Notes under the pieces: model-generated
What the model was told of the DNA's origin: nothing
Database searches by the model: none
Seen by the model: only the letters and a program-made list of their open reading frames with translations
Translations under genes and position numbers: made by a program
Origin: Roseisalinus antarcticus
Lineage (GTDB): Bacteria; Pseudomonadota; Alphaproteobacteria; Rhodobacterales; Rhodobacteraceae
Assembly: GCF_900172355.1 (NCBI RefSeq)
Contig: NZ_FWFZ01000021.1
Coordinates: forward strand, 1-64,000
Length of the DNA: 64,000 nt
Reading direction: 5' to 3'
Shown: positions 1 to 64,000 of the stretch, in pieces
How positions within the stretch are numbered: position 1 is the stretch's first letter
Layout of the letters: every line of letters starts with the position of its first letter

Positions 1-864
1 CCGCCCCAAAGCGTGTCGTCCTCGATCCCGCCCGAGATCTTGTCGTTGTCGTCGCCGCCCAGCAGGCTGTCGCGGCCGGCGTCCCCGGTGATGCTGTCGG
101 CGCCCTGCCCGCCCGCGATGCTGTCGTCGCCATCGCCGCCCACAGCCAGGTCGTCGTCGGCGCCGCCCTCGATGCGGTCGTCGTCATCGCCGCCCCAGAG
201 CCGGTCGGCCCCGTCGCCGCCGATCAGCCGGTCCTGGCCCACGCCGCCGAACAGCGTGTCGCGCCCGCCGTCCCCCTCCAGCCGGTCGTTGCCGTTGGCG
301 CCGGTGATCACGTCGTCGCCGGGCCCGCCCGTCACCGTGTCGGAAGAGCCGCCGCCGTCGATCACGTCGTCCCCGCTGCCGCCGTCGATCAGGTCGGTGC
401 CGCCCCCGCCCGACAGGGAATCCGCCCCGGATCCGCCCCAAAGCGTGTCGTCCTCGATCCCGCCCGAGATCTTGTCGTTGTCGTCGCCGCCCAGCAGGCT
501 GTCGCGGCCGGCGTCCCCGGTGATGCTGTCGGCGCCCTGCCCGCCCGCGATGCTGTCGTCGCCATCGCCGCCCACAGCCAGGTCGTCGTCGGCGCCGCCC
601 TCGATGCGGTCGTCGTCATCGCCGCCCCAGAGCCGGTCGGCCCCGTCGCCGCCGATCAGCCGGTCCTGGCCCACGCCGCCGAACAGCGTGTCGCGCCCGC
701 CGTCCCCCTCCAGCCGGTCGTTGCCGTTGGCGCCGGTGATCACGTCGTCGCCGGGCCCGCCCGTCACCGTGTCGGAAGAGCCGCCGCCGTCGATCACGTC
801 GTCCCCGCTGCCGCCGTCGATCAGGTCGGTGCCGCCCCCGCCCGACAGGGAATCCGCCCCGGAT
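1..864. repeat. Perfect 432-bp tandem duplication inside the RTX gene
   Basis: Bases 1-432 are repeated at 433-864 and then diverge after a few bases. The unit equals 144 codons, or sixteen nonapeptides, so the reading frame is kept. The absence of visible differences points to recent duplication or ongoing homogenisation. Further copies may lie left of the window. Confidence 0.9.
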
Positions 865-2453
865 CCGCCCGAAATAGAGTCTGCGCCGCCAGCCCCCGAC
901 AGGGTATCGACCCCCCATGTGCCGGTCAGCGTATCGGCCCCGGGCCCGCCGGTCTTCGTCAGGCTGGGCGGGCCGAAGGTGCGCTGCGGCGCGCCCGCGA
1001 TCAGCGCCTCGGTGACCTCGCTCCGGCTCAGCCGCCCGGTGACCGAGCGCAGCTCGATCTCGTCGCCGTCCCAGCTGACCAGCGCCCCCCAGGAGGTCGA
1101 CGTGACCTCCAGCAGCCCCGGTGTGTAGATATAGGGCAGGCCCGACAGGTCGATCCGGTCGGCGCGGTGGTCGAAATCCTTGATCACGTCGCGGGCCTTG
1201 TCGCCCTCCAGCACGAAGATGTCCGCGCCCGCCCCGCCGGTCATGGTGTCGGCGCCTCCGCGGTCGAACAGGATGTCGTCGCCCGCCCCGCCGCGCAGGT
1301 CGTCGTCCCCCGTCCCGCCCGAGATCATGTCGTCCCGCGCCCCGCCGCCCAGGGTCTGGCCGCCGTTGCCGGCCTTGCGGGTGACGCCCTGGCCGGAGAG
1401 GTCCCAGGTCATCTGGGTCAGCCCGCGCTCGGCGCCCGAGGCGGCGAAGACCTGCAGCTCGTCGCCCACCACCGCGGCGGCCACCGCCTCGACCCCGGCC
1501 AGCGACCGGGTGGTGGTGTCCTCGACCGCGTCGAGGTGGAACAGCCGCCCGCCCGGCAGCACCGTGAACAGCGACACGCCCAGGTCGCCACCCCCCGCCA
1601 CGACAAAGGCGCGGCCGTCGTGATGGGCGACTGCAAGGCTCTGTACCTGCGCGAAACGGGTGGCGAGCGTGTCCATCACGTGGTCCGCCGGGGTCAACTC
1701 GCCACTGGCCGAGAGCCGCATCAGCGTCAGTGCGCCGCTGCCGCCCGCGGCCGAGGCCAGCACCACGAAGGTCTCGCCGCCGACCTCGGCCACCGCGAGG
1801 TCGGTGGGCGCCATGATGCCCAGCCCGCTGGCGGCCGAGACGCTGCCGGTCACCTCGGCGCCGGCATTGGTGACCTTCCAGGCGGTGACGCCGTATTCCA
1901 TCGAGCAGGCGCCGATCAGGAACTTGGCGCCGCCAAGCTCGGCCGTCTCCAGCGCCGACAGGCGGCGGGCATGGCTGTCGGAAGTGTCGGCGATCAGCCC
2001 GTCATGGGCAAAGCCCGACCCGGTCACGTCATAGCGCCGCAGCCCGCCCGCATCGGCCGCCAGAAAGACGTCGCCGGCGATCTCGACCCCGTCGGCCAGG
2101 CGCCTGGAGGCGGTGCCCGAGACGCTCTGTTGCGCCGGGCCAGAGACGGTCGCGTCGGCACTGGCCTCGACCACCATCAGCCGGCCGGCATCGTTGCGCC
2201 CGACGATCAGCTTGTCGCCGCACCAGACCAGCCGCTCGGCCGCGCCCAGGGTCCAGCCCTCGGCATAGACGATCGTGTCGGCGGTCACCGCCTTGGCGCC
2301 GTCCGACAGGCGGAACCCGGCGAGGCCGCCGAACCGGCCCGATGTGGCGAAGAGCTGGATCTCGCCGCCCAGGGTCGCGACGCTCAGGTCGGTCACCCCG
2401 TAATCGATCAGATCATTGCCGGTGCGGACGATACCGCGAACGGTAAGCCCCAT
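1..2453 (-). CDS. RTX (calcium-binding nonapeptide repeat) protein, C-terminal part missing
   Basis: This gene starts at the ATG at 2453 and stays open to the left edge, so its C-terminus is outside the window. About the first 360 residues lack glycine-aspartate repeats and contain recurring short beta-strand-like segments, suggesting a beta-propeller-like domain. A first RTX block (GGTGDD type) lies near residues 365-385, followed by a DxF-type segment (VIKDFDHRADRIDL) near 410-425 and a long second RTX array from about residue 505. The array contains two identical 432-bp units in tandem (1-432 and 433-864). Such repeats bind calcium after type I secretion. No signal peptide is visible. The role is unknown; an adhesin or matrix protein is plausible from the polysaccharide context. 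The long plus-strand reading frames here are shadows of the repeats. Confidence 0.88.
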   Translation of the reverse strand, partial: MGLTVRGIVRTGNDLIDYGVTDLSVATLGGEIQLFATSGRFGGLAGFRLSDGAKAVTADTIVYAEGWTLGAAERLVWCGDKLIVGRNDAGRLMVVEASADATVSGPAQQSVSGTASRRLADGVEIAGDVFLAADAGGLRRYDVTGSGFAHDGLIADTSDSHARRLSALETAELGGAKFLIGACSMEYGVTAWKVTNAGAEVTGSVSAASGLGIMAPTDLAVAEVGGETFVVLASAAGGSGALTLMRLSASGELTPADHVMDTLATRFAQVQSLAVAHHDGRAFVVAGGGDLGVSLFTVLPGGRLFHLDAVEDTTTRSLAGVEAVAAAVVGDELQVFAASGAERGLTQMTWDLSGQGVTRKAGNGGQTLGGGARDDMISGGTGDDDLRGGAGDDILFDRGGADTMTGGAGADIFVLEGDKARDVIKDFDHRADRIDLSGLPYIYTPGLLEVTSTSWGALVSWDGDEIELRSVTGRLSRSEVTEALIAGAPQRTFGPPSLTKTGGPGADTLTGTWGVDTLSGAGGADSISGGSGADSLSGGGGTDLIDGGSGDDVIDGGGSSDTVTGGPGDDVITGANGNDRLEGDGGRDTLFGGVGQDRLIGGDGADRLWGGDDDDRIEGGADDDLAVGGDGDDSIAGGQGADSITGDAGRDSLLGGDDNDKISGGIEDDTLWGGSGADSLSGGGGTDLIDGGSGDDVIDGGGSSDTVTGGPGDDVITGANGNDRLEGDGGRDTLFGGVGQDRLIGGDGADRLWGGDDDDRIEGGADDDLAVGGDGDDSIAGGQGADSITGDAGRDSLLGGDDNDKISGGIEDDTLWG

Positions 2454-2741
2454 TTCCCAAACCCCCATCCGAGACATGACGGAGGCAGGCTGGGAAGGCC
2501 GCGCGGCGCGGAGCGGCCGGGCATTGCGGCAGAAGGGCGACCTTTGTCGACAATCCTAGGGGATCGGCCGCTTTGTGGCGGCCTGCGGACGGGATGGGGG
2601 CGCCCGCGGGCCCGGAGCGGGCGGAAATGCGGCGAAATCGTGGCAGCCGGGGTGGCGCAGCGCACACCCCGGCATCCGCGCCCCGGCCGGGCGGGGACGA
2701 TTCGGCGGTCATGTCCGAGAGCTCAGGTCAGAGGGGCCCGG

Positions 2742-3401
2742 TCAGGCCGCGAGGTTGATCGCCTCGTGCCGGGCGATGGCCTCATCGAGGTCCTCGTAAT
2801 ATTCCAGCCGCCCGTCGTTGAGCACGATGCCGGTGTCGCAGAACTGCTTCACCTGGCGCATCTGGTGCGACACCATGATGGCGCTGGCATCCTTCACCCG
2901 CTCGCGGAAGATCGCCTTGCTCTTGCGGTTGAAATTGGCGTCGCCCACCGCCGTCACCTCGTCGATCAGGTAGGTGTCGAACTTCACCCCCATCGACAGC
3001 CCGAAGATCAGCCGCGCCTTCATCCCCGCCGAGTAGCTGCGCACCGGCATGTTGAAATGCTGGCCGATCTCGGCGAAATTCTCGACGAAGGCGATCAGCT
3101 GGTCGCTGTCCACCCCGTAGACCCGGGCGACGAAGCGGACGTTCTGCGCGCCCGTCAGCTCGCGGTGGAACGAGCCGCCGAACCCCACCGGCCAGGAGAT
3201 CGTGCCGTCGGTCACCACCCGGCCGGTATCGGGCGCCAGCGTGCCGGCGATGATCTGCAACAGGGTCGATTTGCCCGCCCCGTTGCGTCCCAGCAGGCCC
3301 AGCGACTTGCCGGTGGGCAGCTCCAGGTTCAGGTTGTCGATCACCAGCTTGCGGTGACCGCGGATCCAGAAGCTCTTGGAGAGGTTCTCGAAGCGGATCA
3401 T
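2742..3401 (-). CDS. Capsule/exopolysaccharide ABC exporter, ATP-binding subunit (KpsT-like)
   Basis: A 219-residue cytoplasmic ATPase that would power export of a polysaccharide across the inner membrane. Walker A (GRNGAGKST) is at residues 38-46, the ABC signature (SYSAGMKAR) at about 122-130, Walker B (TYLIDE) near 143-148 and the switch histidine at 179. The short length without a C-terminal carbohydrate-binding extension fits the KpsT/BexA/CtrD class rather than Wzt. It lies 9 bp downstream of the KpsE-like gene on the same strand and is divergent from the permease, so the three form a split exporter locus. I am confident of the family; the substrate is unknown. Confidence 0.93.
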   Translation of the reverse strand: MIRFENLSKSFWIRGHRKLVIDNLNLELPTGKSLGLLGRNGAGKSTLLQIIAGTLAPDTGRVVTDGTISWPVGFGGSFHRELTGAQNVRFVARVYGVDSDQLIAFVENFAEIGQHFNMPVRSYSAGMKARLIFGLSMGVKFDTYLIDEVTAVGDANFNRKSKAIFRERVKDASAIMVSHQMRQVKQFCDTGIVLNDGRLEYYEDLDEAIARHEAINLAA

Positions 3402-3410
3402 GGGCGGCCC

Positions 3411-4922
3411 TCAGCGACTGTCGCGGATCGAGTAATAGACCAGGGAGACGATCGCCCAGGACAGGAACAAAAACAGCGCGGCCAGCCCCATCAGCACCAG
3501 GCGGCGGGGGTATTCCGCGCTCTGGGGCAGGGTCGGCTCTATGTAGGCGGCCAGATAGCGGGTCTGGCGCGTCACATCGGCCCGTGCGCTGTCAAGCGCG
3601 GCGCGCGCGGCGCGATAGCTCTCCTCGGCGAATTCCCGGTCCACGGCGAGGCTTTCGTATTCCGCCAGCAGCCGGGGGTAATCCTCGCTGACCACCGAGC
3701 TTTCGCGCTCTTCGTCGATCCGGGCGCGGATCGCGTCGATCCGGCTCTGGGCCTGGGCGACGCGGGGGTCGGTGCCGCCGGCGCCCTGCAACAGCAGGTC
3801 GTAGTCGATCAGCGCCTGGGCGAGCTGCTGTTGCAGCACGTTGATCAGGCTTTCCTGGCCGCGGCCATAGGTTTCGGGGTCGACGATCTGGGTGCGGGTG
3901 CGGAACAGCACCAGCGCCTCGCGGGCGTCGCGCAGGCGCGACTCAGCATCGGCCAGATCGTCCTGGGCATAGCGCAGGGTGTCGGACCGGGCGGTGGCAT
4001 TGAGGTCGTTGATCAGCGCCTGGCTTTCCTCGACGATGGCGCGGGCGATGGTCCGGGCCTGCTCGGCTTCGAAGGCCAGCACCCGCAGCTCCATCAGCCC
4101 GGTGGCGGAATCGTAGGACAGCTGCACCACCCGGGACCAGTAATTGGTCAGGTCCTCGATCGTGGCATCGGGGTTGAGCGCGAAGATCGGATCCTTGTCA
4201 TAGGGGACCGAGTAATGGCCGACCAGGTCGACCCGCTCGTCGATCCGGCTGACCAGGCTCTGACTCTGGATGAACTCGTAAAGCACGTCGCTGTCCGAGG
4301 ACCCGCCGCCGCCGCCGAGCCCGCCCAGAAGCGGGGTCAGCAGCTCGGTGGCCGAGGTGCCCTCTTCCTTGCGGACGGTGAAGCCGACGATCGAGGCGTA
4401 TTGGTCCTCCGAGCGGAACTCCAGATACCAGCCCGCCGCGGTCAGCGGGGCCACCACCATCAGCACGAAGACCAGCGCGAGGCCCCAGTGCCGCTTGCGC
4501 ATGACCGCGGGCTGCGCCACCGGCGCGACCTCGATGACCTGGACGGTCTCGGCCTGTTTTGCGGGTTTCTTGCGCGGAGGCTCGCCGCCCTCGCCCTTGT
4601 TGGCGGGGCCGGGGCCGGGTTTCTTGTCGGCGGGCTTCTTGTCGGCGGGTTTTCCGGGCGCGGGTTTTCCGGGCCCGGGGGTGGCGTCGGCCTTGTTGGC
4701 GGGGCGGTCGCCGGCCTCGGCTTTCGGGGCCTGCGGTTTCGCAGTGTCCGCCTTCCCAGTGTCCGGCTGTGCCGTGCCCTGCCGTGCCGCGTCCGCTGTC
4801 GCGGTGTCCTGCGCGCCGGCCCGCGGCGCGGTATCTGCCTGGTCAGCGGGCGCCGTGGCTCCGGGCTCCGCCACATCGATGACGCTCAGTCGTCGTCCAT
4901 CGCCCAACCTGTTATCCGCCAA
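3411..4922 (-). CDS. Capsule polysaccharide export inner-membrane protein (KpsE/CtrB-like, PCP family)
   Basis: A 503-residue protein of the polysaccharide co-polymerase type. It has an unusually long N-terminal cytoplasmic region (about residues 20-140) rich in Ala, Pro, Lys, Asp and Thr. Transmembrane segment 1 is at about 147-166. A mostly helical periplasmic domain with coiled-coil character follows, and a second transmembrane segment lies near 475-497. KpsE/BexC/CtrB proteins bridge the KpsMT transporter to an outer-membrane channel. The chosen start is TTG at 4922, because a GAGG ribosome-binding site sits about 8 bases upstream and no ATG gives the full N-terminus. The low-complexity leader is lineage-specific and may vary in length. 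Confidence 0.9.
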   Translation of the reverse strand: MADNRLGDGRRLSVIDVAEPGATAPADQADTAPRAGAQDTATADAARQGTAQPDTGKADTAKPQAPKAEAGDRPANKADATPGPGKPAPGKPADKKPADKKPGPGPANKGEGGEPPRKKPAKQAETVQVIEVAPVAQPAVMRKRHWGLALVFVLMVVAPLTAAGWYLEFRSEDQYASIVGFTVRKEEGTSATELLTPLLGGLGGGGGSSDSDVLYEFIQSQSLVSRIDERVDLVGHYSVPYDKDPIFALNPDATIEDLTNYWSRVVQLSYDSATGLMELRVLAFEAEQARTIARAIVEESQALINDLNATARSDTLRYAQDDLADAESRLRDAREALVLFRTRTQIVDPETYGRGQESLINVLQQQLAQALIDYDLLLQGAGGTDPRVAQAQSRIDAIRARIDEERESSVVSEDYPRLLAEYESLAVDREFAEESYRAARAALDSARADVTRQTRYLAAYIEPTLPQSAEYPRRLVLMGLAALFLFLSWAIVSLVYYSIRDSR

Positions 4923-5014
4923 CGGCGTGCCTCGCTTGACCTGATTGATCTTTGTCCATCACCTCTACATAGTTGCAGCCTGAATTTCCAGCGCGCCGGA
5001 GCCGCAGCCCTGCC
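4923..5014. promoter_or_regulatory. Divergent promoter region between kpsE-like and kpsM-like genes
   Basis: A 92-bp gap separates the two divergent exporter genes and must carry both transcription starts if each half is independently transcribed. A TTGACC hexamer at 4936-4941 resembles a -35 element on the plus strand, but I see no well-placed -10. The assignment rests mainly on gene orientation. Confidence 0.4.
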
Positions 5015-5842
5015 ATGACAGACACCGCGCAGACGCCCCTGCCCGCCCCCCAGACCCCGCGCCGGCAAAGCAACTGGATCGTGGTCTCGCTGCGCACGAT
5101 CATCGCGCTCATCCTGCGCGAGATGTCGACCCGCTATGGTCGCTCTCCGGGGGGCTATGTCTGGGCCATCCTGGAGCCGATGGGGATGATCGTCATCCTC
5201 GCCTACGGCTTTTCGCTGCTGATGCGGACGCCGGCGCTCGGGACCAGCTTCCTGCTGTTCTACGCGGCGGGCTTTCTGCCGTTCAACTTCTTCCAGACCA
5301 CCAGCAAGCTGGTCGGCAGCGCGCTGAAATTCTCGCGCCCGCTGCTGAGCTATCCGGCGGTCAGCTGGATCGACGCGGTGATCGGGCGGTTCGCGCTCAA
5401 CCTGCTGACCAGCATGCTGGTGTTCTACATCCTGATCACCGGCATCCTGACCCTGACCGACGCGCGGGCCACGATCTCGGTCGGGCCGATCCTGCTGTCC
5501 TACGCGCTGATGGGGCTGCTGGGCCTCGGCATCGGCATGGTCAACTGCGTGATTTCAGGCTTCATTCCGGTCTGGGATTCGGTCTGGTCGATCATCACCC
5601 GGCCGCTGTTCCTGGCCTCGGGCGTGATCCTGATCTACGAAGAACTGCCCCAGTTCGCCCAGCAGGTCCTGTGGTGGAACCCGCTGATGCACCTGACGGG
5701 GATGATGCGCACCGGATTCTATCCGATGTATCAGCCGGAATATATCTCTGTCGAATACGTGCTGATGGTGGGGATGCCGCTGCTGTTCTTCGGGCTGGTC
5801 TTCATGCAGCGCTATCACAAGGACATCCTCAGCAAGACCTGA
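5015..5842 (+). CDS. Polysaccharide ABC exporter permease (KpsM-like, ABC-2 family)
   Basis: A 275-residue integral membrane protein with about six hydrophobic segments. It has the ABC-2 capsule-export pattern: an N-terminal cytoplasmic helix with REMSTRYGRSPGGY, then WAILEP, and a late WWNPLMHLTGMMRTGFYP segment. With the KpsT-like ATPase it would form the inner-membrane pump for lipid-linked or nascent polysaccharide. The reading frame extends upstream to a TTG at 4973, but the ATG at 5015 begins at the usual family position, so I used it. The permease is divergent from its ATPase and KpsE partners. Confidence 0.93.
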   Translation: MTDTAQTPLPAPQTPRRQSNWIVVSLRTIIALILREMSTRYGRSPGGYVWAILEPMGMIVILAYGFSLLMRTPALGTSFLLFYAAGFLPFNFFQTTSKLVGSALKFSRPLLSYPAVSWIDAVIGRFALNLLTSMLVFYILITGILTLTDARATISVGPILLSYALMGLLGLGIGMVNCVISGFIPVWDSVWSIITRPLFLASGVILIYEELPQFAQQVLWWNPLMHLTGMMRTGFYPMYQPEYISVEYVLMVGMPLLFFGLVFMQRYHKDILSKT

Positions 5843-5881
5843 GGGGGGTAGGCTAGAGCCGCGTCACAGCCTCATGCGGCC

Positions 5882-6835
5882 TCAGAGCCGCACCACCACC
5901 TCGTGCGGCAGCGACAGGTCGCGCCGCAGCCCGTCGCGCACCGCCCGCCGCAGGATCCTCCGGTAGGCGGCGCGGTCGGCCCCGTAGCGCAGGCCCATCC
6001 GCCACCAACGCGGCAGGATCAGCGCCAGCGCCGGCCAGAAGAACAGCGGCCCCGCCGCCCGGCGATAGGCCAGAAGCAGGTTGCGGTGATAGTAATAGGC
6101 CTTCCACAGGGGGCGGAACGCCTGGCTTTCGGGATCGAAAGTCGCGCAATCGTGTTCGAAGCGCAGCGCCGGGTCGAAAGCCATCCGCATCCCCCGCGCG
6201 GTCAGCCCCAGGGTATAGATCACGTCGTCGCCATAGACGAAGAGCCGCCCGTCGGGCAGCCCGCCCACCTTCACCGCCCGCCGCGACAGGAACAGCCCGA
6301 CGAAGGACCCGCCGTCGATCGGGGTGGGCGCGGGCGCGTCATAGGCCGCGGTGGGCAGATGAAACCCGGCCCGGCCGCGGCGCAGGGTCCGCAGGAAGGC
6401 CCGCACATGCCAGAACGGGTTCACCCAGGGCCGGTTCATCTCGCAAAGCCCGCCGCCGGGGTAATAGACCGCCGCGGCCCAGCCGTCGCGGCGCGCGCGG
6501 TCGCCGGCCCGGAACCGGGCGAGCGCCTCGGGCTCGGGATGGGCGTCGTCGTCCATCAGCAGCATCCAGTCGGGGTCGAGCCGGTCGCGGGCATGGGCCA
6601 GCCCGGCCTCGAAGCCGCCGGCGCCGCCGCTGTTGACCTCCAGCCGCAGCACGGCCAGCCGCGGATCCTCCAGCCCGGCCAGCCAGGCGGCGGTCCCGTC
6701 ATCGGAGGCGTTGTCGACCACGACCAGGTGCGCCAGATCTTCGGACGGCGACGACAGCAGCCGGGTCACGGTCGCCGTCAGCTTCTCCAGCCGGTTGTAA
6801 GTCACGACGATCGCCGCGACGCGCCCTGCACCCAT
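5882..6835 (-). CDS. Glycosyltransferase family 2, GlfT2/galactofuranosyltransferase-like
   Basis: A 317-residue GT-A glycosyltransferase. The N-terminus has the GT2 pattern VAAIVVTYNR, a VVVDNASDDGT block near residue 40 and a metal-binding region with the motif LLMDDDAHPEP near residue 95. The GGAGGF segment and FVYGDD motif resemble galactofuranosyl- and rhamnosyl-type GT2 enzymes, and a UDP-galactopyranose mutase gene is present at 59443-60585. The start is the ATG at 6835, because a GGGGAA ribosome-binding site lies just upstream; the frame continues to 6913 without a better signal. It is convergent with the permease gene. The exact acceptor and donor are inferred, not shown. Confidence 0.85.
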   Translation of the reverse strand: MGAGRVAAIVVTYNRLEKLTATVTRLLSSPSEDLAHLVVVDNASDDGTAAWLAGLEDPRLAVLRLEVNSGGAGGFEAGLAHARDRLDPDWMLLMDDDAHPEPEALARFRAGDRARRDGWAAAVYYPGGGLCEMNRPWVNPFWHVRAFLRTLRRGRAGFHLPTAAYDAPAPTPIDGGSFVGLFLSRRAVKVGGLPDGRLFVYGDDVIYTLGLTARGMRMAFDPALRFEHDCATFDPESQAFRPLWKAYYYHRNLLLAYRRAAGPLFFWPALALILPRWWRMGLRYGADRAAYRRILRRAVRDGLRRDLSLPHEVVVRL

Positions 6836-6900
6836 CTGCTTTCCCCAAAAAGCTCGTGCCCAAAGGCCACGGATCGGCGCCACTGTCAAACAGGCGCGGG

Positions 6901-6973
6901 GTTTCAAAGGCACGGGGCAAGTCGCTGTTTCGGAAATGAAACATCCCGCCCCGTTTCGCGCGCGAAACGGGGC
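6901..6973. other. Candidate parS centromere: GTTTC-N6-GAAAC inverted repeats at 26-bp spacing
   Basis: Bases 6948-6973 form a perfect 26-bp palindrome whose core (6953-6968) is GTTTC-N6-GAAAC and also fits the GTT-N4-GC-N4-AAC pattern of RepABC-type parS sites. A second GTTTC-N6-GAAAC lies at 6927-6942, exactly 26 bp away. A lone GTTTC half-site at 6901 keeps the same phase. The cluster sits about 30 bp beyond the parB stop codon, a usual parS location. A terminator is less likely because the palindrome has no loop and no T-run. Confidence 0.65.
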
Positions 6974-7002
6974 AGACGGGGCCGGGGCGGGTTGCGGGCG
7001 GA

Positions 7003-8031
7003 TCAGGCCCCGGGGGCGCCGAAAGCCTTCAGCAGCCGGGTGCGGAAGGCATCCGTCACCCCCGGACCGTAGAGCGTGACACTGCCGTCGGCGGCCACCC
7101 GCAGCCGCACCTCGCGGGCGAGGGTGCAGGTCTGGCCCGGCGCGACCCGGGGCAGGGCGGGCGCCTCGGCGGGGGCGCCGCGCCGGGACCCGCCCGCCAG
7201 CAGCCTGGACAGCACCGCCTGTTCGGCGGCCGCATCGGGGCGCGGCGCGGCGGCCAGGGCCTCGGCCGCGCGGGCGGCAAGGCCCGGCTCTTCGGTCAGG
7301 GCCTTCGACAGCTGCAGGCCCAGCCGCTCGCCGATGGCCTGGGGAAAGCGAAGCGCGCCGTCCAGCCCGGCCACGATCGGCAGGAACGACTTGATCTTCG
7401 ACCGCCGCGGCCGCGAGGCGCTGGCAAAGAGCGTCTGCAGCGCCGCGGTGTCATCGGCGAACACCCCCTGTTCCACGGCGCGGGCGGCGATGCGGGCGCG
7501 CTCGTAATAGCTCAGCCCGACGCGGATCTCGTTCTCCTCGACCATCGCGCGATAGGCGTCCGAGGCCTCCTCCGGCCGGCGCAACAGCGCAAGAACAGAG
7601 CCGAATTGCACGGCCCCGGTCTCGTCCCGCAGCGCGCTCAGCGCCTGCAGACGGCGCCAACCCGAGATCAGGCCATAGCGCTTTTCGCCGCCCGGGGTCT
7701 CGGCCACCTCGATCGGGGTCTGCTGGCCGCGGGCGCGGAGGCTTTCGACCAGCGCGCGGGTCTCGTCGGCCTCCACCGCGATGCGGTCGCGCACCAGATA
7801 GCCCGCGTCGATCTGCTCCAGCGGGATCGACAGCACCAGGCGGCCCTCGGCGCGGGCCTGCTCCATGCTTTGCGACAGCTCCGCCAGCGCCGCCGAGGCC
7901 GAGGCCTCGCCCGCAACGGAGGCGATCGGCGGGGCGGACAGACCGAAGGCTTTCGTCTCCAGCCCGGCAGGCCCCGGGGCTGCGCCGAAGACGTCGGAGC
8001 GGGCGGGGGTCAGGCGTTTGCGCTTGGCCAT
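7003..8031 (-). CDS. parB: Plasmid partitioning protein ParB
   Basis: A 342-residue centromere-binding protein of the ParB/Spo0J family. The ParB N-terminal core occupies about residues 65-155, including LVRDRI, a box II-like LISGWRRLQAL segment near residue 118 and MVEENEIRVGLSYYERA, followed by a helix-turn-helix region near 180-215. The C-terminal third is Ala-rich with a final beta-rich patch. It follows parA on the same strand, separated by about 70 bp, and a parS-like palindrome lies just past its stop. ParB would load on that site and partner with ParA in plasmid segregation. The start at 8031 is the first ATG and gives the usual basic N-terminus. Confidence 0.92.
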   Translation of the reverse strand: MAKRKRLTPARSDVFGAAPGPAGLETKAFGLSAPPIASVAGEASASAALAELSQSMEQARAEGRLVLSIPLEQIDAGYLVRDRIAVEADETRALVESLRARGQQTPIEVAETPGGEKRYGLISGWRRLQALSALRDETGAVQFGSVLALLRRPEEASDAYRAMVEENEIRVGLSYYERARIAARAVEQGVFADDTAALQTLFASASRPRRSKIKSFLPIVAGLDGALRFPQAIGERLGLQLSKALTEEPGLAARAAEALAAAPRPDAAAEQAVLSRLLAGGSRRGAPAEAPALPRVAPGQTCTLAREVRLRVAADGSVTLYGPGVTDAFRTRLLKAFGAPGA

Positions 8032-8103
8032 GATGTCTCTCCTCTCAGGCAGGCGGGGCAGGGTAGGGCGGATGGATTACCAGCGCCCTATGGCAGCGCC
8101 CGC

Positions 8104-9591
8104 TCACTTGGCGGCCTGCCGGGCGGTTGTGGCCTCGCCCGTCTGCCGGGCGGTTGTAGCCTCGCCCGTCTGCCGGGCGGTTGTAGCCTCGCCCGTCTGC
8201 CGGGCGGTTGTAGCCTCGCCCGTCTGCCGGGCGGTTGTAGCATCCCGATACCAGCTGCCCACCAGCAACGCCTTGAAGGCGGCATAGGTGGCATCGAACG
8301 TTTCGCGCCCGCGGGCATAGGTCTCGCGGTTGAAATCGCGGTAATCGGCCTCGTAGATCCCCTGCACCTGCTCGCCCGCCTGGCCGATCAGCGCGGTGAA
8401 ATCCTGCCGGTGCGGCGACAGCGTCTGACCCAGATAGGCCTGCATCAGAGACGCAAGTTCCCCCTGCTGGCTGCCGTCGAACCGGGTGACCACGGCGCGC
8501 ACCGCGTCCCATTCGAACCGCAGCTCGTCGCGCCCGAGCGCCCGGGCGGCCATGTTCTCGCCCTCCTCGATCGACCCGAAGGTGGCGTGCAGCATGTCGA
8601 AGAACCGCCCCGTGCTGTCGAACTCCAGGAACGACGCGCCCAGCGGCACCAGCAGGATGTCGGCCGCGGCCAGCCCGTTGATCGTGAGGTAGCCGAGCGC
8701 CGGGGGCGTGTCGATGAAGACGACGTCGTAGGCATCAAGAATGCCGTCCGCCTCAAGCCGGTCGGTCAGCGCGTCCCACAGCTTCCAGCCGCGCGCGGCC
8801 ATCCGCCAGACCGGGATCTGGAACTCCGCCCAGTAGAGGTTCAGCTGCGCGCCGATCAGGTCGATATTGGGCCAGTGGGTGGTCTGGATCAGGTCGGTGC
8901 TGGAGATCTTCAGCGCCTCGTCCAGGGTCTCGTCCAGCGGCTGCGGCGCCTCGCCCCGGTCGGCCCGGCGCTGGTTCTCGCCCCGCAGATGCTCGGCGTA
9001 ATGCCGCGCCAGCAGCGGGAACACCGTCTGCCATTCGTCCTCGACCCGGCCGCCGAAGATCGAGGTCATCGAGCCCTGGCTGTCCAGATCCACCACCAGC
9101 ACCCGGTAGCCGTCGAGCGCCGCCGACATCGCCAGATGCGCCGCGGTGGAGGTCTTGCCCACCCCGCCCTTGAAATTCGCCACCGCCACCAGCTTGGCGG
9201 GCTGGCCCTCGGGGCGGTAGGGCAAGTACTGCTTGGCCTTCGAGCCTTCGGCGCCGAAATGCGCCCGCAGCCGCAGCACCTCGTCGAGGGTGAACCACTT
9301 GGCCCCGGCCTCGGTCTCGCTGCGGCCCTGGGGCAGGTCGGGATTGGCCTTCAGCACCCGGCGGAAATGCCCCTGGGCCACGGGGATGAGGTAGCGGCAG
9401 ATCTCCCAGGTGGAGAACAGCCGCAAGCGGCGCGCACCGTCGGCCTCAAGGCCGCGGCTGGCCAGGTCGCTGCGCCCGGCGGCACAGGCCCGGGCGATGG
9501 CGCCGAAGCCTTCGGTGCTGGCCGGGGCGCCGAGGCTGGCGGCTGATTGCGCCGGGTCCACGCGGAAATAGGGGGGAAGGTCGGTGCTCAT
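8104..9591 (-). CDS. parA: Plasmid partitioning ATPase ParA with a repetitive C-terminus
   Basis: A 495-residue ParA. The first 120 residues carry a helix-turn-helix-like region typical of long, autoregulating plasmid ParAs. The deviant Walker A (FKGGVGKTS) is at about 140-148, VVDLDSQGS follows near 175, and FIDTPPALGY provides the Walker A'/B region. The last 45 residues are an unusual array of a nine-residue repeat (TTARQTGEA), encoded by 27-bp tandem repeats at 8116-8242. This tail is outside the ATPase fold and may be dispensable or may tune length or DNA binding. The gene is divergent from repA and upstream of parB. Confidence 0.93.
   Translation of the reverse strand: MSTDLPPYFRVDPAQSAASLGAPASTEGFGAIARACAAGRSDLASRGLEADGARRLRLFSTWEICRYLIPVAQGHFRRVLKANPDLPQGRSETEAGAKWFTLDEVLRLRAHFGAEGSKAKQYLPYRPEGQPAKLVAVANFKGGVGKTSTAAHLAMSAALDGYRVLVVDLDSQGSMTSIFGGRVEDEWQTVFPLLARHYAEHLRGENQRRADRGEAPQPLDETLDEALKISSTDLIQTTHWPNIDLIGAQLNLYWAEFQIPVWRMAARGWKLWDALTDRLEADGILDAYDVVFIDTPPALGYLTINGLAAADILLVPLGASFLEFDSTGRFFDMLHATFGSIEEGENMAARALGRDELRFEWDAVRAVVTRFDGSQQGELASLMQAYLGQTLSPHRQDFTALIGQAGEQVQGIYEADYRDFNRETYARGRETFDATYAAFKALLVGSWYRDATTARQTGEATTARQTGEATTARQTGEATTARQTGEATTARQAAK
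8116..8242. repeat. 27-bp tandem repeat at the 3' end of parA
   Basis: Four full copies and a partial fifth copy of a 27-bp unit begin at 8116, 8143, 8170, 8197 and 8224. Copies differ at one or two bases. Because 27 is a multiple of three, copy-number change would lengthen or shorten the ParA tail by nine residues without a frameshift. Confidence 0.92.
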
Positions 9592-10073
9592 GCTCTGGGG
9601 TCCCGATGCTGCCTATGGGGCTGCGCCTCTTGATGTGCGCTGTTTCGGGCAGAATACCGAAAAACAGCTGACATGGAAGAAAAACCGCAACACGTGTGCG
9701 TTTTCTCAGCAAGATTCGGGGGGTTGGGCCGGGCGACCCCCTGCATATTGGGGCAAGCGGGGGCGTCCTGACCAGCCCGGCGCTGTTATTTCTGGTTAGT
9801 ATAATGTTACGGGGGCGCTCCAGGGGCGTTTTGGCCTTGCAGGACAGGCCTGTGGCGCGGGGCCCCCGACTCCGAACCCCCGATAAGGCGACTCCGATGC
9901 CACGAGCCGGCGATTCCGATCCATGACTCCCGCGGCACTCCGGCGTGGACGGCGGCTGTGGATAACTCTAGGGTGTCACTGAAACCCCGATAACGGGGCG
10001 GCCGGCAACGACCGGCATCGGGCAAGCGCGGGCGGGCCAGCGCAGACAAGAGCAGGACGGACAGGCGAACGTC
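9592..10073. other. Probable replication origin (oriV) with iterons and DnaA box, and divergent parA/repA promoters
   Basis: This 482-bp gap separates divergent parA and repA. Three iteron cores, GACTCCGA (9868), GACTCCGA (9890) and GATTCCGA (9912), are spaced exactly 22 bp apart, with degenerate copies at 9925 and 9937. A consensus DnaA box (TTATCCACA on the minus strand) lies at 9957-9965. CCCCGATAA occurs at 9878 and 9985, the second copy forming a CCCCG-ATAA-CGGGG hairpin. An AT-rich patch at 9786-9810 contains TATAAT (9800-9805) and could be a melting region or a promoter. ACACGTGT near 9689 may be a parA operator. Confidence 0.72.
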
Positions 10074-11099
10074 ATGACAGAGGCCACAGGCGATCCGGGG
10101 CGGGGCGGGCTTTTGCCCCTGCGGCACCCGACGGGCGATTTCTTCGTCTGCGACATCTTCGGGGCCTCGCCCAAGGATGACCTCGGCACCATGGAGCATC
10201 CGGTCTTTTCGCTCTCGACCCGGCCCGACCGGCGGGTGCTGAGCTATGCCCACAACGGCATCACGGTCGAGGTGATCCCCAGCGTGAAGGGCCGCGCCAC
10301 GATCCACGACAAGGACGTGCTGATCTATTGCATCAGCCAGCTGATGGCGGCGATGAACGCGGGCCGGCAGATCTCGCGCACGCTGACGCTCAAGGCCCAC
10401 GACCTGCTGGTGGCCACCAACCGCGACACCTCCGGCGACGCCTACCAGCGCCTGCGCGAGGCGTTCGAGCGGCTGGCCGGCACCCGGATCACCACCAACA
10501 TGGCCACCGACGACCAGGAGACGACCCGCGGCTTCGGCCTGATCGAGGCCTGGGAGATCGTGCGCAAGACCCGGGGCGGGCGCATGGTCAGCGTGACGGT
10601 GACGCTCTCGGACTGGCTGTTCCGGGCGGTGCTGGCGAAATCGGTGCTGACGCTCAGCCGCGACTACTTTCGCCTGCGCAAACCGCTGGAGCGCAGGGTC
10701 TACGAGCTGGCCCGCAAGCATTGCGGACGCCAGCCGATGTGGCGGGTCTCGGTGACAGTGCTGCACAAGAAATCCGGCAGCGCCGCGCCGCTGCGGGTGT
10801 TCCGGGCGGCGCTGCGCAAGATGATCCTCGAGGGCCACCTGCCCGATTACGAGATGGCCGAGGAGACCGGCGACATGATCGCCTTCAGCCGCCGCCGGGC
10901 GCTGTCGGACAGCGGCCCGCACCTGGGCGCGGAGGCGCTGGAGGCCGCCCGCGCGATCGCGCCGGGCTGGGATGTCCACGCCCTGGCCGCCGAATGGCGC
11001 GGCGTCTGGGAGGCCACGGGCCGGCCGCGGCTGACCTCCGCCGACCGCGCCTTCCTGGGCTGGGTCCGCAAGACCCGCGCCGGGGCGCCCCCCCGCTAG
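10074..11099 (+). CDS. repA: Plasmid replication initiator protein A (RepA, RPA family)
   Basis: A 341-residue initiator of the 'replication initiator protein A' family found on Rhodobacterales plasmids. Family features are the early GDFFVCDIFG and MEHPVFSLSTRPD segments, the central YEHNG-like YAHNGITVEVIPS region, a winged-helix region around ISRTLTLKAHDLLVATNRDT and the LRKPLERRVYELARKHCG stretch. It would bind the iterons in the upstream gap together with DnaA and open the origin. The gene is divergent from parAB, the common rep-par arrangement. A strong palindrome directly after the stop probably ends transcription. Its presence is the main evidence that the window is extrachromosomal. 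Confidence 0.93.
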   Translation: MTEATGDPGRGGLLPLRHPTGDFFVCDIFGASPKDDLGTMEHPVFSLSTRPDRRVLSYAHNGITVEVIPSVKGRATIHDKDVLIYCISQLMAAMNAGRQISRTLTLKAHDLLVATNRDTSGDAYQRLREAFERLAGTRITTNMATDDQETTRGFGLIEAWEIVRKTRGGRMVSVTVTLSDWLFRAVLAKSVLTLSRDYFRLRKPLERRVYELARKHCGRQPMWRVSVTVLHKKSGSAAPLRVFRAALRKMILEGHLPDYEMAEETGDMIAFSRRRALSDSGPHLGAEALEAARAIAPGWDVHALAAEWRGVWEATGRPRLTSADRAFLGWVRKTRAGAPPR

Positions 11100-11103
11100 C
11101 TTT

Positions 11104-11129
11104 CCGGCGGGGCCGCGCGGCCCCGCCGG
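11104..11129. terminator. GC-rich palindromic terminator after repA
   Basis: A perfect 26-bp palindrome (CCGGCGGGGCCGC and its complement) starts 4 bp after the repA stop, between convergent repA and the DUF2793 gene. There is no T-run, so it may be a weak, Rho-assisted or bidirectional terminator. Confidence 0.55.
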
Positions 11130-11155
11130 GTCAGCCCCCCGGGGTCAGGCGGCCG

Positions 11156-12190
11156 TCAGGACACCACCGCGCGGTCGGTCGTCCGGCGCCAGTCGGTGCC
11201 GTCGCTGAAGGCCGGGACCGGGCCGCCGGTCTCGTCGGTGACGAAGATCATCGCGCCGGCCCCCAGGGCGGCCGGGTCGGGCAGGGCCGCCACGCTGAAG
11301 CCGGCCGGCTGGACCGCGCCGGCAAACTCGCTGCACCGGGTGACGCCGTTGAACAGCACGTGGTCGATGCCGCCGGTCTCGTCGCGGATCTTGAACGAGC
11401 CGTTGTTGGTGGTCTTGACCTTCCAGTCCCCGCCCGAGGAATCGTCGATCATCCGGAAGCCGGCGCCGCCGATCCCGCCCACGTTGCGCACCTGGATGGT
11501 GGGCGAAAGCCCGTCGGCGGCCACGCTCAGCGTGGCGTCGGTCCCGGCCAGCGGCCCGATCCCGACCGCGCCCGTCGCCCCGTCGATGCGCAGCGCCGTG
11601 CTCCAGGCGGTGCCGTCGGCGCTGACCTTGACGGCGAAGCTGTCGTCGCCGGCCAGCCCCATCTCGGCCCGGCCCGACCAGTTCGACTGGAACAGCAGGC
11701 TGGCGGTGTCGGCGGGGGCGGCCTTGTTGACCTTGACCTGGTGGCCCGCCCCCGCATGGGTCAGCAGCGTGGCCTCGGCGGCCACGGCCAGCCGGTTGGT
11801 GGCATCCGCGCCGGTGTTGATCCCCAGCATGGCGGGATCGGCCAGGCTGGCCTTGGGCAGCACCCAGGCGGTGCCGGTCCAGATCCGCAGCTCCTGCGCG
11901 GCGGCGTCCCAGGCCCGCCAGCCGGTGCGCGGCGGGATGAAATCCCACCCCGCGCCGTCCCATGCGGCGACCGAGCCGTCCTGTCCGGCCCAGTCGCCGC
12001 CGGCCCCCACCCCCACCACATGGGCCTCGCCCGGCAGGGGCGCGGCCGGTGGTGTCACCGTGCCGATCCCGGCGACCGCCAGCTGGACGATCGCGTCCAG
12101 CCGGGCCAGGGCGGCATTGTGCGTCACGTGTTTTTGCGCCTGGGCGGGCTGCAGATAGGGCAGGGCGAGGCGGTCGGAGGTATCGGACAT
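11156..12190 (-). CDS. DUF2793-type protein (phage tail/surface-associated)
   Basis: A 344-residue protein that opens with the DUF2793 signature: LPYLQPAQAQKHVTHNAALARLD near residue 8, then repeated short W-rich strands (WAGQDGSVAAWDGAGWDFIPP, GWRAWDAAAQELRIW). The middle region (about 150-300) resembles phage tail-fibre beta-structure, with repeated NTGADATN and SADGTAWSTALRIDG-type segments. The family is common in Rhodobacteraceae prophages and polysaccharide loci, and its biochemical role is not established. No signal peptide or membrane segment is seen. Here it stands alone between repA and an epimerase gene, with no other phage genes nearby. Confidence 0.8.
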   Translation of the reverse strand: MSDTSDRLALPYLQPAQAQKHVTHNAALARLDAIVQLAVAGIGTVTPPAAPLPGEAHVVGVGAGGDWAGQDGSVAAWDGAGWDFIPPRTGWRAWDAAAQELRIWTGTAWVLPKASLADPAMLGINTGADATNRLAVAAEATLLTHAGAGHQVKVNKAAPADTASLLFQSNWSGRAEMGLAGDDSFAVKVSADGTAWSTALRIDGATGAVGIGPLAGTDATLSVAADGLSPTIQVRNVGGIGGAGFRMIDDSSGGDWKVKTTNNGSFKIRDETGGIDHVLFNGVTRCSEFAGAVQPAGFSVAALPDPAALGAGAMIFVTDETGGPVPAFSDGTDWRRTTDRAVVS

Positions 12191-12374
12191 GGGGAAAGCC
12201 TTCCGGGAAACGGGCGGGAAACGGGCGTTGTGCCGCAGTCTCGCCGGAAGGGTTTAAGGACGGCTCAGGGGGCCGGCCGATCGGGTAGGGAAGCGTTAAG
12301 CTTTGCCCGCCACAGGGCCGAGACCGGGGCCGAGACCGGGGCGCAACAGGCTCTGTTCCGGGGGGCGGGGCGCC

Positions 12375-13337
12375 TCAGCCCCGGCTTGCGTAGTAATCGT
12401 GGGTCGCCCGGATCGCGTCGTCGAACGGGGTGATCCGGTCGCCCAGCAGCACCCGCACATCCTCGCCATTGGCGATCACGTCGCGCGGCTCTGTCGCCAG
12501 CAGGTCGGTGGCGGGGATCTTTTCATAGGCCAGCGGCTTGCCCGCGGCCTTTTCCACCGCCGCGATCACGTCCATCAGCGAGGTCGATTGCCCCGAGCCC
12601 AGCATGTTCACCGGCGCCACCTCTTCGCCGTCGCGCAGCCGGCGGGCCATGGTGGCGATGCCGTAGCCCACGTCGCCGGCATAGATGAAATCGCGCGTCT
12701 GCCCGCCGTCGCCGTTGACGAAGACCGACTTGCCCTCGATCGCGGCGCGGGTGAAGGCGTGGATCGCGCTCTTCTTGTTGTCGGAGAAGCGGCCGAACAC
12801 GTTGGTCATCCGGATCACCCCGAAGCTGCCGCCGCGCAGCTCCACCAGGCGCTGCAGGATCATCTCTTCGGCGGCCTTGGTGGCACCATAGAAGTTCTTG
12901 GGGCAATAGGGGCTGTCGAGGCGCACCTCGAAGCTGCCGTCGAACAGCGCACCGGCGGTGGAGATCAGGATGAACCGGTCACCGGGCTGCACCGCCTCCA
13001 TCACGAAGCGCGAGGGCTCGGCGATGTTGGCCTCGATGAAATCGAGCGGCCGGTCCTTGCTCTCCGCCACCCGCGTCTCGCCGGCCAGGAAGACGAAGAT
13101 CCGGCCCTCGCCGGTGTCTTCGAGCCCCGCCAGGAAGTCGAGCGCACCCCGGCTCTCGTAGCCGCCCTTGTGGTGTGGCAGATCCAGCGCCTCGTGCCCC
13201 GGCGCGGCGTTCGACATGTCGTCGATGACCACGGGCGCGAGGCCCGAGAATTCTTCCGAGCCGGCGATGGTGTCGAGGATGTTGCGCCCGACGAAGCCGA
13301 AGCCGCCGACAAGGACGAGGGTGCTGGAATTCTTCAT
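12375..13337 (-). CDS. NAD-dependent nucleotide-sugar epimerase/dehydratase (extended SDR)
   Basis: A 320-residue extended short-chain dehydrogenase/reductase. The NAD-binding turn VGGFGFVGRN is at residues 8-17, a FVFLAGETRVAESK segment lies near 80 and the catalytic YxxxK appears as YGATK near residue 150. These features fit UDP-hexose epimerases or dehydratases that make precursors for polysaccharide assembly, but the substrate cannot be read from sequence alone. The frame extends upstream to 13613, yet the ATG at 13337 opens the Rossmann fold at the expected distance and has GGAG about 12 bases upstream. It is divergent from the glycosyltransferase operon that starts near 13513. Confidence 0.87.
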   Translation of the reverse strand: MKNSSTLVLVGGFGFVGRNILDTIAGSEEFSGLAPVVIDDMSNAAPGHEALDLPHHKGGYESRGALDFLAGLEDTGEGRIFVFLAGETRVAESKDRPLDFIEANIAEPSRFVMEAVQPGDRFILISTAGALFDGSFEVRLDSPYCPKNFYGATKAAEEMILQRLVELRGGSFGVIRMTNVFGRFSDNKKSAIHAFTRAAIEGKSVFVNGDGGQTRDFIYAGDVGYGIATMARRLRDGEEVAPVNMLGSGQSTSLMDVIAAVEKAAGKPLAYEKIPATDLLATEPRDVIANGEDVRVLLGDRITPFDDAIRATHDYYASRG

Positions 13338-13512
13338 GGCGAAACAGGGCTCCGGAACGCGGGGGATACGGGAGGTCTCATAGGGCCGTTCGGGGGCGAG
13401 TTCAAATCCCCCGGGCGCCGCCGCGCCTGGCCTGGGGCGGCGCGGCCACAGGGCGGGCGGCGCCCCCGATTCCACGTTGAAGACGGAAGGGCGCGGCGGT
13501 AAGCGGGCGGTC

Positions 13513-15492
13513 ATGCCTGGACCGGGGGACACAGACGGGATGCGCGGCCAGACCAGCGACGGGGCGAACGGGCGCGGCGGATTTCTCCGGCGCCTGGCCG
13601 ACCGCCTGCCCAAGGGGGCGCTGCGGGCCGCCCGCGCCGCCTATGGCCGGGCCACGGGGCGCAAGCCCGGCGGCATAGAGATCCCGGCCGATGTCCGCGC
13701 CCGGGCGCTGGCCGAGATCCGCACCCGCATGCCGCCGCCGCATTGGGGCGTGCCCCTGGCCGCCCTGGCCCGGGCCGCCGAGATGGCCCCGCGCCCGGCG
13801 GGCTACGGCGCGGAATACGATCTGATCAAGCCGCATTTCGACGCTCTCTACTATTTCGGCCGCCATGCGGACGTGGCCCGGCGCGGCTTCGATCCGGTGG
13901 CCCATTACCTGCGCGCCGGCGCGGCCGAGAACCGCGACCCCGCCGCCTGGTTCGGCACCGCCGCCTATCGCGCCCGCTATGGCGCCGAGATCCGCAAGAG
14001 CGGGCTGACCCCGTTCGGCCACTGGGTGCGCGAGGGCCACGCCAGGGGCTATCTGACCGCGCCCTTCCACGCCTTCGAGGCGATGGCCGAACAGGTGCTG
14101 GGCCGCCCCCCCGCCGAGGTCCAGGCGCAATGGTCGGCGCAATACGACGACCTGCGCGACAGGCTCGGCCGCGGCACCTTGGGTGAAATGGTGACGAAAG
14201 CGGCGGCGCTCGACCCGCTCGTGGCGCTGTCCTGGCCCCGGGCGCAGGATATCCGCGTGCCGCCCTTCAACTCCGACCTGGTGGTGACCCGCACCGAGGC
14301 GCTGCACCGGCTGCAGGCCCGCGCCGGCGGGCGGCGGGCGGCGGCGGTGATCGTGGTCAACCGCCCGCGCTGGGGCGGGGGCCGGCGGATGGAGGGCCAC
14401 CTGGCCCATGCGCTGGCCGATCTGCACGGGGCGGAGAACGTGCTGGTCCTGACCACCGAGGCGGACGGGGCGATGCCGCCGGGCAAGCTGCCCGAGGGTC
14501 TGCGGGTCGTCACCATGGCCGATATCGCCCCGGGCGATGCCGAGATGCGCGAGCGGCTGCTGTTCGAATTCCTGCGTGCGCTGCGGCCCGGGTCGGTGTT
14601 CAACGTCAACAGCCGCCTGTTCTGGGAGATGCTGACGCCCTATGGCCGCGCCCTGTCCCGCGACACCGCGATCACCTGCGCGCTGTTCTGCGCCGAGCGC
14701 ACCGCGCTGGGGTACTGGACCGGCTACCCGGTGCGCATGGTCTACCGGCATTTCGACATCCTCCATGCGATCTGCACCGACAGCCAGGCCCTGGCCGAGG
14801 AGCTGGCGGCGCGCTTCATGATACCCGAGGCTGCCCGCGGCAAGCTGCGGGTGCTGCCCGCGCCGGCGGATGCCACGATCCCGGTGGCCGCGATCCCGGT
14901 GGCCGCGGCGCCCGTGGCCGCGGCGCCCGTGGCCGCGGTGCCGGTGGCGGCCGGGCGGCGGCCGCAGATCTTCTGGTCGGGGCGGTTCGATCCGCAAAAG
15001 CGCGTCGACCTGGTCCATGCCATCGCCGCCGCCCTGCCCGAGGCCGATATCCGGATGTGGGGCGCGCCGGTGCTGGACGGCGGCACCATGCCCCCGCCGA
15101 TGCCGCCGGCCAACCTGACCCGCGAGGGGGTCTATGCGCACTTTGCCGACCTGCCGCTGCACGAGGCGGACCTGTGGCTCTATACCTCCGACTGGGACGG
15201 GGTGCCCTCGATCCTGCTCGAGGTCGCGATGACCGGCCTGCCGCTCGTGGGCAGCCGGGTCGGCGGCACCGGCGAGATCCTGCGCGAGGGGCTGGCGCAT
15301 CCGCTGCCCGAGGGCGCCGGGGTGCAGGCCCATGTCGCGGCAATCCGCGCCGTGCTGGCCGACCCCGCGACCGCCCGGAAACAGGCTCTGATGTTGCGTG
15401 AGGCGCTTCTGGCCGAGCGCAGCGAGGCGGCTTTTCGCGCCGTCGTGGCAGAGCTTGCCCCCGTCGTTCCCGCCCCGGAGGACGCGGCATGA
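13513..15492 (+). CDS. Modular glycosyltransferase: YPDV-type repeats plus GT4-like C-terminal domain
   Basis: A protein of about 659 residues. Near residues 113-180 it carries two copies of a repeat with the pattern FD..Y...(Y/H)ADV...G.DP..HYL..G..E.RDP. The C-terminal half (about 450-650) is a GT-B/GT4 fold with WSGRFDPQKRVDLV and the nucleotide-sugar-binding motif WDGVPSILLEVAMTGLPLVGS. A low-complexity AAIPVAAAPVAA linker at nucleotides 14870-14950 precedes the last domain. The start is uncertain (TTG 13477, ATG 13513 or ATG 13540); none has a strong ribosome-binding site. It is paralogous to the protein at 17574-19655. The next gene overlaps its stop by four bases. Confidence 0.82.
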   Translation: MPGPGDTDGMRGQTSDGANGRGGFLRRLADRLPKGALRAARAAYGRATGRKPGGIEIPADVRARALAEIRTRMPPPHWGVPLAALARAAEMAPRPAGYGAEYDLIKPHFDALYYFGRHADVARRGFDPVAHYLRAGAAENRDPAAWFGTAAYRARYGAEIRKSGLTPFGHWVREGHARGYLTAPFHAFEAMAEQVLGRPPAEVQAQWSAQYDDLRDRLGRGTLGEMVTKAAALDPLVALSWPRAQDIRVPPFNSDLVVTRTEALHRLQARAGGRRAAAVIVVNRPRWGGGRRMEGHLAHALADLHGAENVLVLTTEADGAMPPGKLPEGLRVVTMADIAPGDAEMRERLLFEFLRALRPGSVFNVNSRLFWEMLTPYGRALSRDTAITCALFCAERTALGYWTGYPVRMVYRHFDILHAICTDSQALAEELAARFMIPEAARGKLRVLPAPADATIPVAAIPVAAAPVAAAPVAAVPVAAGRRPQIFWSGRFDPQKRVDLVHAIAAALPEADIRMWGAPVLDGGTMPPPMPPANLTREGVYAHFADLPLHEADLWLYTSDWDGVPSILLEVAMTGLPLVGSRVGGTGEILREGLAHPLPEGAGVQAHVAAIRAVLADPATARKQALMLREALLAERSEAAFRAVVAELAPVVPAPEDAA

Positions 15493-16367
15493 GCCCCGCC
15501 GCCACCGCGCCCCCCGACCTGACCCTGGCGCTGACGGTCCATGCCGAGAGCCTGGTCGCCGGCCCCACCCTGGCCAGCGCCGAGGCCGCGCTGGCGCGGC
15601 TCGAGGCGGCGGGCTACCGGGTGGAGCGGCTGATCGGGCTCGACGACCCGACCCCCGAGGCCCGCGCCTTCATGACCCAGCCCGCGCTGGCCGCCTGGGA
15701 GGTCCGCGAAATGGCCTTCCGCGACCAGGGCCGGACCCGCAACGCGCTGGCCGCCCAGGCCCGGGGGCGCTGGCTCGCGTTCCTGGATGCCGACGACCTG
15801 TTCTCGGAAAACTGGCTGATCGAGGCGGTACAGAGCCTTGAGGCGGCCGGCCCGGGCGCCCGCGTCATCCTGCACCCCGAGGTGGTCTGGGAGTTCGACG
15901 GCACCGCGATGAGCCATGCCAACATCGCCCAGGACAACCCGCTTTTCACCCCCCATCACCTGGGCATCCAGAATTACTACGACGCGCTGTGCCTGGCCCC
16001 GCGCGAGGCCTGGACCGAGGTGCCCTTCGCGGATCGCGACATCGCGGGCGGCTTTGCCTACGAGGATTGGCAATGGGCGGTGGAGACCATGGCCGCGGGC
16101 TGGCACCACGGGGTGGTGCGCGACACGCTGATCTTCAAGCGCCGCAGGGATTCCTCGCAGACCGGCGAGGCCCGAAGCCGCCGGGTGTCGATCCGCGGCC
16201 TTGCCGCGCTGGCGATCGACCGGATCGGCAGGCTCGGCCGGCCCGGGGCGGGCGGGACCGACACTGATACCGACACTGGCACTGGCAGGGCGGAAACTGG
16301 CAAGGCGGAAACTGGCAAGACAGACACTGGCGAGAGCGGCAGGACCGGGGGAGGGGCTGCGCCATGA
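15489..16367 (+). CDS. GT2-like glycosyltransferase with low-complexity tail
   Basis: A 292-residue GT-A protein. TLALTVHAESLVAGPTL opens the nucleotide-binding fold, and LAFLDADDLFSENW near residues 96-109 supplies the DxD-type metal site. YEDWQWAVETM and IFKRRRDSS follow towards the C-terminus. Residues 255-290 form a low-complexity TDTDTGTG/ETGK tail encoded by near-hexameric DNA repeats. The ATG overlaps the preceding stop (ATGA), implying translational coupling. It is the paralogue of the gene at 19652-20398, and each follows a YPDV-repeat glycosyltransferase, so the two genes form a duplicated cassette. Confidence 0.83.
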   Translation: MSPAATAPPDLTLALTVHAESLVAGPTLASAEAALARLEAAGYRVERLIGLDDPTPEARAFMTQPALAAWEVREMAFRDQGRTRNALAAQARGRWLAFLDADDLFSENWLIEAVQSLEAAGPGARVILHPEVVWEFDGTAMSHANIAQDNPLFTPHHLGIQNYYDALCLAPREAWTEVPFADRDIAGGFAYEDWQWAVETMAAGWHHGVVRDTLIFKRRRDSSQTGEARSRRVSIRGLAALAIDRIGRLGRPGAGGTDTDTDTGTGRAETGKAETGKTDTGESGRTGGGAAP

Positions 16368-17068
16368 CCACCCGCTTCGTGCTGTTCTCGACGGCGCGGT
16401 CGGGGTCCTCGTGGCTGGTGACGGCGTTGCGCAGCCACCCCGAGATCCTGTGCCATGGCGAGGCGCTGGCGCCGGGGCTGGTGCCGCGCCACCTGCAGGG
16501 GGCGGCCCGCGCGGTGCTGACGCCCGAGATGTGCAAGGCCGACCCGCTGGGCTTTGCCCGCCGGCTGCTGGCGATGGACGAGGGCCACGGCGCGGTGGGC
16601 TTCAAGGTCTTCGCGACGCAAGGCCCCGCCGCCCATGCCGCGCTGCTGTCCGACGAGAGCCTGCACAAGATCGTCCTGCGGCGCGAGAACGCGCTGGCGG
16701 CCTGGTCCTCGCTGCTGATCGCGCGCCAGACCGGGCGCTGGAACACCCGCAAGGCCGGCATCGGCGCGGGCACCCGGACCCGGTTCGTGCGCGCCGAGTT
16801 CGACCATTACCGCACCCGCCGCGACGCCTATTTCGACCGGATCGACCGCCAGCTGCGCGGGCCGCGGCTGGATCTGACCTATACGGGTGACATCGTGACG
16901 AAAAACGCGGCCCCCGTTCTGGACTTTCTCGGTGTGGACAGGGCATTCGATACATCGACGGCCATGGCCCGGATTCTCGGGCCCTCGATCCTCGACCGGT
17001 TCGAGAACGCGGCCGATGCCGCGGCCTGTCTGGACGAGATCGGCCGGCCCGACTGGGCACGGGAATGA
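16364..17068 (+). CDS. Sulfotransferase-like protein (Stf0/NodH-like)
   Basis: A 234-residue protein with the PAPS 5'-phosphosulfate loop FSTARSGSSWL at residues 8-18, matching the T.RSGSSWL motif of Stf0 and NodH-type carbohydrate sulfotransferases. IVLRRENALAAWSSLLIARQTGRW near residue 103 fits the 3'-phosphate-binding region. A short C-terminal helical part follows. It would transfer sulfate from PAPS to a sugar hydroxyl in the cytoplasm. Its ATG overlaps the stop of the previous glycosyltransferase gene and its own stop overlaps the next ATG, so it belongs to a coupled chain. Confidence 0.84.
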   Translation: MTTRFVLFSTARSGSSWLVTALRSHPEILCHGEALAPGLVPRHLQGAARAVLTPEMCKADPLGFARRLLAMDEGHGAVGFKVFATQGPAAHAALLSDESLHKIVLRRENALAAWSSLLIARQTGRWNTRKAGIGAGTRTRFVRAEFDHYRTRRDAYFDRIDRQLRGPRLDLTYTGDIVTKNAAPVLDFLGVDRAFDTSTAMARILGPSILDRFENAADAAACLDEIGRPDWARE

Positions 17069-17577
17069 CGAGAGGGGCAGGGGCCATGGCAGCCAAGGCG
17101 CAGGACACCGACACCGACGCTGACACCGGCGAGGCGATGCAGGACGACACCGCCGAGGACAGCTCTTCCGTCGCCGACCGCGAGCGCGAGCTGGGCGAGC
17201 GGCTGGCGCTGTCGAACCGCCGGCTGAAACGCGCCACCGAAGAGATCGCGGCCCTGACCCGCCATGTGCAGATCCTCGAAGGGGCGCTGCGCAAGAAGGA
17301 CCGGGCCTTCGGCCAGGCGCTCCTGTTCGACAACGTCGCCATTCGGCTGCCCTATATCGGGCGCTGGCCCTGGGTCGCGCGCCGGGCGATGCGCTACCGC
17401 GCCAGGCGGATCGTGCGCGCCGGGCTCTTCGATCCCAAGTGGTATGTCCAGGAATATCCCGATATCGCGGAGACCGGCGTCGATCCCGCCCGCCATTACC
17501 TGCGGGCCGGCTGGCGCGAGGGCCGCCTGCCGCGCGCCGACATGAAGGTCAATCCTCTGACGCGAGGCCAGCGATGA
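17065..17577 (+). CDS. Small coiled-coil protein with a single YPDV-type repeat
   Basis: A 170-residue protein of unknown function. An acidic start (TDTDADTGEAMQDD) is followed by a predicted coiled coil near residues 35-75 (ERELGERLALSNRRLKRATEE). A basic stretch and one copy of the FDPKWYVQEYPDIAETG..P.RHYLRAGWREGRLP repeat at about 115-152 complete it. The same repeat is found inside three large glycosyltransferases in this window, one of them encoded by the next, overlapping gene. A scaffold that tethers glycosyltransferases through the repeat is a reasonable hypothesis, but nothing in the sequence proves it. The ATG overlaps the preceding stop. Confidence 0.72.
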   Translation: MTRGAGAMAAKAQDTDTDADTGEAMQDDTAEDSSSVADRERELGERLALSNRRLKRATEEIAALTRHVQILEGALRKKDRAFGQALLFDNVAIRLPYIGRWPWVARRAMRYRARRIVRAGLFDPKWYVQEYPDIAETGVDPARHYLRAGWREGRLPRADMKVNPLTRGQR

Positions 17578-19655
17578 AACAGCCAAGCCGCGGGGAGGTG
17601 GACGAGGTCCATGCCTCCGACCTGTTCGACGCCGAGTGGTATCTTGCCGAATATCCCGATGTCGCGCTGCTGAAGATGAACCCGATCGTGCATTACCTGC
17701 GCTTCGGCGGCCCGCTGGGCCGGCGGCCGGCGGAATGGTTCGACCCCGACGCCTATCGCGCCGAATACCCCGAGGTGGACGAGGAGGGCGTCGACCCCTT
17801 CCTGCACTACATCCGCATCAACCGCCCCTCGGACGCCACCGGGACGGGAACGGGGACCGGCGCCGCGCGGCCGGACCGGGACGGCGACGGGCCGCCCCTG
17901 CCCGAGCCCGCCGGCGGCCCGCTGCTGTCCGCGCCCCTGCCCGAGGGCACGGTGCCCCATTACGGCGCCAAGATGCAGCGGCTGGCCGGGCTGGCCCGCG
18001 CCGCCGCCCCGCCCAGCCCCGAGCCCGACGATTACGAGACGGTGATGGAGGGGTTCGACCACCTGTTCTACCTCACCCGCTACCATGACATGGCCGCGGT
18101 CGCGCACCGCTCGAACATGGTCCGCCACTACCTGCGGGCCGGGGCGAAGGAGGGGCGCGATCCCTCGCCGCATTTCTCGACCAAGGGGTATCTCGCGCGC
18201 TATCCCGATCAGCGCCACAGCCCCGAGAACCCCTTTGCCCACTGGCTGCGCCGGGGCCGGGCCGAGGGCCAGATCGCGACCCCGCTGACCGAGTTCGACA
18301 AGGTCAGCCAGATCCTGGGTCACGAGTCCCCCGCCGCCACCCAGGAGATGCTGATCGCCCGCAGGCGCGACCTGCGCGAGCGGTTCGAGACCGGCAAGCT
18401 GGGCGAGATGGTGCGCAAGGCCACCGCCCACGAGCCGCTGGTCGGCCAGGTCTGGCCGCAGGCGCTGCAGCCCAACATCCAGCCCCTGGTCCGGCAGGAC
18501 CGGGTCAGGATGCTGGCCGCCCTGGGCGAGCTGCACGAGATGGCCGGCGCCCGCACAGCCCGCGCCGTGGTCGCCGTCAACGCCCCGCGCTGGGGCGGAG
18601 GGCGCCGGATGGAGGGCCACATCACCCATGCCCTGGCCGAGATGCTGGGGGTCGAGGAGGTGATCCTCATGGTCACCGACAAGGGCGGCGAGATGGCCGA
18701 TTCCAAGGCGCCGCCCGGGGTCCGCTACGTGGATTTCGCCAGCGCCACCGCGTCCCTGTCCAAGCCCAACCGCGAACGGATGCTGTTCGAGTTCCTGCGC
18801 GGCCTGGCGCCCGAGGCGGTGTTCAACATCAACTCGCTGACGATCTGGACGCTGATGACGAATTACCCCGGCCCGGTCTCGGCGAGCCTGCCGATCGTGG
18901 GCTGTTTCTTCTGCAACGACCAGAACCGCTTCGGCCATTGGGGCGGCTACCCGGCCTCGCAGTTCTACCGGCATTTCGACAAGATGCGCGCGGTCTGTCC
19001 CGACAGCCATTACCTGGCCGATCAGCTGGCCACGCAATTCGCGGTTCCGCCGGAACAGAGACACAAGATCGCCGTGCTGGAAGGGCCGGTGGACCCCAGC
19101 CTGCCGGTGGCCTCCGCCCCCGCGCCGGGCCGGGGCCGGCGGCCGCAGTTCTTCTGGGCCAGCCGGCTCGACGACCAGAAGCGGCTCGACGTGGTCTATG
19201 CCATCGCCCGCGCCATGCCCGATGTCGACATCCGGATGTGGGGCGCCCCCGTCGCCAGCCAGATCGACCCGCGGGTCGACAAGCCCGGCAACGTGATCCT
19301 CGAAGGGGTCTACGACAGCTTCGCCGCGCTGCCGCTGGGCAAGGCCGACGGCTGGCTCTACACCTCGGAATGGGACGGGGTGCCGTCGATCCTGCTCGAG
19401 GTGGCGATGACCGGGATCCCGATGGTGGGCAGCCTGGTGGGCGGCTGCGGCGAGGTCCTGCGCGAGGGCCTGTCCTGGCCGATCGCCGATTTCGCGAACC
19501 CCGACGCCTATGTCGACGCCATGCGCGCCCTGCTGGCCGACCCCGAGGGCGCCCGCGCCCGGGCGCTGCAGCTGCGCGAGGCGCTGGTGGCCGAGCGCAC
19601 GCCAGAGGCCTATGCCGCCACGCTGGCGCAATTCTTCGAAGGGACCGCCCCATGA
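17574..19655 (+). CDS. Modular glycosyltransferase: YPDV-type repeats plus GT4-like C-terminal domain
   Basis: A 693-residue protein. Repeat modules lie at about residues 15-85 (FDAEWYLAEYPDVALL, FDPDAYRAEYPEVDEEG) and again around 160-235 (FDHLFYLTRYHDMAAV, and a PHFSTKGYLARYPD segment). The C-terminal GT-B part has FFWASRLDDQKRLDVVY near 525 and EWDGVPSILLEVAMTG near 600. It is clearly paralogous to the 13513-15492 product in domain order and motifs. I chose the ATG at 17574 because it overlaps the upstream stop as ATGA, although the frame runs further upstream. The next gene overlaps in the same way. Confidence 0.85.
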   Translation: MKQPSRGEVDEVHASDLFDAEWYLAEYPDVALLKMNPIVHYLRFGGPLGRRPAEWFDPDAYRAEYPEVDEEGVDPFLHYIRINRPSDATGTGTGTGAARPDRDGDGPPLPEPAGGPLLSAPLPEGTVPHYGAKMQRLAGLARAAAPPSPEPDDYETVMEGFDHLFYLTRYHDMAAVAHRSNMVRHYLRAGAKEGRDPSPHFSTKGYLARYPDQRHSPENPFAHWLRRGRAEGQIATPLTEFDKVSQILGHESPAATQEMLIARRRDLRERFETGKLGEMVRKATAHEPLVGQVWPQALQPNIQPLVRQDRVRMLAALGELHEMAGARTARAVVAVNAPRWGGGRRMEGHITHALAEMLGVEEVILMVTDKGGEMADSKAPPGVRYVDFASATASLSKPNRERMLFEFLRGLAPEAVFNINSLTIWTLMTNYPGPVSASLPIVGCFFCNDQNRFGHWGGYPASQFYRHFDKMRAVCPDSHYLADQLATQFAVPPEQRHKIAVLEGPVDPSLPVASAPAPGRGRRPQFFWASRLDDQKRLDVVYAIARAMPDVDIRMWGAPVASQIDPRVDKPGNVILEGVYDSFAALPLGKADGWLYTSEWDGVPSILLEVAMTGIPMVGSLVGGCGEVLREGLSWPIADFANPDAYVDAMRALLADPEGARARALQLREALVAERTPEAYAATLAQFFEGTAP

Positions 19656-20398
19656 GTGCCGATCTGACCGTGGCGCTGAACGCCCATTCCGAGACCGTCG
19701 TCGCGGGCCCGACCATGTCCAGCGCCGAGGCCGCCATCGCCGCCGCCGAGGCCGCCGGGCTGACGGTCGAGCGGATCATCGGCCTGGACCGGGTCAGCGA
19801 CGGCGCCCGCGCCTTCTTCGAGCAGCCCGCCTTCGACAGCTGGCGGCGGCTGGAGCTCGATTGCGGCGACCTCGGGCTCTCGCGCAACGCGCTGGCCGAG
19901 GCGGCCACCGGCGAGATCGTGGCCTTTCTCGACGCCGACGACCTGTTCTCGGAAAACTGGCTGTCCGATGGCGCCGCCGTGCTGCGCGCCGCCGCCGCGG
20001 GCCGCGATCCGCGCGGCGAGCGGCTGATCCTGCATCCGGAGGTGAACTGGTTCTTCGACGCCGCGCGTTCGGTGCTGGTGAACCCCGACCAGGGATCGGA
20101 GTTCTACACCCCGCTCTACTGGCAGATGGCGAATTACTACGATTCGCTGGCCATGGCCCCGCGCACCGCCTTTCTCGAGGTGCCCTATGCCGGGCGCGAC
20201 AAGGAACGCGGCCTGGGCTTCGAGGACTGGCGCTGGAACATCGAGACGATCGAGGCGGGCTGGCGCCACATGACCGTGCCCGACACGATCATCTTCAAGC
20301 GCCGCCGCGACGATTCTCTCGTGACGCAACTGGGCGCGAGCCGATCCGTCCTGTGGGATCTGGACGCGTTGCGGATCGACCGGCTCGAGACGCTGTAA
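19652..20398 (+). CDS. GT2-like glycosyltransferase (paralogue of 15489-16367)
   Basis: A 248-residue GT-A protein. LTVALNAHSETVVAGPTM begins the fold, VAFLDADDLFSENW at about 92-105 carries the acidic metal-binding residues, and FEDWRWNIETIEAGW with IIFKRRRDDSL completes the shared C-terminal block. It lacks the low-complexity tail of its paralogue. The ATG at 19652 overlaps the stop of the modular glycosyltransferase (ATGA). A hairpin follows the stop at 20402-20423, so this may be the last gene of the coupled chain that starts near 13513. Confidence 0.84.
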   Translation: MSADLTVALNAHSETVVAGPTMSSAEAAIAAAEAAGLTVERIIGLDRVSDGARAFFEQPAFDSWRRLELDCGDLGLSRNALAEAATGEIVAFLDADDLFSENWLSDGAAVLRAAAAGRDPRGERLILHPEVNWFFDAARSVLVNPDQGSEFYTPLYWQMANYYDSLAMAPRTAFLEVPYAGRDKERGLGFEDWRWNIETIEAGWRHMTVPDTIIFKRRRDDSLVTQLGASRSVLWDLDALRIDRLETL

Positions 20399-20401
20399 GG
20401 C

Positions 20402-20423
20402 GGCCGCGCGGCGCAGCGCGGCC
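20402..20423. terminator. Hairpin after the first glycosyltransferase operon
   Basis: GGCCGCGC (20402-20409) pairs with GCGCGGCC (20416-20423) across a six-base loop, immediately after the stop at 20398. No T-run follows, so it could be a Rho-independent-like attenuator or only a processing hairpin. The next gene has its own GGGGAGA ribosome-binding site. Confidence 0.4.
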
Positions 20424-20464
20424 AGGGAGGCCCGGACGGGACGGGCTCAGGGGAGAGACAAGTC

Positions 20465-21589
20465 ATGGCAAAGACCACCGCTCTGGTGCATTTCAATCAC
20501 AAGATGGTCGACGGCAAGGTCGCCTGGAACGATCTCGGCACCACCGATTTCCGTCCCAATTACGGCGACATGCTGGTCTGTGCCGCGCTGCTGCAGCACC
20601 TCGGCCCGGCGGCGGCCGAGGCGGGCGAGACCCGGATGATGTTCGGCCAGCCGGCCAGGCCCGCCGACGTGGCGCTGGTGCGCGGCTCGACCTATGTCCA
20701 CAAGAACTTCGATTACCGCAAGGCGATGAAGACGCTCGAGGGCTTCGACTGCCCGATCGCGATCATCGGGCTGGGTGCGCAGTCGCAGCAGAACGACCCG
20801 ACCTTTCTGGATGACAATGCCGATGCGCGCGATTTCGTCGCCTGCCTGAACGAGCGGTCGAAAAGCATCTCGGTCCGGGGCGCCTTCACCGCCGAGGTGC
20901 TGACCCGGCTGGGGGCGCAGAACATCCGCGTCACCGGCTGCCCGTCGCTGTTCTATTCCTGCGCCGTGCCCAGCGTGACCCTGCCGGGATTGCTCGACAC
21001 CCCCGAGCGGCGGCTGGGCGTGTCGCTGCACACCGGGCTGCGCGGCTCGATCTATTGCCGCGACCCGGCCAAGGCGCGCGAGAAGCACGTGCAGGCGCTG
21101 GTCCACGCGATCGAGGGCTCCTCCAAGGCGGGGTTCTTCGAACAGGGCGTCAAGCTGGAGTTCGACCTCGCCGACCACCGGCTGCCGTTCGAGGCGCGGA
21201 TGGCGGCCGCCCGCGAGGTGCTGGCCCATATCGGCGGCGAGGGTGCGCTGAGCCCCGAACAGGTCATCGCCCATACCGTCAGCGTGCGCAGCATCGACGA
21301 CTGGCTGTCGAAGGTGCGCGACGTGGACGCCATGGTGGGCTTTCGGTTTCACGGCAACATGGTCGGCCTGCTGCAGGGTCTGCCCTGCTATTACTGGACC
21401 TACGATTCACGGCTCAAGGAGTTCTGCGAGCTCTACAAGCTGCCCTACAGCGACGTGGCCGAGGAGTGGGTCGACCCGGTGCGGGCCATGCTCGACCACG
21501 ATTGGGACGCCGCCAACGCCGCCTTCGCCACCTGCCATGCCGAGCTCAAGGCCTGCTATGCCGAGAACGGCATCGAGACGGTGCTCTGA
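20465..21589 (+). CDS. Polysaccharide pyruvyl transferase family protein
   Basis: A 374-residue protein of the polysaccharide pyruvyl transferase family (GT-B-like fold). Typical features are the early FRPNYGDMLVCAALLQHL segment, IIGLGAQSQ near residue 100, SVRGAFTAEVLTRLGAQNIRVTGCPSL near 140-165 and the late MVGFRFHGNMVGLLQGLP motif. Such enzymes add a pyruvate ketal from phosphoenolpyruvate to a sugar and give the polymer negative charge; some members have other ketal or transferase roles. It lies between the glycosyltransferase chain and sqdB with clear spacing and a GGGGAGA ribosome-binding site 7 bases before the ATG. Confidence 0.87.
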   Translation: MAKTTALVHFNHKMVDGKVAWNDLGTTDFRPNYGDMLVCAALLQHLGPAAAEAGETRMMFGQPARPADVALVRGSTYVHKNFDYRKAMKTLEGFDCPIAIIGLGAQSQQNDPTFLDDNADARDFVACLNERSKSISVRGAFTAEVLTRLGAQNIRVTGCPSLFYSCAVPSVTLPGLLDTPERRLGVSLHTGLRGSIYCRDPAKAREKHVQALVHAIEGSSKAGFFEQGVKLEFDLADHRLPFEARMAAAREVLAHIGGEGALSPEQVIAHTVSVRSIDDWLSKVRDVDAMVGFRFHGNMVGLLQGLPCYYWTYDSRLKEFCELYKLPYSDVAEEWVDPVRAMLDHDWDAANAAFATCHAELKACYAENGIETVL

Positions 21590-21719
21590 CAGGCGCGGGG
21601 GGCGGGCCGTGGCCCGGACGCCATGGCTCCGCGGGGCCATGGTTCGCAGGGTTTCCTTCCCCCCGGAACGGCGATAAAGGACGCGCAATTATTTGGGTCT
21701 CGAGAAGGGTTCTGGGAGC

Positions 21720-22877
21720 ATGAAGGTCATCATTCTGGGCGGGGACGGCTTCTGCGGCTGGCCGAACGCCCTGTATCTTTCCAACCGCGGTCACGACGTC
21801 ATCATCGTCGACAACCTCAGCCGTCGCCAGATCGACCTGGAGCTCGAGGTCGACAGCCTGACCCCGATCAAGCCCATCGGCGAGCGCCTGCGCGTCTGGA
21901 AAGAGCTGACCGGCAACGAGATCAAGTTCCACAACTTCACCGTGGGCGAGCATTACCACCGCCTTCTGACCCTGATCCAGGACGAGAAGCCGGACGCGAT
22001 CATCCACTTCGCCGAACAGCGCGCCGCGCCCTATTCGATGAAATCCTCGAGCCACAAGCGCTACACCGTCTCCAACAACCTCAACGCCACCAACGACGTG
22101 CTGGCCGCGATCGTGGAATCGGGCCAGGACATCCACCTTGTCCACCTCGGGACCATGGGCGTCTACGGCTACGGCACCGCCGGCATGAAGATCCCCGAGG
22201 GCTACCTCAAGGTGCGCATCGACACCCCCGCCGGCGAGGCCGAGACCGAGATCCTCTATCCCACCAACCCCGGCTCGATCTACCACATGACGAAAAGCCA
22301 GGATCAGCTGTTCTTCCACTTCTACAACAAGAACGACGGGGTGAAGATCACCGACCTGCACCAGGGCATCGTCTGGGGCACCCAGACCGACGAGACCAAG
22401 CAGGACGAGCGGCTGATCAACCGCTTCGACTATGACGGCGATTATGGCACCGTGCTCAACCGCTTCATCATGCAGGCCGCGGTCGAGTACCCGATGACCG
22501 TGCATGGCACCGGCGGCCAGACCCGCGCCTTCATCCACATCCAGGACACCTGCCGCTGCATCGAGCTGGCGCTGGAGAACCCGCCGCAATCGGGCGAGCG
22601 CGTCAACATCCTCAACCAGATGACCGAGACCCACCGGGTCCGCGATCTGGCGCAGATGCTGCACGACGCCATGGGGGCCGAGATCGCCTATCTCGACAAC
22701 CCGCGCAACGAGGCGGCCGAGAACGAGCTGCACGTGGCCAACGACCGCTTTCTGGGGATGGGCCTCGAGCCGATCAAGCTGGAAAGCGGCGTGATGGACG
22801 AAGTCCGCGAGATCGCGCAGAAATACGCCGCGCGCTGCGACACCTCCAAGATCCCTTGCGTCTCGCTCTGGCGCTGA
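21720..22877 (+). CDS. sqdB: UDP-sulfoquinovose synthase
   Basis: A 385-residue extended SDR enzyme that converts UDP-glucose plus sulfite to UDP-sulfoquinovose. The NAD turn GGDGFCGW is at residues 7-14, VDNLSRR near 33-39, [14 protein letters not shown] near 98-111, GTMGVYG near 143-149 and the catalytic YHMTK pair near 183-187; all are SQD1/SqdB hallmarks. The start is the ATG at 21720 with GGGAG just upstream. Its usual role is the sulfolipid SQDG, but here it sits in a polysaccharide locus and a sulfite-producing APS reductase is encoded 2 kb downstream. Incorporation of sulfoquinovose into the polymer is therefore possible. Confidence 0.95.
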
Positions 22878-22929
22878 CGACGGACCCGGGCCGGGCGGCC
22901 GGGGCGGCGGCGGGGTGAGCCCCGTGCTC

Positions 22930-23940
22930 CATCTCCTTCTGGGGCTGGAGCGCACCGGCACCGCCGCCCTGCACGGCGCTGGCGCACAACCGGTCCTGGT
23001 TGCGCGACCGCGGGGTGCTTTATCCCGAAACCGGTTTCGGCCCGCCGATGCCCGGCGGGCTGCCCGACCTGCCCTGCGGCCACGGCGCGCTGCGCGGCGC
23101 CTTCCGCCTGCCGGCCGATGGCACGCGCCACCCGGTCCCGGCACGGATCCTGGCCTCGCTGGGCGAGGAGATCGCCGAGAGCGGCGCATAAAGGGTGCTG
23201 CTGGGATCGGACGCCTGGCTTGCCCTGCAATTCGCCCTGACCCCGGCCGAGGCCGCCGCCGCCCTGGGGCCGTTCGGGCGCCTGCGCCCGCTGGCCTACC
23301 TGTCCCGGCAGGACCGCTTCCTCGACCGGTTCTACCGCGAGGCCCTGTGCCGGATCCATCCGCGCGTCGGCCATGGCATCCAGGGGTTCTTCGCCCGGTC
23401 GGCCCGGGATTGGGTCGATTTCGAGGCCCGGCTCGCGCCCTGGATCGCCGCCGGCGGGCTGCGGCTGCGGTCCCGGGACGATGCCGAGGCGGGGCCGGGC
23501 GTGCTGGCCGATCTCTGCACCGAGGTGCTGGGGCTGGAGGGGCCGCCGCCCGCGCCTGCCGCGCCCGTGCCCCGGCTGCCGCGCGGGCTGGTGACCCTGG
23601 CGCGGGCGGTGAACCGGCGCCCCGACCTGACCCATGCCGCCCGGGCCGAGATCCTGCAACACCTGCGCACGGCGCCCGATTGGGCCGGAACAGAGACTGA
23701 ACAGCGGCTGGAGCGCAAGGCCACGCTGCTGGCGCGACCGTTCCGGGCCCGGCTCGCGGCGGAGTACGCGGCGCTGAACCGGCGGCTGGCGGCGGAGGCG
23801 ATGACCGGCCCCACGGTGCGCTTCGTCTTCCCCGACCCGCTGCCGCCCCGGCCCCAGGCCCTCCAGCGCCACGACGAGGCGGCGGCGGCGGCGCTGGCGC
23901 TCCGGTTCTGGCCGCCGGCGCCGCTGGCCCGGCCCCCGGT
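22930..23940 (+). pseudogene. Broken sulfotransferase-like gene
   Basis: Coding-like sequence is interrupted twice. A GTG at 22930 opens VLHLLLGLERTGTAAL, a P-loop start like those at 34689 and 35793. A one-base shift near 22978 is needed to continue into ALAHNRSWLRDRGVLYPET. An in-frame TAA at 23189-23191 then interrupts the frame, which resumes as RVLLGSDAWLALQF and runs on with SRQDRFLDRFYREALCR to about 23870. A further frame change near 23940 leads into the next glycosyltransferase-like frame. The similarity to the sulfotransferase group is in the overall motif order (VLYPET, LLGSD, YLSRQDRFLDRFYRE). Real decay is likelier than three sequencing errors, but errors cannot be excluded. Confidence 0.7.
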
Positions 23941-24048
23941 GCCGCCCGCACGGACCCCCGGATCGGGCTGGTCAGCCTGCAGCGCTGCCCGCCCGAACAG
24001 ACCCGCGCCTTTCTGCGCTATCACCTGAACAGCGGGGCCGCGCACATC

Positions 24049-24879
24049 GTGCTCTATCTCGACCTGCCCGACGACCCGGCGGGCGCCGAATGGGCGTATC
24101 ACCCGGCGGTCGAGGTCGTGCCCTGCACGCCCGCGGTCTGGCAGCGGCTTTGCGGCACCCCCGCCCCGGCCGACCTCGGCGACAAGCAGCGCGGGGTGAT
24201 GGCCGACGGGCTGGCCCGGCTGCGCGCCGCGGGGATGGACTGGTCGCTGATGCTGGATGCCGACGAGCTGGTCCACGGCGACATGCACCGCGCCCTGGCC
24301 GGGGCGGGGGGCGAGGCGGGGGCCGGCACGGCCGCCCTGGTCACGCTGGAGCCGGCCGAGGCCCTGCGCCACCCGGAGATGGGCGAGGGGCTGTTCGATC
24401 CGCGCTGGTTCAAGCGCCTGTCCCGGGGCTCGCGGGTCGAGGCCCTGCGCCTGCGCGAGGCTTACGGCGACATCCCCCTGATGCCGGCCTCGGGGTTCTT
24501 CGGCCATACCTCGGGCAAGACCTTCGTGCGCACCGATGTGCCGATCGACCTCTATTCCCTGCACCTGCCCGAACATTCCCGCATCCGGCACGGGCAGGTC
24601 GCCGCCCGCGACGTCCTGCTGCTGCATTTCGACGTGCTGCCCCATGACGCCTGGTGCGACCGCTGGCGGATGCGGGCCCGCGCCGGGGTGCATTACTGCG
24701 ACCGGCGCCCGCAGCTCGATCTGATCCGCGCCCTGCTGGAGGCGGACGATGCCGCCGGGCTGCGCGCGCTCTATGACCGGTGGTATTTCGCCGATGCCGA
24801 CCGGCTGGCCTGGCTGCAGGAGGCGGGCCTGGCGATGCGGCTTGAGATCCCCGCCCGGCTGTTCTCGGCCCCCGCCTGA
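24049..24879 (+). CDS. Glycosyltransferase of the GT2_4/GT92-like type, N-terminus displaced or truncated
   Basis: A frame of at least 276 residues from a GTG at 24049. Coding similarity clearly begins earlier: the same frame reads RIGLVSLQRCPPEQTRAFL from 23959, with no convincing start codon. Recognisable parts are the LYLDLPDDP opening, DKQRGVMADGLARL, SLMLDADELVHGD (the DxD-like acidic patch) near residue 66 and FFGHTSGKTFVRTD near 150. Members of this group are putative glycosyltransferases in which a poly-acidic motif binds the donor metal. The lost start and the broken gene directly upstream suggest that it is a remnant or was once fused to the upstream protein. Confidence 0.6.
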   Translation: MLYLDLPDDPAGAEWAYHPAVEVVPCTPAVWQRLCGTPAPADLGDKQRGVMADGLARLRAAGMDWSLMLDADELVHGDMHRALAGAGGEAGAGTAALVTLEPAEALRHPEMGEGLFDPRWFKRLSRGSRVEALRLREAYGDIPLMPASGFFGHTSGKTFVRTDVPIDLYSLHLPEHSRIRHGQVAARDVLLLHFDVLPHDAWCDRWRMRARAGVHYCDRRPQLDLIRALLEADDAAGLRALYDRWYFADADRLAWLQEAGLAMRLEIPARLFSAPA

Positions 24880-25023
24880 GCCGTGGCTTGCCCCATCCCC
24901 CCGCCTGACCCCGCCCGATCCGCAGCCCGATCCGCGGCCCGGGCGCCACGCCGCGGCCCCGGCTGACGCTGCGGCGCAGCAGAGACTTGGCGCAGCCCCC
25001 TTCCCCCTGCTAGACACGCCGCC

Positions 25024-25800
25024 ATGAGAGATCTGCGCCCCGCACCGCCCGCCGCCCCGTTCGAGACCAATGCCCGGTTGGAGCTGGCCGAGCGTGCCCG
25101 GGCCCTGGCCGCGCATCACGCCGGGCAGGGCGCCGAAGAGGTGCTGCGCACGGCGATGACCGAGGATTTCCCCGGCCGCATCGGGCTGGTCAGCTCGTTC
25201 GGGACCGAGGCCGCCGTGCTGCTGCACATGGTTAGCCGGATCGACCCCTATACGCCGGTGATCTTCCTCGACACCTGGAAGCATTTCCCCGAGACGCTGG
25301 CCTATCGCGACACCCTGGTGGAGGCCTTCGGCCTGTGCAACATCCAGACGGTGACCCCGCGCCCGGCCAGCGTGAAGGCCGACGATCCGGCCGGCGATCT
25401 GCACGCCCGCAACCCGGATCTGTGCTGTCACGTCCGCAAGACCCTGCCGATGCTGGCCTCGCTCAGGGCGCTCGACGCCTGGATCACCGGGCGCAAGCGT
25501 CACCAGGCCTCGACCCGGCAGGGGCTGTCGCTGTTCGAGGCGCAGGACCGCTGGATCAAGCTGAACCCGCTGGCGGACTGGACGCCGGACGACGTCGCCG
25601 CCTATTTCGAGACCCACGACCTGCCGCGCCACCCGCTCGAGGCGCAGGGCTATCCGTCGGTCGGCTGTGCGCCCTGCACCCGCGCCGTGGCCCCGGGCGA
25701 GGATGCCCGCGCCGGCCGCTGGGCCGAAAGCGACAAGACCGAATGCGGCATCCATTTCGTCGACGGCAAGATGGTGCGCGGCCCGCTGCCCAAGGGCTGA
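25024..25800 (+). CDS. cysH: Adenylylsulfate (APS/PAPS) reductase, CysH family
   Basis: A 258-residue CysH protein that reduces activated sulfate to sulfite. The PP-loop region SSFGTEAAVLLHM is near residues 60-72. The cysteine pattern LCCHVRK near 135-141 and GCAPCTR near 217-223 is the paired CC...CxxC that binds a [4Fe-4S] cluster in APS reductases. KTECGIH near 238-244 carries the catalytic C-terminal cysteine. The complete cysteine set suggests APS rather than PAPS as substrate. On this element it could feed sulfite to UDP-sulfoquinovose synthase. No other assimilation genes are seen, so it may duplicate or supplement a chromosomal copy. Confidence 0.93.
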   Translation: MRDLRPAPPAAPFETNARLELAERARALAAHHAGQGAEEVLRTAMTEDFPGRIGLVSSFGTEAAVLLHMVSRIDPYTPVIFLDTWKHFPETLAYRDTLVEAFGLCNIQTVTPRPASVKADDPAGDLHARNPDLCCHVRKTLPMLASLRALDAWITGRKRHQASTRQGLSLFEAQDRWIKLNPLADWTPDDVAAYFETHDLPRHPLEAQGYPSVGCAPCTRAVAPGEDARAGRWAESDKTECGIHFVDGKMVRGPLPKG

Positions 25801-25906
25801 GCGTCCCCGGCCTGCGGCGCGGCGGTCTGCCGCTGGAGCCCGGCGCGGCCGGGCGCTAGGCTCGGTGCGAGCCGACCCCACCCGCCCACAGCCAGAGAGA
25901 TCCGCC

Positions 25907-26413
25907 ATGGCCCCCGCGACCCCGCCCGACACCTATCTTGTCACCGCCGCCGAGATCGCCGCGATGGAGGGGCTGGCCAAGAGCCATTTCCTCAACCCCG
26001 GCGCCCGGCGGATCAACAAGTCCCTGGGCGACCTGGCCGGCCTGACCGGGATCGGCGTGCACCTGATCGAGGTCGCCCCCGGGAACGCCACCACCGAACA
26101 TCACGTCCATCACCACGAGGACGAATGCGTCTTCGTGCTGTCGGGCACCGCCACCGCCCATATCGGCGATGCGGCCCATGCCATCGGCCCGGGGGATTTC
26201 ATCGGCTATCGCAAGGGGGGGCTGGCCCATTCGATCCGCAACACCGGGTCCGAGACCCTGCGCTGCCTGGTGATCGGCGCGCGGCTGGCCCATGACGTGG
26301 GCGATTACCCGCGCCTGGGCAAGCGGATCTACCGCCATGCCGGGCTGCCCTGGAACCTGGTCGATCACGCGGACATCACCGAGCCCGGGGCGGGGGCTGG
26401 CGCCAAGAAATAG
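25907..26413 (+). CDS. Cupin-domain protein
   Basis: A 168-residue single-domain cupin. The metal-binding motif appears as TEHHVHHHEDECVFVLSGTA near residues 64-83, and the second motif as GPGDFIGYRKGGLAHSIRNTG near 100-120. The final FVL/LGKRIYRHAG part resembles small sugar-metabolism or quercetinase-like cupins of unknown activity. The start is the ATG at 25907 with AGAGAGA upstream. It lies 106 bp after cysH on the same strand. The upstream gap holds GC-rich inverted repeats but no clear promoter. Substrate is unknown; a nucleotide-sugar or sulfur role is only suggested by position. Confidence 0.8.
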   Translation: MAPATPPDTYLVTAAEIAAMEGLAKSHFLNPGARRINKSLGDLAGLTGIGVHLIEVAPGNATTEHHVHHHEDECVFVLSGTATAHIGDAAHAIGPGDFIGYRKGGLAHSIRNTGSETLRCLVIGARLAHDVGDYPRLGKRIYRHAGLPWNLVDHADITEPGAGAGAKK

Positions 26414-26866
26414 GCGCCGGGGCCATCGGACTGGACAAACAGCCCTCCGCAAGGATCAGCCCGCCGACCACCAGTGCCAGCGCCAGGTCCACGACGGCAC
26501 AGGCCCGATAGGGTGAACGACCGGATTGGGCGTCGCCGGCCGTGCTGCCTTCGGTCAGGCCCTGGATCGTCGCGGGGTTGCTGGCGAAGTGATACATCGG
26601 CCCGGCGGTGGCAAAGGTGAGCATGCCGGTGCCGAACCTCATCGAGAACCATGAGAAGTTCGAGAATTCGGGTCGGGCCTCGTCATGCTCCAGCCGCAGC
26701 CGCCCAGCGGCCGGCCAGAGCGCCAGTGCGAAGCAGAGCAGCACGAAGAACGCCATGGCGTAGACACCAGTAGTTGAAGGTCGCCAGGATCACGCTGTTG
26801 ACCGCCCCCAGAACCGCGGCGGCCTGGTCGGGAAAGGCGATGGCCCAGATGATCGGGCCCCATCGG
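26414..26866 (-). pseudogene. Truncated, frameshifted BCCT-family (betaine/choline) transporter
   Basis: The minus strand encodes FPDQAAAVLGAVNSVILATFNYW, then after a one-base insertion near 26768 continues in another frame as VYAMAFFVLLCFALALWP and EFSNFSWFSMRFGTGM...PMYHFASNP. These are the N-terminal signature blocks of BCCT transporters (FSWFAM..G.G, EPMYHF). The frame then collapses after GLTEGSTAGDAQSGRSPYR and the remaining three quarters of a 500-residue transporter are missing. It ends against the cupin gene and begins next to a REP-like hairpin, so insertion or deletion associated with the neighbouring RAYT element is a plausible cause. Confidence 0.75.
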
Positions 26867-26870
26867 GGGC

Positions 26871-26898
26871 GTAGGATGGGTGATTTCACCCATCCTTA
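26871..26898. repeat. REP-like hairpin, left flank of RAYT gene
   Basis: AGGATGGGTGA at 26873-26883 pairs with TCACCCATCCT at 26886-26896 around a two-base loop, preceded by GT and followed by TA. The same stem, shifted by one base, occurs at the 3' end of the transposase gene. It fits the short palindromes recognised by RAYT transposases. Confidence 0.75.
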
Positions 26899-26922
26899 AC
26901 CAGGACAGCGCCACCATGGGTC

Positions 26923-27474
26923 ATGACATCCTACCGCCGCCTGCGCCGTCCCGGGGCAACATATTTCTTCACCGTCATGCTGGCGGATCCCTCGGCCGAT
27001 ACGCTCGTCTCCGGGATCGACCACCTGCGGGCGGCCTGGCAGATCACCTGCGCGGAACGGCCCTTCCGGACCGAGGCTGTCGTCGTCCTGCCCGATCATC
27101 TGCACGCGATCTGGACCCTGCCACCGGGTGACGCCGATTTCTCGACCCGGTGGCGCCTCATCAAGAGCCGGTTTAGCCGCCGGATCGGCGGGACCGGCCG
27201 CCGCGGCCGCTCGATGCGGGCCAAGGGCGAGCGCGGGATCTGGCAGCGCCGCTTCTGGGAGCATCTGCTGCGGGACGGGGCCGACCGGAACCTGCACCTG
27301 AACTATTGCTGGTTCGACCCGGTGAACCACGGGCTCGTCCGGCAGGCCGGGGAATGGCCCTGGTCCTCGCTGCACCGGGACCTGCGCAGGGGGTGCGTTC
27401 CGGCGCCGGTCCAGCCGCCGCCGGGCCTGTGCTTCGGGGAGCGGATGGGTGAAGATCACCCATCCTACGGCTGA
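26923..27474 (+). CDS. REP-associated tyrosine transposase (RAYT, Y1 family)
   Basis: A 183-residue Y1-type transposase. The N-terminus RRLRRPGATYFFTVMLADP starts the HUH-fold. VVLPDHLHAIWTLP near residues 47-60 contains the HLH-type metal-binding motif. The C-terminal LNYCWFDPVNHGLV near 127-140 carries the family's catalytic-tyrosine helix (Tyr in LNYC). GIWQRRFWEHLLRD precedes it, as in other RAYTs. These proteins nick single-stranded REP hairpins and are thought to spread or domesticate them. The gene is bracketed by matching REP-like hairpins, the right one inside its last codons. It looks intact. Confidence 0.9.
   Translation: MTSYRRLRRPGATYFFTVMLADPSADTLVSGIDHLRAAWQITCAERPFRTEAVVVLPDHLHAIWTLPPGDADFSTRWRLIKSRFSRRIGGTGRRGRSMRAKGERGIWQRRFWEHLLRDGADRNLHLNYCWFDPVNHGLVRQAGEWPWSSLHRDLRRGCVPAPVQPPPGLCFGERMGEDHPSYG
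27443..27468. repeat. REP-like hairpin, right flank of RAYT gene
   Basis: GGATGGGTGA at 27443-27452 pairs with TCACCCATCC at 27456-27465 across an AGA loop. It overlaps the final codons of the transposase gene and repeats the left-flank stem, in the same sequence sense. Confidence 0.75.
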
Positions 27475-27482
27475 GCCGCGGG

Positions 27483-28172
27483 TCAGACCTTGGAGATGTT
27501 GCGCTTCGGAAAGCTCTGGCCGGTGTTCTCGATCCCGTAGAAGGCGCAGAGCGGGCCCATGTCGTCCATTCGTTCGAGCTGCAGCTCGAGGCAATCCTCG
27601 GGAAACTCCTCGGCCAGCTGCAGGAACCGCGCATAGCGCTGGTTCCAGCTGCGGCGCAGCGCCCGGCGCCGGCCCTTGGGGTCGTCGCGCCATTGGGCGG
27701 CGCGGCTGGCGTAAAGCTCGGGGCGGCCGGTTTCCCAGCGGCGCACGCTGTCGACCCAGGCCTCGTAGTCGCGGTTGATCCAGAGGAACCGTGCCCGGGG
27801 CGCCAGCGCCTTGCGCAGGATCGGATGCAGGTGGTTATGGCCGAAGGGCGCGTCGTGGAACACGTCGTAGGGGGCCAGCGCCCGGGTCAGGCCGCGCAGG
27901 TCGCGGGCCGCCCGGTCGCCGTTCCGGGCGATCCAGTCCCGGGCCGAGGGGGCCTGGTTGGCGGTCCAGTTCAGCGGCCGGAACGCCGGCCGGTAGGTCT
28001 TGAGCAGGTCGCCCCGGTAGGGCATCTCGGCCGAGCCGATCCCCAGGCTGATCAGCGCGTGACCCAGCGAGCTGGTGCCGGTCTTGTAGGGCGAGGCCAC
28101 CACATGGACGACCCGGCTGATCCGGCCGGCCTTCATGTGGCGCCAGCGGGCGGGCAGGGGCAGCGGGATCAT
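27483..28172 (-). CDS. P-loop sulfotransferase-like protein
   Basis: A 229-residue protein with the 5'-phosphosulfate loop ASPYKTGTSSLGHAL near residues 25-40, as in bacterial and eukaryotic sulfotransferases. ARFLWINRDYEAWVDSVRRW near 125-145 matches the 3'-phosphate-binding strand-helix (R...S). The C-terminal ELQLERMDDMGPLCAFYG fits the family's late region. Its ATG overlaps the stop of the upstream DUF4422/GT8 gene (ATGA), so the two are co-translated. It is convergent with the RAYT gene, whose stop is 8 bp away. Target hydroxyl and polymer are unknown. Confidence 0.8.
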   Translation of the reverse strand: MIPLPLPARWRHMKAGRISRVVHVVASPYKTGTSSLGHALISLGIGSAEMPYRGDLLKTYRPAFRPLNWTANQAPSARDWIARNGDRAARDLRGLTRALAPYDVFHDAPFGHNHLHPILRKALAPRARFLWINRDYEAWVDSVRRWETGRPELYASRAAQWRDDPKGRRRALRRSWNQRYARFLQLAEEFPEDCLELQLERMDDMGPLCAFYGIENTGQSFPKRNISKV

Positions 28173-30013
28173 CGTCCACGCCGTCCCGGCGGGCCCAGCC
28201 TGCCCAGCACGCGCATCGCCTTGTAGACCACCGGCCGCAGCCCCGGCGCGCGCAGCAGCAGCGCCCGGCCCGCGTCGCGCACCCGGGCCCGCAGGCGGTC
28301 ACGCCAGGGGCCCGTGGGCTTGCCGACCGCGGCGATCACCTCGGCATAAAACGGCGTGCGGATCAGCGCGGCCCAGTAATGCTCGGCGAAGGGCACGGGG
28401 GCGGCGTTCCAGGGTTTGTAATCGCCCGCGGCGTAATGGATCACCAGCGGGTCGCGCTTGGCCGCCAGCGCCGCCCGCTGCCCCGCCAGCGGCACCCGGC
28501 CATAGCCCGGCGCATCGGTGTTGAAGACATTCATCCGCGCCGGCAGCGGCAGGTAGCTGTCCTTGAAATGGGCGTTCAGGATGTCCTGGTCGCGGAACAG
28601 GTACTTGCCCTCGCCGGCCCGCGCCATCAGCGCCCGCCCGGTCGCCGCCACATCCATCGCCGCGAAGTCGAACAGGATCAGCCCGGCGTTGAAATAGACC
28701 CTGATATGGCGATCCTCGAGCCCCAGCCGCGTCCGCTGATACACCCCGAGGTCGGGCACGTCGGGGTCGATCGTGGGCGTGGGCCCGGTCAGCGTGCGGG
28801 TCATGATCCAGTCCGGCACGGCGGCGATCTGCGCACCGCCCATGTCGGTGTCGAAGATCTCGGCCACGTCGCCGCAGGCGATCATGTCCACATCCAGGTA
28901 GAGCAGCCGGTCCAGCGTCGGCAGCAGGTCGAACAGCAGGAACCGGTTGTAGGTCGCGTTCGACGGCGCCCGGCTTTTCGACCGGTAGGCCCCGGAAAAG
29001 CGGTTGCCGGCCGGAATCTCGTGCAGATGCACGTTGTCGGCCCCCGCGATCATCCCGCGCAGAAGCTCCAGCGCGTAATCGTCCACGTCGGAATGCAGGA
29101 AGAACAGGTTATAGACCCTGTCCCGGCTCATATGGTCGATCACCGAGCGCAGCATCGCCGCCGCGTGGGGCACATAGGCCCGGTCGGCGGAGAAGGCGAT
29201 ATTGACGTGCTCGGGCCCGTTCAGGCTGTCGTCGGAGATATAGGGCAGCACCAGCGCCTGGCCGATGTTGAGGATATGCACCTCGTGGATCCGGCGCGCG
29301 GGCTCCTCGGTGCGCAGGCGGTGCAGGAACACGGTGAACAGCCGCTCGGCCACGAAGCCCAGATAGCGCGACTGGTAGGCGTTGTAATCGGTGCGGTCGA
29401 TGTCCGACGCCTCGAGCCGCTCGAGCACCGGGAACAGGAACGCGCAGTAGCGCTCGAACAGGTCGCGCCGCATGAGGCCCATGTTGCCCAGCCGGATCTC
29501 GTGGCCCGCGGCCACCGCGTCGAAGGCGGGCAGGTAGTCGGGGTGATCCTCGGCCAGGATCGCGCGGGTGCGGTCGAAATCGCCCGGCGCGTGGCCGTTG
29601 AGGTAATTCTCGCGCACGGTGGCGCCCATCCGGTGCGCCTTGGGGACCACCACGTCGATGTCGGGATTGGCGTCCAGCCAGGCCTCGGTCGCGTCCAGCC
29701 AGTCGGGGATGCGCAGCTCGCCCAGGAAAAGCTCGGCGGTGGGGCCGTGGTGGTCTTGGGCGAAATCCAGCACCCGGCGGTAATGCAGCAGGCCCAGGTG
29801 CGTGCTGTCTTTGTCGTTCTTCCAGGCCCACCACAGGGCGGTCAGCTCGCAATAGGCGGCGTTGCGGTCCGAGATGTTGTCGCCGGTGTCGTCGCCGATC
29901 ATGTCGGGCAGCGGGGCCTTCGCCCCGGCCGCGCCCACGTGGATCGGCCGGACCGACCGGCTGGACAGGCGGGGCGCGGGCTTGTGATAGGCGCTGTAGA
30001 GTGTGGCCTGCAC
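28169..30013 (-). CDS. Bifunctional glycosyltransferase: DUF4422 domain plus GT8 domain
   Basis: A 614-residue fusion. The N-terminal half is a DUF4422 glycosyltransferase-like domain: TLYSAYHKPAPRL at the start, then GDDTGDNISDRNAAYCELTALWWAW and HLGLLHYRRVLDF. The second half is GT8: NIAFSADRAYVPHAAAML near residue 270, RLLYLDVDMIACGDVAEIF (DxD motif) near 370 and FNAGLILFD near 440. A final HYAAGDYKPWN segment matches the GT8 end. The start is GTG at 30013, with GGAG 8-9 bases upstream and the first residue at the domain edge; the frame extends further without a better site. It is divergent from the GT2 gene at 30205. Confidence 0.85.
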   Translation of the reverse strand: MQATLYSAYHKPAPRLSSRSVRPIHVGAAGAKAPLPDMIGDDTGDNISDRNAAYCELTALWWAWKNDKDSTHLGLLHYRRVLDFAQDHHGPTAELFLGELRIPDWLDATEAWLDANPDIDVVVPKAHRMGATVRENYLNGHAPGDFDRTRAILAEDHPDYLPAFDAVAAGHEIRLGNMGLMRRDLFERYCAFLFPVLERLEASDIDRTDYNAYQSRYLGFVAERLFTVFLHRLRTEEPARRIHEVHILNIGQALVLPYISDDSLNGPEHVNIAFSADRAYVPHAAAMLRSVIDHMSRDRVYNLFFLHSDVDDYALELLRGMIAGADNVHLHEIPAGNRFSGAYRSKSRAPSNATYNRFLLFDLLPTLDRLLYLDVDMIACGDVAEIFDTDMGGAQIAAVPDWIMTRTLTGPTPTIDPDVPDLGVYQRTRLGLEDRHIRVYFNAGLILFDFAAMDVAATGRALMARAGEGKYLFRDQDILNAHFKDSYLPLPARMNVFNTDAPGYGRVPLAGQRAALAAKRDPLVIHYAAGDYKPWNAAPVPFAEHYWAALIRTPFYAEVIAAVGKPTGPWRDRLRARVRDAGRALLLRAPGLRPVVYKAMRVLGRLGPPGRRGR

Positions 30014-30204
30014 GCGCGGTCTCCGGGCTGGGCTGTCTGGCTGACGATCGCGGGACGGGCTAGCCCCGGGGGGCGGGCTTGTCAACGAAACGCGGGGCGC
30101 GGAAACCCGCCGTTCGGCTTGCCGCCCGGGCCGAACTGGGCAACAAGCGATCAAGCCGGCATGGTGTTGTTTCAGCCGGGGCCGACAGGGTACCAGCGGG
30201 GCAT

Positions 30205-31131
30205 ATGGAACATCTTCGGATCTTGATGTGCACATATAACGGGGCCGCGTGGCTGCCCGACCAGCTGGAATCCTTCCTGGCGCAGACCCGGGACGACTGG
30301 ACGCTCTGGGTCAGCGACGATGGCTCCACCGACGACACCGCCGGGATCCTGGACCGGTTCGACCGCGACAACCCCGGCCGGCTGGAGCGGCGGCTGACGG
30401 GGCCGGGGCGGGGAAGTGCGGCGAATTACCTGCAGATGCTGGCCCATCCCGACCTTGCGGGCAGCTATGTCGCGCTGTCGGACCAGGACGATGTCTGGCG
30501 GCCGGAAAAGCTGGCCCGCGCGATGGCGGTGCTGACCGGGGTGCCCGAGGCCGACGACGGCCGCCCGCGCGCCTATGCCGCGGCCTATTACATCACCGAC
30601 CGGCACCTGCTGGGCCAGCGGCCCTCGGCGCCCTGGCTGCAGGGGCCCTCGCTGGGCAACGCGCTGGTGCAGAACATCATGTCGGGGCACACCACGGTGC
30701 TGAATCCGGCCGCGCTTGATCTGGTGCGGCGGGCAGGCGCCCCCGAGATCGACCATCACGACTGGTGGATCTACCTGCTGATGGCGGGCACCGGCGCCGA
30801 CATCCACATCGACCCCGAGCCCATGGTGCTTTACCGCCAGCATGCCGACAGCGTCTTCGGCGCCCGCCAGGGCAAGCGGGCGCTGGCGCGGCGGCTGCGC
30901 AACATGTCCGGCGGGACCTATGCCGGCTGGATCAAGGCCAACGTGGCCGCGCTCGAGACGGTGGATGCCATGCTGACACCCGAGGCGCGCCGGACCCTGG
31001 CGGCCTGGCGCACGATCCCCCGGCACCGTGGCCCCCGGCGCATGGCCGCGTTCCGCGCCCTCGGAATCCATCGGCAAAGCCACGCCGAGACAATGGTGCT
31101 CAATCTCGCATCCCGGCTTGGCTGGGCCTGA
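30205..31131 (+). CDS. Glycosyltransferase family 2 (rhamnosyltransferase-like)
   Basis: A 308-residue GT-A enzyme. ILMCTYNGAAWLPDQLES and VSDDGSTDDTAGI form the donor-binding start, and ALSDQDDVWRPEKL near residue 95 holds the DQDD acidic motif typical of rhamnosyl- and related transferases. HDWWIYLLMAGTG near 190 and MVLYRQHADSV near 215 are the usual C-terminal blocks. The ATG at 30205 directly follows AGCGGGG and places the motif at residue 5-10; upstream frame extension lacks any domain. A 190-bp gap to the divergent GTG at 30013 likely contains promoters for both. Confidence 0.88.
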   Translation: MEHLRILMCTYNGAAWLPDQLESFLAQTRDDWTLWVSDDGSTDDTAGILDRFDRDNPGRLERRLTGPGRGSAANYLQMLAHPDLAGSYVALSDQDDVWRPEKLARAMAVLTGVPEADDGRPRAYAAAYYITDRHLLGQRPSAPWLQGPSLGNALVQNIMSGHTTVLNPAALDLVRRAGAPEIDHHDWWIYLLMAGTGADIHIDPEPMVLYRQHADSVFGARQGKRALARRLRNMSGGTYAGWIKANVAALETVDAMLTPEARRTLAAWRTIPRHRGPRRMAAFRALGIHRQSHAETMVLNLASRLGWA

Positions 31132-31174
31132 AGATTTCCGTAGAACCTATGCCATGCGCTTGGGGGAGTATGCT

Positions 31175-33853
31175 TTGACGAGAACCAGGGGCAGTCTTTC
31201 GGACAGACGGCGGCGGCGACAGATGCGCCGATGGCCCGACCCGTTCGCGGGCCTGCACCGGTTGCGCAGCCTCTTTGCCTATTACGTGGTCCATCACCTG
31301 CAGATCGTGCTGGCGCCGCAGAAGCTGATGACCGGGGGCGGCGCCACCCTGGGCTATATCGAGGATATCCGCGTGGCCCGGGGCCGGGTGCAGGTGCGCG
31401 GCTGGTGCCTGGCCAACCGGGTCAGCCTGCGGATCGGCGATCATGTCCACATGCTGCGCCCCACGATCGAGCGCAACGACGTGGCCGATGCCCTGCACTG
31501 CGAGCCCAATGTGGGGTTCGAGAGCAGCCTGCCCGCCGGGCCCGGCATGCTCGTGATCACCGCCGGGCACGAGGCGGCGCAGGGCGGCGACGTGGTGCGC
31601 GTCGAGACCCGGCTGCCGGGGCCGCGGCGGCTCGCCTGGGCGCGGCTGCGGCTCTGGGGGCCGTTCCTGGCCACCCTTCTGCGCCTGGCGCCGATGATCG
31701 TGACCGGCGCCCGGCGCGACGATCCGCTGCTGCGCCAGCGGGTGAAGACCGCGCTCGGCCTCGACCGGCTGGGCGGGGCCGGCGGCGGAGAGATCATGCC
31801 CCAGGCCCTGCGCAGGCCGGGCAAGGGGCGCGAGCCCGACCCGCCCGCGGCGGCGGGGTCGGCCACTCTGGTGATGCCGGTCCACAACGCCTACGACGTG
31901 CTGCCCGAGGCGCTGGAGCGGATCCGCAAGCATACCGGGGGGCACTGGCGGATGATCCTGGTCGAGGATGCCTCGACCGACGACCGCGTCCGGCCCTTCC
32001 TGCGGGACTGGGCCCGGGCGGCGCGGGCCGGGGGCGCCGAGGTGACCCTGATCGAGGCCCCGGACAACCGCGGCTTCGTCGCCAGCGCCAATACCGGGCT
32101 GGAGGCCGCCGCCGCCCATCCCGACCCGGTCGTGTTGCTGAACTCGGACGCGCTGGTGCCGGCGGGCTGGCTGGAGCGGCTGCTGGCGCCGATGCGGGCC
32201 GACCCCCGGGTGGCCTCGGTCACGCCGATGTCGAACGATGCCGAGATCTTCTCGGCCCCCGCCATCTGCGACCCGCTGCCGCTGGCGCCCGGCCAGGCCG
32301 ACGCGATCGACGCGGTTGCCGCCCGGCTGATCGCACCGGGGGCCGGGGCCGGGATCGACGCGCCCACCGGCGTGGGCTTCTGCATGGCGCTCTCGCCGGA
32401 GTTCCTGTCCCGGGTGCCGCAGTTCGACACCGCCTTCGGCCGGGGCTACGGCGAAGAGGTCGACTGGTGCCGCCGCACGGCCGCCATGGGCGGGCGCCAC
32501 GTGGCCGCGGCCAACCTCTTTGTCGAGCATCGCGGCGGGCAGAGCTTCGGGTCGGAGGAAAAGCGCGGCCGCCAGCGCGAGAACGGGGCGCTGATCTCGC
32601 GCCGCTATCCGGGCTACGACGCCAGGGTGCAGGAGTTCATCCAGGGCGATCCGCTGCTGACCCCGCGGCTGGTGCTGGCGCTGGCGAGCCTCGACACCCT
32701 GCCCGGCGGCCCCGGGATCCCGGTCTATATCGCCCATTCCATGGGTGGCGGCGCCGAAAGCTGGCTGCAGGAGCGGATCGCGGCGGGCTTTCCCCGCGCC
32801 GCGGTGGTGCTGCGCATGGGCGGCATCCGGCGCTGCCGCATCGAGGTCGAGACCGCGGCGGGCTGCACCATGGGCTCCACCGACGACCTGGACCTGGTCG
32901 CCCGGCTGATCGCGCTGCTGTCCCGGCGGCGGATCGTCTATTCCTGCGCCGTGGGCGACCCCGATCCGGTGGCGATCCCGGATTTCCTGCTGACCCTGGC
33001 CGCGGGCCTGCCGCTGGAGATCCTGTTCCACGATTTCCTCGCGGTCAGCCCGTCCTATACCCTGCTCGACAGCGACGGGGTCTACCGCGACCCGCCCGTC
33101 GCCCCGAACGACAACCCCGCCCATGCCAGCCGGCGCCCCGATGGCAGCACCGTCGACCTTGCCCGCTGGCAGCAGGCCTGGGGCCGGGCGATGATCGCCG
33201 CCGACCGCGTGATCTTGTTCTCCGAGAGCAGCCGCGAGATCCTCGAGACGGTTTATCCGGCGGCGCGCGAGGCCTTCGTCGTGACCCCGCACGAGCTGAC
33301 CCACACCCTGCCGCCCCTGGTCCGGCACCGGGCCGACCCGGGCGGGCGCGAGCGGGTGATCGGCGTGCTGGGCAACATCGGTCCGCAGAAGGGGGCGGGG
33401 GTGGTGCAGGCCCTGTCGCGCCGGCTGAATGGCACCGGCCGGGCCCGCGGCAAGCTGGTGCTTCTGGGCCGGATCGACCCGGCGTTCCAGCTGGCCGCCT
33501 CGGCGCGGATCCACGGCCCTTACGAGCATGGCGACCTGCCGGCGCTGGTCGTGCGCTACGGCATCACCTGCTGGCTGATCCCCTCGATCTGGCCCGAGAC
33601 GTTCTCCTATACCACCCACGAATGCCTGGCGACCGGCCTGCCGGTGCTGGCCTTCAACATCGGCGCCCAGGGCGAGGCGGTGGCCCGTGCGCCGAACGGC
33701 CACCCGGTGCCGCTGTCGCGCAAGCCGGTCCCGCCCGAACGGCTCTGCACCAGAATCCTCAACGTCCTGGAGACGCTGAGCCCCGCAAGCGACCCGCCCG
33801 GAGCCTCTGTGCGCAAACAGCGCCCGCGGCTTCTGAAAGGCCGCATATCATGA
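31175..33853 (+). CDS. Two-domain glycosyltransferase: GT2 followed by GT4-like domain
   Basis: A protein of about 892 residues. After an N-terminal region with a short beta-rich module (about 60-130), a GT2 domain begins near residue 228 with TLVMPVHNAYDVL, VLLNSDALVPAGWLERL and the late GYGEEVDWCRR motif. A GT-B/GT4 domain starts near 520 with IPVYIAHSMGGGAESW and ends with IHGPYEHGDLPALV and WLIPSIWPETFSYTTHECLATGLPV near 790-820. I chose TTG at 31175 because GGGGGAG lies 6 bases upstream; an ATG at 31154 is the alternative. The next gene overlaps its stop. Confidence 0.84.
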   Translation: MTRTRGSLSDRRRRRQMRRWPDPFAGLHRLRSLFAYYVVHHLQIVLAPQKLMTGGGATLGYIEDIRVARGRVQVRGWCLANRVSLRIGDHVHMLRPTIERNDVADALHCEPNVGFESSLPAGPGMLVITAGHEAAQGGDVVRVETRLPGPRRLAWARLRLWGPFLATLLRLAPMIVTGARRDDPLLRQRVKTALGLDRLGGAGGGEIMPQALRRPGKGREPDPPAAAGSATLVMPVHNAYDVLPEALERIRKHTGGHWRMILVEDASTDDRVRPFLRDWARAARAGGAEVTLIEAPDNRGFVASANTGLEAAAAHPDPVVLLNSDALVPAGWLERLLAPMRADPRVASVTPMSNDAEIFSAPAICDPLPLAPGQADAIDAVAARLIAPGAGAGIDAPTGVGFCMALSPEFLSRVPQFDTAFGRGYGEEVDWCRRTAAMGGRHVAAANLFVEHRGGQSFGSEEKRGRQRENGALISRRYPGYDARVQEFIQGDPLLTPRLVLALASLDTLPGGPGIPVYIAHSMGGGAESWLQERIAAGFPRAAVVLRMGGIRRCRIEVETAAGCTMGSTDDLDLVARLIALLSRRRIVYSCAVGDPDPVAIPDFLLTLAAGLPLEILFHDFLAVSPSYTLLDSDGVYRDPPVAPNDNPAHASRRPDGSTVDLARWQQAWGRAMIAADRVILFSESSREILETVYPAAREAFVVTPHELTHTLPPLVRHRADPGGRERVIGVLGNIGPQKGAGVVQALSRRLNGTGRARGKLVLLGRIDPAFQLAASARIHGPYEHGDLPALVVRYGITCWLIPSIWPETFSYTTHECLATGLPVLAFNIGAQGEAVARAPNGHPVPLSRKPVPPERLCTRILNVLETLSPASDPPGASVRKQRPRLLKGRIS

Positions 33854-34692
33854 GTTTGCGAGACATGGGCAAAGGCCTGTTCCACAATCCCGACTTCGAT
33901 CCCGACCGCTTTGCCGCCGACATGGAAAAGCGGGCCGCGGCGCGCACGCTGGGGATCCTGTTCACCCCGCGCTCGGGCTCGTCCTGGCTGACCGACGTGC
34001 TGACCCAGACCCGGCTGTTCGGCAAGCCGCAGGAATGGTTCAACCCCAATTTCATGGGCAATACCCTGAAACGGGTGAACGCCAATTCGCCCCAGGGCTA
34101 TATCGACATGCTGCGCCGCAAGCATAGCCTGGGGAACTTCTTTTCCTTCGAGGTCACGATCTACCAGATGCACCGGGTGTTCGGGAAAGACCCCGGGCTG
34201 ATGGCCTACCTGCCCGAGAAATTTCCGCTGATCTACCTGCGCCGCCAGGACATGGTGCTGCAGGCGGTGTCGCTGGCCAAGGCGGTGCAGACCGACGTGT
34301 TCCACACCGTCAACACCACCCCCGAAGAGATCGCCAGCGCCGAGGCGCGTTTCGAATACGACGGGGACCAGATCCGCCAGTGGCTGGAGCATATCTTCGA
34401 CCAGGAGCGCAAGTGCGAGGCCTTCCTCGCGGACCGGGAGGGCCCGCTGCTGCGCATCACCTACGAGCAGATGATGCGCGCCGGGGCCGAACAGACCGTG
34501 CGCCGCTTCCTGCGCCGCTGGCGGCCGCTGAAGGCCGACGATCCGCTGACCTTCGAGCCGCGCCATGCCAAGATCGGCTCGGCCCGCAACAAGACCTTCG
34601 CCCAGCGGTTCCGCGACGAGAACCCCGGGGTCATGGCCGAGATCGCCGCCTTCCGCGAGGACGTCCGGGCCAGCATCGCCGGAGCGGGATGA
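33850..34692 (+). CDS. Stf0-family sulfotransferase
   Basis: A 280-residue Stf0-like enzyme. GILFTPRSGSSWLTDVL near residues 35-51 is the PAPS-binding loop, and the following PQEWFNPNFM segment is a family hallmark (Stf0 enzymes have a conserved EWF after the loop). IYLRRQDMVLQAVSLAKAVQT near 122-142 is the 3'-phosphate-binding region, and LRITYEQMM lies near 198. Stf0 in mycobacteria sulfates trehalose; here a sugar of the polymer or its lipid-linked precursor is more likely. ATGA overlaps couple it to both neighbours. Confidence 0.9.
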   Translation: MSLRDMGKGLFHNPDFDPDRFAADMEKRAAARTLGILFTPRSGSSWLTDVLTQTRLFGKPQEWFNPNFMGNTLKRVNANSPQGYIDMLRRKHSLGNFFSFEVTIYQMHRVFGKDPGLMAYLPEKFPLIYLRRQDMVLQAVSLAKAVQTDVFHTVNTTPEEIASAEARFEYDGDQIRQWLEHIFDQERKCEAFLADREGPLLRITYEQMMRAGAEQTVRRFLRRWRPLKADDPLTFEPRHAKIGSARNKTFAQRFRDENPGVMAEIAAFREDVRASIAGAG

Positions 34693-35615
34693 CCCGAATC
34701 GTCCTCCATATCGGGATGAACAAGACCGGCTCGACCGCGATCCAGTCGTTCTTTCTGGACAACGCGGCGGCGCTGGGGCGGCAGGGGGTGCTCTATCCCG
34801 AAACCGGGCGCGGCCGGTTCCGCCAGCACCTGGAGCTTGCCCGCGCGCTGGGGTTCGACCTGGGCGGCCGGCCCGCGCCCGAAACCGGCCCCGAGGCCCT
34901 GCGCCGCGCCCTCGATGCCGAGATCGCCCGCGCCGGGGCGGATCTGGTCGTGCTCAGTTCCGAGAATTTCAGCCGGCGCCGGGATCCCGCCCGGGTGGCG
35001 GCGTTCTTTGCCGGCCATGACGTGAGGATCCTGGTCTATGTCCGGCGGCACGACGACTGGTGGGCCTCGCGCTATGCCCAGGCGGTGCAGATGGTGACCA
35101 ACCCGCCCTGGGATCCCGGCTTCGTCGCCTATTGGGAGCACGAGCGCAAACGCCCCGGCCTGCACCAATCCTACCGCGGGATGCTGGAGAGCTGGGCCGG
35201 GGCCTTCGGCCATGATGCCCTCGTGGTGCGCCCCTACGAGCCCGCCCAGATGTCGCCGGACCTGGTGTCGGACATGCTGGCGGCGATCGGGGCCGGGCCG
35301 GGGGTGCGCGGCCTGCACGGTGGCGATGTCTGGCACAACCGGTCGCTTTCGGCCGAGGGGCTGGCCGAGATCGACGCGATCCAGCGCAGCAGGGCGCCCG
35401 GGCCGCTGCGCCAGAAACGGATCCGCGCCGCCGTCGACCGCGATGCCGGACGGGCCGGCGGGCTGCGCGGGGCGGCGATGATCCCGCCGGATCTGCGCTG
35501 GCGGATGGTGGCCGAGAACCTCGACGATTACGCCCATATCGCCCGCCATCACCTGGGCCGCGCCGACGGCCGGCTGTTCATGGCCCCGCTGCCCGACCGG
35601 GAGCATCCGCCATGA
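34689..35615 (+). CDS. Sulfotransferase-like protein
   Basis: A 308-residue P-loop protein. VLHIGMNKTGSTAIQSFF at residues 5-22 is the putative PAPS loop, followed by GVLYPETGRG. ILVYVRRHDDWWASRYAQAVQ near 115-135 supplies the arginine and serine of the 3'-phosphate site. VVRPYEP near 180 resembles the later family block. The same layout is seen in the products at 35793 and in the broken gene at 22930. The ATG overlaps the previous stop. A very strong hairpin at 35616-35665 directly follows the stop and probably ends this operon. Confidence 0.78.
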   Translation: MTRIVLHIGMNKTGSTAIQSFFLDNAAALGRQGVLYPETGRGRFRQHLELARALGFDLGGRPAPETGPEALRRALDAEIARAGADLVVLSSENFSRRRDPARVAAFFAGHDVRILVYVRRHDDWWASRYAQAVQMVTNPPWDPGFVAYWEHERKRPGLHQSYRGMLESWAGAFGHDALVVRPYEPAQMSPDLVSDMLAAIGAGPGVRGLHGGDVWHNRSLSAEGLAEIDAIQRSRAPGPLRQKRIRAAVDRDAGRAGGLRGAAMIPPDLRWRMVAENLDDYAHIARHHLGRADGRLFMAPLPDREHPP

Positions 35616-35665
35616 GGCCCCCGCGGGTGTGACCTTGTCGCCTCAACGTCACACCCGCGGGGGCC
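35616..35665. terminator. 18-bp-stem hairpin at the end of the 30205-35615 operon
   Basis: The arm at 35616-35633 is perfectly complementary to 35648-35665 with a 14-base loop, starting one base after the stop codon. A TTGAT follows rather than a T-run. The long perfect GC-rich stem makes transcription termination or mRNA 3'-end protection likely. Confidence 0.65.
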
Positions 35666-35792
35666 TTGATCGCACAATCGGGGGGTGGACCCCCGGGCTC
35701 TTTGACTTGTATCGCTCTGCGAACCAAGGATCGGGCGATCGCTTCTCCGCAAACACCGCAACGACCGCAAAAACGGACTGAGTACACCTTAC

Positions 35793-36797
35793 ATGCGCGC
35801 CGTATTACACATCGGGACCGAAAAGACGGGCACCACCTCGTTGCAGGTCTTCATGCACGAGAACCGCGCCAGCCTTCTGCAGGCGGGTATCCTGTATCCC
35901 GAGAAGCTCGGCGGCGTGAACCACCGCTGGATCGCCTCCTACGGTCTGGACCCTGAGGCCGGCGACGAGACCTTCGTCGCCCTCGGTCTCAAGGACCAGG
36001 ATGCGCTCGACGCGTTCCGCGCGGATGTCGAGGCACGGCTGGCCGAACAGGTCGCCGCCGCCTCCGACGCCCGGATCTGCTTTCTGTCCAGCGAGCACCT
36101 GCACTCGCGGCTCAGGACCGCCGATCAGGTCGCCCGGGTGCGGGACCTGCTGGCGGGGATGTTCGACGAGGTCGAGGTGCATATCCACCTGCGGCCGCAG
36201 GTCGACGTGGCGGTGTCGCTGGCCTCTACCAGCTCGCGGGTCGGCGGCCGGGTGGGGCACGATTTCTTCGAGCGGATCCGCGCCCGGCAGATCTATTACA
36301 ATTACGACCTGCTGGTCTCGACCTGGGAAGAGGTGTTCGGCGCCGACAATGTCCTGTGCCTGCCGTTCAAGACCCAGCCCGATTTCCTGGGGTATATCGC
36401 CCGCCGCATGGATCTCGACCTGACCGGCCTGCCGCTGCCCGCCCGCGTGAACGAGGCGCTGGACGTCCGGGTGATGGCCATGGTCAACGCGCTGGTCGAA
36501 AGCGGCACGCCGCAGCGGATCGACTTCCGCGTGCTCGACATGCTGCCCGTCGAGCAGAAGCTGACCCTGGACCTGGCCACCGCCCGGCGGCTGCAGGCCC
36601 GGTTCGAGGACAGCAACCGCACCCTGATCGCGCGCCGCCACGACCTGGCGCCGGGGCAGCTGCAGCCGCAATGGAGCCGCTATCCCGAAGAGGGCAACCT
36701 CGACCTGCTGGACGAACCTTGCGTCTTCGCCAGCTCGCTGGCCGACCTGGTGCGGCACTACAACGGCCTGATCCGCGATCTCGCCAAGACCCGCTGA
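35793..36797 (+). CDS. Sulfotransferase-like protein
   Basis: A 334-residue P-loop protein. AVLHIGTEKTGTTSLQVFM at residues 3-21 is the phosphosulfate-binding loop, with GILYPEKLGG after it. ICFLSSEHLHSRL near 90 and VEVHIHLRPQVDVAVSLAS near 118-136 match the core strands that bind PAPS. The C-terminal 100 residues are helical (ARRLQARFEDSNRTLIARRH) and shared with the broken 22930 gene. It stands alone after a terminator hairpin, with a 177-bp upstream gap and no obvious ribosome-binding site. Substrate is unknown. Confidence 0.8.
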   Translation: MRAVLHIGTEKTGTTSLQVFMHENRASLLQAGILYPEKLGGVNHRWIASYGLDPEAGDETFVALGLKDQDALDAFRADVEARLAEQVAAASDARICFLSSEHLHSRLRTADQVARVRDLLAGMFDEVEVHIHLRPQVDVAVSLASTSSRVGGRVGHDFFERIRARQIYYNYDLLVSTWEEVFGADNVLCLPFKTQPDFLGYIARRMDLDLTGLPLPARVNEALDVRVMAMVNALVESGTPQRIDFRVLDMLPVEQKLTLDLATARRLQARFEDSNRTLIARRHDLAPGQLQPQWSRYPEEGNLDLLDEPCVFASSLADLVRHYNGLIRDLAKTR

Positions 36798-36869
36798 CGG
36801 CCTCGCGCGGCGCCGCCGCCAGGCAGATGCTCGAAGACCGGGGCGGACCCGGCATGCCAGCGCCCGCTG

Positions 36870-36937
36870 GAGCGTGTCGCGTTCATTCGCATTCACGCGA
36901 CGCGCAAAACTGGTTCCCACTTTTGCGCAACACGCTC
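36870..36937. repeat. RIME-like palindromic mosaic repeat
   Basis: GAGCGTGT (36870-36877) and ACACGCTC (36930-36937) form an outer inverted repeat. CGCG at 36878 and 36896 and the inner pair GCGCAAAA (36902-36909) / TTTTGCGC (36921-36928) make nested hairpins. This matches the style of dispersed intergenic palindromes known from alphaproteobacteria (remembered, not searched). It abuts the stop codon of the minus-strand pseudogene. Confidence 0.6.
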
Positions 36938-37660
36938 TAGTACCCGAATGCGTCAAGATCGCAGGCGTAGATTTCCTCGACCTGCTTGCGGATTTCAGGC
37001 GTATAATACGTGTCGGTCTTGGTGCTCGACCCGGTCTTGAGCGGTGCGAAGACGTAGTTCTCGCTCAGCCGATGCCCGAGCCGGGCGTTCACCTGCGCGA
37101 GGTCCCGATCAAAGGTTTCAAGTCTTCCGATCAGGTCATACGGGATCAGGTCCGGCCGCAGGATCTTCTGCAACGGACGCCAATGGCCAATGCGGATTCC
37201 AGTTCACGGATTTGTCCCGCCGCTCATACAGAAACCCGACGAATTGCTCGAAGGTCATCATGTCCGATTCAATCGAGAGCCCCAGGGTCTTGTAGACGCT
37301 TCTCGCCTCGTTCTTCTTTGAGACGATCTTATCGAGATACGCTGACAACAGGCGATCGAAAGGATTGCGAACAAAGCAGAATTTGAAGAATTCGCTGCCA
37401 TATACGATATCGGCGAACATCTCGGCGGGGAGTTGAAACGGTTTTATGTGTATGGATTCGCGCGGCGTGGGATGAAGCGGAAGCGTGTCGGGGTCAATCT
37501 TGCTCCCCTGGGCCTCCAGGCGGTTCAACGTCTTCTTCATGGTTGTCGATGCAACCTTGGGACTCTGAACGTAGAGATAGCGGTTCTTCAGGGAAATATT
37601 GAAGAACACGTCGATCTGGTGCTGATAGGCGGCCTCCAGTTTCTTCATATCACCGATCAT
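36937..37660 (-). pseudogene. Frameshifted carbohydrate sulfotransferase (Sulfotransfer_2 type)
   Basis: Two frames together make one protein of about 240 residues. The first (37660-37136) has LYVQSPKVASTTMKKTL, the 5'-phosphosulfate loop of HNK-1-type sulfotransferases, and FKFCFVRNPFDRLLSAYLDK, the 3'-phosphate motif. The second (from about 37180) continues with LQKILRPDLIPYDLIGRLETF, a conserved family segment, and ends at 36937. A 7-bp direct duplication (GCCAATG twice, 37179-37192) causes the shift; removing one copy restores HWRPLQKIL. The DNA is visibly more AT-rich than its neighbours, suggesting recent acquisition. Slippage at the repeat could in principle restore the gene. Confidence 0.85.
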
Positions 37661-37691
37661 TCAATCATCCTTTCATGGAGCGTGGCGGCGC

Positions 37692-40433
37692 TCAGCCCTG
37701 TCGGAGCCGGGCTGCCGCGGCGTGTCGTCCGTCGCTCCAGCCGCGGTGTTTCTCGGCGATGTTCTGCATCCGCATCTCGACCTCTTCGGGCCCCAGGCGC
37801 AGTTTCTTGGCCCAGCCGCGGAAGTGGCGCTGTTCGCGGTCGACGATGCTGGCGATCTCCTCGGGGGTGTCGCCGCCCAGCTCGTAGCCGAAATGCTCGT
37901 AGAAGAACGCGCCTTCGGTCTTCGACCGCTTGTAGGTCTCTTCGGGGCCGTAATCGTGGGAATGGTAGACGCAGGCGGTGGGGGCATAGAGCTTGGTATA
38001 CCCCGCCTCGATGATGTCGCGGGCCCAGACCTGGTCCTCGCCGTAATCGACCTCGGCATAGGGGATATCGGTCCAGACATCCCGGCGCATGGCCGAATTG
38101 TTGTCCGAGTAGAAATGCAGCAGCTGCCGCCAGCCGCGATCCTTCGAGGCCCAGCGGTCGGGGTCGGTGTCGCGCGACAGGGCCAGCGGAAACGCCAGCA
38201 TGTTGGCGAAATGCCGCTCGATCTCGTCGCGCACGAAGGTCGGGTGATGGGGGTAGGGGCGGTGGCGCCCGAACAGCCCGGCCGCCTCGGGCACATGGTT
38301 GAACATCCGCAGGATGTCCGCGCCCCAGGACCGGTCCGCCGGCAGCGCGTCCTGGGTCAAAAAGGCGATGATCGGGGCATTTCCCAGCGACGCGCCCTGG
38401 TTGCGGGTGCGGCCGTGCTGGAAATCCTTCTGGTCGATCACCGTCAGCGAGACCTCGGGCCGGGCGGCCAGCCAGTCGGCGGTGCCGTCCGACGAGGAGC
38501 TGTCGATGCAATGGATCTGCATCCGGTCCGCGCCGCGCTGCCGGGTCAGCGCCTCGATCACCGGCTCGATCTCGCCCATGCCGTTGTAGGTGGGGATCAC
38601 CACGTCCAGCAGGATGTCGCGCCCGGGGGCGACCGCGGGGGCGGCCAGCCGGGTCAGATCGCCCAACCGTTCGGTCAGGGCGGCCTCGACCGCCTGCGCA
38701 GCACCCTCCCACGAGAACCCGGCCACCCAGTCCAGCGCCGCCGCGGCCTGGCGCCGGCGGGCGTCCGGCGCGTCGATCAGCGCACCCAGCGAGGCCGCGA
38801 TATCCTGCGGCGCGGGCCCGCTGAGCGTCACCACGCCTTCGGGAAAGATCCCCCGGGTGCTGTCGCCGTTCAGCTCCAGCAGGGGCAGGCCGCAGGCCAT
38901 CATCTCTTGCGGGACCAGCGAGTAATTGGTCCCCGACATGCAGATGCCCACGTGGCATTCGTTGTAGAGCGCGGCCAGCGCGTCGGGATCCAGCACCCCG
39001 TGGTTCAGCGCGGCAAACGGCGCCTCGGCGAAGGGCAGATCGTCCTGGCCGAAGAAATGCACCTCGATGTCCTGGCGCTCGGCGGCCAGCAGCTCCAGCG
39101 CCATCAGCACCAGCGGCACGCAGCGCCGCTCGGTATGGCCGCGGGCATAGATCGCGATCTTGTAGGGGCCCTCGGAGGTCTCGGCGAAGCGGGCCTCAAG
39201 GGCGGCCATGTCGCCGATGCGATAGAGGTCGCGGTCGTAGGCCAGGTGGAAATGCCGCGCCCAGAGCCCGTATCGCTCGCTCATGATCCGGTCGAGCCAG
39301 GGCGAGGCGCAGATGCAGTTCAGGCCGAAATCGTAGGTCTGGCGCGCCAGCAGGGATTCCGCCCCGGTCGGATAGAACTCGGGCTCGTGGTCCTGCACGA
39401 AGTAGAACTTGCCGGCAAAGCCCGTCGCCCGGTGCGCCAGGTAGGCGGTGGTCCAGCCGGTGGCGACGACCGCGTCGCCCGTGGCCTCGAAGAACCCGTT
39501 CTCGACGAACTCCACCGAGGCTTCGACGCATTGGAAATGCTTGACGATGGTCTCCCAGGCCTCGTGCCCGGTCTTGTGGAAGGATGGGGTCTCGATCCAG
39601 ATATGGCAGCGGTGGCCGGCGAGCTCCAGGAACCGGATCATCCGGAAGATCGTCATGTGCCCGCCCGACCCGCGCGCGAAATCCGGGATCACCCAGTGCA
39701 GGTCCATGGCCGCGGTGTCGGTGGTCTCGGGCGGGGCGGGGGGGGCGGTGTCGGGATCGGGGGTGCGCAGGACCGAGACCAGGTGCTCGGGGGCCAGCCG
39801 GGCGCCTTCCCGGAACGGGATCCGCAGGTGTTCGTCGGGGGTCGCAAGACGCCCTTCCTTGCGGCCGAACAGGACGTAATGCAGGAACGGGTTGCTGCCG
39901 CTCTCGGCGATGTCGGAATAGCGTTCCAGGTAGAAGGCGCAGGAAAAGCCCGCCTGCGGGTCGCGCCCGTCGCGCCAGCCGTATTGCAGGAAATGCACCA
40001 GCAGATCCTCGTCGCTGCCGGCGACGTCGGCGTTCGAGGCGCGGTAGAACTCGGGGTCGAAATGCGGCCGCAGGGTATCGAGGTCATGGCGCGACAGGGT
40101 GAAGCGGCCCTCCTCCCGGCCCCAGCGGACATAATGCAGCAGCGGGTTCACGCCGCTTTCGGCCACGTCGGGATAGGTCTTGAGGTAATGGGCGCAGGAA
40201 AAGCCCGCCTGCGGATCGCGCCCCTCGCGCCAGCCGGTGTTCAGGAAATGGTTGAACATGTCGCCGTCCGACCCGGCCAGGTCGGGGTTCGCGGCGCGAT
40301 AGAAGATCGGGTCGAAATGCGGCCGCAGAAGGGCCTTCTCGTCAACATCGGACGAGGAAGAGGAGGCCGGCGCCCCCGGTCCCCCTGTCTTGCGCGTCGC
40401 CCAGTCGGCAGCAGCCTTGAAAACTCTTTTCAT
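37692..40433 (-). CDS. Large modular glycosyltransferase: four YPDV-type repeats, WsaF-like domain and GT2 domain
   Basis: A protein of about 913 residues. Four repeat modules occupy about residues 35-205 (HFDPIFYRAANPDLAG, SCAHYLKTYPDVAESG and their duplicates). A GT-B domain near 240-580 has WVIPDFARGSGGHMTIFRMI, FYFVQDHEPEFYPTG and ICMSGTNYSLVPQEMMACG, resembling WsaF-type rhamnosyltransferases. A GT2 domain from about 610 has LDVVIPTYNG, IDSSSSDGTADWL and YGEDQVWARDIIEAGY. The start is the ATG at 40433; the frame opens earlier. It lies 180 bp downstream of rmlA on the same strand, so use of dTDP-rhamnose is likely. The previous gene cluster order supports membership in the rml operon. Confidence 0.85.
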   Translation of the reverse strand: MKRVFKAAADWATRKTGGPGAPASSSSSDVDEKALLRPHFDPIFYRAANPDLAGSDGDMFNHFLNTGWREGRDPQAGFSCAHYLKTYPDVAESGVNPLLHYVRWGREEGRFTLSRHDLDTLRPHFDPEFYRASNADVAGSDEDLLVHFLQYGWRDGRDPQAGFSCAFYLERYSDIAESGSNPFLHYVLFGRKEGRLATPDEHLRIPFREGARLAPEHLVSVLRTPDPDTAPPAPPETTDTAAMDLHWVIPDFARGSGGHMTIFRMIRFLELAGHRCHIWIETPSFHKTGHEAWETIVKHFQCVEASVEFVENGFFEATGDAVVATGWTTAYLAHRATGFAGKFYFVQDHEPEFYPTGAESLLARQTYDFGLNCICASPWLDRIMSERYGLWARHFHLAYDRDLYRIGDMAALEARFAETSEGPYKIAIYARGHTERRCVPLVLMALELLAAERQDIEVHFFGQDDLPFAEAPFAALNHGVLDPDALAALYNECHVGICMSGTNYSLVPQEMMACGLPLLELNGDSTRGIFPEGVVTLSGPAPQDIAASLGALIDAPDARRRQAAAALDWVAGFSWEGAAQAVEAALTERLGDLTRLAAPAVAPGRDILLDVVIPTYNGMGEIEPVIEALTRQRGADRMQIHCIDSSSSDGTADWLAARPEVSLTVIDQKDFQHGRTRNQGASLGNAPIIAFLTQDALPADRSWGADILRMFNHVPEAAGLFGRHRPYPHHPTFVRDEIERHFANMLAFPLALSRDTDPDRWASKDRGWRQLLHFYSDNNSAMRRDVWTDIPYAEVDYGEDQVWARDIIEAGYTKLYAPTACVYHSHDYGPEETYKRSKTEGAFFYEHFGYELGGDTPEEIASIVDREQRHFRGWAKKLRLGPEEVEMRMQNIAEKHRGWSDGRHAAAARLRQG

Positions 40434-40614
40434 GAAGCCCGTTCTGCCCCGTACAGATGATCGGACCGCCATTCGGAGCGCGATCGGCAAGGCCATGCAG
40501 GCCCCAAGATCTCCCGAAGACGGCATGTATCCGAGAGTGTTCGTTTGTCCGACATTTTCCCAGCCCCTTCAAGGCCGGCCCCCGCAGGGCCGGATCCGCC
40601 GCGCGCCGCCGCCG

Positions 40615-41487
40615 TCATGCCAGCAGGTCCGCCAGGTATTTGCCGTAATCGGTCTTGGCGAAGGTCCGGGCATGGTCGCGCAGGCGGTCCGCGTCGATCC
40701 AGCCGGCGGCATAGGCGATTTCTTCGGGGCAGCCGATCTGCATGCCCTGGCGCAGCGACATGGTGCGCACGAAATTGCCCGCGTCCAGCAGGCTGCCGTG
40801 GGTGCCGGTGTCGAGCCAGGCATAGCCGCGCCCCATCAGCTGGATGTCGAGGCTGCCCTCGGCCAGATAGGTCTCGAGCAGCGAGACGATCTCGATCTCG
40901 CCCCGCGCGGACGGCGCGAGGTCGCGGGCGCGGGCCGGCGCCTCGCCATCGAGAAAGTAGAGCCCGGTGACCGCATAGCTCGACGGCGGCTTCGAGGGTT
41001 TCTCGACGATCTCGCGCACCTTGCCGGCGTCGTCGAAGGCCACCACGCCATAGCGCTCGGGGTCGGCCACGTGGTAGCCGAACACCGTGCCGCCGGCGGG
41101 CCGGGCCATCGCCGTGGCCATGATCTGCGACAGGCCGTGGCCGAAGAAGATGTTGTCGCCCAGCACCATCGCCGAGGGCGCGCCGTCGAGGAACTCCTCG
41201 GCCAGCAGATAGGCCTGGGCCAGCCCGTCGGGCGAGGGCTGGGCGATGTAGGTCAGGCTCAGCCCCCATTGGCTGCCGTCGCCCAGCAGGTGGCGGAACT
41301 GGGCCTGGTCGTGGGGCGTGGTGATGACCGCGATCTCGCGGATCCCGGCCAGCATCAGGGTCGAGAGCGGGTAATAGATCATCGGCTTGTCATAGACCGG
41401 CATCAGCTGCTTGGAGACGCCGATCGTGATGGGATAGAGCCGCGTGCCCGAGCCCCCCGCGAGAATGATACCCTTGCGATCGGTCAT
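40615..41487 (-). CDS. rmlA: Glucose-1-phosphate thymidylyltransferase
   Basis: A 290-residue nucleotidyltransferase that makes dTDP-glucose from glucose-1-phosphate and dTTP, the first step of dTDP-L-rhamnose synthesis. The activator loop GGSGTRLYP is at residues 11-19, SKQLMPVYDKPMIYYPL at 25-41, VLGDNIFFGHGL near 108-119 and the late GYAWLDTGTHGSLLDA near 220-235. Length and motifs are those of RmlA/RfbA. Its ATG overlaps the rmlD stop by four bases. It is the last rml gene in the order C-B-D-A. Confidence 0.97.
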   Translation of the reverse strand: MTDRKGIILAGGSGTRLYPITIGVSKQLMPVYDKPMIYYPLSTLMLAGIREIAVITTPHDQAQFRHLLGDGSQWGLSLTYIAQPSPDGLAQAYLLAEEFLDGAPSAMVLGDNIFFGHGLSQIMATAMARPAGGTVFGYHVADPERYGVVAFDDAGKVREIVEKPSKPPSSYAVTGLYFLDGEAPARARDLAPSARGEIEIVSLLETYLAEGSLDIQLMGRGYAWLDTGTHGSLLDAGNFVRTMSLRQGMQIGCPEEIAYAAGWIDADRLRDHARTFAKTDYGKYLADLLA

Positions 41488-42335
41488 CGCCGCGCCCCCA
41501 GTTCTGTCAATATTTCGGTCAAATCCATGCGCCAGTCTGGCCGGTCAATTCCGAGGCGCGTCAGTGTCGTGCAATCCATCCGGGAGTTCGCCGGGCGTTT
41601 CGCCGGCGTCGGAAACTCGGACGCGGGGATGTCGACGACCTCGACCGTCCGCCCGCTCTGGCGAAAGATCTCGCGGGCGAAATCGGCCCAGCTGGTGTCG
41701 GGGGCCCCTGAAAAATGATAGGTTCCGGCAAGGTTCGGGTCTGTTGTCAGCCGCCCGGCCGCGGTCAGGCAGGCCTGCGCGATGGGGCCCGCGGCGGTCG
41801 GCCCGCCGATCTGGTCGGCGACGATGGTCAGCCGGTCGCGGGTCTCGGACAGGCGCAGCATGGTCTTGACGAAATTGCCGCCATGGGCCGAGACCACCCA
41901 GGAGGTGCGCAGGATCACATGGGCCCCGCCTGCGGCCCGCACCGCCTCTTCGCCCGCAAGCTTGCTGCGCCCGTAGGTGCCCAGCGGCGCCACCGGGGCG
42001 TCGGGGGCGAAGGCCGCCGTGCCCGCCCCGTCGAAGACGTAATCGGTCGAGATATGGACGAAGGGGATCCCCAGCGCGGCGCAGGCCGCGGCCATCGCCC
42101 CCGGGGCCGCGCCGTTGATCGTAGTGGCCAGGTCCTCCTCGTCCTCGGCCCGGTCCACGGCGGTATAGGCGGCGGCGTTGATGACGGCCTCGGGCGCACG
42201 GGCGCGGATCGCGGCGGCGCAGGCGGCGGGATCGGACAGGTCCGCCGCGTCGCGCCCCAAGAATGTGGCTTCCGGCGCACGGCGCGCAAGTTCGGTGGCG
42301 ACCTGGCCGGTCTTGCCGAAGACAAGCAGGCTCAT
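41484..42335 (-). CDS. rmlD: dTDP-4-dehydrorhamnose reductase
   Basis: A 283-residue SDR enzyme catalysing the last step to dTDP-L-rhamnose. The cofactor loop [11 protein letters not shown] is at residues 5-15, [15 protein letters not shown] near 62-76, [11 protein letters not shown] near 98-108 and the catalytic YGRSKLAGE near 122-130. The ATG at 42335 opens the fold correctly; the frame extends upstream into rmlB. The ATG is four bases inside the rmlB stop region and the rmlA start overlaps its own stop, indicating coupled translation. Confidence 0.96.
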
Positions 42336-43372
42336 GATGCCTGCCCCAGGCGTGTGCCCACGCCTTGCCGGTCCTGCAAGGCCCGCCACCAGGGCTCGTT
42401 CTCAAGATACCAGGTCACGGTCTTCTCCAGACCCTGTTCCAGCGTCACCGAGGGCCGCCAGCCCAGTTCCTCGCGGATCCGGCCGGGGTCGATCGCATAG
42501 CGCATGTCATGGCCGGGGCGGTCAGTGACAAAGGTGATCTGGTCGGCATGGGGCGTGTCCTTCGGCCGCATCCGGTCGAGGATGGCGCAGATCGTCCGCA
42601 CGATGTCGATGTTGCGGGCCTCGTTCTCGCCGCCGATGTTGTAGGACCGGCCCAGGGCGCCGCGCTGCAGCACGGTCAGCAGGGCATCGGCGTGATCCTC
42701 GACATAGAGCCAGTCGCGCACGTTCTCGCCCGCGCCGTAGACCGGGATCGGATCGCCCGCCAGCGCCTTGAGGATGACCACCGGAATGAGCTTCTCGGGG
42801 AAATGGTAGGGGCCGTAATTGTTCGAGCAATTGGTCAGCACCACGGGCAGGCCGTAGGTCTCGTGCCAGGCCCGCACCAGGTGGTCCGAGGCCGCTTTCG
42901 AGGCGGAATAGGGACTGCGCGGATCGTAAGCCGTGTCCTCGGTGAACTGCCCCTCGGGGCCGAGGCTGCCGAACACCTCGTCGGTGGAAATGTGGTGCAG
43001 CCGGAAGCTCTCGGGCCGGCCCGCGGCGGTCCAGTAGGCGCGCGCGGCCTCCAGCAGGTTGTAGGTGCCGGTGATGTTGGTCTCGATGAAGGCGCCCGGC
43101 CCGTCGATCGACCGGTCCACGTGGCTTTCGGCGGCCAGGTGCATGATCGCGTCGGGGCGGTGCTCGGCCAGGGCCGCGTCCAGCGCCGGCCGGTCGCGCA
43201 GATCGGCCTGCACGAAGGCATAGCGGTCCGACGTCGCCGCCTCGGCCACGTTGTCGAGGCAGGCGGCATAGGTCAGCGCGTCGAGGTTGACCACCTGGTG
43301 GCCCGCGGCGATCGCCTGCCGCACCACCGCCGAGCCGATGAAGCCCGCGCCCCCTGTCACCAGGATCTTCAT
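42332..43372 (-). CDS. rmlB: dTDP-glucose 4,6-dehydratase
   Basis: A 346-residue SDR dehydratase forming dTDP-4-dehydro-6-deoxyglucose. [10 protein letters not shown] is at residues 7-16, [14 protein letters not shown] near 82-95, [11 protein letters not shown] near 128-138 (with Phe where many homologues have Tyr) and [12 protein letters not shown] near 160-171. [17 protein letters not shown] near 190-206 is diagnostic of RmlB. It overlaps both rmlC and rmlD by four bases. Function is secure from motif content and operon context. Confidence 0.97.
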
Positions 43373-43944
43373 GCCGCACCCTCCGTCCAGGTGAAGGGCG
43401 TGTCGAACTCCTTCAGCAGCGGCGCGGCCTCGTCCTTGGCCGACAGAACCGGCGGGTGGCCGGTGTCGGGCCAGTCGATGCCGATGTCCGGATCGTTCCA
43501 GCGGATCCCGCCGTCACACTCGGCCGAATAGAAATCCGAGCATTTGTAGACGATCTCGCTGTCGGGCTGCAGCGTCATGAACCCGTGCGCGAAGCCCGCC
43601 GGCACCAGCAATTGCCGGCCGTTGTCGAAGCTCAGCTCGGCGCCGTACCATTGGCCGTAGGTCGGGCTGCCGCGGCGGATGTCGACGGCCACGTCGAAGA
43701 TCGCCCCGCGCCCGCAGCGCACCAGCTTGGCCTGGGCATGGGGCGGCGTCTGGAAATGCAGCCCCCGCACCGTGCCCACCGCCGATGACAGCGAATGGTT
43801 GTCCTGCACGAAGTCCAGCGTCACCCCGGCCTCGGCGAAGGCGCGGGCGCTGTAGCTTTCGCTGAAGAACCCCCGGTGGTCGCCGAAGCGCCGCGGCGTC
43901 ACCAGCAGGACCCCGGGCAGGGGCGTCTGTGCAAAATCCGTCAT
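43369..43944 (-). CDS. rmlC: dTDP-4-dehydrorhamnose 3,5-epimerase
   Basis: A 191-residue cupin-fold epimerase. [17 protein letters not shown] near residues 21-37, [19 protein letters not shown] (catalytic His) near 46-64 and [21 protein letters not shown] (catalytic Tyr region) near 132-152 are the RmlC hallmarks. The start is set at the ATG at 43944: a perfect GGAGGT (43954-43959) lies nine bases upstream, whereas the other in-frame ATG at 43953 directly abuts that site. It is the first gene of the rmlCBDA operon, downstream of the repeat-rich intergenic region. Confidence 0.96.
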
Positions 43945-44605
43945 TCGGAACATACCTCCGATCATCGACGCCGCTACCTCTAGAGGCTAATCGGCTTCAT
44001 TTAAAGTGAGTGTCTGCCCAAGGCCCGCCATCGCGCCGCGCGCGGACGGCCGGGCCACGCCGCGGCGCAGCCATATTTACCATAATGTTGCTTACACGGA
44101 GAATTTTCGCCCCGCCCGCACCCGCCGGGCCGGGCCACGGGGTCCGCGATTCGAGGTCGCCCCGGCCCCGTGGTTCGCAAGCTGCCCCCAAGTCGGGCGC
44201 GGGCGCGGGAATGACGCCTACAAACCAGCCGAACCCCGCCGACGCTCAGTTTCAGCGTTGATTTCCGACGAAAAACAGGCGAAGCGAAAATTGACGACGC
44301 CCGGTGTGGGGGCGCCGGTTAACGAGTCCATGTGTTGCGACAATTTGGACACACGACCTCTGGCTACCGGACAGGTCCCTTCATTGCGGGGACCGGACAA
44401 CGGACAGGTCCCATCGTTACGGGGACCGGACAACGGACAGGTCCCTTCATTGCAGGGACCGGACAACGGACAGGTCCCTTCGTTACGGGGACCGGACAAG
44501 GGAGAGGCCCCCAGTATCATGGGCGGCCGCGCCTCCGTCTCGATCTATCCGGGCCGTCCTCCGATTTGCCATAGGCTGTGAGTTGCATGCAGGAGTCCGA
44601 TCCGG
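43945..44605. promoter_or_regulatory. Repeat-rich regulatory region between divergent rml operon and ExoA-like operon
   Basis: This 661-bp gap is the largest gene-free stretch in the window. It must hold promoters for rmlC (minus) and the operon starting at 44606 (plus). A local AT-rich segment (about 44071-44108, around CATAATGTTGCTTAC) is conspicuous in otherwise GC-rich DNA and is the best candidate promoter or regulator site. A second relatively AT-rich part covers 44240-44350. The 33-bp tandem repeats at 44369-44500 follow. Open frames across it are products of the repeat periodicity and show no family features. Confidence 0.55.
44369..44500. repeat. Four 33-bp tandem repeats with internal dyads
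   Basis: Four units start at 44369, 44402, 44435 and 44468. Each contains GGTCCC and GGGACC separated by nine bases, so each can form a short hairpin. Variable bases alternate: units 1 and 3 carry ATTGC in the loop, units 2 and 4 carry GTTAC, giving a 66-bp higher-order period. The units are contiguous with no unique spacers, so this is not a CRISPR array. Confidence 0.92.
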
Positions 44606-45811
44606 ATGCCCCAGAACACACATGCCAGGAACGCGCCGGCGCCGGGGGCCGGCGCCGGAATGTTTCGCCCGCGAGACATGCGCACGGACACCGTTCCGGG
44701 CACCGTGCAGCCCGCTGACCGGACCGGGACCACGACCGACGCAAGCCGCGACACCGGCCGGCCCGACCCAAGGCTCGACGCGGAAATCGTGATCGCCATG
44801 CCCGCCCTGAACGAGGGCCCCCGCGCCGAGGCCGCGATCCGCTCGCTGCTGGCCGATCCCGCCGCCGACCGCTGTGCCTTCGTGCTGGTCGACGGCGGCA
44901 GCACCGACGGCACCGCCGAGGTGACCCGCGCCGCCTTCGGCGACCGGGTCGTGATCCTGGCCAATCCCGGCCGGCTGCAGGCCCATGCGGTCAACCTGGT
45001 GGCCCGCGAGGCGGCCCGGACCGCCTCTGCCCGCTACCTGCTGCGGGCGGATCTGCACGCGGTCTATCCGGCGCATTTCATCTCGACCCTGGTCGAGACG
45101 GCCGAGCGCACCGGGGCCACCAGCGTCGTCGTGCCCATGCGCACCCGCGGCGGCAGCCCGGTCCAGGACGCCGCCGCCCTGGCCTTCGGCAGCTGGTTCG
45201 GCACCGGCGGCGCGCCGCACCGCATGGCCTCGGGCAGCGGCTGGGTCGCCCATGGCCACCACGCCCTGCTGGACCTCGATGCCTTCCTGCGGGCCGGCGG
45301 CTACGACACCGGGTTCGTGGCCAACGAGGATGCCGAGTTCGACGTCCGGCTGCAAAAGCAGGGCGGGCGGATCTACATGGAGGCCGCGGCGGCGATCGAC
45401 TACATCCCCCGCGCCAGCCTGACCGGGACCTTCCGGCAATATTGCCGGAACGGGCGCTACCGGATCTGGACCGCGGCCAAGCATCGCCGGATGCTGGGGG
45501 CCCGGCAGCTTCTGCCGCTGGCGATCCTGCCGGTGCTGGGGACCGCGGTCCTTGCCGGGCTCTGGCTGCCCTGGCTCTGGCTGGTCCCGCTGGGCTATGG
45601 CGCGTTACTGCTGGGCCTGGCCTTCGCGGCGCGCGGGGCGGCGGTGAAACCCTGGACCCCGCGGATGATCGTGCTGGCCGCCGCCATCGCCGGCATGAGC
45701 CAGATCGGCTTCAGCGCCGGCAACCTCTGCGGGCTGGCCGACCTCTTCGTTCTGAACCCGGCCCGGCGCCGGGCGCTGCGGGGCCGCCGGCGCCCGGACC
45801 CGAGGATATAG
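44606..45811 (+). CDS. GT2 glycosyltransferase, ExoA-like, with C-terminal membrane segments
   Basis: A 401-residue protein. After a 55-residue variable N-terminus, IVIAMPALNEGPRAEAAI and VLVDGGSTDGTAEVTR begin the GT2 domain, YLLRADLHAVYPAHFI near 145-160 holds the acidic donor-metal motif, and FVANEDAEFDVRLQKQGG near 235-252 is the acceptor-side block. Three to four hydrophobic segments occupy residues 295-385. This organisation matches ExoA-type enzymes of succinoglycan synthesis, which extend lipid-linked oligosaccharides at the inner membrane. It heads an operon running to 50671. The start codon may be one of several ATGs in the variable leader. Confidence 0.85.
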   Translation: MPQNTHARNAPAPGAGAGMFRPRDMRTDTVPGTVQPADRTGTTTDASRDTGRPDPRLDAEIVIAMPALNEGPRAEAAIRSLLADPAADRCAFVLVDGGSTDGTAEVTRAAFGDRVVILANPGRLQAHAVNLVAREAARTASARYLLRADLHAVYPAHFISTLVETAERTGATSVVVPMRTRGGSPVQDAAALAFGSWFGTGGAPHRMASGSGWVAHGHHALLDLDAFLRAGGYDTGFVANEDAEFDVRLQKQGGRIYMEAAAAIDYIPRASLTGTFRQYCRNGRYRIWTAAKHRRMLGARQLLPLAILPVLGTAVLAGLWLPWLWLVPLGYGALLLGLAFAARGAAVKPWTPRMIVLAAAIAGMSQIGFSAGNLCGLADLFVLNPARRRALRGRRRPDPRI

Positions 45812-45815
45812 GCCG

Positions 45816-46688
45816 GTGACATCGAACCTGTTCCTGATCGCGGCCCCCCGCTCCGGGTCGACCCAGCTGTCGGCCTGGCTCGGCTCTCATCCCGACATCG
45901 GCATGCCGCCGATCAAGGAGCCGAACTTCTTTTCCCAGCACGAGTTTCCGCCCGCCTTCGTCGCCGAGACCCGGCTCAACGACGTGATCCCCGAACGCTA
46001 TGTCGCCAGCCGATCGAAGGCCGAGATGCAATTCGCGATCTTCCGCGAGCCGGCGCAGTACGACTACCTTTTCGAGGACCTCAAGACCCGCTGGCGGCTG
46101 GATGCCTCGACCACCTACCTGCAATGCCCCGAGGCGCCCGCGGCCATCGCCGCCCATGCGCCGGACGCCCGGGTGATCCTGCTGACCCGCGACCCGGTGG
46201 CCCGCGCCCTGTCCCATTACCGGCTGGCCGCGCGGATCGGGCAGACCACCCGCAGCCTGCGCGAGGAGATCGACGCCGAGCTGCGCGGCGAAACGCCCCT
46301 GCCCGGGCGCTTCCTGCTGCGCCCCAGCCGCTATGACGCGGCCCTCGCGCGCTACCGGCAGACCTTCGACGACAGCCGCCGGCTGGAGCTGACCTTCGAG
46401 GAGATGGTGGCCGACATCGAGGGCACCCTGGCCCGGATCGCGGCGTTCCTCGGGATCCCCGCCGCGGGCTTCGACCAAGGGCTCGACCGGCAGAATTCCG
46501 GCGATGCCCCGCGGTTCCGGCGGCTGAACGTGTTCCTGCACCGCTCGGGGGCCAAGACCGTCCTGCGCCGGCTGCTGCCCCCGAGCCTCAAGCGCCGGCT
46601 GAAGGCGGTCTATTTCAAGCCCAACACGGACAGCGTCGACGACGGCGACACGGCCTACCTGCGCGAGCTGCTGGAGGTGCGGGCATGA
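45816..46688 (+). CDS. Sulfotransferase
   Basis: A 290-residue classic sulfotransferase-family protein. FLIAAPRSGSTQLSAWL near residues 6-22 is the phosphosulfate loop, and KEPNFFSQHEF follows. VILLTRDPVARALSHYRLAA near 122-141 is the textbook 3'-phosphate-binding motif (R..Y...R.....S.Y), and LELTFEEMVAD lies near 190. It starts with GTG at 45816, four bases after the previous stop, and its stop overlaps the next ATG. Motif quality makes a PAPS-dependent activity more secure here than for most of the other candidates in the window. Confidence 0.9.
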   Translation: MTSNLFLIAAPRSGSTQLSAWLGSHPDIGMPPIKEPNFFSQHEFPPAFVAETRLNDVIPERYVASRSKAEMQFAIFREPAQYDYLFEDLKTRWRLDASTTYLQCPEAPAAIAAHAPDARVILLTRDPVARALSHYRLAARIGQTTRSLREEIDAELRGETPLPGRFLLRPSRYDAALARYRQTFDDSRRLELTFEEMVADIEGTLARIAAFLGIPAAGFDQGLDRQNSGDAPRFRRLNVFLHRSGAKTVLRRLLPPSLKRRLKAVYFKPNTDSVDDGDTAYLRELLEVRA

Positions 46689-47971
46689 CCGCCGCCGCCG
46701 CGCGGGGCCCCGGGGACCGTCCCATGCGGGTGCTGCTGGCCCATGCCTATCTCGCGGCCAACGGCGGCGCCGAGACCGTCGCCCGCGCCTTCGAGACAGC
46801 CCTTCGGGCCCGCGGCGTGGCGGTGGGCGTGGTCGATGTGGCGGGCCACGTCACCCCCGAGGGCAAGCACAGCCCCCTGCCCCTCGCCGGCCTGGTGCCG
46901 CGCCGCATGGGGCTGGTGAACTGGGCCGTCACCTGCCGCCACGTCCCCGCCCTGGCGCGGGATTACGACGCCGTCCTCTACATGTTCGGCGAGGGACCGC
47001 GGCTGGACAGGCCGACGCTGGTGTTCCGCCATGCCCCCGTCGTGTTCGCCCAGAGCCGCCCCCTGGTCGAGGCCCTGGCCGGGCAGAGCGGCGCGCCCTT
47101 CGCGATCCGCAAGCTCTATGGCCGGCTCGGCGCCGCGATCGCCCGTCTCGGCCGGCCCGATCCCGACGCCTTCACCGTCGCCAATTCGCGCTGGACCGCC
47201 GGGCACGTGGAGACCGGGACCGGCATCACGGTGGACCGGATCCTCTATCCGGCGATCGACCTCGACCCCGCGACCGCCGCCCCGATGACCGGAGAGGGGG
47301 CCAGCGCGCGGACGCCCGACCGGCTGGTCATGCTCGGGCGGATCGTGCCGAACAAGCGCATCCACGAGGTGATCGCGCTGGTGGCGGGCCTGCAGGCGAA
47401 GCGCCCGGGGCTGCGGCTGGACGTCATCGGCCGGGCCAGCCGGAAATACGCCCGCGACCTGATCGCCCGCCATGCCGGGGACGCGGTCGTCCGCTTTCAC
47501 CCCGATGCGGACGACGCCGCGCGGGGCGCGATCCTCGCCGCGACCCCGGTCGGGGTCCATGCCTACCGGGCCGAGCATTTCGGCATCGCCGTCGCCGAGA
47601 TGATCCATGCCGGGGTGCTGCCGCTGGTCTATGACAACGGCGGGGTCTGCGAGCTGGTGCCCTTCCCCGACCAGCGGTTCGACGACGATGCCAGCCTCTG
47701 GGCGCGGATCGAGGCCTGGCTCTCGGCCGACGGCGCCGTGCGCGCCCGGCGCATCGAGAGCCTGCGGCAGGCGCCGGCCTACCTGGCCGCCTGCGAGTTC
47801 GCGGACCGCCTGGAGGGGATCCTGGGCGAGTTCCTGGCCTATTGCGACCGCTGGCACGCGGCCGGGCCCGCGGCGGCCAAGCGGGCGCTCTCGGCCGTGC
47901 CCGCCGCCCCGACGGCGCCCGCCGTCCTGCCCGCCTCCGCGCCCGCACCCGCGCCCGCCCACAAGGAGTGA
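46685..47971 (+). CDS. Glycosyltransferase family 4
   Basis: A 428-residue GT-B enzyme. RVLLAHAYLAANGGAETVARAFE near residues 15-37 is the N-terminal glycine-rich start. VANSRWTAGHVE lies near 162, LVMLGRIVPNKRIHEVI near 217-233 opens the donor domain, and VHAYRAEHFGIAVAEMIHAGVLPLVYDNGG near 285-314 contains the E-x7-E donor-sugar motif. A Pro/Ala-rich tail (last 35 residues) is low complexity. The ATG overlaps the sulfotransferase stop and the flippase GTG overlaps its own stop. Confidence 0.91.
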   Translation: MTAAAARGPGDRPMRVLLAHAYLAANGGAETVARAFETALRARGVAVGVVDVAGHVTPEGKHSPLPLAGLVPRRMGLVNWAVTCRHVPALARDYDAVLYMFGEGPRLDRPTLVFRHAPVVFAQSRPLVEALAGQSGAPFAIRKLYGRLGAAIARLGRPDPDAFTVANSRWTAGHVETGTGITVDRILYPAIDLDPATAAPMTGEGASARTPDRLVMLGRIVPNKRIHEVIALVAGLQAKRPGLRLDVIGRASRKYARDLIARHAGDAVVRFHPDADDAARGAILAATPVGVHAYRAEHFGIAVAEMIHAGVLPLVYDNGGVCELVPFPDQRFDDDASLWARIEAWLSADGAVRARRIESLRQAPAYLAACEFADRLEGILGEFLAYCDRWHAAGPAAAKRALSAVPAAPTAPAVLPASAPAPAPAHKE

Positions 47972-49278
47972 CCCAGATCAACAGCCTTGTCCGCAGAGTC
48001 CTGAAGGAATCCTCGCTCGCCCTGGTGACCAAGCTGATCGGCGCGCCGGTCAACTTCATCATGGTGGTGGCGCTGGCCCGCGCGATGACCTTCGAAACCT
48101 ATGGCGAGTTCGTCTTCGCCTTCAGCATCGTCATGATCCTGGGACAGGCCGCGACGGCGGGCCAGCCGCAACTGATGCTGCGGCTGCTGCCCGGGTTCGA
48201 GGAGGCCGGAGCGGAGGCGCAATGGCGCGCCGCCCTGCGCCACGGGCTGCGCCTGGTGCTGGCCGCCGGCCTGCTGGCCACCGTGGCGATGATCGCCGGT
48301 GCGCTGGCGCTTGGCGCGGGGGGCTACATGATCCTGGCCGCGCCGCTCTGCCTGCTGTTCGCCTTCGCCCAGTTCCAGGCGGCGATCCTGCGCACCCGGG
48401 GCAAGGTCGTCTGGGCGATCGGGCCGCGCGACATCCTCTGGCGGCTGACGCTGATCGCGCTCTGCGGGATCGTCCTGCTGTTCTCGCTGCCGCCACTGCC
48501 GAGCTGGGGGGTCTTCGCCTTCGGCGTGGTCTCGCTGGCGCTTCTGCTGCTGTGGCAATCCCGCGCCGACCGGACCACACGCTACCGCAGCGCGCTGGCC
48601 GGGCCGGTGGCCGGGGCCGAGGGCGCCTGGCGCAACCTGTCGACGCGCTACTGGATCACCGCGCTGGTGATCTTCGGCACGCCGAACCTGGCGGTGGTCA
48701 TCGTGGGCACGGTGCTCGACGTGACCGAATCCGGGCCGTTCTTCGCGGCGTTGCGGACGGCGCAGCTGATGCAGCTGATCCTCATCGCCAGCAACATCGC
48801 CGCGACGCCGCTGATCTCGCGCTACCATGCCGCCGGGGACACGGCGGCGGTGCAGTCGATCTCGGCGGTCGTGGCCAGCCTGGCGGGGGCGGCCGCGGTG
48901 GTCGGCTTCGTGATCCTGCTCTTCCTGGCCGGCCCGATCCTGTCGCTGTTCGGCGAGGGGTTCGAGGCGGCCCGGGCGTCCCTGCTGATCCTGGCGGTGG
49001 GCTTCGCGATCAGCGCGCTCAACGGGGCCAACGGGCCGCTGCTGCAGATGACCGGCCATGAGAAACCTTTCAACCGGATCATCGTGGGCGCCAACGGGCT
49101 GGGACTTGTGTGCCTGGTGCCGGCGGTCTGGCTGGGCGGCGCGGTGGGCGGTGCGCTGGCGGTCAGCGGCGCGATGATCCTGTGGAACGTCCTGGCCTGG
49201 CGGGCCTGCCGCGAGTTGACCGGGATCGACCCCAGCATCCTGGGGGCGCTGCGCCACATCCGGGCGCAGCGGTCATGA
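47968..49278 (+). CDS. Polysaccharide flippase (Wzx-like, MOP superfamily)
   Basis: A 436-residue membrane protein with about twelve hydrophobic segments. LVTKLIGAPVNFIMVVALARAMTFETYGEF near the start is the typical Wzx/RfbX opening, and the repeat-like hydrophobic pairs with charged loops continue to the end (FALGLVCLVPAVWLGG region near 370-390). It would flip lipid-linked repeat units to the periplasm. The start is a GTG (47968) in GTGA overlap with the preceding stop; the AAGGAG upstream is very close, so the start is not fully certain. It is followed by a Wzy-like polymerase. Confidence 0.86.
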   Translation: MTQINSLVRRVLKESSLALVTKLIGAPVNFIMVVALARAMTFETYGEFVFAFSIVMILGQAATAGQPQLMLRLLPGFEEAGAEAQWRAALRHGLRLVLAAGLLATVAMIAGALALGAGGYMILAAPLCLLFAFAQFQAAILRTRGKVVWAIGPRDILWRLTLIALCGIVLLFSLPPLPSWGVFAFGVVSLALLLLWQSRADRTTRYRSALAGPVAGAEGAWRNLSTRYWITALVIFGTPNLAVVIVGTVLDVTESGPFFAALRTAQLMQLILIASNIAATPLISRYHAAGDTAAVQSISAVVASLAGAAAVVGFVILLFLAGPILSLFGEGFEAARASLLILAVGFAISALNGANGPLLQMTGHEKPFNRIIVGANGLGLVCLVPAVWLGGAVGGALAVSGAMILWNVLAWRACRELTGIDPSILGALRHIRAQRS

Positions 49279-49399
49279 GCGCACCGCTCTGCCCGGCCCG
49301 CCGCGCCCCCCGGAGAGACCCCGCCTGCCGGAGAGACCGTCGCCGCGCCGGCGGTTTCCTGATACCCTGGGCGGTGAGCCTGGCCATGATCCCGATGCG

Positions 49400-50671
49400 A
49401 TGCCACCGATGACCCATACGATGACGGCCGCGCACCCCCGGGCCCGGACCGCCCGGGATGTGCTGAAGGTGTTCGCCTCGGTCCTGGCCTTCCTGCTCTG
49501 GGTGCCCGCCATCGGCCTGCCGGCCGGCCCGATCTGGCTGCAGCCCGTGGATATCCTGGTGATCCTGGCCTATCCGCTGATCGTCACCTTCCTGCCGCAG
49601 ATGCCGGTGCGGACCGGGCTGATGATCCTGTTCTCCATGGGCGCCTCGATGATCTCGCTGCTGGTGGGCGGCGAGGTGATGATCCTGATCTACTACCTGG
49701 GCTTCGTGATGCCGTTCATGGCGGTGATCGGCGTCATCGCCCGGGCAGAGGACACCCGCCGCGCCTTCATCCGCGGCTTTGTCCTGGGCGGGGCCTGTTC
49801 GGCGCTGTTCTTCCTGCTGCAATTCGCGGTCGGCGCCGAGACCCTCGACTTCCGCACCAACCGGACCTTCGGCCTCGTACCGCAATACGGCCGGGGCTTC
49901 GCGCTGTTTCCCGAGGTCAGCACCTTCACCACCCACACGATCTACCTGCTGGCGGTGCTGATCGTGCTGTGGCGCGGCGGCCGGGCCTACGCCCGGGTCT
50001 TCAGCTTCGGCCGGGTGGTTCCGCTGATCCTGATCGCCCTGGCCTGCCTGATCCTCAGCCGGTCCTCCTCGGTGGTGCTGATCGCCCCGATCATGGTGAT
50101 CGTGGCCTATTTCAAGGGCCGCCGGCTGGGCCGCAACGGGCTGATCGGCGCGGCCTTGCTGGTCATCCTCGGCTCGGCCGTCCTGAACGTCTTCGTCACC
50201 GAGTTCTATGCCGAGCGGTTCGGCGAGGGCGGCCTGCGCTCGATGTACCTGCGCGGCATCTCCATCGTGTCGGGCCTGTCGGTGCTGACCTCGGGCGAGA
50301 CGCTGGGGGTCGGGGTCGGCAACAACCACATGATCACCGAGCGCGCCTGGGATGTCGCCCGCCAGATCGGCTTCGTGCTGATCCTGGTGCCCGAGGGGAT
50401 CAACAGCTTCGTCGTCAGCCGGATCTTCGAGGAGGGCTGGCCCGCGGCGCTGATGTTCCTGCTCGGCGCGGTCTTCGTGGTCCGGGCGATCGGACAGACA
50501 CAGCCCACCCCCTATGCCCGCGCCTTCGCGGTGCTGGCGGTCGGCTCGATGCTGGTGTCGCTGATGGTGACGGGCTACCGCGGGATCTACATGAACTGGT
50601 TCTGGCTGGCGGCCGCCCCGGCCCTGATCCAGGGCGGGGGCCGGCGCGATCAGGCGCCGCGCAGCGGATAG
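49400..50671 (+). CDS. Polysaccharide polymerase (Wzy/O-antigen ligase-like)
   Basis: A 423-residue membrane protein with about ten hydrophobic segments and a large loop. The loop around residues 150-180 contains LDFRTNRTFGLVPQYGRGFALFPEVST, and RGISIVSGLSVLTSGETLGVGVGNNH lies near 290-315, both typical of the O-antigen ligase/Wzy superfamily where basic residues in periplasmic loops act in polymerisation. Polymerases diverge strongly, so this call depends partly on its position directly after a flippase in a glycosyltransferase operon. Its last 22 bp overlap the convergent sulfotransferase gene. Confidence 0.8.
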   Translation: MPPMTHTMTAAHPRARTARDVLKVFASVLAFLLWVPAIGLPAGPIWLQPVDILVILAYPLIVTFLPQMPVRTGLMILFSMGASMISLLVGGEVMILIYYLGFVMPFMAVIGVIARAEDTRRAFIRGFVLGGACSALFFLLQFAVGAETLDFRTNRTFGLVPQYGRGFALFPEVSTFTTHTIYLLAVLIVLWRGGRAYARVFSFGRVVPLILIALACLILSRSSSVVLIAPIMVIVAYFKGRRLGRNGLIGAALLVILGSAVLNVFVTEFYAERFGEGGLRSMYLRGISIVSGLSVLTSGETLGVGVGNNHMITERAWDVARQIGFVLILVPEGINSFVVSRIFEEGWPAALMFLLGAVFVVRAIGQTQPTPYARAFAVLAVGSMLVSLMVTGYRGIYMNWFWLAAAPALIQGGGRRDQAPRSG

Positions 50672-51294
50672 CCGAAGCGCGCGAAATCCTCGGCATATTC
50701 GGCCTCGACATAGTCGAGATCGGCGCGCGGGAGATCCGCGACCGAGAGCTTCTTGTCGGCCGAGATGTTCTTTCTGGGCAGCTCCGCCGGGCGGCCCAGC
50801 GTCCGCTCGAACGCTGTGGCCAGCCCGGTGCGCATGTCCTCGAACGTCACGATCTGGTCCACCAGCAATACGCCCGTGGCCGGATCGACCACGAACCGGG
50901 ATTGCGGGGCGATGTGGCGGTAGAGGTCGTTATGCTCGTCGCGCGGAATGGACGACAGGAAATCCCGCAGGGTCCCCGTCGCCCCGGACCGGAAATTATA
51001 GGTCGAGACCGCCCGGTGATAGGGGTCGCGCACGATCGCGAACTTGTAGAAGGCGCTGAATTCCTCGGGCGTCACATACCCCAGAGAGACATATTCGTCC
51101 CCGTAAAGATGGGCGAGCCGTTCGGGCCCTTTGGAGCGGTCCCGGTTTTCCTTCAGCAACAGGCGCCGCCGGTCATTCCAGGGAAAGAGGCTGCGCCATT
51201 TCAGGCCGAGATCCTCGAGAAACAGGGTTTCGACACTCTGGCCGGCCGTTTTCGGAATATGGACGAAAATCGTCGAATGATGGCGGGATATCAT
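50650..51294 (-). CDS. Sulfotransferase (Sulfotransfer_2 type)
   Basis: A 214-residue protein. TIFVHIPKTAGQSVETLFL near residues 8-26 is the phosphosulfate loop with the HIPKTAG motif of carbohydrate sulfotransferases. YKFAIVRDPYHRAVSTYNF near 92-110 is the 3'-phosphate-binding motif. The C-terminal DLDYVEAEYAEDFARFGY matches the family end. The start is the ATG at 51294, with GGAGG 7-8 bases upstream; the longer frame begins without a signal. It is convergent with the Wzy-like gene (22-bp overlap) and divergent from another sulfotransferase at 51585, making a back-to-back pair. Confidence 0.89.
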   Translation of the reverse strand: MISRHHSTIFVHIPKTAGQSVETLFLEDLGLKWRSLFPWNDRRRLLLKENRDRSKGPERLAHLYGDEYVSLGYVTPEEFSAFYKFAIVRDPYHRAVSTYNFRSGATGTLRDFLSSIPRDEHNDLYRHIAPQSRFVVDPATGVLLVDQIVTFEDMRTGLATAFERTLGRPAELPRKNISADKKLSVADLPRADLDYVEAEYAEDFARFGYPLRGA

Positions 51295-51584
51295 TCCAGG
51301 GCCTCCAGGGTCGAAAATCCGATGCCCGATCACCTGTCTCTTGTCAACCTTGGCCGGGGGGCTGTCCCGGCCGCGCCGCCTTATTCGGCATCGCCGCGGG
51401 AGATCTGGACAAAATGCACAAAAAACATCGCCTTGTCGCCTGCGGATCCGCCCTCGGGCGGGGGCGGCCGGGGGCGCGAACAGCGATGCTTGACCCCGCA
51501 ATGGCAGTCGGGAATACCGGTGCCTGACCGTGACCGCGCCCCGGGGGCGCAGGGCGCGGCAGCCCTGGTTCAAGGTGCCGAAAA

Positions 51585-52244
51585 ATGATTGTCAGTCACA
51601 GCCGCAAGATCATTTTCTTCTCGTTTCCCAAGACCGGATCGGAATCCGTGCGGGACATGCTGAGCGAAATAAACGAGGAGCCAATTCACCATTTCAAGGA
51701 CGCGACACCGCAATCTCCGTATTACTCGCACATGTCCCCGGCCGAGGCCCAGGCGGAATTCGAGAAACGCGGTCTGGATTATTCCGGGTATTTCCGCTTT
51801 ACGGTCACCCGCAACCCCTATCCCAGGCTCGTGTCGATATACGAGATGGTGATGGCGGTGGACGGGGTGGAAAAGCTCAAGCGCCGGATCGGCCTGCGGC
51901 AGCAGGGCTTCGCCGACTGGCTGGCCGCGACCGAACCCTCGGGGTCGGGCGGCGGCGGGCGGCGGCATCAGCGCTGGCGCAGGTTCGGGACCTGGTCCAC
52001 CGCGGCCTGGATCGCGGGCCGCGACGGCGAGGTCGCCGTCGACCGGGTGCTGCGGCTCGAATACCTGGCGGACGAGCTTCCCGGCGTGCTGCGGGACCTG
52101 TCGCTGCCCCGGCCCGAGACGCTGACCCACAAGAACCGCCGGGTCACCAGGGACTGGCGGTCCTATTACGACGACCGGTCCCGCGCCCTGGTCGCCGCGC
52201 GCTATGGCGACGACCTCGCGACCTACGGCTACGGCTTCGACTGA
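51585..52244 (+). CDS. Sulfotransferase-family protein
   Basis: A 219-residue protein with IIFFSFPKTGSESVRDML near residues 9-26 as phosphosulfate loop and FRFTVTRNPYPRLVSIYEMV near 70-88 as 3'-phosphate motif. The latter half is variable, with a glycine-arginine-rich loop near 122-130, and ends in YYDDRSRALVAARYGDDLATYGYGF, the usual terminal helix of Sulfotransfer_2-type proteins. The region before the gene is more AT-rich than average. It is divergent from the gene at 51294 across a 290-bp gap that likely carries promoters for both. Confidence 0.86.
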   Translation: MIVSHSRKIIFFSFPKTGSESVRDMLSEINEEPIHHFKDATPQSPYYSHMSPAEAQAEFEKRGLDYSGYFRFTVTRNPYPRLVSIYEMVMAVDGVEKLKRRIGLRQQGFADWLAATEPSGSGGGGRRHQRWRRFGTWSTAAWIAGRDGEVAVDRVLRLEYLADELPGVLRDLSLPRPETLTHKNRRVTRDWRSYYDDRSRALVAARYGDDLATYGYGFD

Positions 52245-52340
52245 GCGCGAGGCCCGCACCGGGGGGGCACGGGCACGGGGCCCGGGCACAGGGCTTGAAA
52301 ACGGGGCCTGGAAACGGAACCCAAGCGGGCCCCGCGCCGG

Positions 52341-54086
52341 TCACAGGACCAGCCGCTGGGCCGACCAATAGGTGCCGAGGCCGCCCGACCCGCTGTTCGT
52401 CGCCCGGATCCCGGTCCCCGACACGTCGAGCCCCAGCTCCCCCTGCTGGGCCAGCGTGGCGATCTGCGGCGTGGTATGGCCATGGACGATGGCGGTTACG
52501 AAATGGGCCGCGTTGAAGGCCGCGCGGACGGTCACCAGCCAGGACCGCCCCGTGGTGGCGGCATCGAACAGCACGGTCTGCCCCCCGGCGGGCACCTGGG
52601 TCGTGCCGGCGGCATCGCTGCGGGTGCCGAACTCCCGCTCGCCGGCGTTGGTATAGGTGCCCTGAAGCGGCACCTCGACCCGGTAGTTCCGGCCCACCGG
52701 GCTGGTCGCGCCGTAATCCCACCAGCGGGTGTAGCCGGTCAGAAGCGAGCCCCGGTCGACGAATTCCGTCACCGCCGCGCGGGTCGCGCCGGGGTTGGCA
52801 TCGGCGATCTCCAGCGCCCCGTTGGACGCCGGCGCACCCGGGCCGGTCCCCTGGCTTTCGAAGGTGCAGGAGATGAACTCCAGCCGGTCGATGCTGCTGT
52901 CGCTGGCGGCGCCCCGTTCCACGTAGATGCTGCCGCCGACCCGGCTGGCGGCCGTGCCGCCGTACTGGGCGTGGAAGTTGCGGAACAGGACGCCGCCGCC
53001 GATCTTGGTGCTGCTCGAATCGTTCTGCGGGTCGGCATCGTTCAGCAGAAGGCCGACGTCGGCGGTATCGCAGCCCGAGAGCTTGCAATTGGCGAACTCG
53101 GACTTGTTGATGAACTGGCCGCCCTCGATCCCGAAATCGGTCAGCGCCAGGCAGAGCCCGTACCGCACAGCGCCCTTGACCGTGCATTGCTCGAGAAAGG
53201 TCCGCTCGAAGTAATGGCCATGCGAATCCTGCTCGAAGTGGAAGGCGTCCCGCCCGGCCTGCAGGACCGACACGAAGCGCGCGCCGCAGCCGATGCCCCC
53301 GGTCCAGCGCACCGCGTCCCGGCCCGTGTCCTGGCAATCCACCGTCAGGCGCGAGAGCCGGCCCGCGCGCTGGCCCGCGCCGCCGCCCGAGAGCCCCCCC
53401 GAAAGCGTCAGCGCATCCTCGGTGGCCGCCAGCCCGCTGAACACCAGGCGCGTCCCGTCGCCCTGGCCCAGCAGGTTGCGGTCGCCGAGGTCGATCGCCG
53501 CGCCCAGCGGGATCGACCAGCGCGGCAGGCGGAGCGTCGCCAGCGGGTCATGGGCCGCGACCCAGGCCTGGAACGCCGCGGCATTGGCCGCGGGGTCGGG
53601 CGCCTCGGATTCCGGCTTCACCCCGAAGGCGGCAAGTGGAAGGCCGGCGTCGGTCCCGGCCTCCGCCAGCAGGCAGAGCCCGCCCGCGGTCTGCACATGC
53701 CAGGACACAGCCCCCGGCGCACAGAGCCGGAAGGCCAGCCCCGGGTCCCGCACCTGCAGGATCTGCCCGGCGGCGAACCACGCGGCGGGCCGGGTATCGG
53801 CCAGCAGCGCCGCCATGTCGGGCAGCGGCGCATCGGGGGCCAGCACCGCCTGCCTTTCCGTGCCCGCCAGATCCAGCACCGTCTGCCCGTTGGCCGCGCG
53901 CCCCCCGGCATCGGCGATCCGGAACCGGCCCGCGGGCGTGATCACGGCATCCCCGGTCAGAAACCCGTCGGCATCGGACACGGCGGCGAGATCGTCGAGG
54001 CGCAGGACCGCGTTCGACCGGATGGACTGCATCGCGGCCAGAAGCTCGCTTCCGGTCATCGGCAATGACGGCAATCGGGAGATCAT
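52341..54086 (-). CDS. Right-handed beta-helix protein (pectate lyase-like/tailspike-like)
   Basis: A 581-residue protein without signal peptide. Residues 1-150 form a compact N-terminal part. From about 165 (FQAWVAAHDPLATLRLPRWSIPLG) a parallel beta-helix is suggested by repeated short strands with Asn/Gly turns, including RLSRLTVDCQDTGRDAV, FLEQCTVKGAVRYGL and IEGGQFINKSEFANCKLSG. The final 100 residues look like a beta-sandwich. Such folds occur in polysaccharide lyases, phage tailspikes and surface proteins. Catalytic residues cannot be assigned. A polymer-cleaving or polymer-binding role is suggested by its place beside wza. Confidence 0.72.
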   Translation of the reverse strand: MISRLPSLPMTGSELLAAMQSIRSNAVLRLDDLAAVSDADGFLTGDAVITPAGRFRIADAGGRAANGQTVLDLAGTERQAVLAPDAPLPDMAALLADTRPAAWFAAGQILQVRDPGLAFRLCAPGAVSWHVQTAGGLCLLAEAGTDAGLPLAAFGVKPESEAPDPAANAAAFQAWVAAHDPLATLRLPRWSIPLGAAIDLGDRNLLGQGDGTRLVFSGLAATEDALTLSGGLSGGGAGQRAGRLSRLTVDCQDTGRDAVRWTGGIGCGARFVSVLQAGRDAFHFEQDSHGHYFERTFLEQCTVKGAVRYGLCLALTDFGIEGGQFINKSEFANCKLSGCDTADVGLLLNDADPQNDSSSTKIGGGVLFRNFHAQYGGTAASRVGGSIYVERGAASDSSIDRLEFISCTFESQGTGPGAPASNGALEIADANPGATRAAVTEFVDRGSLLTGYTRWWDYGATSPVGRNYRVEVPLQGTYTNAGEREFGTRSDAAGTTQVPAGGQTVLFDAATTGRSWLVTVRAAFNAAHFVTAIVHGHTTPQIATLAQQGELGLDVSGTGIRATNSGSGGLGTYWSAQRLVL

Positions 54087-54394
54087 GCGAAAATATTCCT
54101 TTTGTCAGCCTCGGCCCATTTATCCCGCAAGGGGTTAAGCCCCGCCGACAGGGGCGACCGCCCCGGGGCCCGGCCCCGCAACGCCGGGGCCCCGGGCGAC
54201 TCGGGGGCGCCATCGGTCTGCGATTCGACGCCGGGGCCCCCGGGCGGCCCCGCCACGGGGCGGGAAAACCGCCGCCCCGGCGCAACAGGGACAGCCTCCA
54301 AAGGGCCGACCGGGGGTGCAGGCGCGCGAGACAGGTTTCCCCTGCGCACCGCTGCGGCTAACATCGCAGTCAATCACAAGACCTGGGGGGTCGG
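54087..54394. promoter_or_regulatory. Divergent gap between beta-helix gene and wza-like gene
   Basis: This 308-bp region separates two divergent genes. It contains GGGGTTAAGCCCC near 54131, a run of GC-rich inverted repeats at about 54160-54210, and a GGGGGG ribosome-binding site just before the wza-like ATG. No recognisable promoter consensus is visible. Confidence 0.4.
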
Positions 54395-55525
54395 ATGAAC
54401 GTTCGGATCGTGCTGCTCATGTGGCTCGTGGGGGCCCTTGGCGCCTGCAGCACCCTGCCCCGTGGCGCCGGGCTCCAGCGCGAGGTGCTGTCCGTCTCCG
54501 CCGATGTCCGCTCGGGGGCCGAGCTGCCCGAGTTCGCCGTCGAGCAGGTGACCCGCGACACTGTCGCGCTCTTCGCCTCCTGGCCCTCGGTGGGCGAGGA
54601 GCGGATGGCCTGGATCGAGCGGGTCGACCAGCCCAACAACCGCATCATCTCGCCCGGCGACCGGGTCTCTGTCACGATCTGGTCGACAGAGGACAACGGC
54701 CTGCTGACCACCGCCGGCCAGCGCTTCGTCACCCTGCCCGACATGCAGATCTCGCCCGGCGGCACGGTGTTCCTGCCCTATATCGGCACCACCCGGATCG
54801 CCGGCATGTCGCCCGAGACGGCGCGCGAGCGGATCGAGGAGAAATACCTCGTGGTCACGCCCTCCGCCCAGGTCCAGCTCACGATGACGGAGGGCCGCGC
54901 CAATACCGTGAGCCTGGTCTCCGGCGTGGCCACGCCCGGCACCTACCCCCTGCCCGACCGGGATTTCACCGTCATGGGCCTGATCGCCGAGGGCGGCGGC
55001 GTGCTGCAGAGCTTCAACAACCCCCAGATCCGGCTCCAGCGCGGCAGCAGCATCTACGGCACCTCGGTGGAGCGGCTGCTGGGCACCCCCCGGCTCGACA
55101 CCACGCTGCAGGGCGGCGACAAGGTCTTCGTCGAAGAGGACGACCGCTATTTCCTCTCGCTCGGCGCCGCCGGGTCGGAATCGCTGCATACCTTCGCCCA
55201 GGATCACCTGACCGCGCTCGACGCGCTGTCGATCATCGGCGGCGTCGAGGAAGACCGCGCCGACGCCCAGGGCATCCTGATCCTGCGCCGCTATCCCGCC
55301 GAGACGATCCGCAGCGACCGGAGCGGGCCGAATCACGAGCGCACGGTGTTCACGGTCGATCTGACCTCGGCCGATGGGCTGTTTTCGGCGGGTCAGTTCC
55401 TGATCCGGCCCAACGACCTGGTCTACGTGACCGAAAGCCCGCTGACCTCCGCCCGCACCATCGCCAGCCTCATGGGCGCCAGCCTCAGCGTGCTGAACAC
55501 CGCCAGCAACCTCGCCAGACGTTAA
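54395..55525 (+). CDS. Outer-membrane polysaccharide export lipoprotein (Wza-like)
   Basis: A 376-residue lipoprotein. The signal sequence MNVRIVLLMWLVGALGAC ends in a lipobox with Cys near residue 18. The polysaccharide export domain covers about 80-170 (RIISPGDRVSVTIWS, FLPYIGTTRIAGMSPETARERIE) and is followed by two soluble-ligand-binding-beta-grasp (SLBB)-like domains (VSLVSGVATPGTYPLPDRDFTVMGLI, FSLGAAGSE-type segment). KpsD/Wza-family proteins form the outer-membrane channel. A GGGGGG ribosome-binding site precedes the ATG. No Wzc kinase is adjacent, so the KpsE-like protein may be the periplasmic partner. Confidence 0.9.
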   Translation: MNVRIVLLMWLVGALGACSTLPRGAGLQREVLSVSADVRSGAELPEFAVEQVTRDTVALFASWPSVGEERMAWIERVDQPNNRIISPGDRVSVTIWSTEDNGLLTTAGQRFVTLPDMQISPGGTVFLPYIGTTRIAGMSPETARERIEEKYLVVTPSAQVQLTMTEGRANTVSLVSGVATPGTYPLPDRDFTVMGLIAEGGGVLQSFNNPQIRLQRGSSIYGTSVERLLGTPRLDTTLQGGDKVFVEEDDRYFLSLGAAGSESLHTFAQDHLTALDALSIIGGVEEDRADAQGILILRRYPAETIRSDRSGPNHERTVFTVDLTSADGLFSAGQFLIRPNDLVYVTESPLTSARTIASLMGASLSVLNTASNLARR

Positions 55526-55565
55526 GGCCCCGGCCCAGACCCCGGACCTTCCCCCGGACACAGGG

Positions 55566-55583
55566 CCCCCCCCGGGGGGGGGG
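55566..55583. terminator. C8-G10 homopolymeric inverted repeat between convergent genes
   Basis: Eight C followed directly by ten G lie 40 bp after the wza-like stop, within a 224-bp gap rich in further GC hairpins. Its position between convergent transcription units suggests a bidirectional terminator. Homopolymer length is also a point where sequencing error is likely. Confidence 0.4.
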
Positions 55584-55749
55584 AGGCCGGCCGCAGGCCT
55601 GGCCGGGGGGGCCGCCCCCCGACCGCCCGGGGCTCCCCGCAGGGGAGGCCGGGCTGGCACAGCGCGCCCCGCAGGGGCGCTCCGCCAGCTCGGGACGTGC
55701 AGCTCGGGACATGGTGGAAGACGGGCGCGGGGCGCAAGCCGCGCGAGGC

Positions 55750-57684
55750 TCAGGAGCCGGTGTCGGACCCGTCGTCGGCCTCTTCGGGGGCCTCTTCGGG
55801 GGCCGGGGCATAGCCGTCGACCCAGCGGCGCACGGCGGCCCGGGCGGCCTCCGCGTCGCCCTCCTCGATCGCGGTGCGCAGGGTCTTGAGCGCATTGGCG
55901 ACCTCGATCTGGCTCAGGTGGCCCTCCAGCGCGCGCAGGATCTTGGGGTGATGCGTGCCCAGCATCTGCCCGCCGATCAGCAATTCCTCGTGCAGCTTCT
56001 CGCCCGGGCGCAGGCCGGTCACCTGGATCTCCACATCGCCGTCGGGATTGACCACGTCGCGCACGGAATAGCCGGCCGCCTCGATCATGTCGCGGGCCAG
56101 CTTCAGGATCGCGATCGGCCGCCCCATGTCGAGCACGAAGACATCGCCGCCCTCGGTGAAGGTCCCCGCGGTCAGCACCAGCCGCGCCGCCTCGCCGATC
56201 GTCATGAAATAGCGGGTGACCTCGCGGTGGGTCACCGTCACCGGCCCGCCCCTGCGGATCTGCTCCTCGAACAGCGGAATCACCGAGCCGGATGAGCCCA
56301 GCACGTTGCCGAACCGCACCATCGAGAACCGCGTGCCCCCCGACCGGGTCGCGAGATCCTGCACCACCAGCTCGGCCAGCCGTTTCGACGCGCCCATGAT
56401 GTTGGTCGGCCGCACCGCCTTGTCGGTAGAGATCAGCACGAAATGCGACACCCCCGCGTCCCGTGCGCCCGCCGCCAGGGTCCGCGTGCCGATGACGTTG
56501 TTGTAAAGCCCCGAGAGCGGGTTCTGCTCGACCATGGGCACGTGCTTGTAGGCGGCGGCGTGCAGGACGATCTCGACCCCCTGCTCGGCCAGCACCCGGC
56601 GCACCACCGCCTCGTCGGTGACCGAGCCCAGCACCGGGACCACCTCGGTCCCCTTGCGCTTGCCGCGCGGCGCGGCCAGGTCGCGCAGCTCGCGCTCGAT
56701 CTGGTAGAGCGCCAGTTCGGATTGCTCGAACAGCACCAGCCGGTCGGGCCGGCAGGCCAGCACCTGGCGGCAGAGCTCGGAGCCGATCGACCCCCCCGCC
56801 CCCGACACCATCACCGACTTGGCGCGGTAAAGCTCCGACATGCCTTCCATGTCGCGCTCCAGGCCCCGGCGGCCGAGAAAGCTGACCGGGTCCACCGGCT
56901 GCATCCGGTCCTTGAGCTCGCCCTCCCCCAGCAGGACAGAGAACGACGGCACCGTGCGCACCTCGCAGGCCAGCGTCTGCAGCCGGCGGGCCAGCTGCGC
57001 CTGTTTCGGGCGCGACAGGGACGGCATGGCGATCACCACCCGGTCGACCTTCAGATCGCGCACCATTGCCTCCAGCCGGACCGGGGCGTGCACCGGCAGG
57101 CCGGCCACCATCATCTTCTGCAGGGTGAGGTTGTCGTCGACGAAGGCCACCGGCTCCATCGTGTCGTCGGTCTTGAGCGCGGTCGCCAGCTGCACCCCGG
57201 TCTGGCCGGCGCCATAGATCAGCACCCGCTTGCGGTTGCTGCCGTGGCGGTAGATGTCGATCAGCACGTTGCGCATCACCAGCCGCGAGGTCACCGACAG
57301 GATCGTCAGCGCCATGGTGAAGATCGCCACCGTGGTCACCGGCAGCATCCGCGCAAAGACCAGCGGCTGCACCAGCGCCGAGGCAAAGCCCACCAGCACC
57401 GCGAAGATCACCGTGCGCAGGACCGCCTGCTGTTCATACGCCTTCAACTGTATTCGGTGCAGATCGAGCAGATGCGAGAACAACGCCCCCAGCCCCATCA
57501 TCAGCGCCAGAAGCCCCCAGATCTCGGCCGGACGCTCGATCAGCGTCGCCAGCCCCGCGCCCTCGGCGTCGATGACCAGCGCCAGCAGGAAGGCGGCCGG
57601 AATCAGCGCCAGGTCGACGGCCAGCAGCACCAGCTGCTTCTGCAGCCGGCCCATGGCCGAGACGATGCGGAAAGGCAGGGTCAT
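55750..57684 (-). CDS. Membrane-bound nucleotide-sugar 4,6-dehydratase (CapD/WbpM/FlaA1-like)
   Basis: A 644-residue enzyme. Four transmembrane segments lie in about residues 10-130, then a first Rossmann-like domain (VLIYGAGQTGVQLATAL near 148). The catalytic SDR domain starts near 293 with VSGAGGSIGSELCRQVL. LISTDKAVRPTNIMGASKRLAE near 412-433 carries the catalytic Thr/Asp/Lys, with Met in place of the usual Tyr as known for long CapD/WbpM proteins. VRFGNVLGSSGSVIPLF follows. It would make UDP-4-keto-6-deoxy-HexNAc for the polymer. The start at 57684 has GGGAGAG upstream; the longer frame adds a low-complexity leader. Confidence 0.92.
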   Translation of the reverse strand: MTLPFRIVSAMGRLQKQLVLLAVDLALIPAAFLLALVIDAEGAGLATLIERPAEIWGLLALMMGLGALFSHLLDLHRIQLKAYEQQAVLRTVIFAVLVGFASALVQPLVFARMLPVTTVAIFTMALTILSVTSRLVMRNVLIDIYRHGSNRKRVLIYGAGQTGVQLATALKTDDTMEPVAFVDDNLTLQKMMVAGLPVHAPVRLEAMVRDLKVDRVVIAMPSLSRPKQAQLARRLQTLACEVRTVPSFSVLLGEGELKDRMQPVDPVSFLGRRGLERDMEGMSELYRAKSVMVSGAGGSIGSELCRQVLACRPDRLVLFEQSELALYQIERELRDLAAPRGKRKGTEVVPVLGSVTDEAVVRRVLAEQGVEIVLHAAAYKHVPMVEQNPLSGLYNNVIGTRTLAAGARDAGVSHFVLISTDKAVRPTNIMGASKRLAELVVQDLATRSGGTRFSMVRFGNVLGSSGSVIPLFEEQIRRGGPVTVTHREVTRYFMTIGEAARLVLTAGTFTEGGDVFVLDMGRPIAILKLARDMIEAAGYSVRDVVNPDGDVEIQVTGLRPGEKLHEELLIGGQMLGTHHPKILRALEGHLSQIEVANALKTLRTAIEEGDAEAARAAVRRWVDGYAPAPEEAPEEADDGSDTGS

Positions 57685-58073
57685 GCGGATGCGGAACTCT
57701 CCCAGGCGTCCTTCCCCGAAAGGACCATTCCACGGGCTACCAGCGCGGGGGGCGAAAATCCATTCCCGCCCGATCCGCGGCCGGTGGCCTGTGGCGGCGC
57801 TGCACCGCCCCGCGCGGCGGGCAGGCCACGCGCACGGGGCAGTGCACGGGGCAGTGCACGGGGCGGGGGGACGCTCGCCGGCCCGCTTCAAGAAATCGCC
57901 GCAATTGCGGCTCAAAATCTCCGGCCTTTGATGGTCTGTCCCGATCCCGAAGGGCCGGCGCCATCCCTATCGCCACCGACACTGACACCGCCACCGGCAC
58001 CGACACTGACACCGGCACCGACCCCCACACCGGCACCGATACGGACACAGCGCAGGAACTGGGACCGAACACC
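57685..58073. repeat. Gap with 12-bp repeats and near-hexameric ACCGAC/ACTGAC tract
   Basis: This 389-bp divergent gap contains GCAGTGCACGGG repeated two and a half times at about 57832-57872 and a tract at 57971-58050 built from CACCGG, CACCGA and CACTGA hexamers. Similar tracts encode the low-complexity tails at 16257-16335 and 17100-17130. Promoters for both divergent genes should lie here, but none is recognisable. Confidence 0.55.
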
Positions 58074-59396
58074 ATGAGCCTCAATCTCGCCTCCCCCCTG
58101 GAGCGCTACATGCTCAAGCTGCTCAACACCGAGCGGACGGAGCGCGGCCTGGATCCGCTGCAGCTCGAACAGCACCTGAACCAATCGGCCGAGAAACATT
58201 CCGAATGGATGCTGGCCACCGACACGTTCAGCCATGCCGGCCGGGGCGGGTCGGCCCATGACGACCGGATCGAGGCGGCGGGGTTCGACATGTCCGGCAC
58301 CTGGCTTACGGGCGAGAACATCGCCCTGCGCTCGATCGGCGGGGCGCCCGGCTTCTACGACGAGGTGCGGCTGATGATGCAAGGGCTGATGGACAGCCCC
58401 GGCCACAAGGCCAACATCCTCAAGCCCGCCTACGATTATGTCGGCATCGGCATCGAGCTGGGCAAATACACCGCGGGCGGCCATGCCTATACCGCGCTCG
58501 CGGTCACCCAGAATTTCGGCGCCACCAGCAAGAGCGTCCTGCTCGACGGGGCCGCGTCCGGCGGGTCGGGCAGCTCGGACCGGGGCCGCTCGATCACCGG
58601 CAACGACAAGGGCAACGCCCTGGCCGGCACCGGCAGGGACGACGCGATCTGGGGCCGGGACGGCGCCGATTCGCTGATCGGGCGCGACGGCGACGACGCC
58701 CTGCGCGGCGGGGCCGGCAACGATTTCCTGCGCGGCGGGCGGGGCGACGACACCGCCTGGGGCAGCAGCGGCAACGACCGGTTCGCCGGGGAAAACGGCC
58801 AGGACCGGCTGATGGGCGGCACCGGCAACGACTACATGCTGGGCGGCAACGGCCAGGACATCCTGCAGGGCGGCACCGGGGCCGACACGGTCTTTGCCGG
58901 GCGCCATGACGACCGGGTCTGGGGCAACGACCAGCGCGACAGGCTGTTCGGCGGCACCGGCGACGATGCGATCTGGGGCGGCCGCGATCACGACAAGCTC
59001 TGGGGCGGCAAGGGCCACGACCTGCTCGGCGGCGATACCGGCAACGACGCGATCTCGGGCGGCAACGGCGACGACGTGATCCGGGGCGGCAAGGGCCGCG
59101 ACCGGATCGACGGCGGCTATGGCGACGACACGATGACCGGCGGCGCCTGGTGCGACAGCTTCGTCTTCCGCAAGGGCAACGGCGCCGACACGATCACCGA
59201 TTTCCAGCGCGGCGCGGACAGGCTGCTGCTCGACGATGCGATCTGGGGCGGCGGGCTGGCCCGGTGGGAGGTGGTGGCGGACCACGCCAGGCTGACCGAC
59301 GCGGGCCTCGCGCTGGAATTCGGGCACGGCCACAACATCCTGCTCGAGGACGTGCAGACCGCCTGGGGCATGGCCGCCAACATAGAGATCTTCTGA
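58074..59396 (+). CDS. CAP (SCP/PR-1)-domain RTX protein
   Basis: A 440-residue protein with no classical signal peptide. Residues about 8-150 form a CAP/SCP-like domain: LLNTERTERGLDPLQLEQHLNQSA, HSEWMLATDTFSHAG and NIALRSIGG, then SPGHKANILKPAYDYVGIG, the conserved signature block. Residues 180-350 hold many RTX nonapeptides (GGxGxDxxx). The end (DTITDFQRGADRLLLDDAIWGG and a hydrophobic last segment) resembles a type I secretion signal. Bacterial CAP proteins are widespread but functionally poorly defined. The domain fused to RTX repeats on a polysaccharide plasmid suggests an extracellular matrix role. Confidence 0.88.
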   Translation: MSLNLASPLERYMLKLLNTERTERGLDPLQLEQHLNQSAEKHSEWMLATDTFSHAGRGGSAHDDRIEAAGFDMSGTWLTGENIALRSIGGAPGFYDEVRLMMQGLMDSPGHKANILKPAYDYVGIGIELGKYTAGGHAYTALAVTQNFGATSKSVLLDGAASGGSGSSDRGRSITGNDKGNALAGTGRDDAIWGRDGADSLIGRDGDDALRGGAGNDFLRGGRGDDTAWGSSGNDRFAGENGQDRLMGGTGNDYMLGGNGQDILQGGTGADTVFAGRHDDRVWGNDQRDRLFGGTGDDAIWGGRDHDKLWGGKGHDLLGGDTGNDAISGGNGDDVIRGGKGRDRIDGGYGDDTMTGGAWCDSFVFRKGNGADTITDFQRGADRLLLDDAIWGGGLARWEVVADHARLTDAGLALEFGHGHNILLEDVQTAWGMAANIEIF

Positions 59397-59442
59397 CCGC
59401 GAAACAGACCCTCCTCCGCCGGAACAGGGTCACATCCGGGCG

Positions 59443-62665
<3,223 letters not shown>

Positions 62666-62811
62666 GGATCTGTGCCCTCCCCCGGGCGGGGTTGTCTGTC
62701 GTGTTGCGGGTCTCCGGCACGCCGGTCAGCCGCCGCCTCGGGGCCGATCCGCCGCACCTGTCATGCGTTGTGGCGAAGCAAACACCATGTCAGCGCCGGG
62801 TGCACCCCCCT

Positions 62812-63644
62812 CGGGGCCCGGCGCTCAGACGAAGGTGATGTCGATGTCGTCCACATCCGCCGCGCGCAGCCCCTCCAGCAGCACGGTCTCGCCCGCGAAG
62901 GCCAGCCGCACGCCCGCGCCCAGCACCGTGGTGCCCAGTTGCCCCGCAGAGACGCCCGCGATCTCGATCACGTCGTAGCCGGCCTTGAAATCGGTGATCC
63001 GGTCGTCGCCCGAACTGGCGTTGAACACGAAGGTGTCGCGCCCCCCGCCGCCCGCCATCGTGTCGCGCCAGCTGCCCCCCGCGATCCGGTCGATGCCCCG
63101 GCCGCCGTCGATGCTGTCGGCCCCGGCGCCGCCCAGGATGCTGTCGTCGCCCCAGCCGCCGTCGATGGAATCATGCCCTGTTCCGCCGTCGATCGTGTCC
63201 GCGCCGGAAATGGCGATGATCGTGTCGTCGCCCTGGTCGCCGGTGATGCTGTCGTCGCCCTTGCCGCCCTCCAGCAGGTCGTTGCCGGTGCCGCCGTCGA
63301 TCCGGTCGTCGCCCCAGGACCCCGAGATGCTGTCGTCGCCCGAGAACCCTTCGAGCCTGTCGTTGCCCGATCCACCCTCGATCGTGTCGTCGCTCTGGCC
63401 GCCGTTGATCCGGTCGCGGCCCTTGTGGCCGCGCATGACATCCTCGCCCCAGCCGCCCCACATCGTGTCGTTGCCGTACCAGCCGCTGAACGTGTCGGAC
63501 CCGGACTTGCCGGTCAGCGTGTCGGACCCGGACGAGCCGAAGAGCAGGTCGTCGCCGGTGCCGCCGTCGATGTAATCGTTGCCCTGCCCGCCGATCAGCC
63601 TGTCTTCCTCCGACCCGCCATAGAGACTGTCGTTGCCCCGGTCG
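62812..63644. repeat. 833-bp direct repeat, copy 2 (3' end of second RTX gene)
   Basis: This is the second copy of the block at 60649-61481, at a constant 2163-bp offset, again covering the C-terminal RTX motifs and tail. Beyond it the two genes encode different repeat arrays and different N-termini. Confidence 0.9.
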
Positions 63645-64000
63645 CCGTCCAGATCGTCCGCGCCGGCCTCGCCCTCCAGCCTGTCGTTGCCGCCGCCGCC
63701 CCGGACGGTGTCGATGCCGTCGCCGCCGTAATACTGATCGTAGGCCGTGCCGCCATAGGCGTGGTTGGTCCCGGTTCCGTTGGCGCTCATGTAAGAGCGC
63801 TCAGTGGTGTAGAACGTGTTGTCACCCGAGCCGGCAAACATGAAATAGGCACCGTCCTCGCCATGAAGCGTGTCGTTGCCCGCCCCGCCATAGATGAGAT
63901 AGGCGCCGGTGCCGCCATAGAGCACATCGTGGCCGTCGCCCCCGTTCAGCGTGCCCGCGCCGGAGCCGCCGTAGATCGTGTCGTTGCCCATTTCGGCAGA
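62825..64000 (-). CDS. RTX protein, N-terminal part missing (cut by right edge)
   Basis: The reading frame is open to the right edge, so the true start lies beyond 64000. All 392 visible codons consist of RTX motifs (GGSGAGTLNGGDGHDVLYGG, GGDGIDTVRGGGGNDRL) followed by the same C-terminal block and DDIDITFV end as the 60662 protein. An internal ATG at 63991 is unlikely to be the start because it falls within the repeats. Secretion by a type I system and calcium-dependent folding are inferred from the family. Confidence 0.88.
   Translation of the reverse strand, partial: SAEMGNDTIYGGSGAGTLNGGDGHDVLYGGTGAYLIYGGAGNDTLHGEDGAYFMFAGSGDNTFYTTERSYMSANGTGTNHAYGGTAYDQYYGGDGIDTVRGGGGNDRLEGEAGADDLDGDRGNDSLYGGSEEDRLIGGQGNDYIDGGTGDDLLFGSSGSDTLTGKSGSDTFSGWYGNDTMWGGWGEDVMRGHKGRDRINGGQSDDTIEGGSGNDRLEGFSGDDSISGSWGDDRIDGGTGNDLLEGGKGDDSITGDQGDDTIIAISGADTIDGGTGHDSIDGGWGDDSILGGAGADSIDGGRGIDRIAGGSWRDTMAGGGGRDTFVFNASSGDDRITDFKAGYDVIEIAGVSAGQLGTTVLGAGVRLAFAGETVLLEGLRAADVDDIDITFV

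Follow-up and report, generated by a model that had tools for sequence, protein, structure and literature searches.

The window (the whole stretch of DNA analysed, 64,000 nucleotides) covers 64.0 of the 67.7 kb of a small circular RepA-I plasmid from a bacterium of Rhodobacterales type, and the contig is the entire plasmid (~67 kb). Its backbone lies at 7003..11099 and comprises a RepA-I replication initiator gene on the forward strand (PF10134, 329.8 bits) and, on the reverse strand, a ParA-like gene (PF13614, 100.9 bits) and a weakly matching ParB-like gene (16.9 bits in Pfam, under the cut-off). The initiator gene gave blastn matches to 306 plasmid records, one of these matches being annotated repA-I. 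A tRNA scan and an Rfam scan yielded no matches.

Ten sulfotransferase genes (S1 to S10) were found, eight intact and two broken, all of them real and located where the original prediction, made from the sequence alone, had placed them. S1 (16364..17068, +) encodes a NodH-like sulfotransferase, matching PDB entry 9vki 'LPS sulfotransferase NodH' at E=3.1e-32; its Sulfotransfer_3 score in Pfam was sub-threshold (14.5 bits, cut-off 27). S2 (27483..28172, -) belongs to the Sulfotransfer_4 class (PF17784, 46.1 bits, cut-off 22.8) and S3 (33850..34692, +) to the Stf0 class (PF09037, 58.6 bits, cut-off 22), the NCBIfam match of S3 to trehalose 2-sulfotransferase (57.7 bits) being far under that model's cut-off of 400. 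S7 (45816..46688, +) is a Sulfotransfer_3 gene (PF13469, 81.9 bits, cut-off 27) at the core of a conserved cassette, of which S9 (51585..52244, +; PF03567, 36.5 bits, cut-off 22) is the second sulfotransferase gene. Like S9, S8 (50650..51294, -) is of the Sulfotransfer_2 family (PF03567, 44.2 bits, cut-off 22); its open reading frame extends to 51573, and reading of the protein places the start probably at 51294.

For S4 (34689..35615, +) and S5 (35793..36797, +), both of a HIGxxKTG type, no Pfam and no NCBIfam match was obtained. The S4 family profile matched the sulfotransferase of PDB entry 3rnl (E=4.9e-5), and the S4 model (pLDDT 88.4) gave six Foldseek matches at E<=0.001, all to sulfotransferases, with low TM-scores. 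HIGMNKTG, R119 and S127 were invariant across the 13 aligned sequences, for which 12 of 17 loci were taken; L139 (a Klebsiella pneumoniae MAG by its title), L146 (unreadable bases), L147, L153 and L154 were excluded. S5 was identified through its kinship to S4 (BLASTP, E=1.4e-12) and a weaker fold model (pLDDT 65.5), of which all seven Foldseek matches at E<=0.001 were sulfotransferases, again with low TM-scores. The broken S6 (36937..37660, -) is a Sulfotransfer_2 gene with a frame change, its two open reading frames (37136-37660 and 36937-37173) scoring 69.7 and 24.1 bits for PF03567. The other broken gene, S10 (22915..~24030, +), is of the HIGxxKTG type and lies between an SQD1-like gene and a glycosyltransferase gene; six-frame reading placed its start in one frame, with a stop at 23189-23191, and the remainder in another, this C-terminal piece being found by the profile seeded with S5.

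Taken together, the predicted products of the intact genes are homologues of PAPS-dependent sulfotransferases, each recognised by a family profile or a solved relative. Five of the eight were over the Pfam cut-off; the other three are S1, NodH-like by PDB sequence, and S4 and S5, whose models matched nothing but sulfotransferases at E<=0.001. The 5' loop and the 3'-phosphate R...S motif of this enzyme class were both found: a P-loop expression matched five of the eight intact genes, the loops of those at 34689, 50650 and 51585 being recognisable by eye, and R(x7)S stood at the expected position in seven, S3 lacking that spacing. Third-position GC was 0.80-0.94 in all eight. That several sulfotransferase families share the locus, as had been proposed, was borne out (Sulfotransfer_2, _3 and _4, Stf0, NodH-like and HIGxxKTG types), but the allocation of genes to classes needed adjustment, the gene at 16364 being NodH-like and the Stf0 gene being that at 33850. 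The predicted coupling to glycosyltransferase genes was also found, as 4-bp overlaps of S1 with the upstream GT2 gene, of S2 with a DUF4422-GT8 gene, of S3 on both flanks with a GT2-GT4 gene and S4, and of S7 with the following glycosyltransferase gene.

The remaining genes of the locus fit a polysaccharide pathway. Glycosyltransferase genes flank S1 (GT4a, GT2b and GT4b; 13477..19655, +) and, according to Pfam, occur at 28169..33853 (DUF4422-GT8, -; GT2, +; GT2-GT4, +) and at 37692..40526 (WsaF-like/GT2, -). They are accompanied by a polysaccharide pyruvyl transferase gene (20465..21589, +; PF04230, 66.6 bits) and a dTDP-rhamnose operon of rmlA, rmlD, rmlB and rmlC (40615..43965, -; Pfam). 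GT2e, S7, GT4c, flippase-like and polymerase-like genes follow at 44606..50671 (+), as judged from Pfam, hydropathy and cassette conservation; the flippase-like protein has 11 hydrophobic segments and a sub-threshold MatE match, and the polymerase-like protein has 12 such segments and no profile match. An ABC-type capsule exporter is encoded at 2742..5842 by genes for an ATPase (-), a BexC/CtrB/KpsE-like protein (-; TIGR01010, 200.9 bits, under the cut-off of 437.5) and an ABC-2 permease (+), and a Wza/KpsD-type outer-membrane polysaccharide export protein at 54395..55525 (+; PF02563, PF22461). The region 55750..60693 carries genes for a WbpM/FlaA1-like nucleotide-sugar dehydratase (-), whose best NCBIfam match, PseB, was under the cut-off, a CAP-RTX protein (+) and a UDP-galactopyranose mutase (-). 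Two polymers are possible, since the exporter is of the ABC type while the flippase/polymerase pair is Wzx/Wzy-like.

Two further findings, together with the replicon type, go beyond the original prediction: a gene of the UDP-sulfoquinovose synthase (SQD1) family and an extra (P)APS reductase gene whose product could supply sulfite. The SQD1-type nucleotide-sugar enzyme (21693..22877, +) is similar over its full length to SQD1 in the PDB (E=5e-92), the next PDB family appearing only at E=2e-11. Since its NF041015 score (NCBIfam, 339.6 bits) misses the equivalog cut-off of 575 bits, it is labelled SQD1-type and not an equivalog. UDP-sulfoquinovose synthases carry GxxGxxG and [ST]MG...Yx3K signatures, according to excerpts of PMC4388408 and PMC8987622, respectively. 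GxxGxxG, TMG and YxxxK were present in the plasmid protein and in two plasmid relatives, and the [ST]MG part was missing from the RmlB, the WbpM-like protein and the other epimerase of the window. The nearby cysH (25024..25800, +; PF01507, 140.8 bits) encodes a predicted sulfite-producing (P)APS reductase with the CC and CxxC motifs (NF002537, 274.5 bits, cut-off 154). It is an extra copy and not the only one, because a second PF01507 gene, adjoining apparent sulfite-reductase genes, was found on another contig of the genome. At a level of at least 78% identity, the SQD1-like and cysH pair was seen on just two further RepA-I plasmids; PF01507 was detected on three of 21 RepA-I plasmids, one of which has no SQD1-like gene. 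An open frame of 637 aa elsewhere in the genome holds a single APS-kinase domain, the likely source of PAPS, and the host can probably make this donor.

Using seeded profiles, at least one sulfotransferase locus was found on 19 of 21 other RepA-I plasmids (range 0-11, median 3, maximum 11), of which 20, mostly from different organisms, had been hand-picked among 40 listed of the 306 records after the searches for plasmid relatives of the sulfotransferases, the Tateyamaria plasmid being chosen through its S3 match. The profiles were seeded from proteins of the window: S1, S2, S6, S9 and S10 matched only themselves, S3 matched one other plasmid, and S4 and S5 found 49 open reading frames each. 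On the present plasmid the count rests on Pfam as well for S2, S3 and S6 to S9, on the S4/S5 profiles for S4, S5 and S10, and on its own seed for S1. PF09037 and PF17784 added one further locus over the cut-off on the 21 plasmids (W05), outside the locus table. The repertoire, predicted to be unusually large, is so in degree, with ten loci against the median of three, but it is not unique, as 11 loci were counted on Marinibacterium pLA6_007 and nine on the plasmid of Leisingera aquaemixtae. Some short loci on these two plasmids and on two others (W05, W18) are fragment-like. The density of sulfotransferase loci was the highest among the 22 plasmids compared; what had been thought an uncommon feature is no lone oddity, and this plasmid is the densest of a continuum in which such genes are recurrent cargo of RepA-I plasmids.

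As a control, all of nine sibling plasmids were counted, taken from neighbouring accessions under the strain names of the RepA-I plasmids' strains; seven are typed or annotated as another replicon type, two gave no repA-I match at E<=1e-10, and one is 793 kb in size. PF03567 or PF13469 exceeded its cut-off on 16 of 21 RepA-I plasmids and on one of the nine siblings, with one gene in total (Fisher p=0.0016); without the Tateyamaria plasmid and its sibling the figures were 15/20 and 1/8 (p=0.004). The seeded profiles found one locus on one of four siblings. Across the family, 133 of 150 genomes had one or more PF03567 genes. Relatives of S1, S3, S7 and S8 were found on only five, six, five and two, respectively, of 72,556 plasmid records, and none of S2 at E<=1e-5. 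This scarcity counts against the explanation below, as the five genes may not all have a shared role. Many of the plasmid relatives, among the matches listed, are annotated 'hypothetical protein'.

The explanation that we consider the most probable, with moderate confidence in it as a whole, is that the main cargo of the plasmid is one or two surface-polysaccharide pathways, whose product would be rhamnose-containing, multiply O-sulfated and possibly also sulfonated. The sulfotransferases would be made together with their partner glycosyltransferases and add sulfate esters to growing repeat units in the cytoplasm, each on one acceptor, and sulfite from the extra CysH would be used by the SQD1-type enzyme to form a sulfonated sugar nucleotide. 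The resulting capsule or exopolysaccharide would be strongly anionic and rich in sulfur, and would serve life on surfaces. Given eight intact sulfotransferase genes and an apparent second route for placing sulfur on sugar, an unusually sulfur-rich coat is probable; that several positions of a single polymer carry sulfate, as had been proposed, is something we can only infer. More tentatively, two sulfur chemistries could meet in one surface polysaccharide: sulfate esters, and a sulfonated, sulfoquinovose-like sugar made by the SQD1-type enzyme with sulfite from a dedicated plasmid CysH. RepA-I plasmids would then carry a sulfur-coat module that can be transferred.

Two of the ten sulfotransferase genes are broken, so some may be decaying, which speaks against this explanation and would suit a mosaic plasmid into which sulfotransferase-glycosyltransferase pairs are swapped and then decay, so that few act at once and the count is a snapshot. 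The spread of locus counts from 0 to 11, the slot beside the DUF4422 glycosyltransferase gene (a Sulfotransfer_4-class gene here, a HIGxxKTG one in Pelagovum), a position of S9 that differs from that in six relatives, and an in-frame stop in the S7 relative of one genome (G178) are in line with such turnover. We consider it unlikely, as eight genes are intact with the high third-position GC given above and the cassette S9-GT2e-S7-GT4c-polymerase is kept in six further genomes of six other genera and, without S9, in a seventh. The S7 relatives in these seven genomes share 47-57% identity, and those of S9, upstream of GT2e-S7 in six of them, 46-54%, the GT2e-S7-GT4c-polymerase order being kept across genera. 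In favour of the preferred explanation, sulfotransferase genes lie within the rml operons of Marinibacterium, Tateyamaria and contig L151.

Some or most of the enzymes might act on lipid A/LPS core, glycolipids or RTX surface proteins instead of a secreted polysaccharide; the resemblance of S1 to an LPS sulfotransferase, the trehalose 2-sulfotransferase in the family of S3, the structural similarity of S4 and S5 to tyrosylprotein sulfotransferases, among others, and the RTX proteins encoded by the plasmid point that way. The overlaps with glycosyltransferase genes and the linkage to rml and export genes make it improbable. The synthesis of sulfolipid is the best-known role of SQD1/SqdB enzymes and CysH is a general assimilation enzyme, so the two genes may serve a membrane sulfolipid or general sulfur assimilation, unrelated to the polymer. 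A CysH relative was absent at the limit used from 20 of the 22 plasmids carrying an SQD1-like relative, which favours this reading and, like the missed NF041015 cut-off, counts against sulfonation. We nevertheless find it rather doubtful, since the plasmid cysH is extra to a gene elsewhere in the genome and the pair sits among glycosyltransferase genes and recurs on two RepA-I plasmids. Nucleotide kinases and zeta-type toxins also appeared in the Foldseek results, which is the basis of the idea that the P-loop genes encode kinases or other P-loop proteins; these matches were weaker and ranked below the sulfotransferases, which made up every match at E<=0.001, and with R(x7)S in seven of eight genes and profiles refuting it for five, this almost certainly wrong reading was rejected.

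In the sea, sulfated polysaccharides control attachment, gel properties and the binding of ions, and their bacterial makers are regarded as few; here up to eleven sulfotransferase loci per plasmid occur in a common marine group. If the polymers of the preferred explanation are sulfated, RepA-I plasmids would be a large, testable source both of new carbohydrate sulfotransferases and of polysaccharides that are sulfated and perhaps sulfonated. Michael et al. reportedly described RepA-I rhamnose-operon 'biofilm plasmids' of roseobacters (2016, ISME J). S1 and S3 resemble rhizobial NodH and mycobacterial Stf0 sulfotransferases, unlike which they share a polysaccharide locus with other sulfotransferase classes. 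Judged by its genes, the plasmid is of the roseobacter 'biofilm plasmid' type, an already known kind (treated in the cited parts of PMC9426580 and PMC10090131): a RepA-I initiator with parAB (ParB weak), a complete rmlCBDA operon, polysaccharide export genes and glycosyltransferases were all found (Pfam, NCBIfam). It differs in its top sulfotransferase density and in the SQD1-like and cysH pair. The closest named backbone, Pelagovum pacificum p_SM1903_1 (parA 89%, repA 81%), has wza, wbpM, glf, cysH, SQD1-like and DUF4422 genes in common with it but gave no rmlC, rmlD or rmlA match and carries only one sulfotransferase locus.

The SQD1-type protein shares its signature with SQD1 of Arabidopsis and Agl3 of Sulfolobus, as excerpted from PMC4388408 and PMC8987622, and differs from them in its sub-equivalog score and its location in a polysaccharide locus near cysH. 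No paper linking sulfotransferases with roseobacter or RepA-I plasmids appeared in the portions of literature searched; within such portions, a mat is reported to hold sulfotransferase genes in Alphaproteobacteria of other orders, and one such gene is common to two roseobacter genomes, the excerpt mentioning no polysaccharide (PMC3230580). The authors of PMC8205485 state, in the section consulted, that to their knowledge sulfotransferase genes like their two had not been found before in exopolysaccharide clusters of other bacteria, and that cyanobacteria alone were reported as makers of such polymers. This exclusivity is too strong, because polymers of Pontiella (an extract of PMC7356697) and Alteromonas (a title cited in PMC4189415) are called sulfated. 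The same section of PMC8205485 describes the synechan xss cluster of Synechocystis, a plasmid-borne exopolysaccharide cluster with two sulfotransferases and a rhamnose-containing product of demonstrated sulfation. The present locus, from a different phylum, likewise groups sulfotransferase genes of distinct subfamilies with glycosyltransferase and export genes on a plasmid, and differs in holding eight intact sulfotransferases, known from genes alone.

The two ends of contig C113, of whose 67,683 bases the window covers 64,000, share a repeat of 870 bases that falls within a repetitive RTX gene, a feature that a circular molecule would show. A repeat of about 432 bases was seen in this RTX calcium-binding gene at window positions 1-1128 and at the contig end; since the ends repeat 870 bases, the gene would span the point where the circle closes, which leaves the real number of its repeats uncertain. 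The plasmid encodes an RPA (RepA-I) initiator, a ParA-like protein and a weak ParB-like protein. The initiator gene matched 306 plasmid records, with Phaeobacter (66) and Sphingobium (28) as the largest groups by name, and all 20 records retrieved from these matches were Rhodobacterales by taxonomy line. On the basis of its RepA-I initiator and rmlCBDA operon the plasmid can be assigned to the 'biofilm plasmid with a rhamnose operon' type, described for roseobacters in portions of PMC9426580 and PMC10090131; it may play a role in attachment. Other predicted products include an ABC capsule exporter, a Wza-type protein, a pyruvyl transferase, many glycosyltransferases, two nucleotide-sugar enzymes (a WbpM/FlaA1-like dehydratase and UDP-galactopyranose mutase), a flippase-like membrane protein with 11 hydrophobic segments and a polymerase-like one with 12. 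Genes for a CAP-domain RTX protein (58074-59396) and a further RTX protein (60662-62665) adjoin glf, comparable to Pelagovum pacificum plasmid p_SM1903_1 (NZ_CP065916), where genes for a CAP protein, glf and a calcium-binding protein are consecutive. A 581-aa protein (52341-54086) had no Pfam or NCBIfam match; a 46% partial relative of it was seen in a genome of the same genus.

The original prediction named ten sulfotransferase-like genes, eight intact and two broken, all of which were found in place. Pfam families were matched above the curated cut-off by the intact genes S2 (27483; Sulfotransfer_4), S3 (33850; Stf0), S7 (45816; Sulfotransfer_3), S8 (50650) and S9 (51585; both Sulfotransfer_2), while both pieces of broken S6 (36937) belong to Sulfotransfer_2. 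The second broken gene is S10 (22930). Intact S1 (16364) scored below the Pfam cut-off and matched the solved 'LPS sulfotransferase NodH' (PDB 9vki) over residues 3-233 of 234 (E=3.1e-32). No match in Pfam or NCBIfam was obtained for the intact genes S4 (34689) and S5 (35793).

Twelve aligned loci with S4 relatives (25-41% identity) have invariant columns that include HIGMNKTG close to the start, R119 and S127, the latter two being spaced as in the 3'-phosphate motif of sulfotransferases. A profile built from this alignment matched the sulfotransferase 3rnl in PDB (E=4.9e-5), the two remaining matches having E values of 0.2 and 0.4. When S4 was modelled with AlphaFold2 (mean pLDDT 88.4), all six Foldseek matches at E<=0.001 were sulfotransferases, among them bacterial 3rnl and human tyrosylprotein and heparan-sulfate N-sulfotransferases; low TM-scores to the query (0.33-0.38) and large rmsd values (6-16 A) mark this as a distant kinship of fold. 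The weaker S5 model (pLDDT 65.5) likewise matched nothing but sulfotransferases at this threshold (7/7). Kinases and zeta-type toxins appeared solely at worse E values, from 1.6e-3 for S4 and 3.2e-3 for S5. Among the matches listed for S5, relatives on Phaeobacter plasmids of 65-70 kb, the size of biofilm plasmids, carried the name 'hypothetical protein'. A 44% S4 relative was seen in a MAG titled Klebsiella pneumoniae, a label that seems doubtful for that gene.

Sulfotransferase loci were counted on the whole sequences of 21 named RepA-I plasmids using our own profiles together with places matched by Pfam families PF03567 and PF13469. The window plasmid, with 10 loci (8 intact, 2 broken) or 1.48 per 10 kb, was the densest of the compared set (next densities 1.08 and 1.06), a comparison biased in its favour by profiles seeded from window proteins. 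The 21 other plasmids carried 0-11 loci (median 3), and 19 of them had one or more. The control consisted of nine siblings, plasmids carried by the same strains and picked by neighbouring accession (1.69 Mb in total). PF13469 and PF03567 each exceeded the cut-off in 12/21 RepA-I plasmids (1.89 Mb), as against 0/9 and 1/9 siblings, respectively; for at least one of the two families the counts were 16/21 versus 1/9 (Fisher p=0.0016). When our own profiles were applied to four siblings (302 kb), the one locus that came up was the PF03567 one. Based on these counts, sulfotransferases are recurrent cargo of the RepA-I plasmid type. A single copy means little, as 133 of 150 whole genomes from this family have PF03567. 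The own genome has eight PF03567 matches, four of them within the window (two being the S6 pieces), and is exceeded by one genome (9) in the 150-genome table.

Gene linkage gives hints at function. Overlaps of 4 bp join S1, S2 and S3 each to a glycosyltransferase gene, and S3 also to S4. S7 starts 4 bp after one glycosyltransferase gene and overlaps the next by 4 bp. S7 relatives with 47-57% identity were found in seven other genomes (295 searched, own included; one with an in-frame stop), and in all seven the order GT2e-S7-GT4c-polymerase, GT2e and GT4c being the flanking glycosyltransferase genes, is kept; in six, an S9 relative immediately precedes GT2e. The cassette adjoins repA-I, parA and parB in one of these genomes and is close to parA and parB in another. 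In an eighth genome, from the same genus, the S7 relative reaches only 35% and the cassette is missing. In two Rhodobacterales genomes, S4 relatives are found beside an ABC exporter and an rml operon; contig L151, where parA is close by, has a 27% relative placed between rmlB and rmlD. RepA-I plasmids of Marinibacterium and Tateyamaria carry annotated sulfotransferases within their rml operons. This is not the rule: the window plasmid has none there, nor have 11 of the 16 comparison plasmids that carry three or more rml genes, the rml genes of three others being too far apart to judge.

A single APS-kinase domain was found in the genome, in a 637-aa frame that is likely a fused ATP sulfurylase-APS kinase, and PAPS can therefore probably be made. 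The sequences establish to which families the genes belong, the type of replicon, the linkage of the genes and their recurrence. The encoded enzymes may act on one polymer, for which several sulfated positions were originally proposed. The main rival explanation is cassette turnover, by which only a few of the sulfotransferase genes would matter at any one time. The slot adjoining the DUF4422 glycosyltransferase gene is occupied by S2 (27483-28172) in the window plasmid, whereas Pelagovum has a HIGxxKTG gene (17905-18894); the same place with a different sulfotransferase family suggests cassette exchange. S2 is adjoined by a 183-aa ORF (26923-27474) without Pfam match at E<=0.01, which resembles a REP-associated (Y1-type) transposase and could matter for cassette movement.

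The plasmid may also encode a second kind of sulfur chemistry. The product of 21693-22877 matched Arabidopsis SQD1 (UDP-sulfoquinovose synthase) with E=5e-92, the next PDB family following at 2e-11. It scored 339.6 bits with the NCBIfam UDP-sulfoquinovose synthase model, below the 575-bit cut-off, and is thus not filed as an equivalog. GxxGxxG, TMG and YxxxK, printed as the SQD1/Agl3 signature in parts of PMC8987622 and PMC4388408, are all present; the TMG part is absent from three further nucleotide-sugar enzymes that the window encodes. SQD1-type enzymes add sulfite to UDP-glucose (PMC4388408, in part), and the enzyme may yield a sulfonated sugar, which could also go to a lipid.

The cysH gene (25024-25800), whose product converts activated sulfate into sulfite, is found some 2.1 kb downstream of the SQD1-like gene. 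The plasmid gene is an extra copy, because another PF01507 gene is located on contig C109 of the same genome, with neighbours that look like genes for sulfite reductase and uroporphyrin methyltransferase. In a search of 72,556 plasmid records, the two best relatives of the SQD1-like protein (90% and 88%) and those of CysH (78% and 83%) lay on one and the same pair of RepA-I plasmids, from Pelagovum and strain M382. The two genes are directly adjacent in Pelagovum, separated by a Sulfotransfer_3 frame in M382, and by broken S10 and a glycosyltransferase gene in the window plasmid. Against such a pairing count the records with a relative at E<=1e-30 (22 for SQD1-like, 29 for CysH, only two for both), as well as genome G096, which has a 50% SQD1-like relative and no CysH match found within its 39-kb stretch.

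Among the papers listed by the literature search, none linked sulfotransferases to roseobacter or RepA-I plasmids. The RepA-I replicon type, the sulfotransferase families and the idea of a sulfated exopolysaccharide are already known, the last from parts of PMC8205485 and, for Pontiella, of PMC7356697; the main new observation is the linkage of an SQD1-like gene and cysH, seen on three plasmids, a small number.
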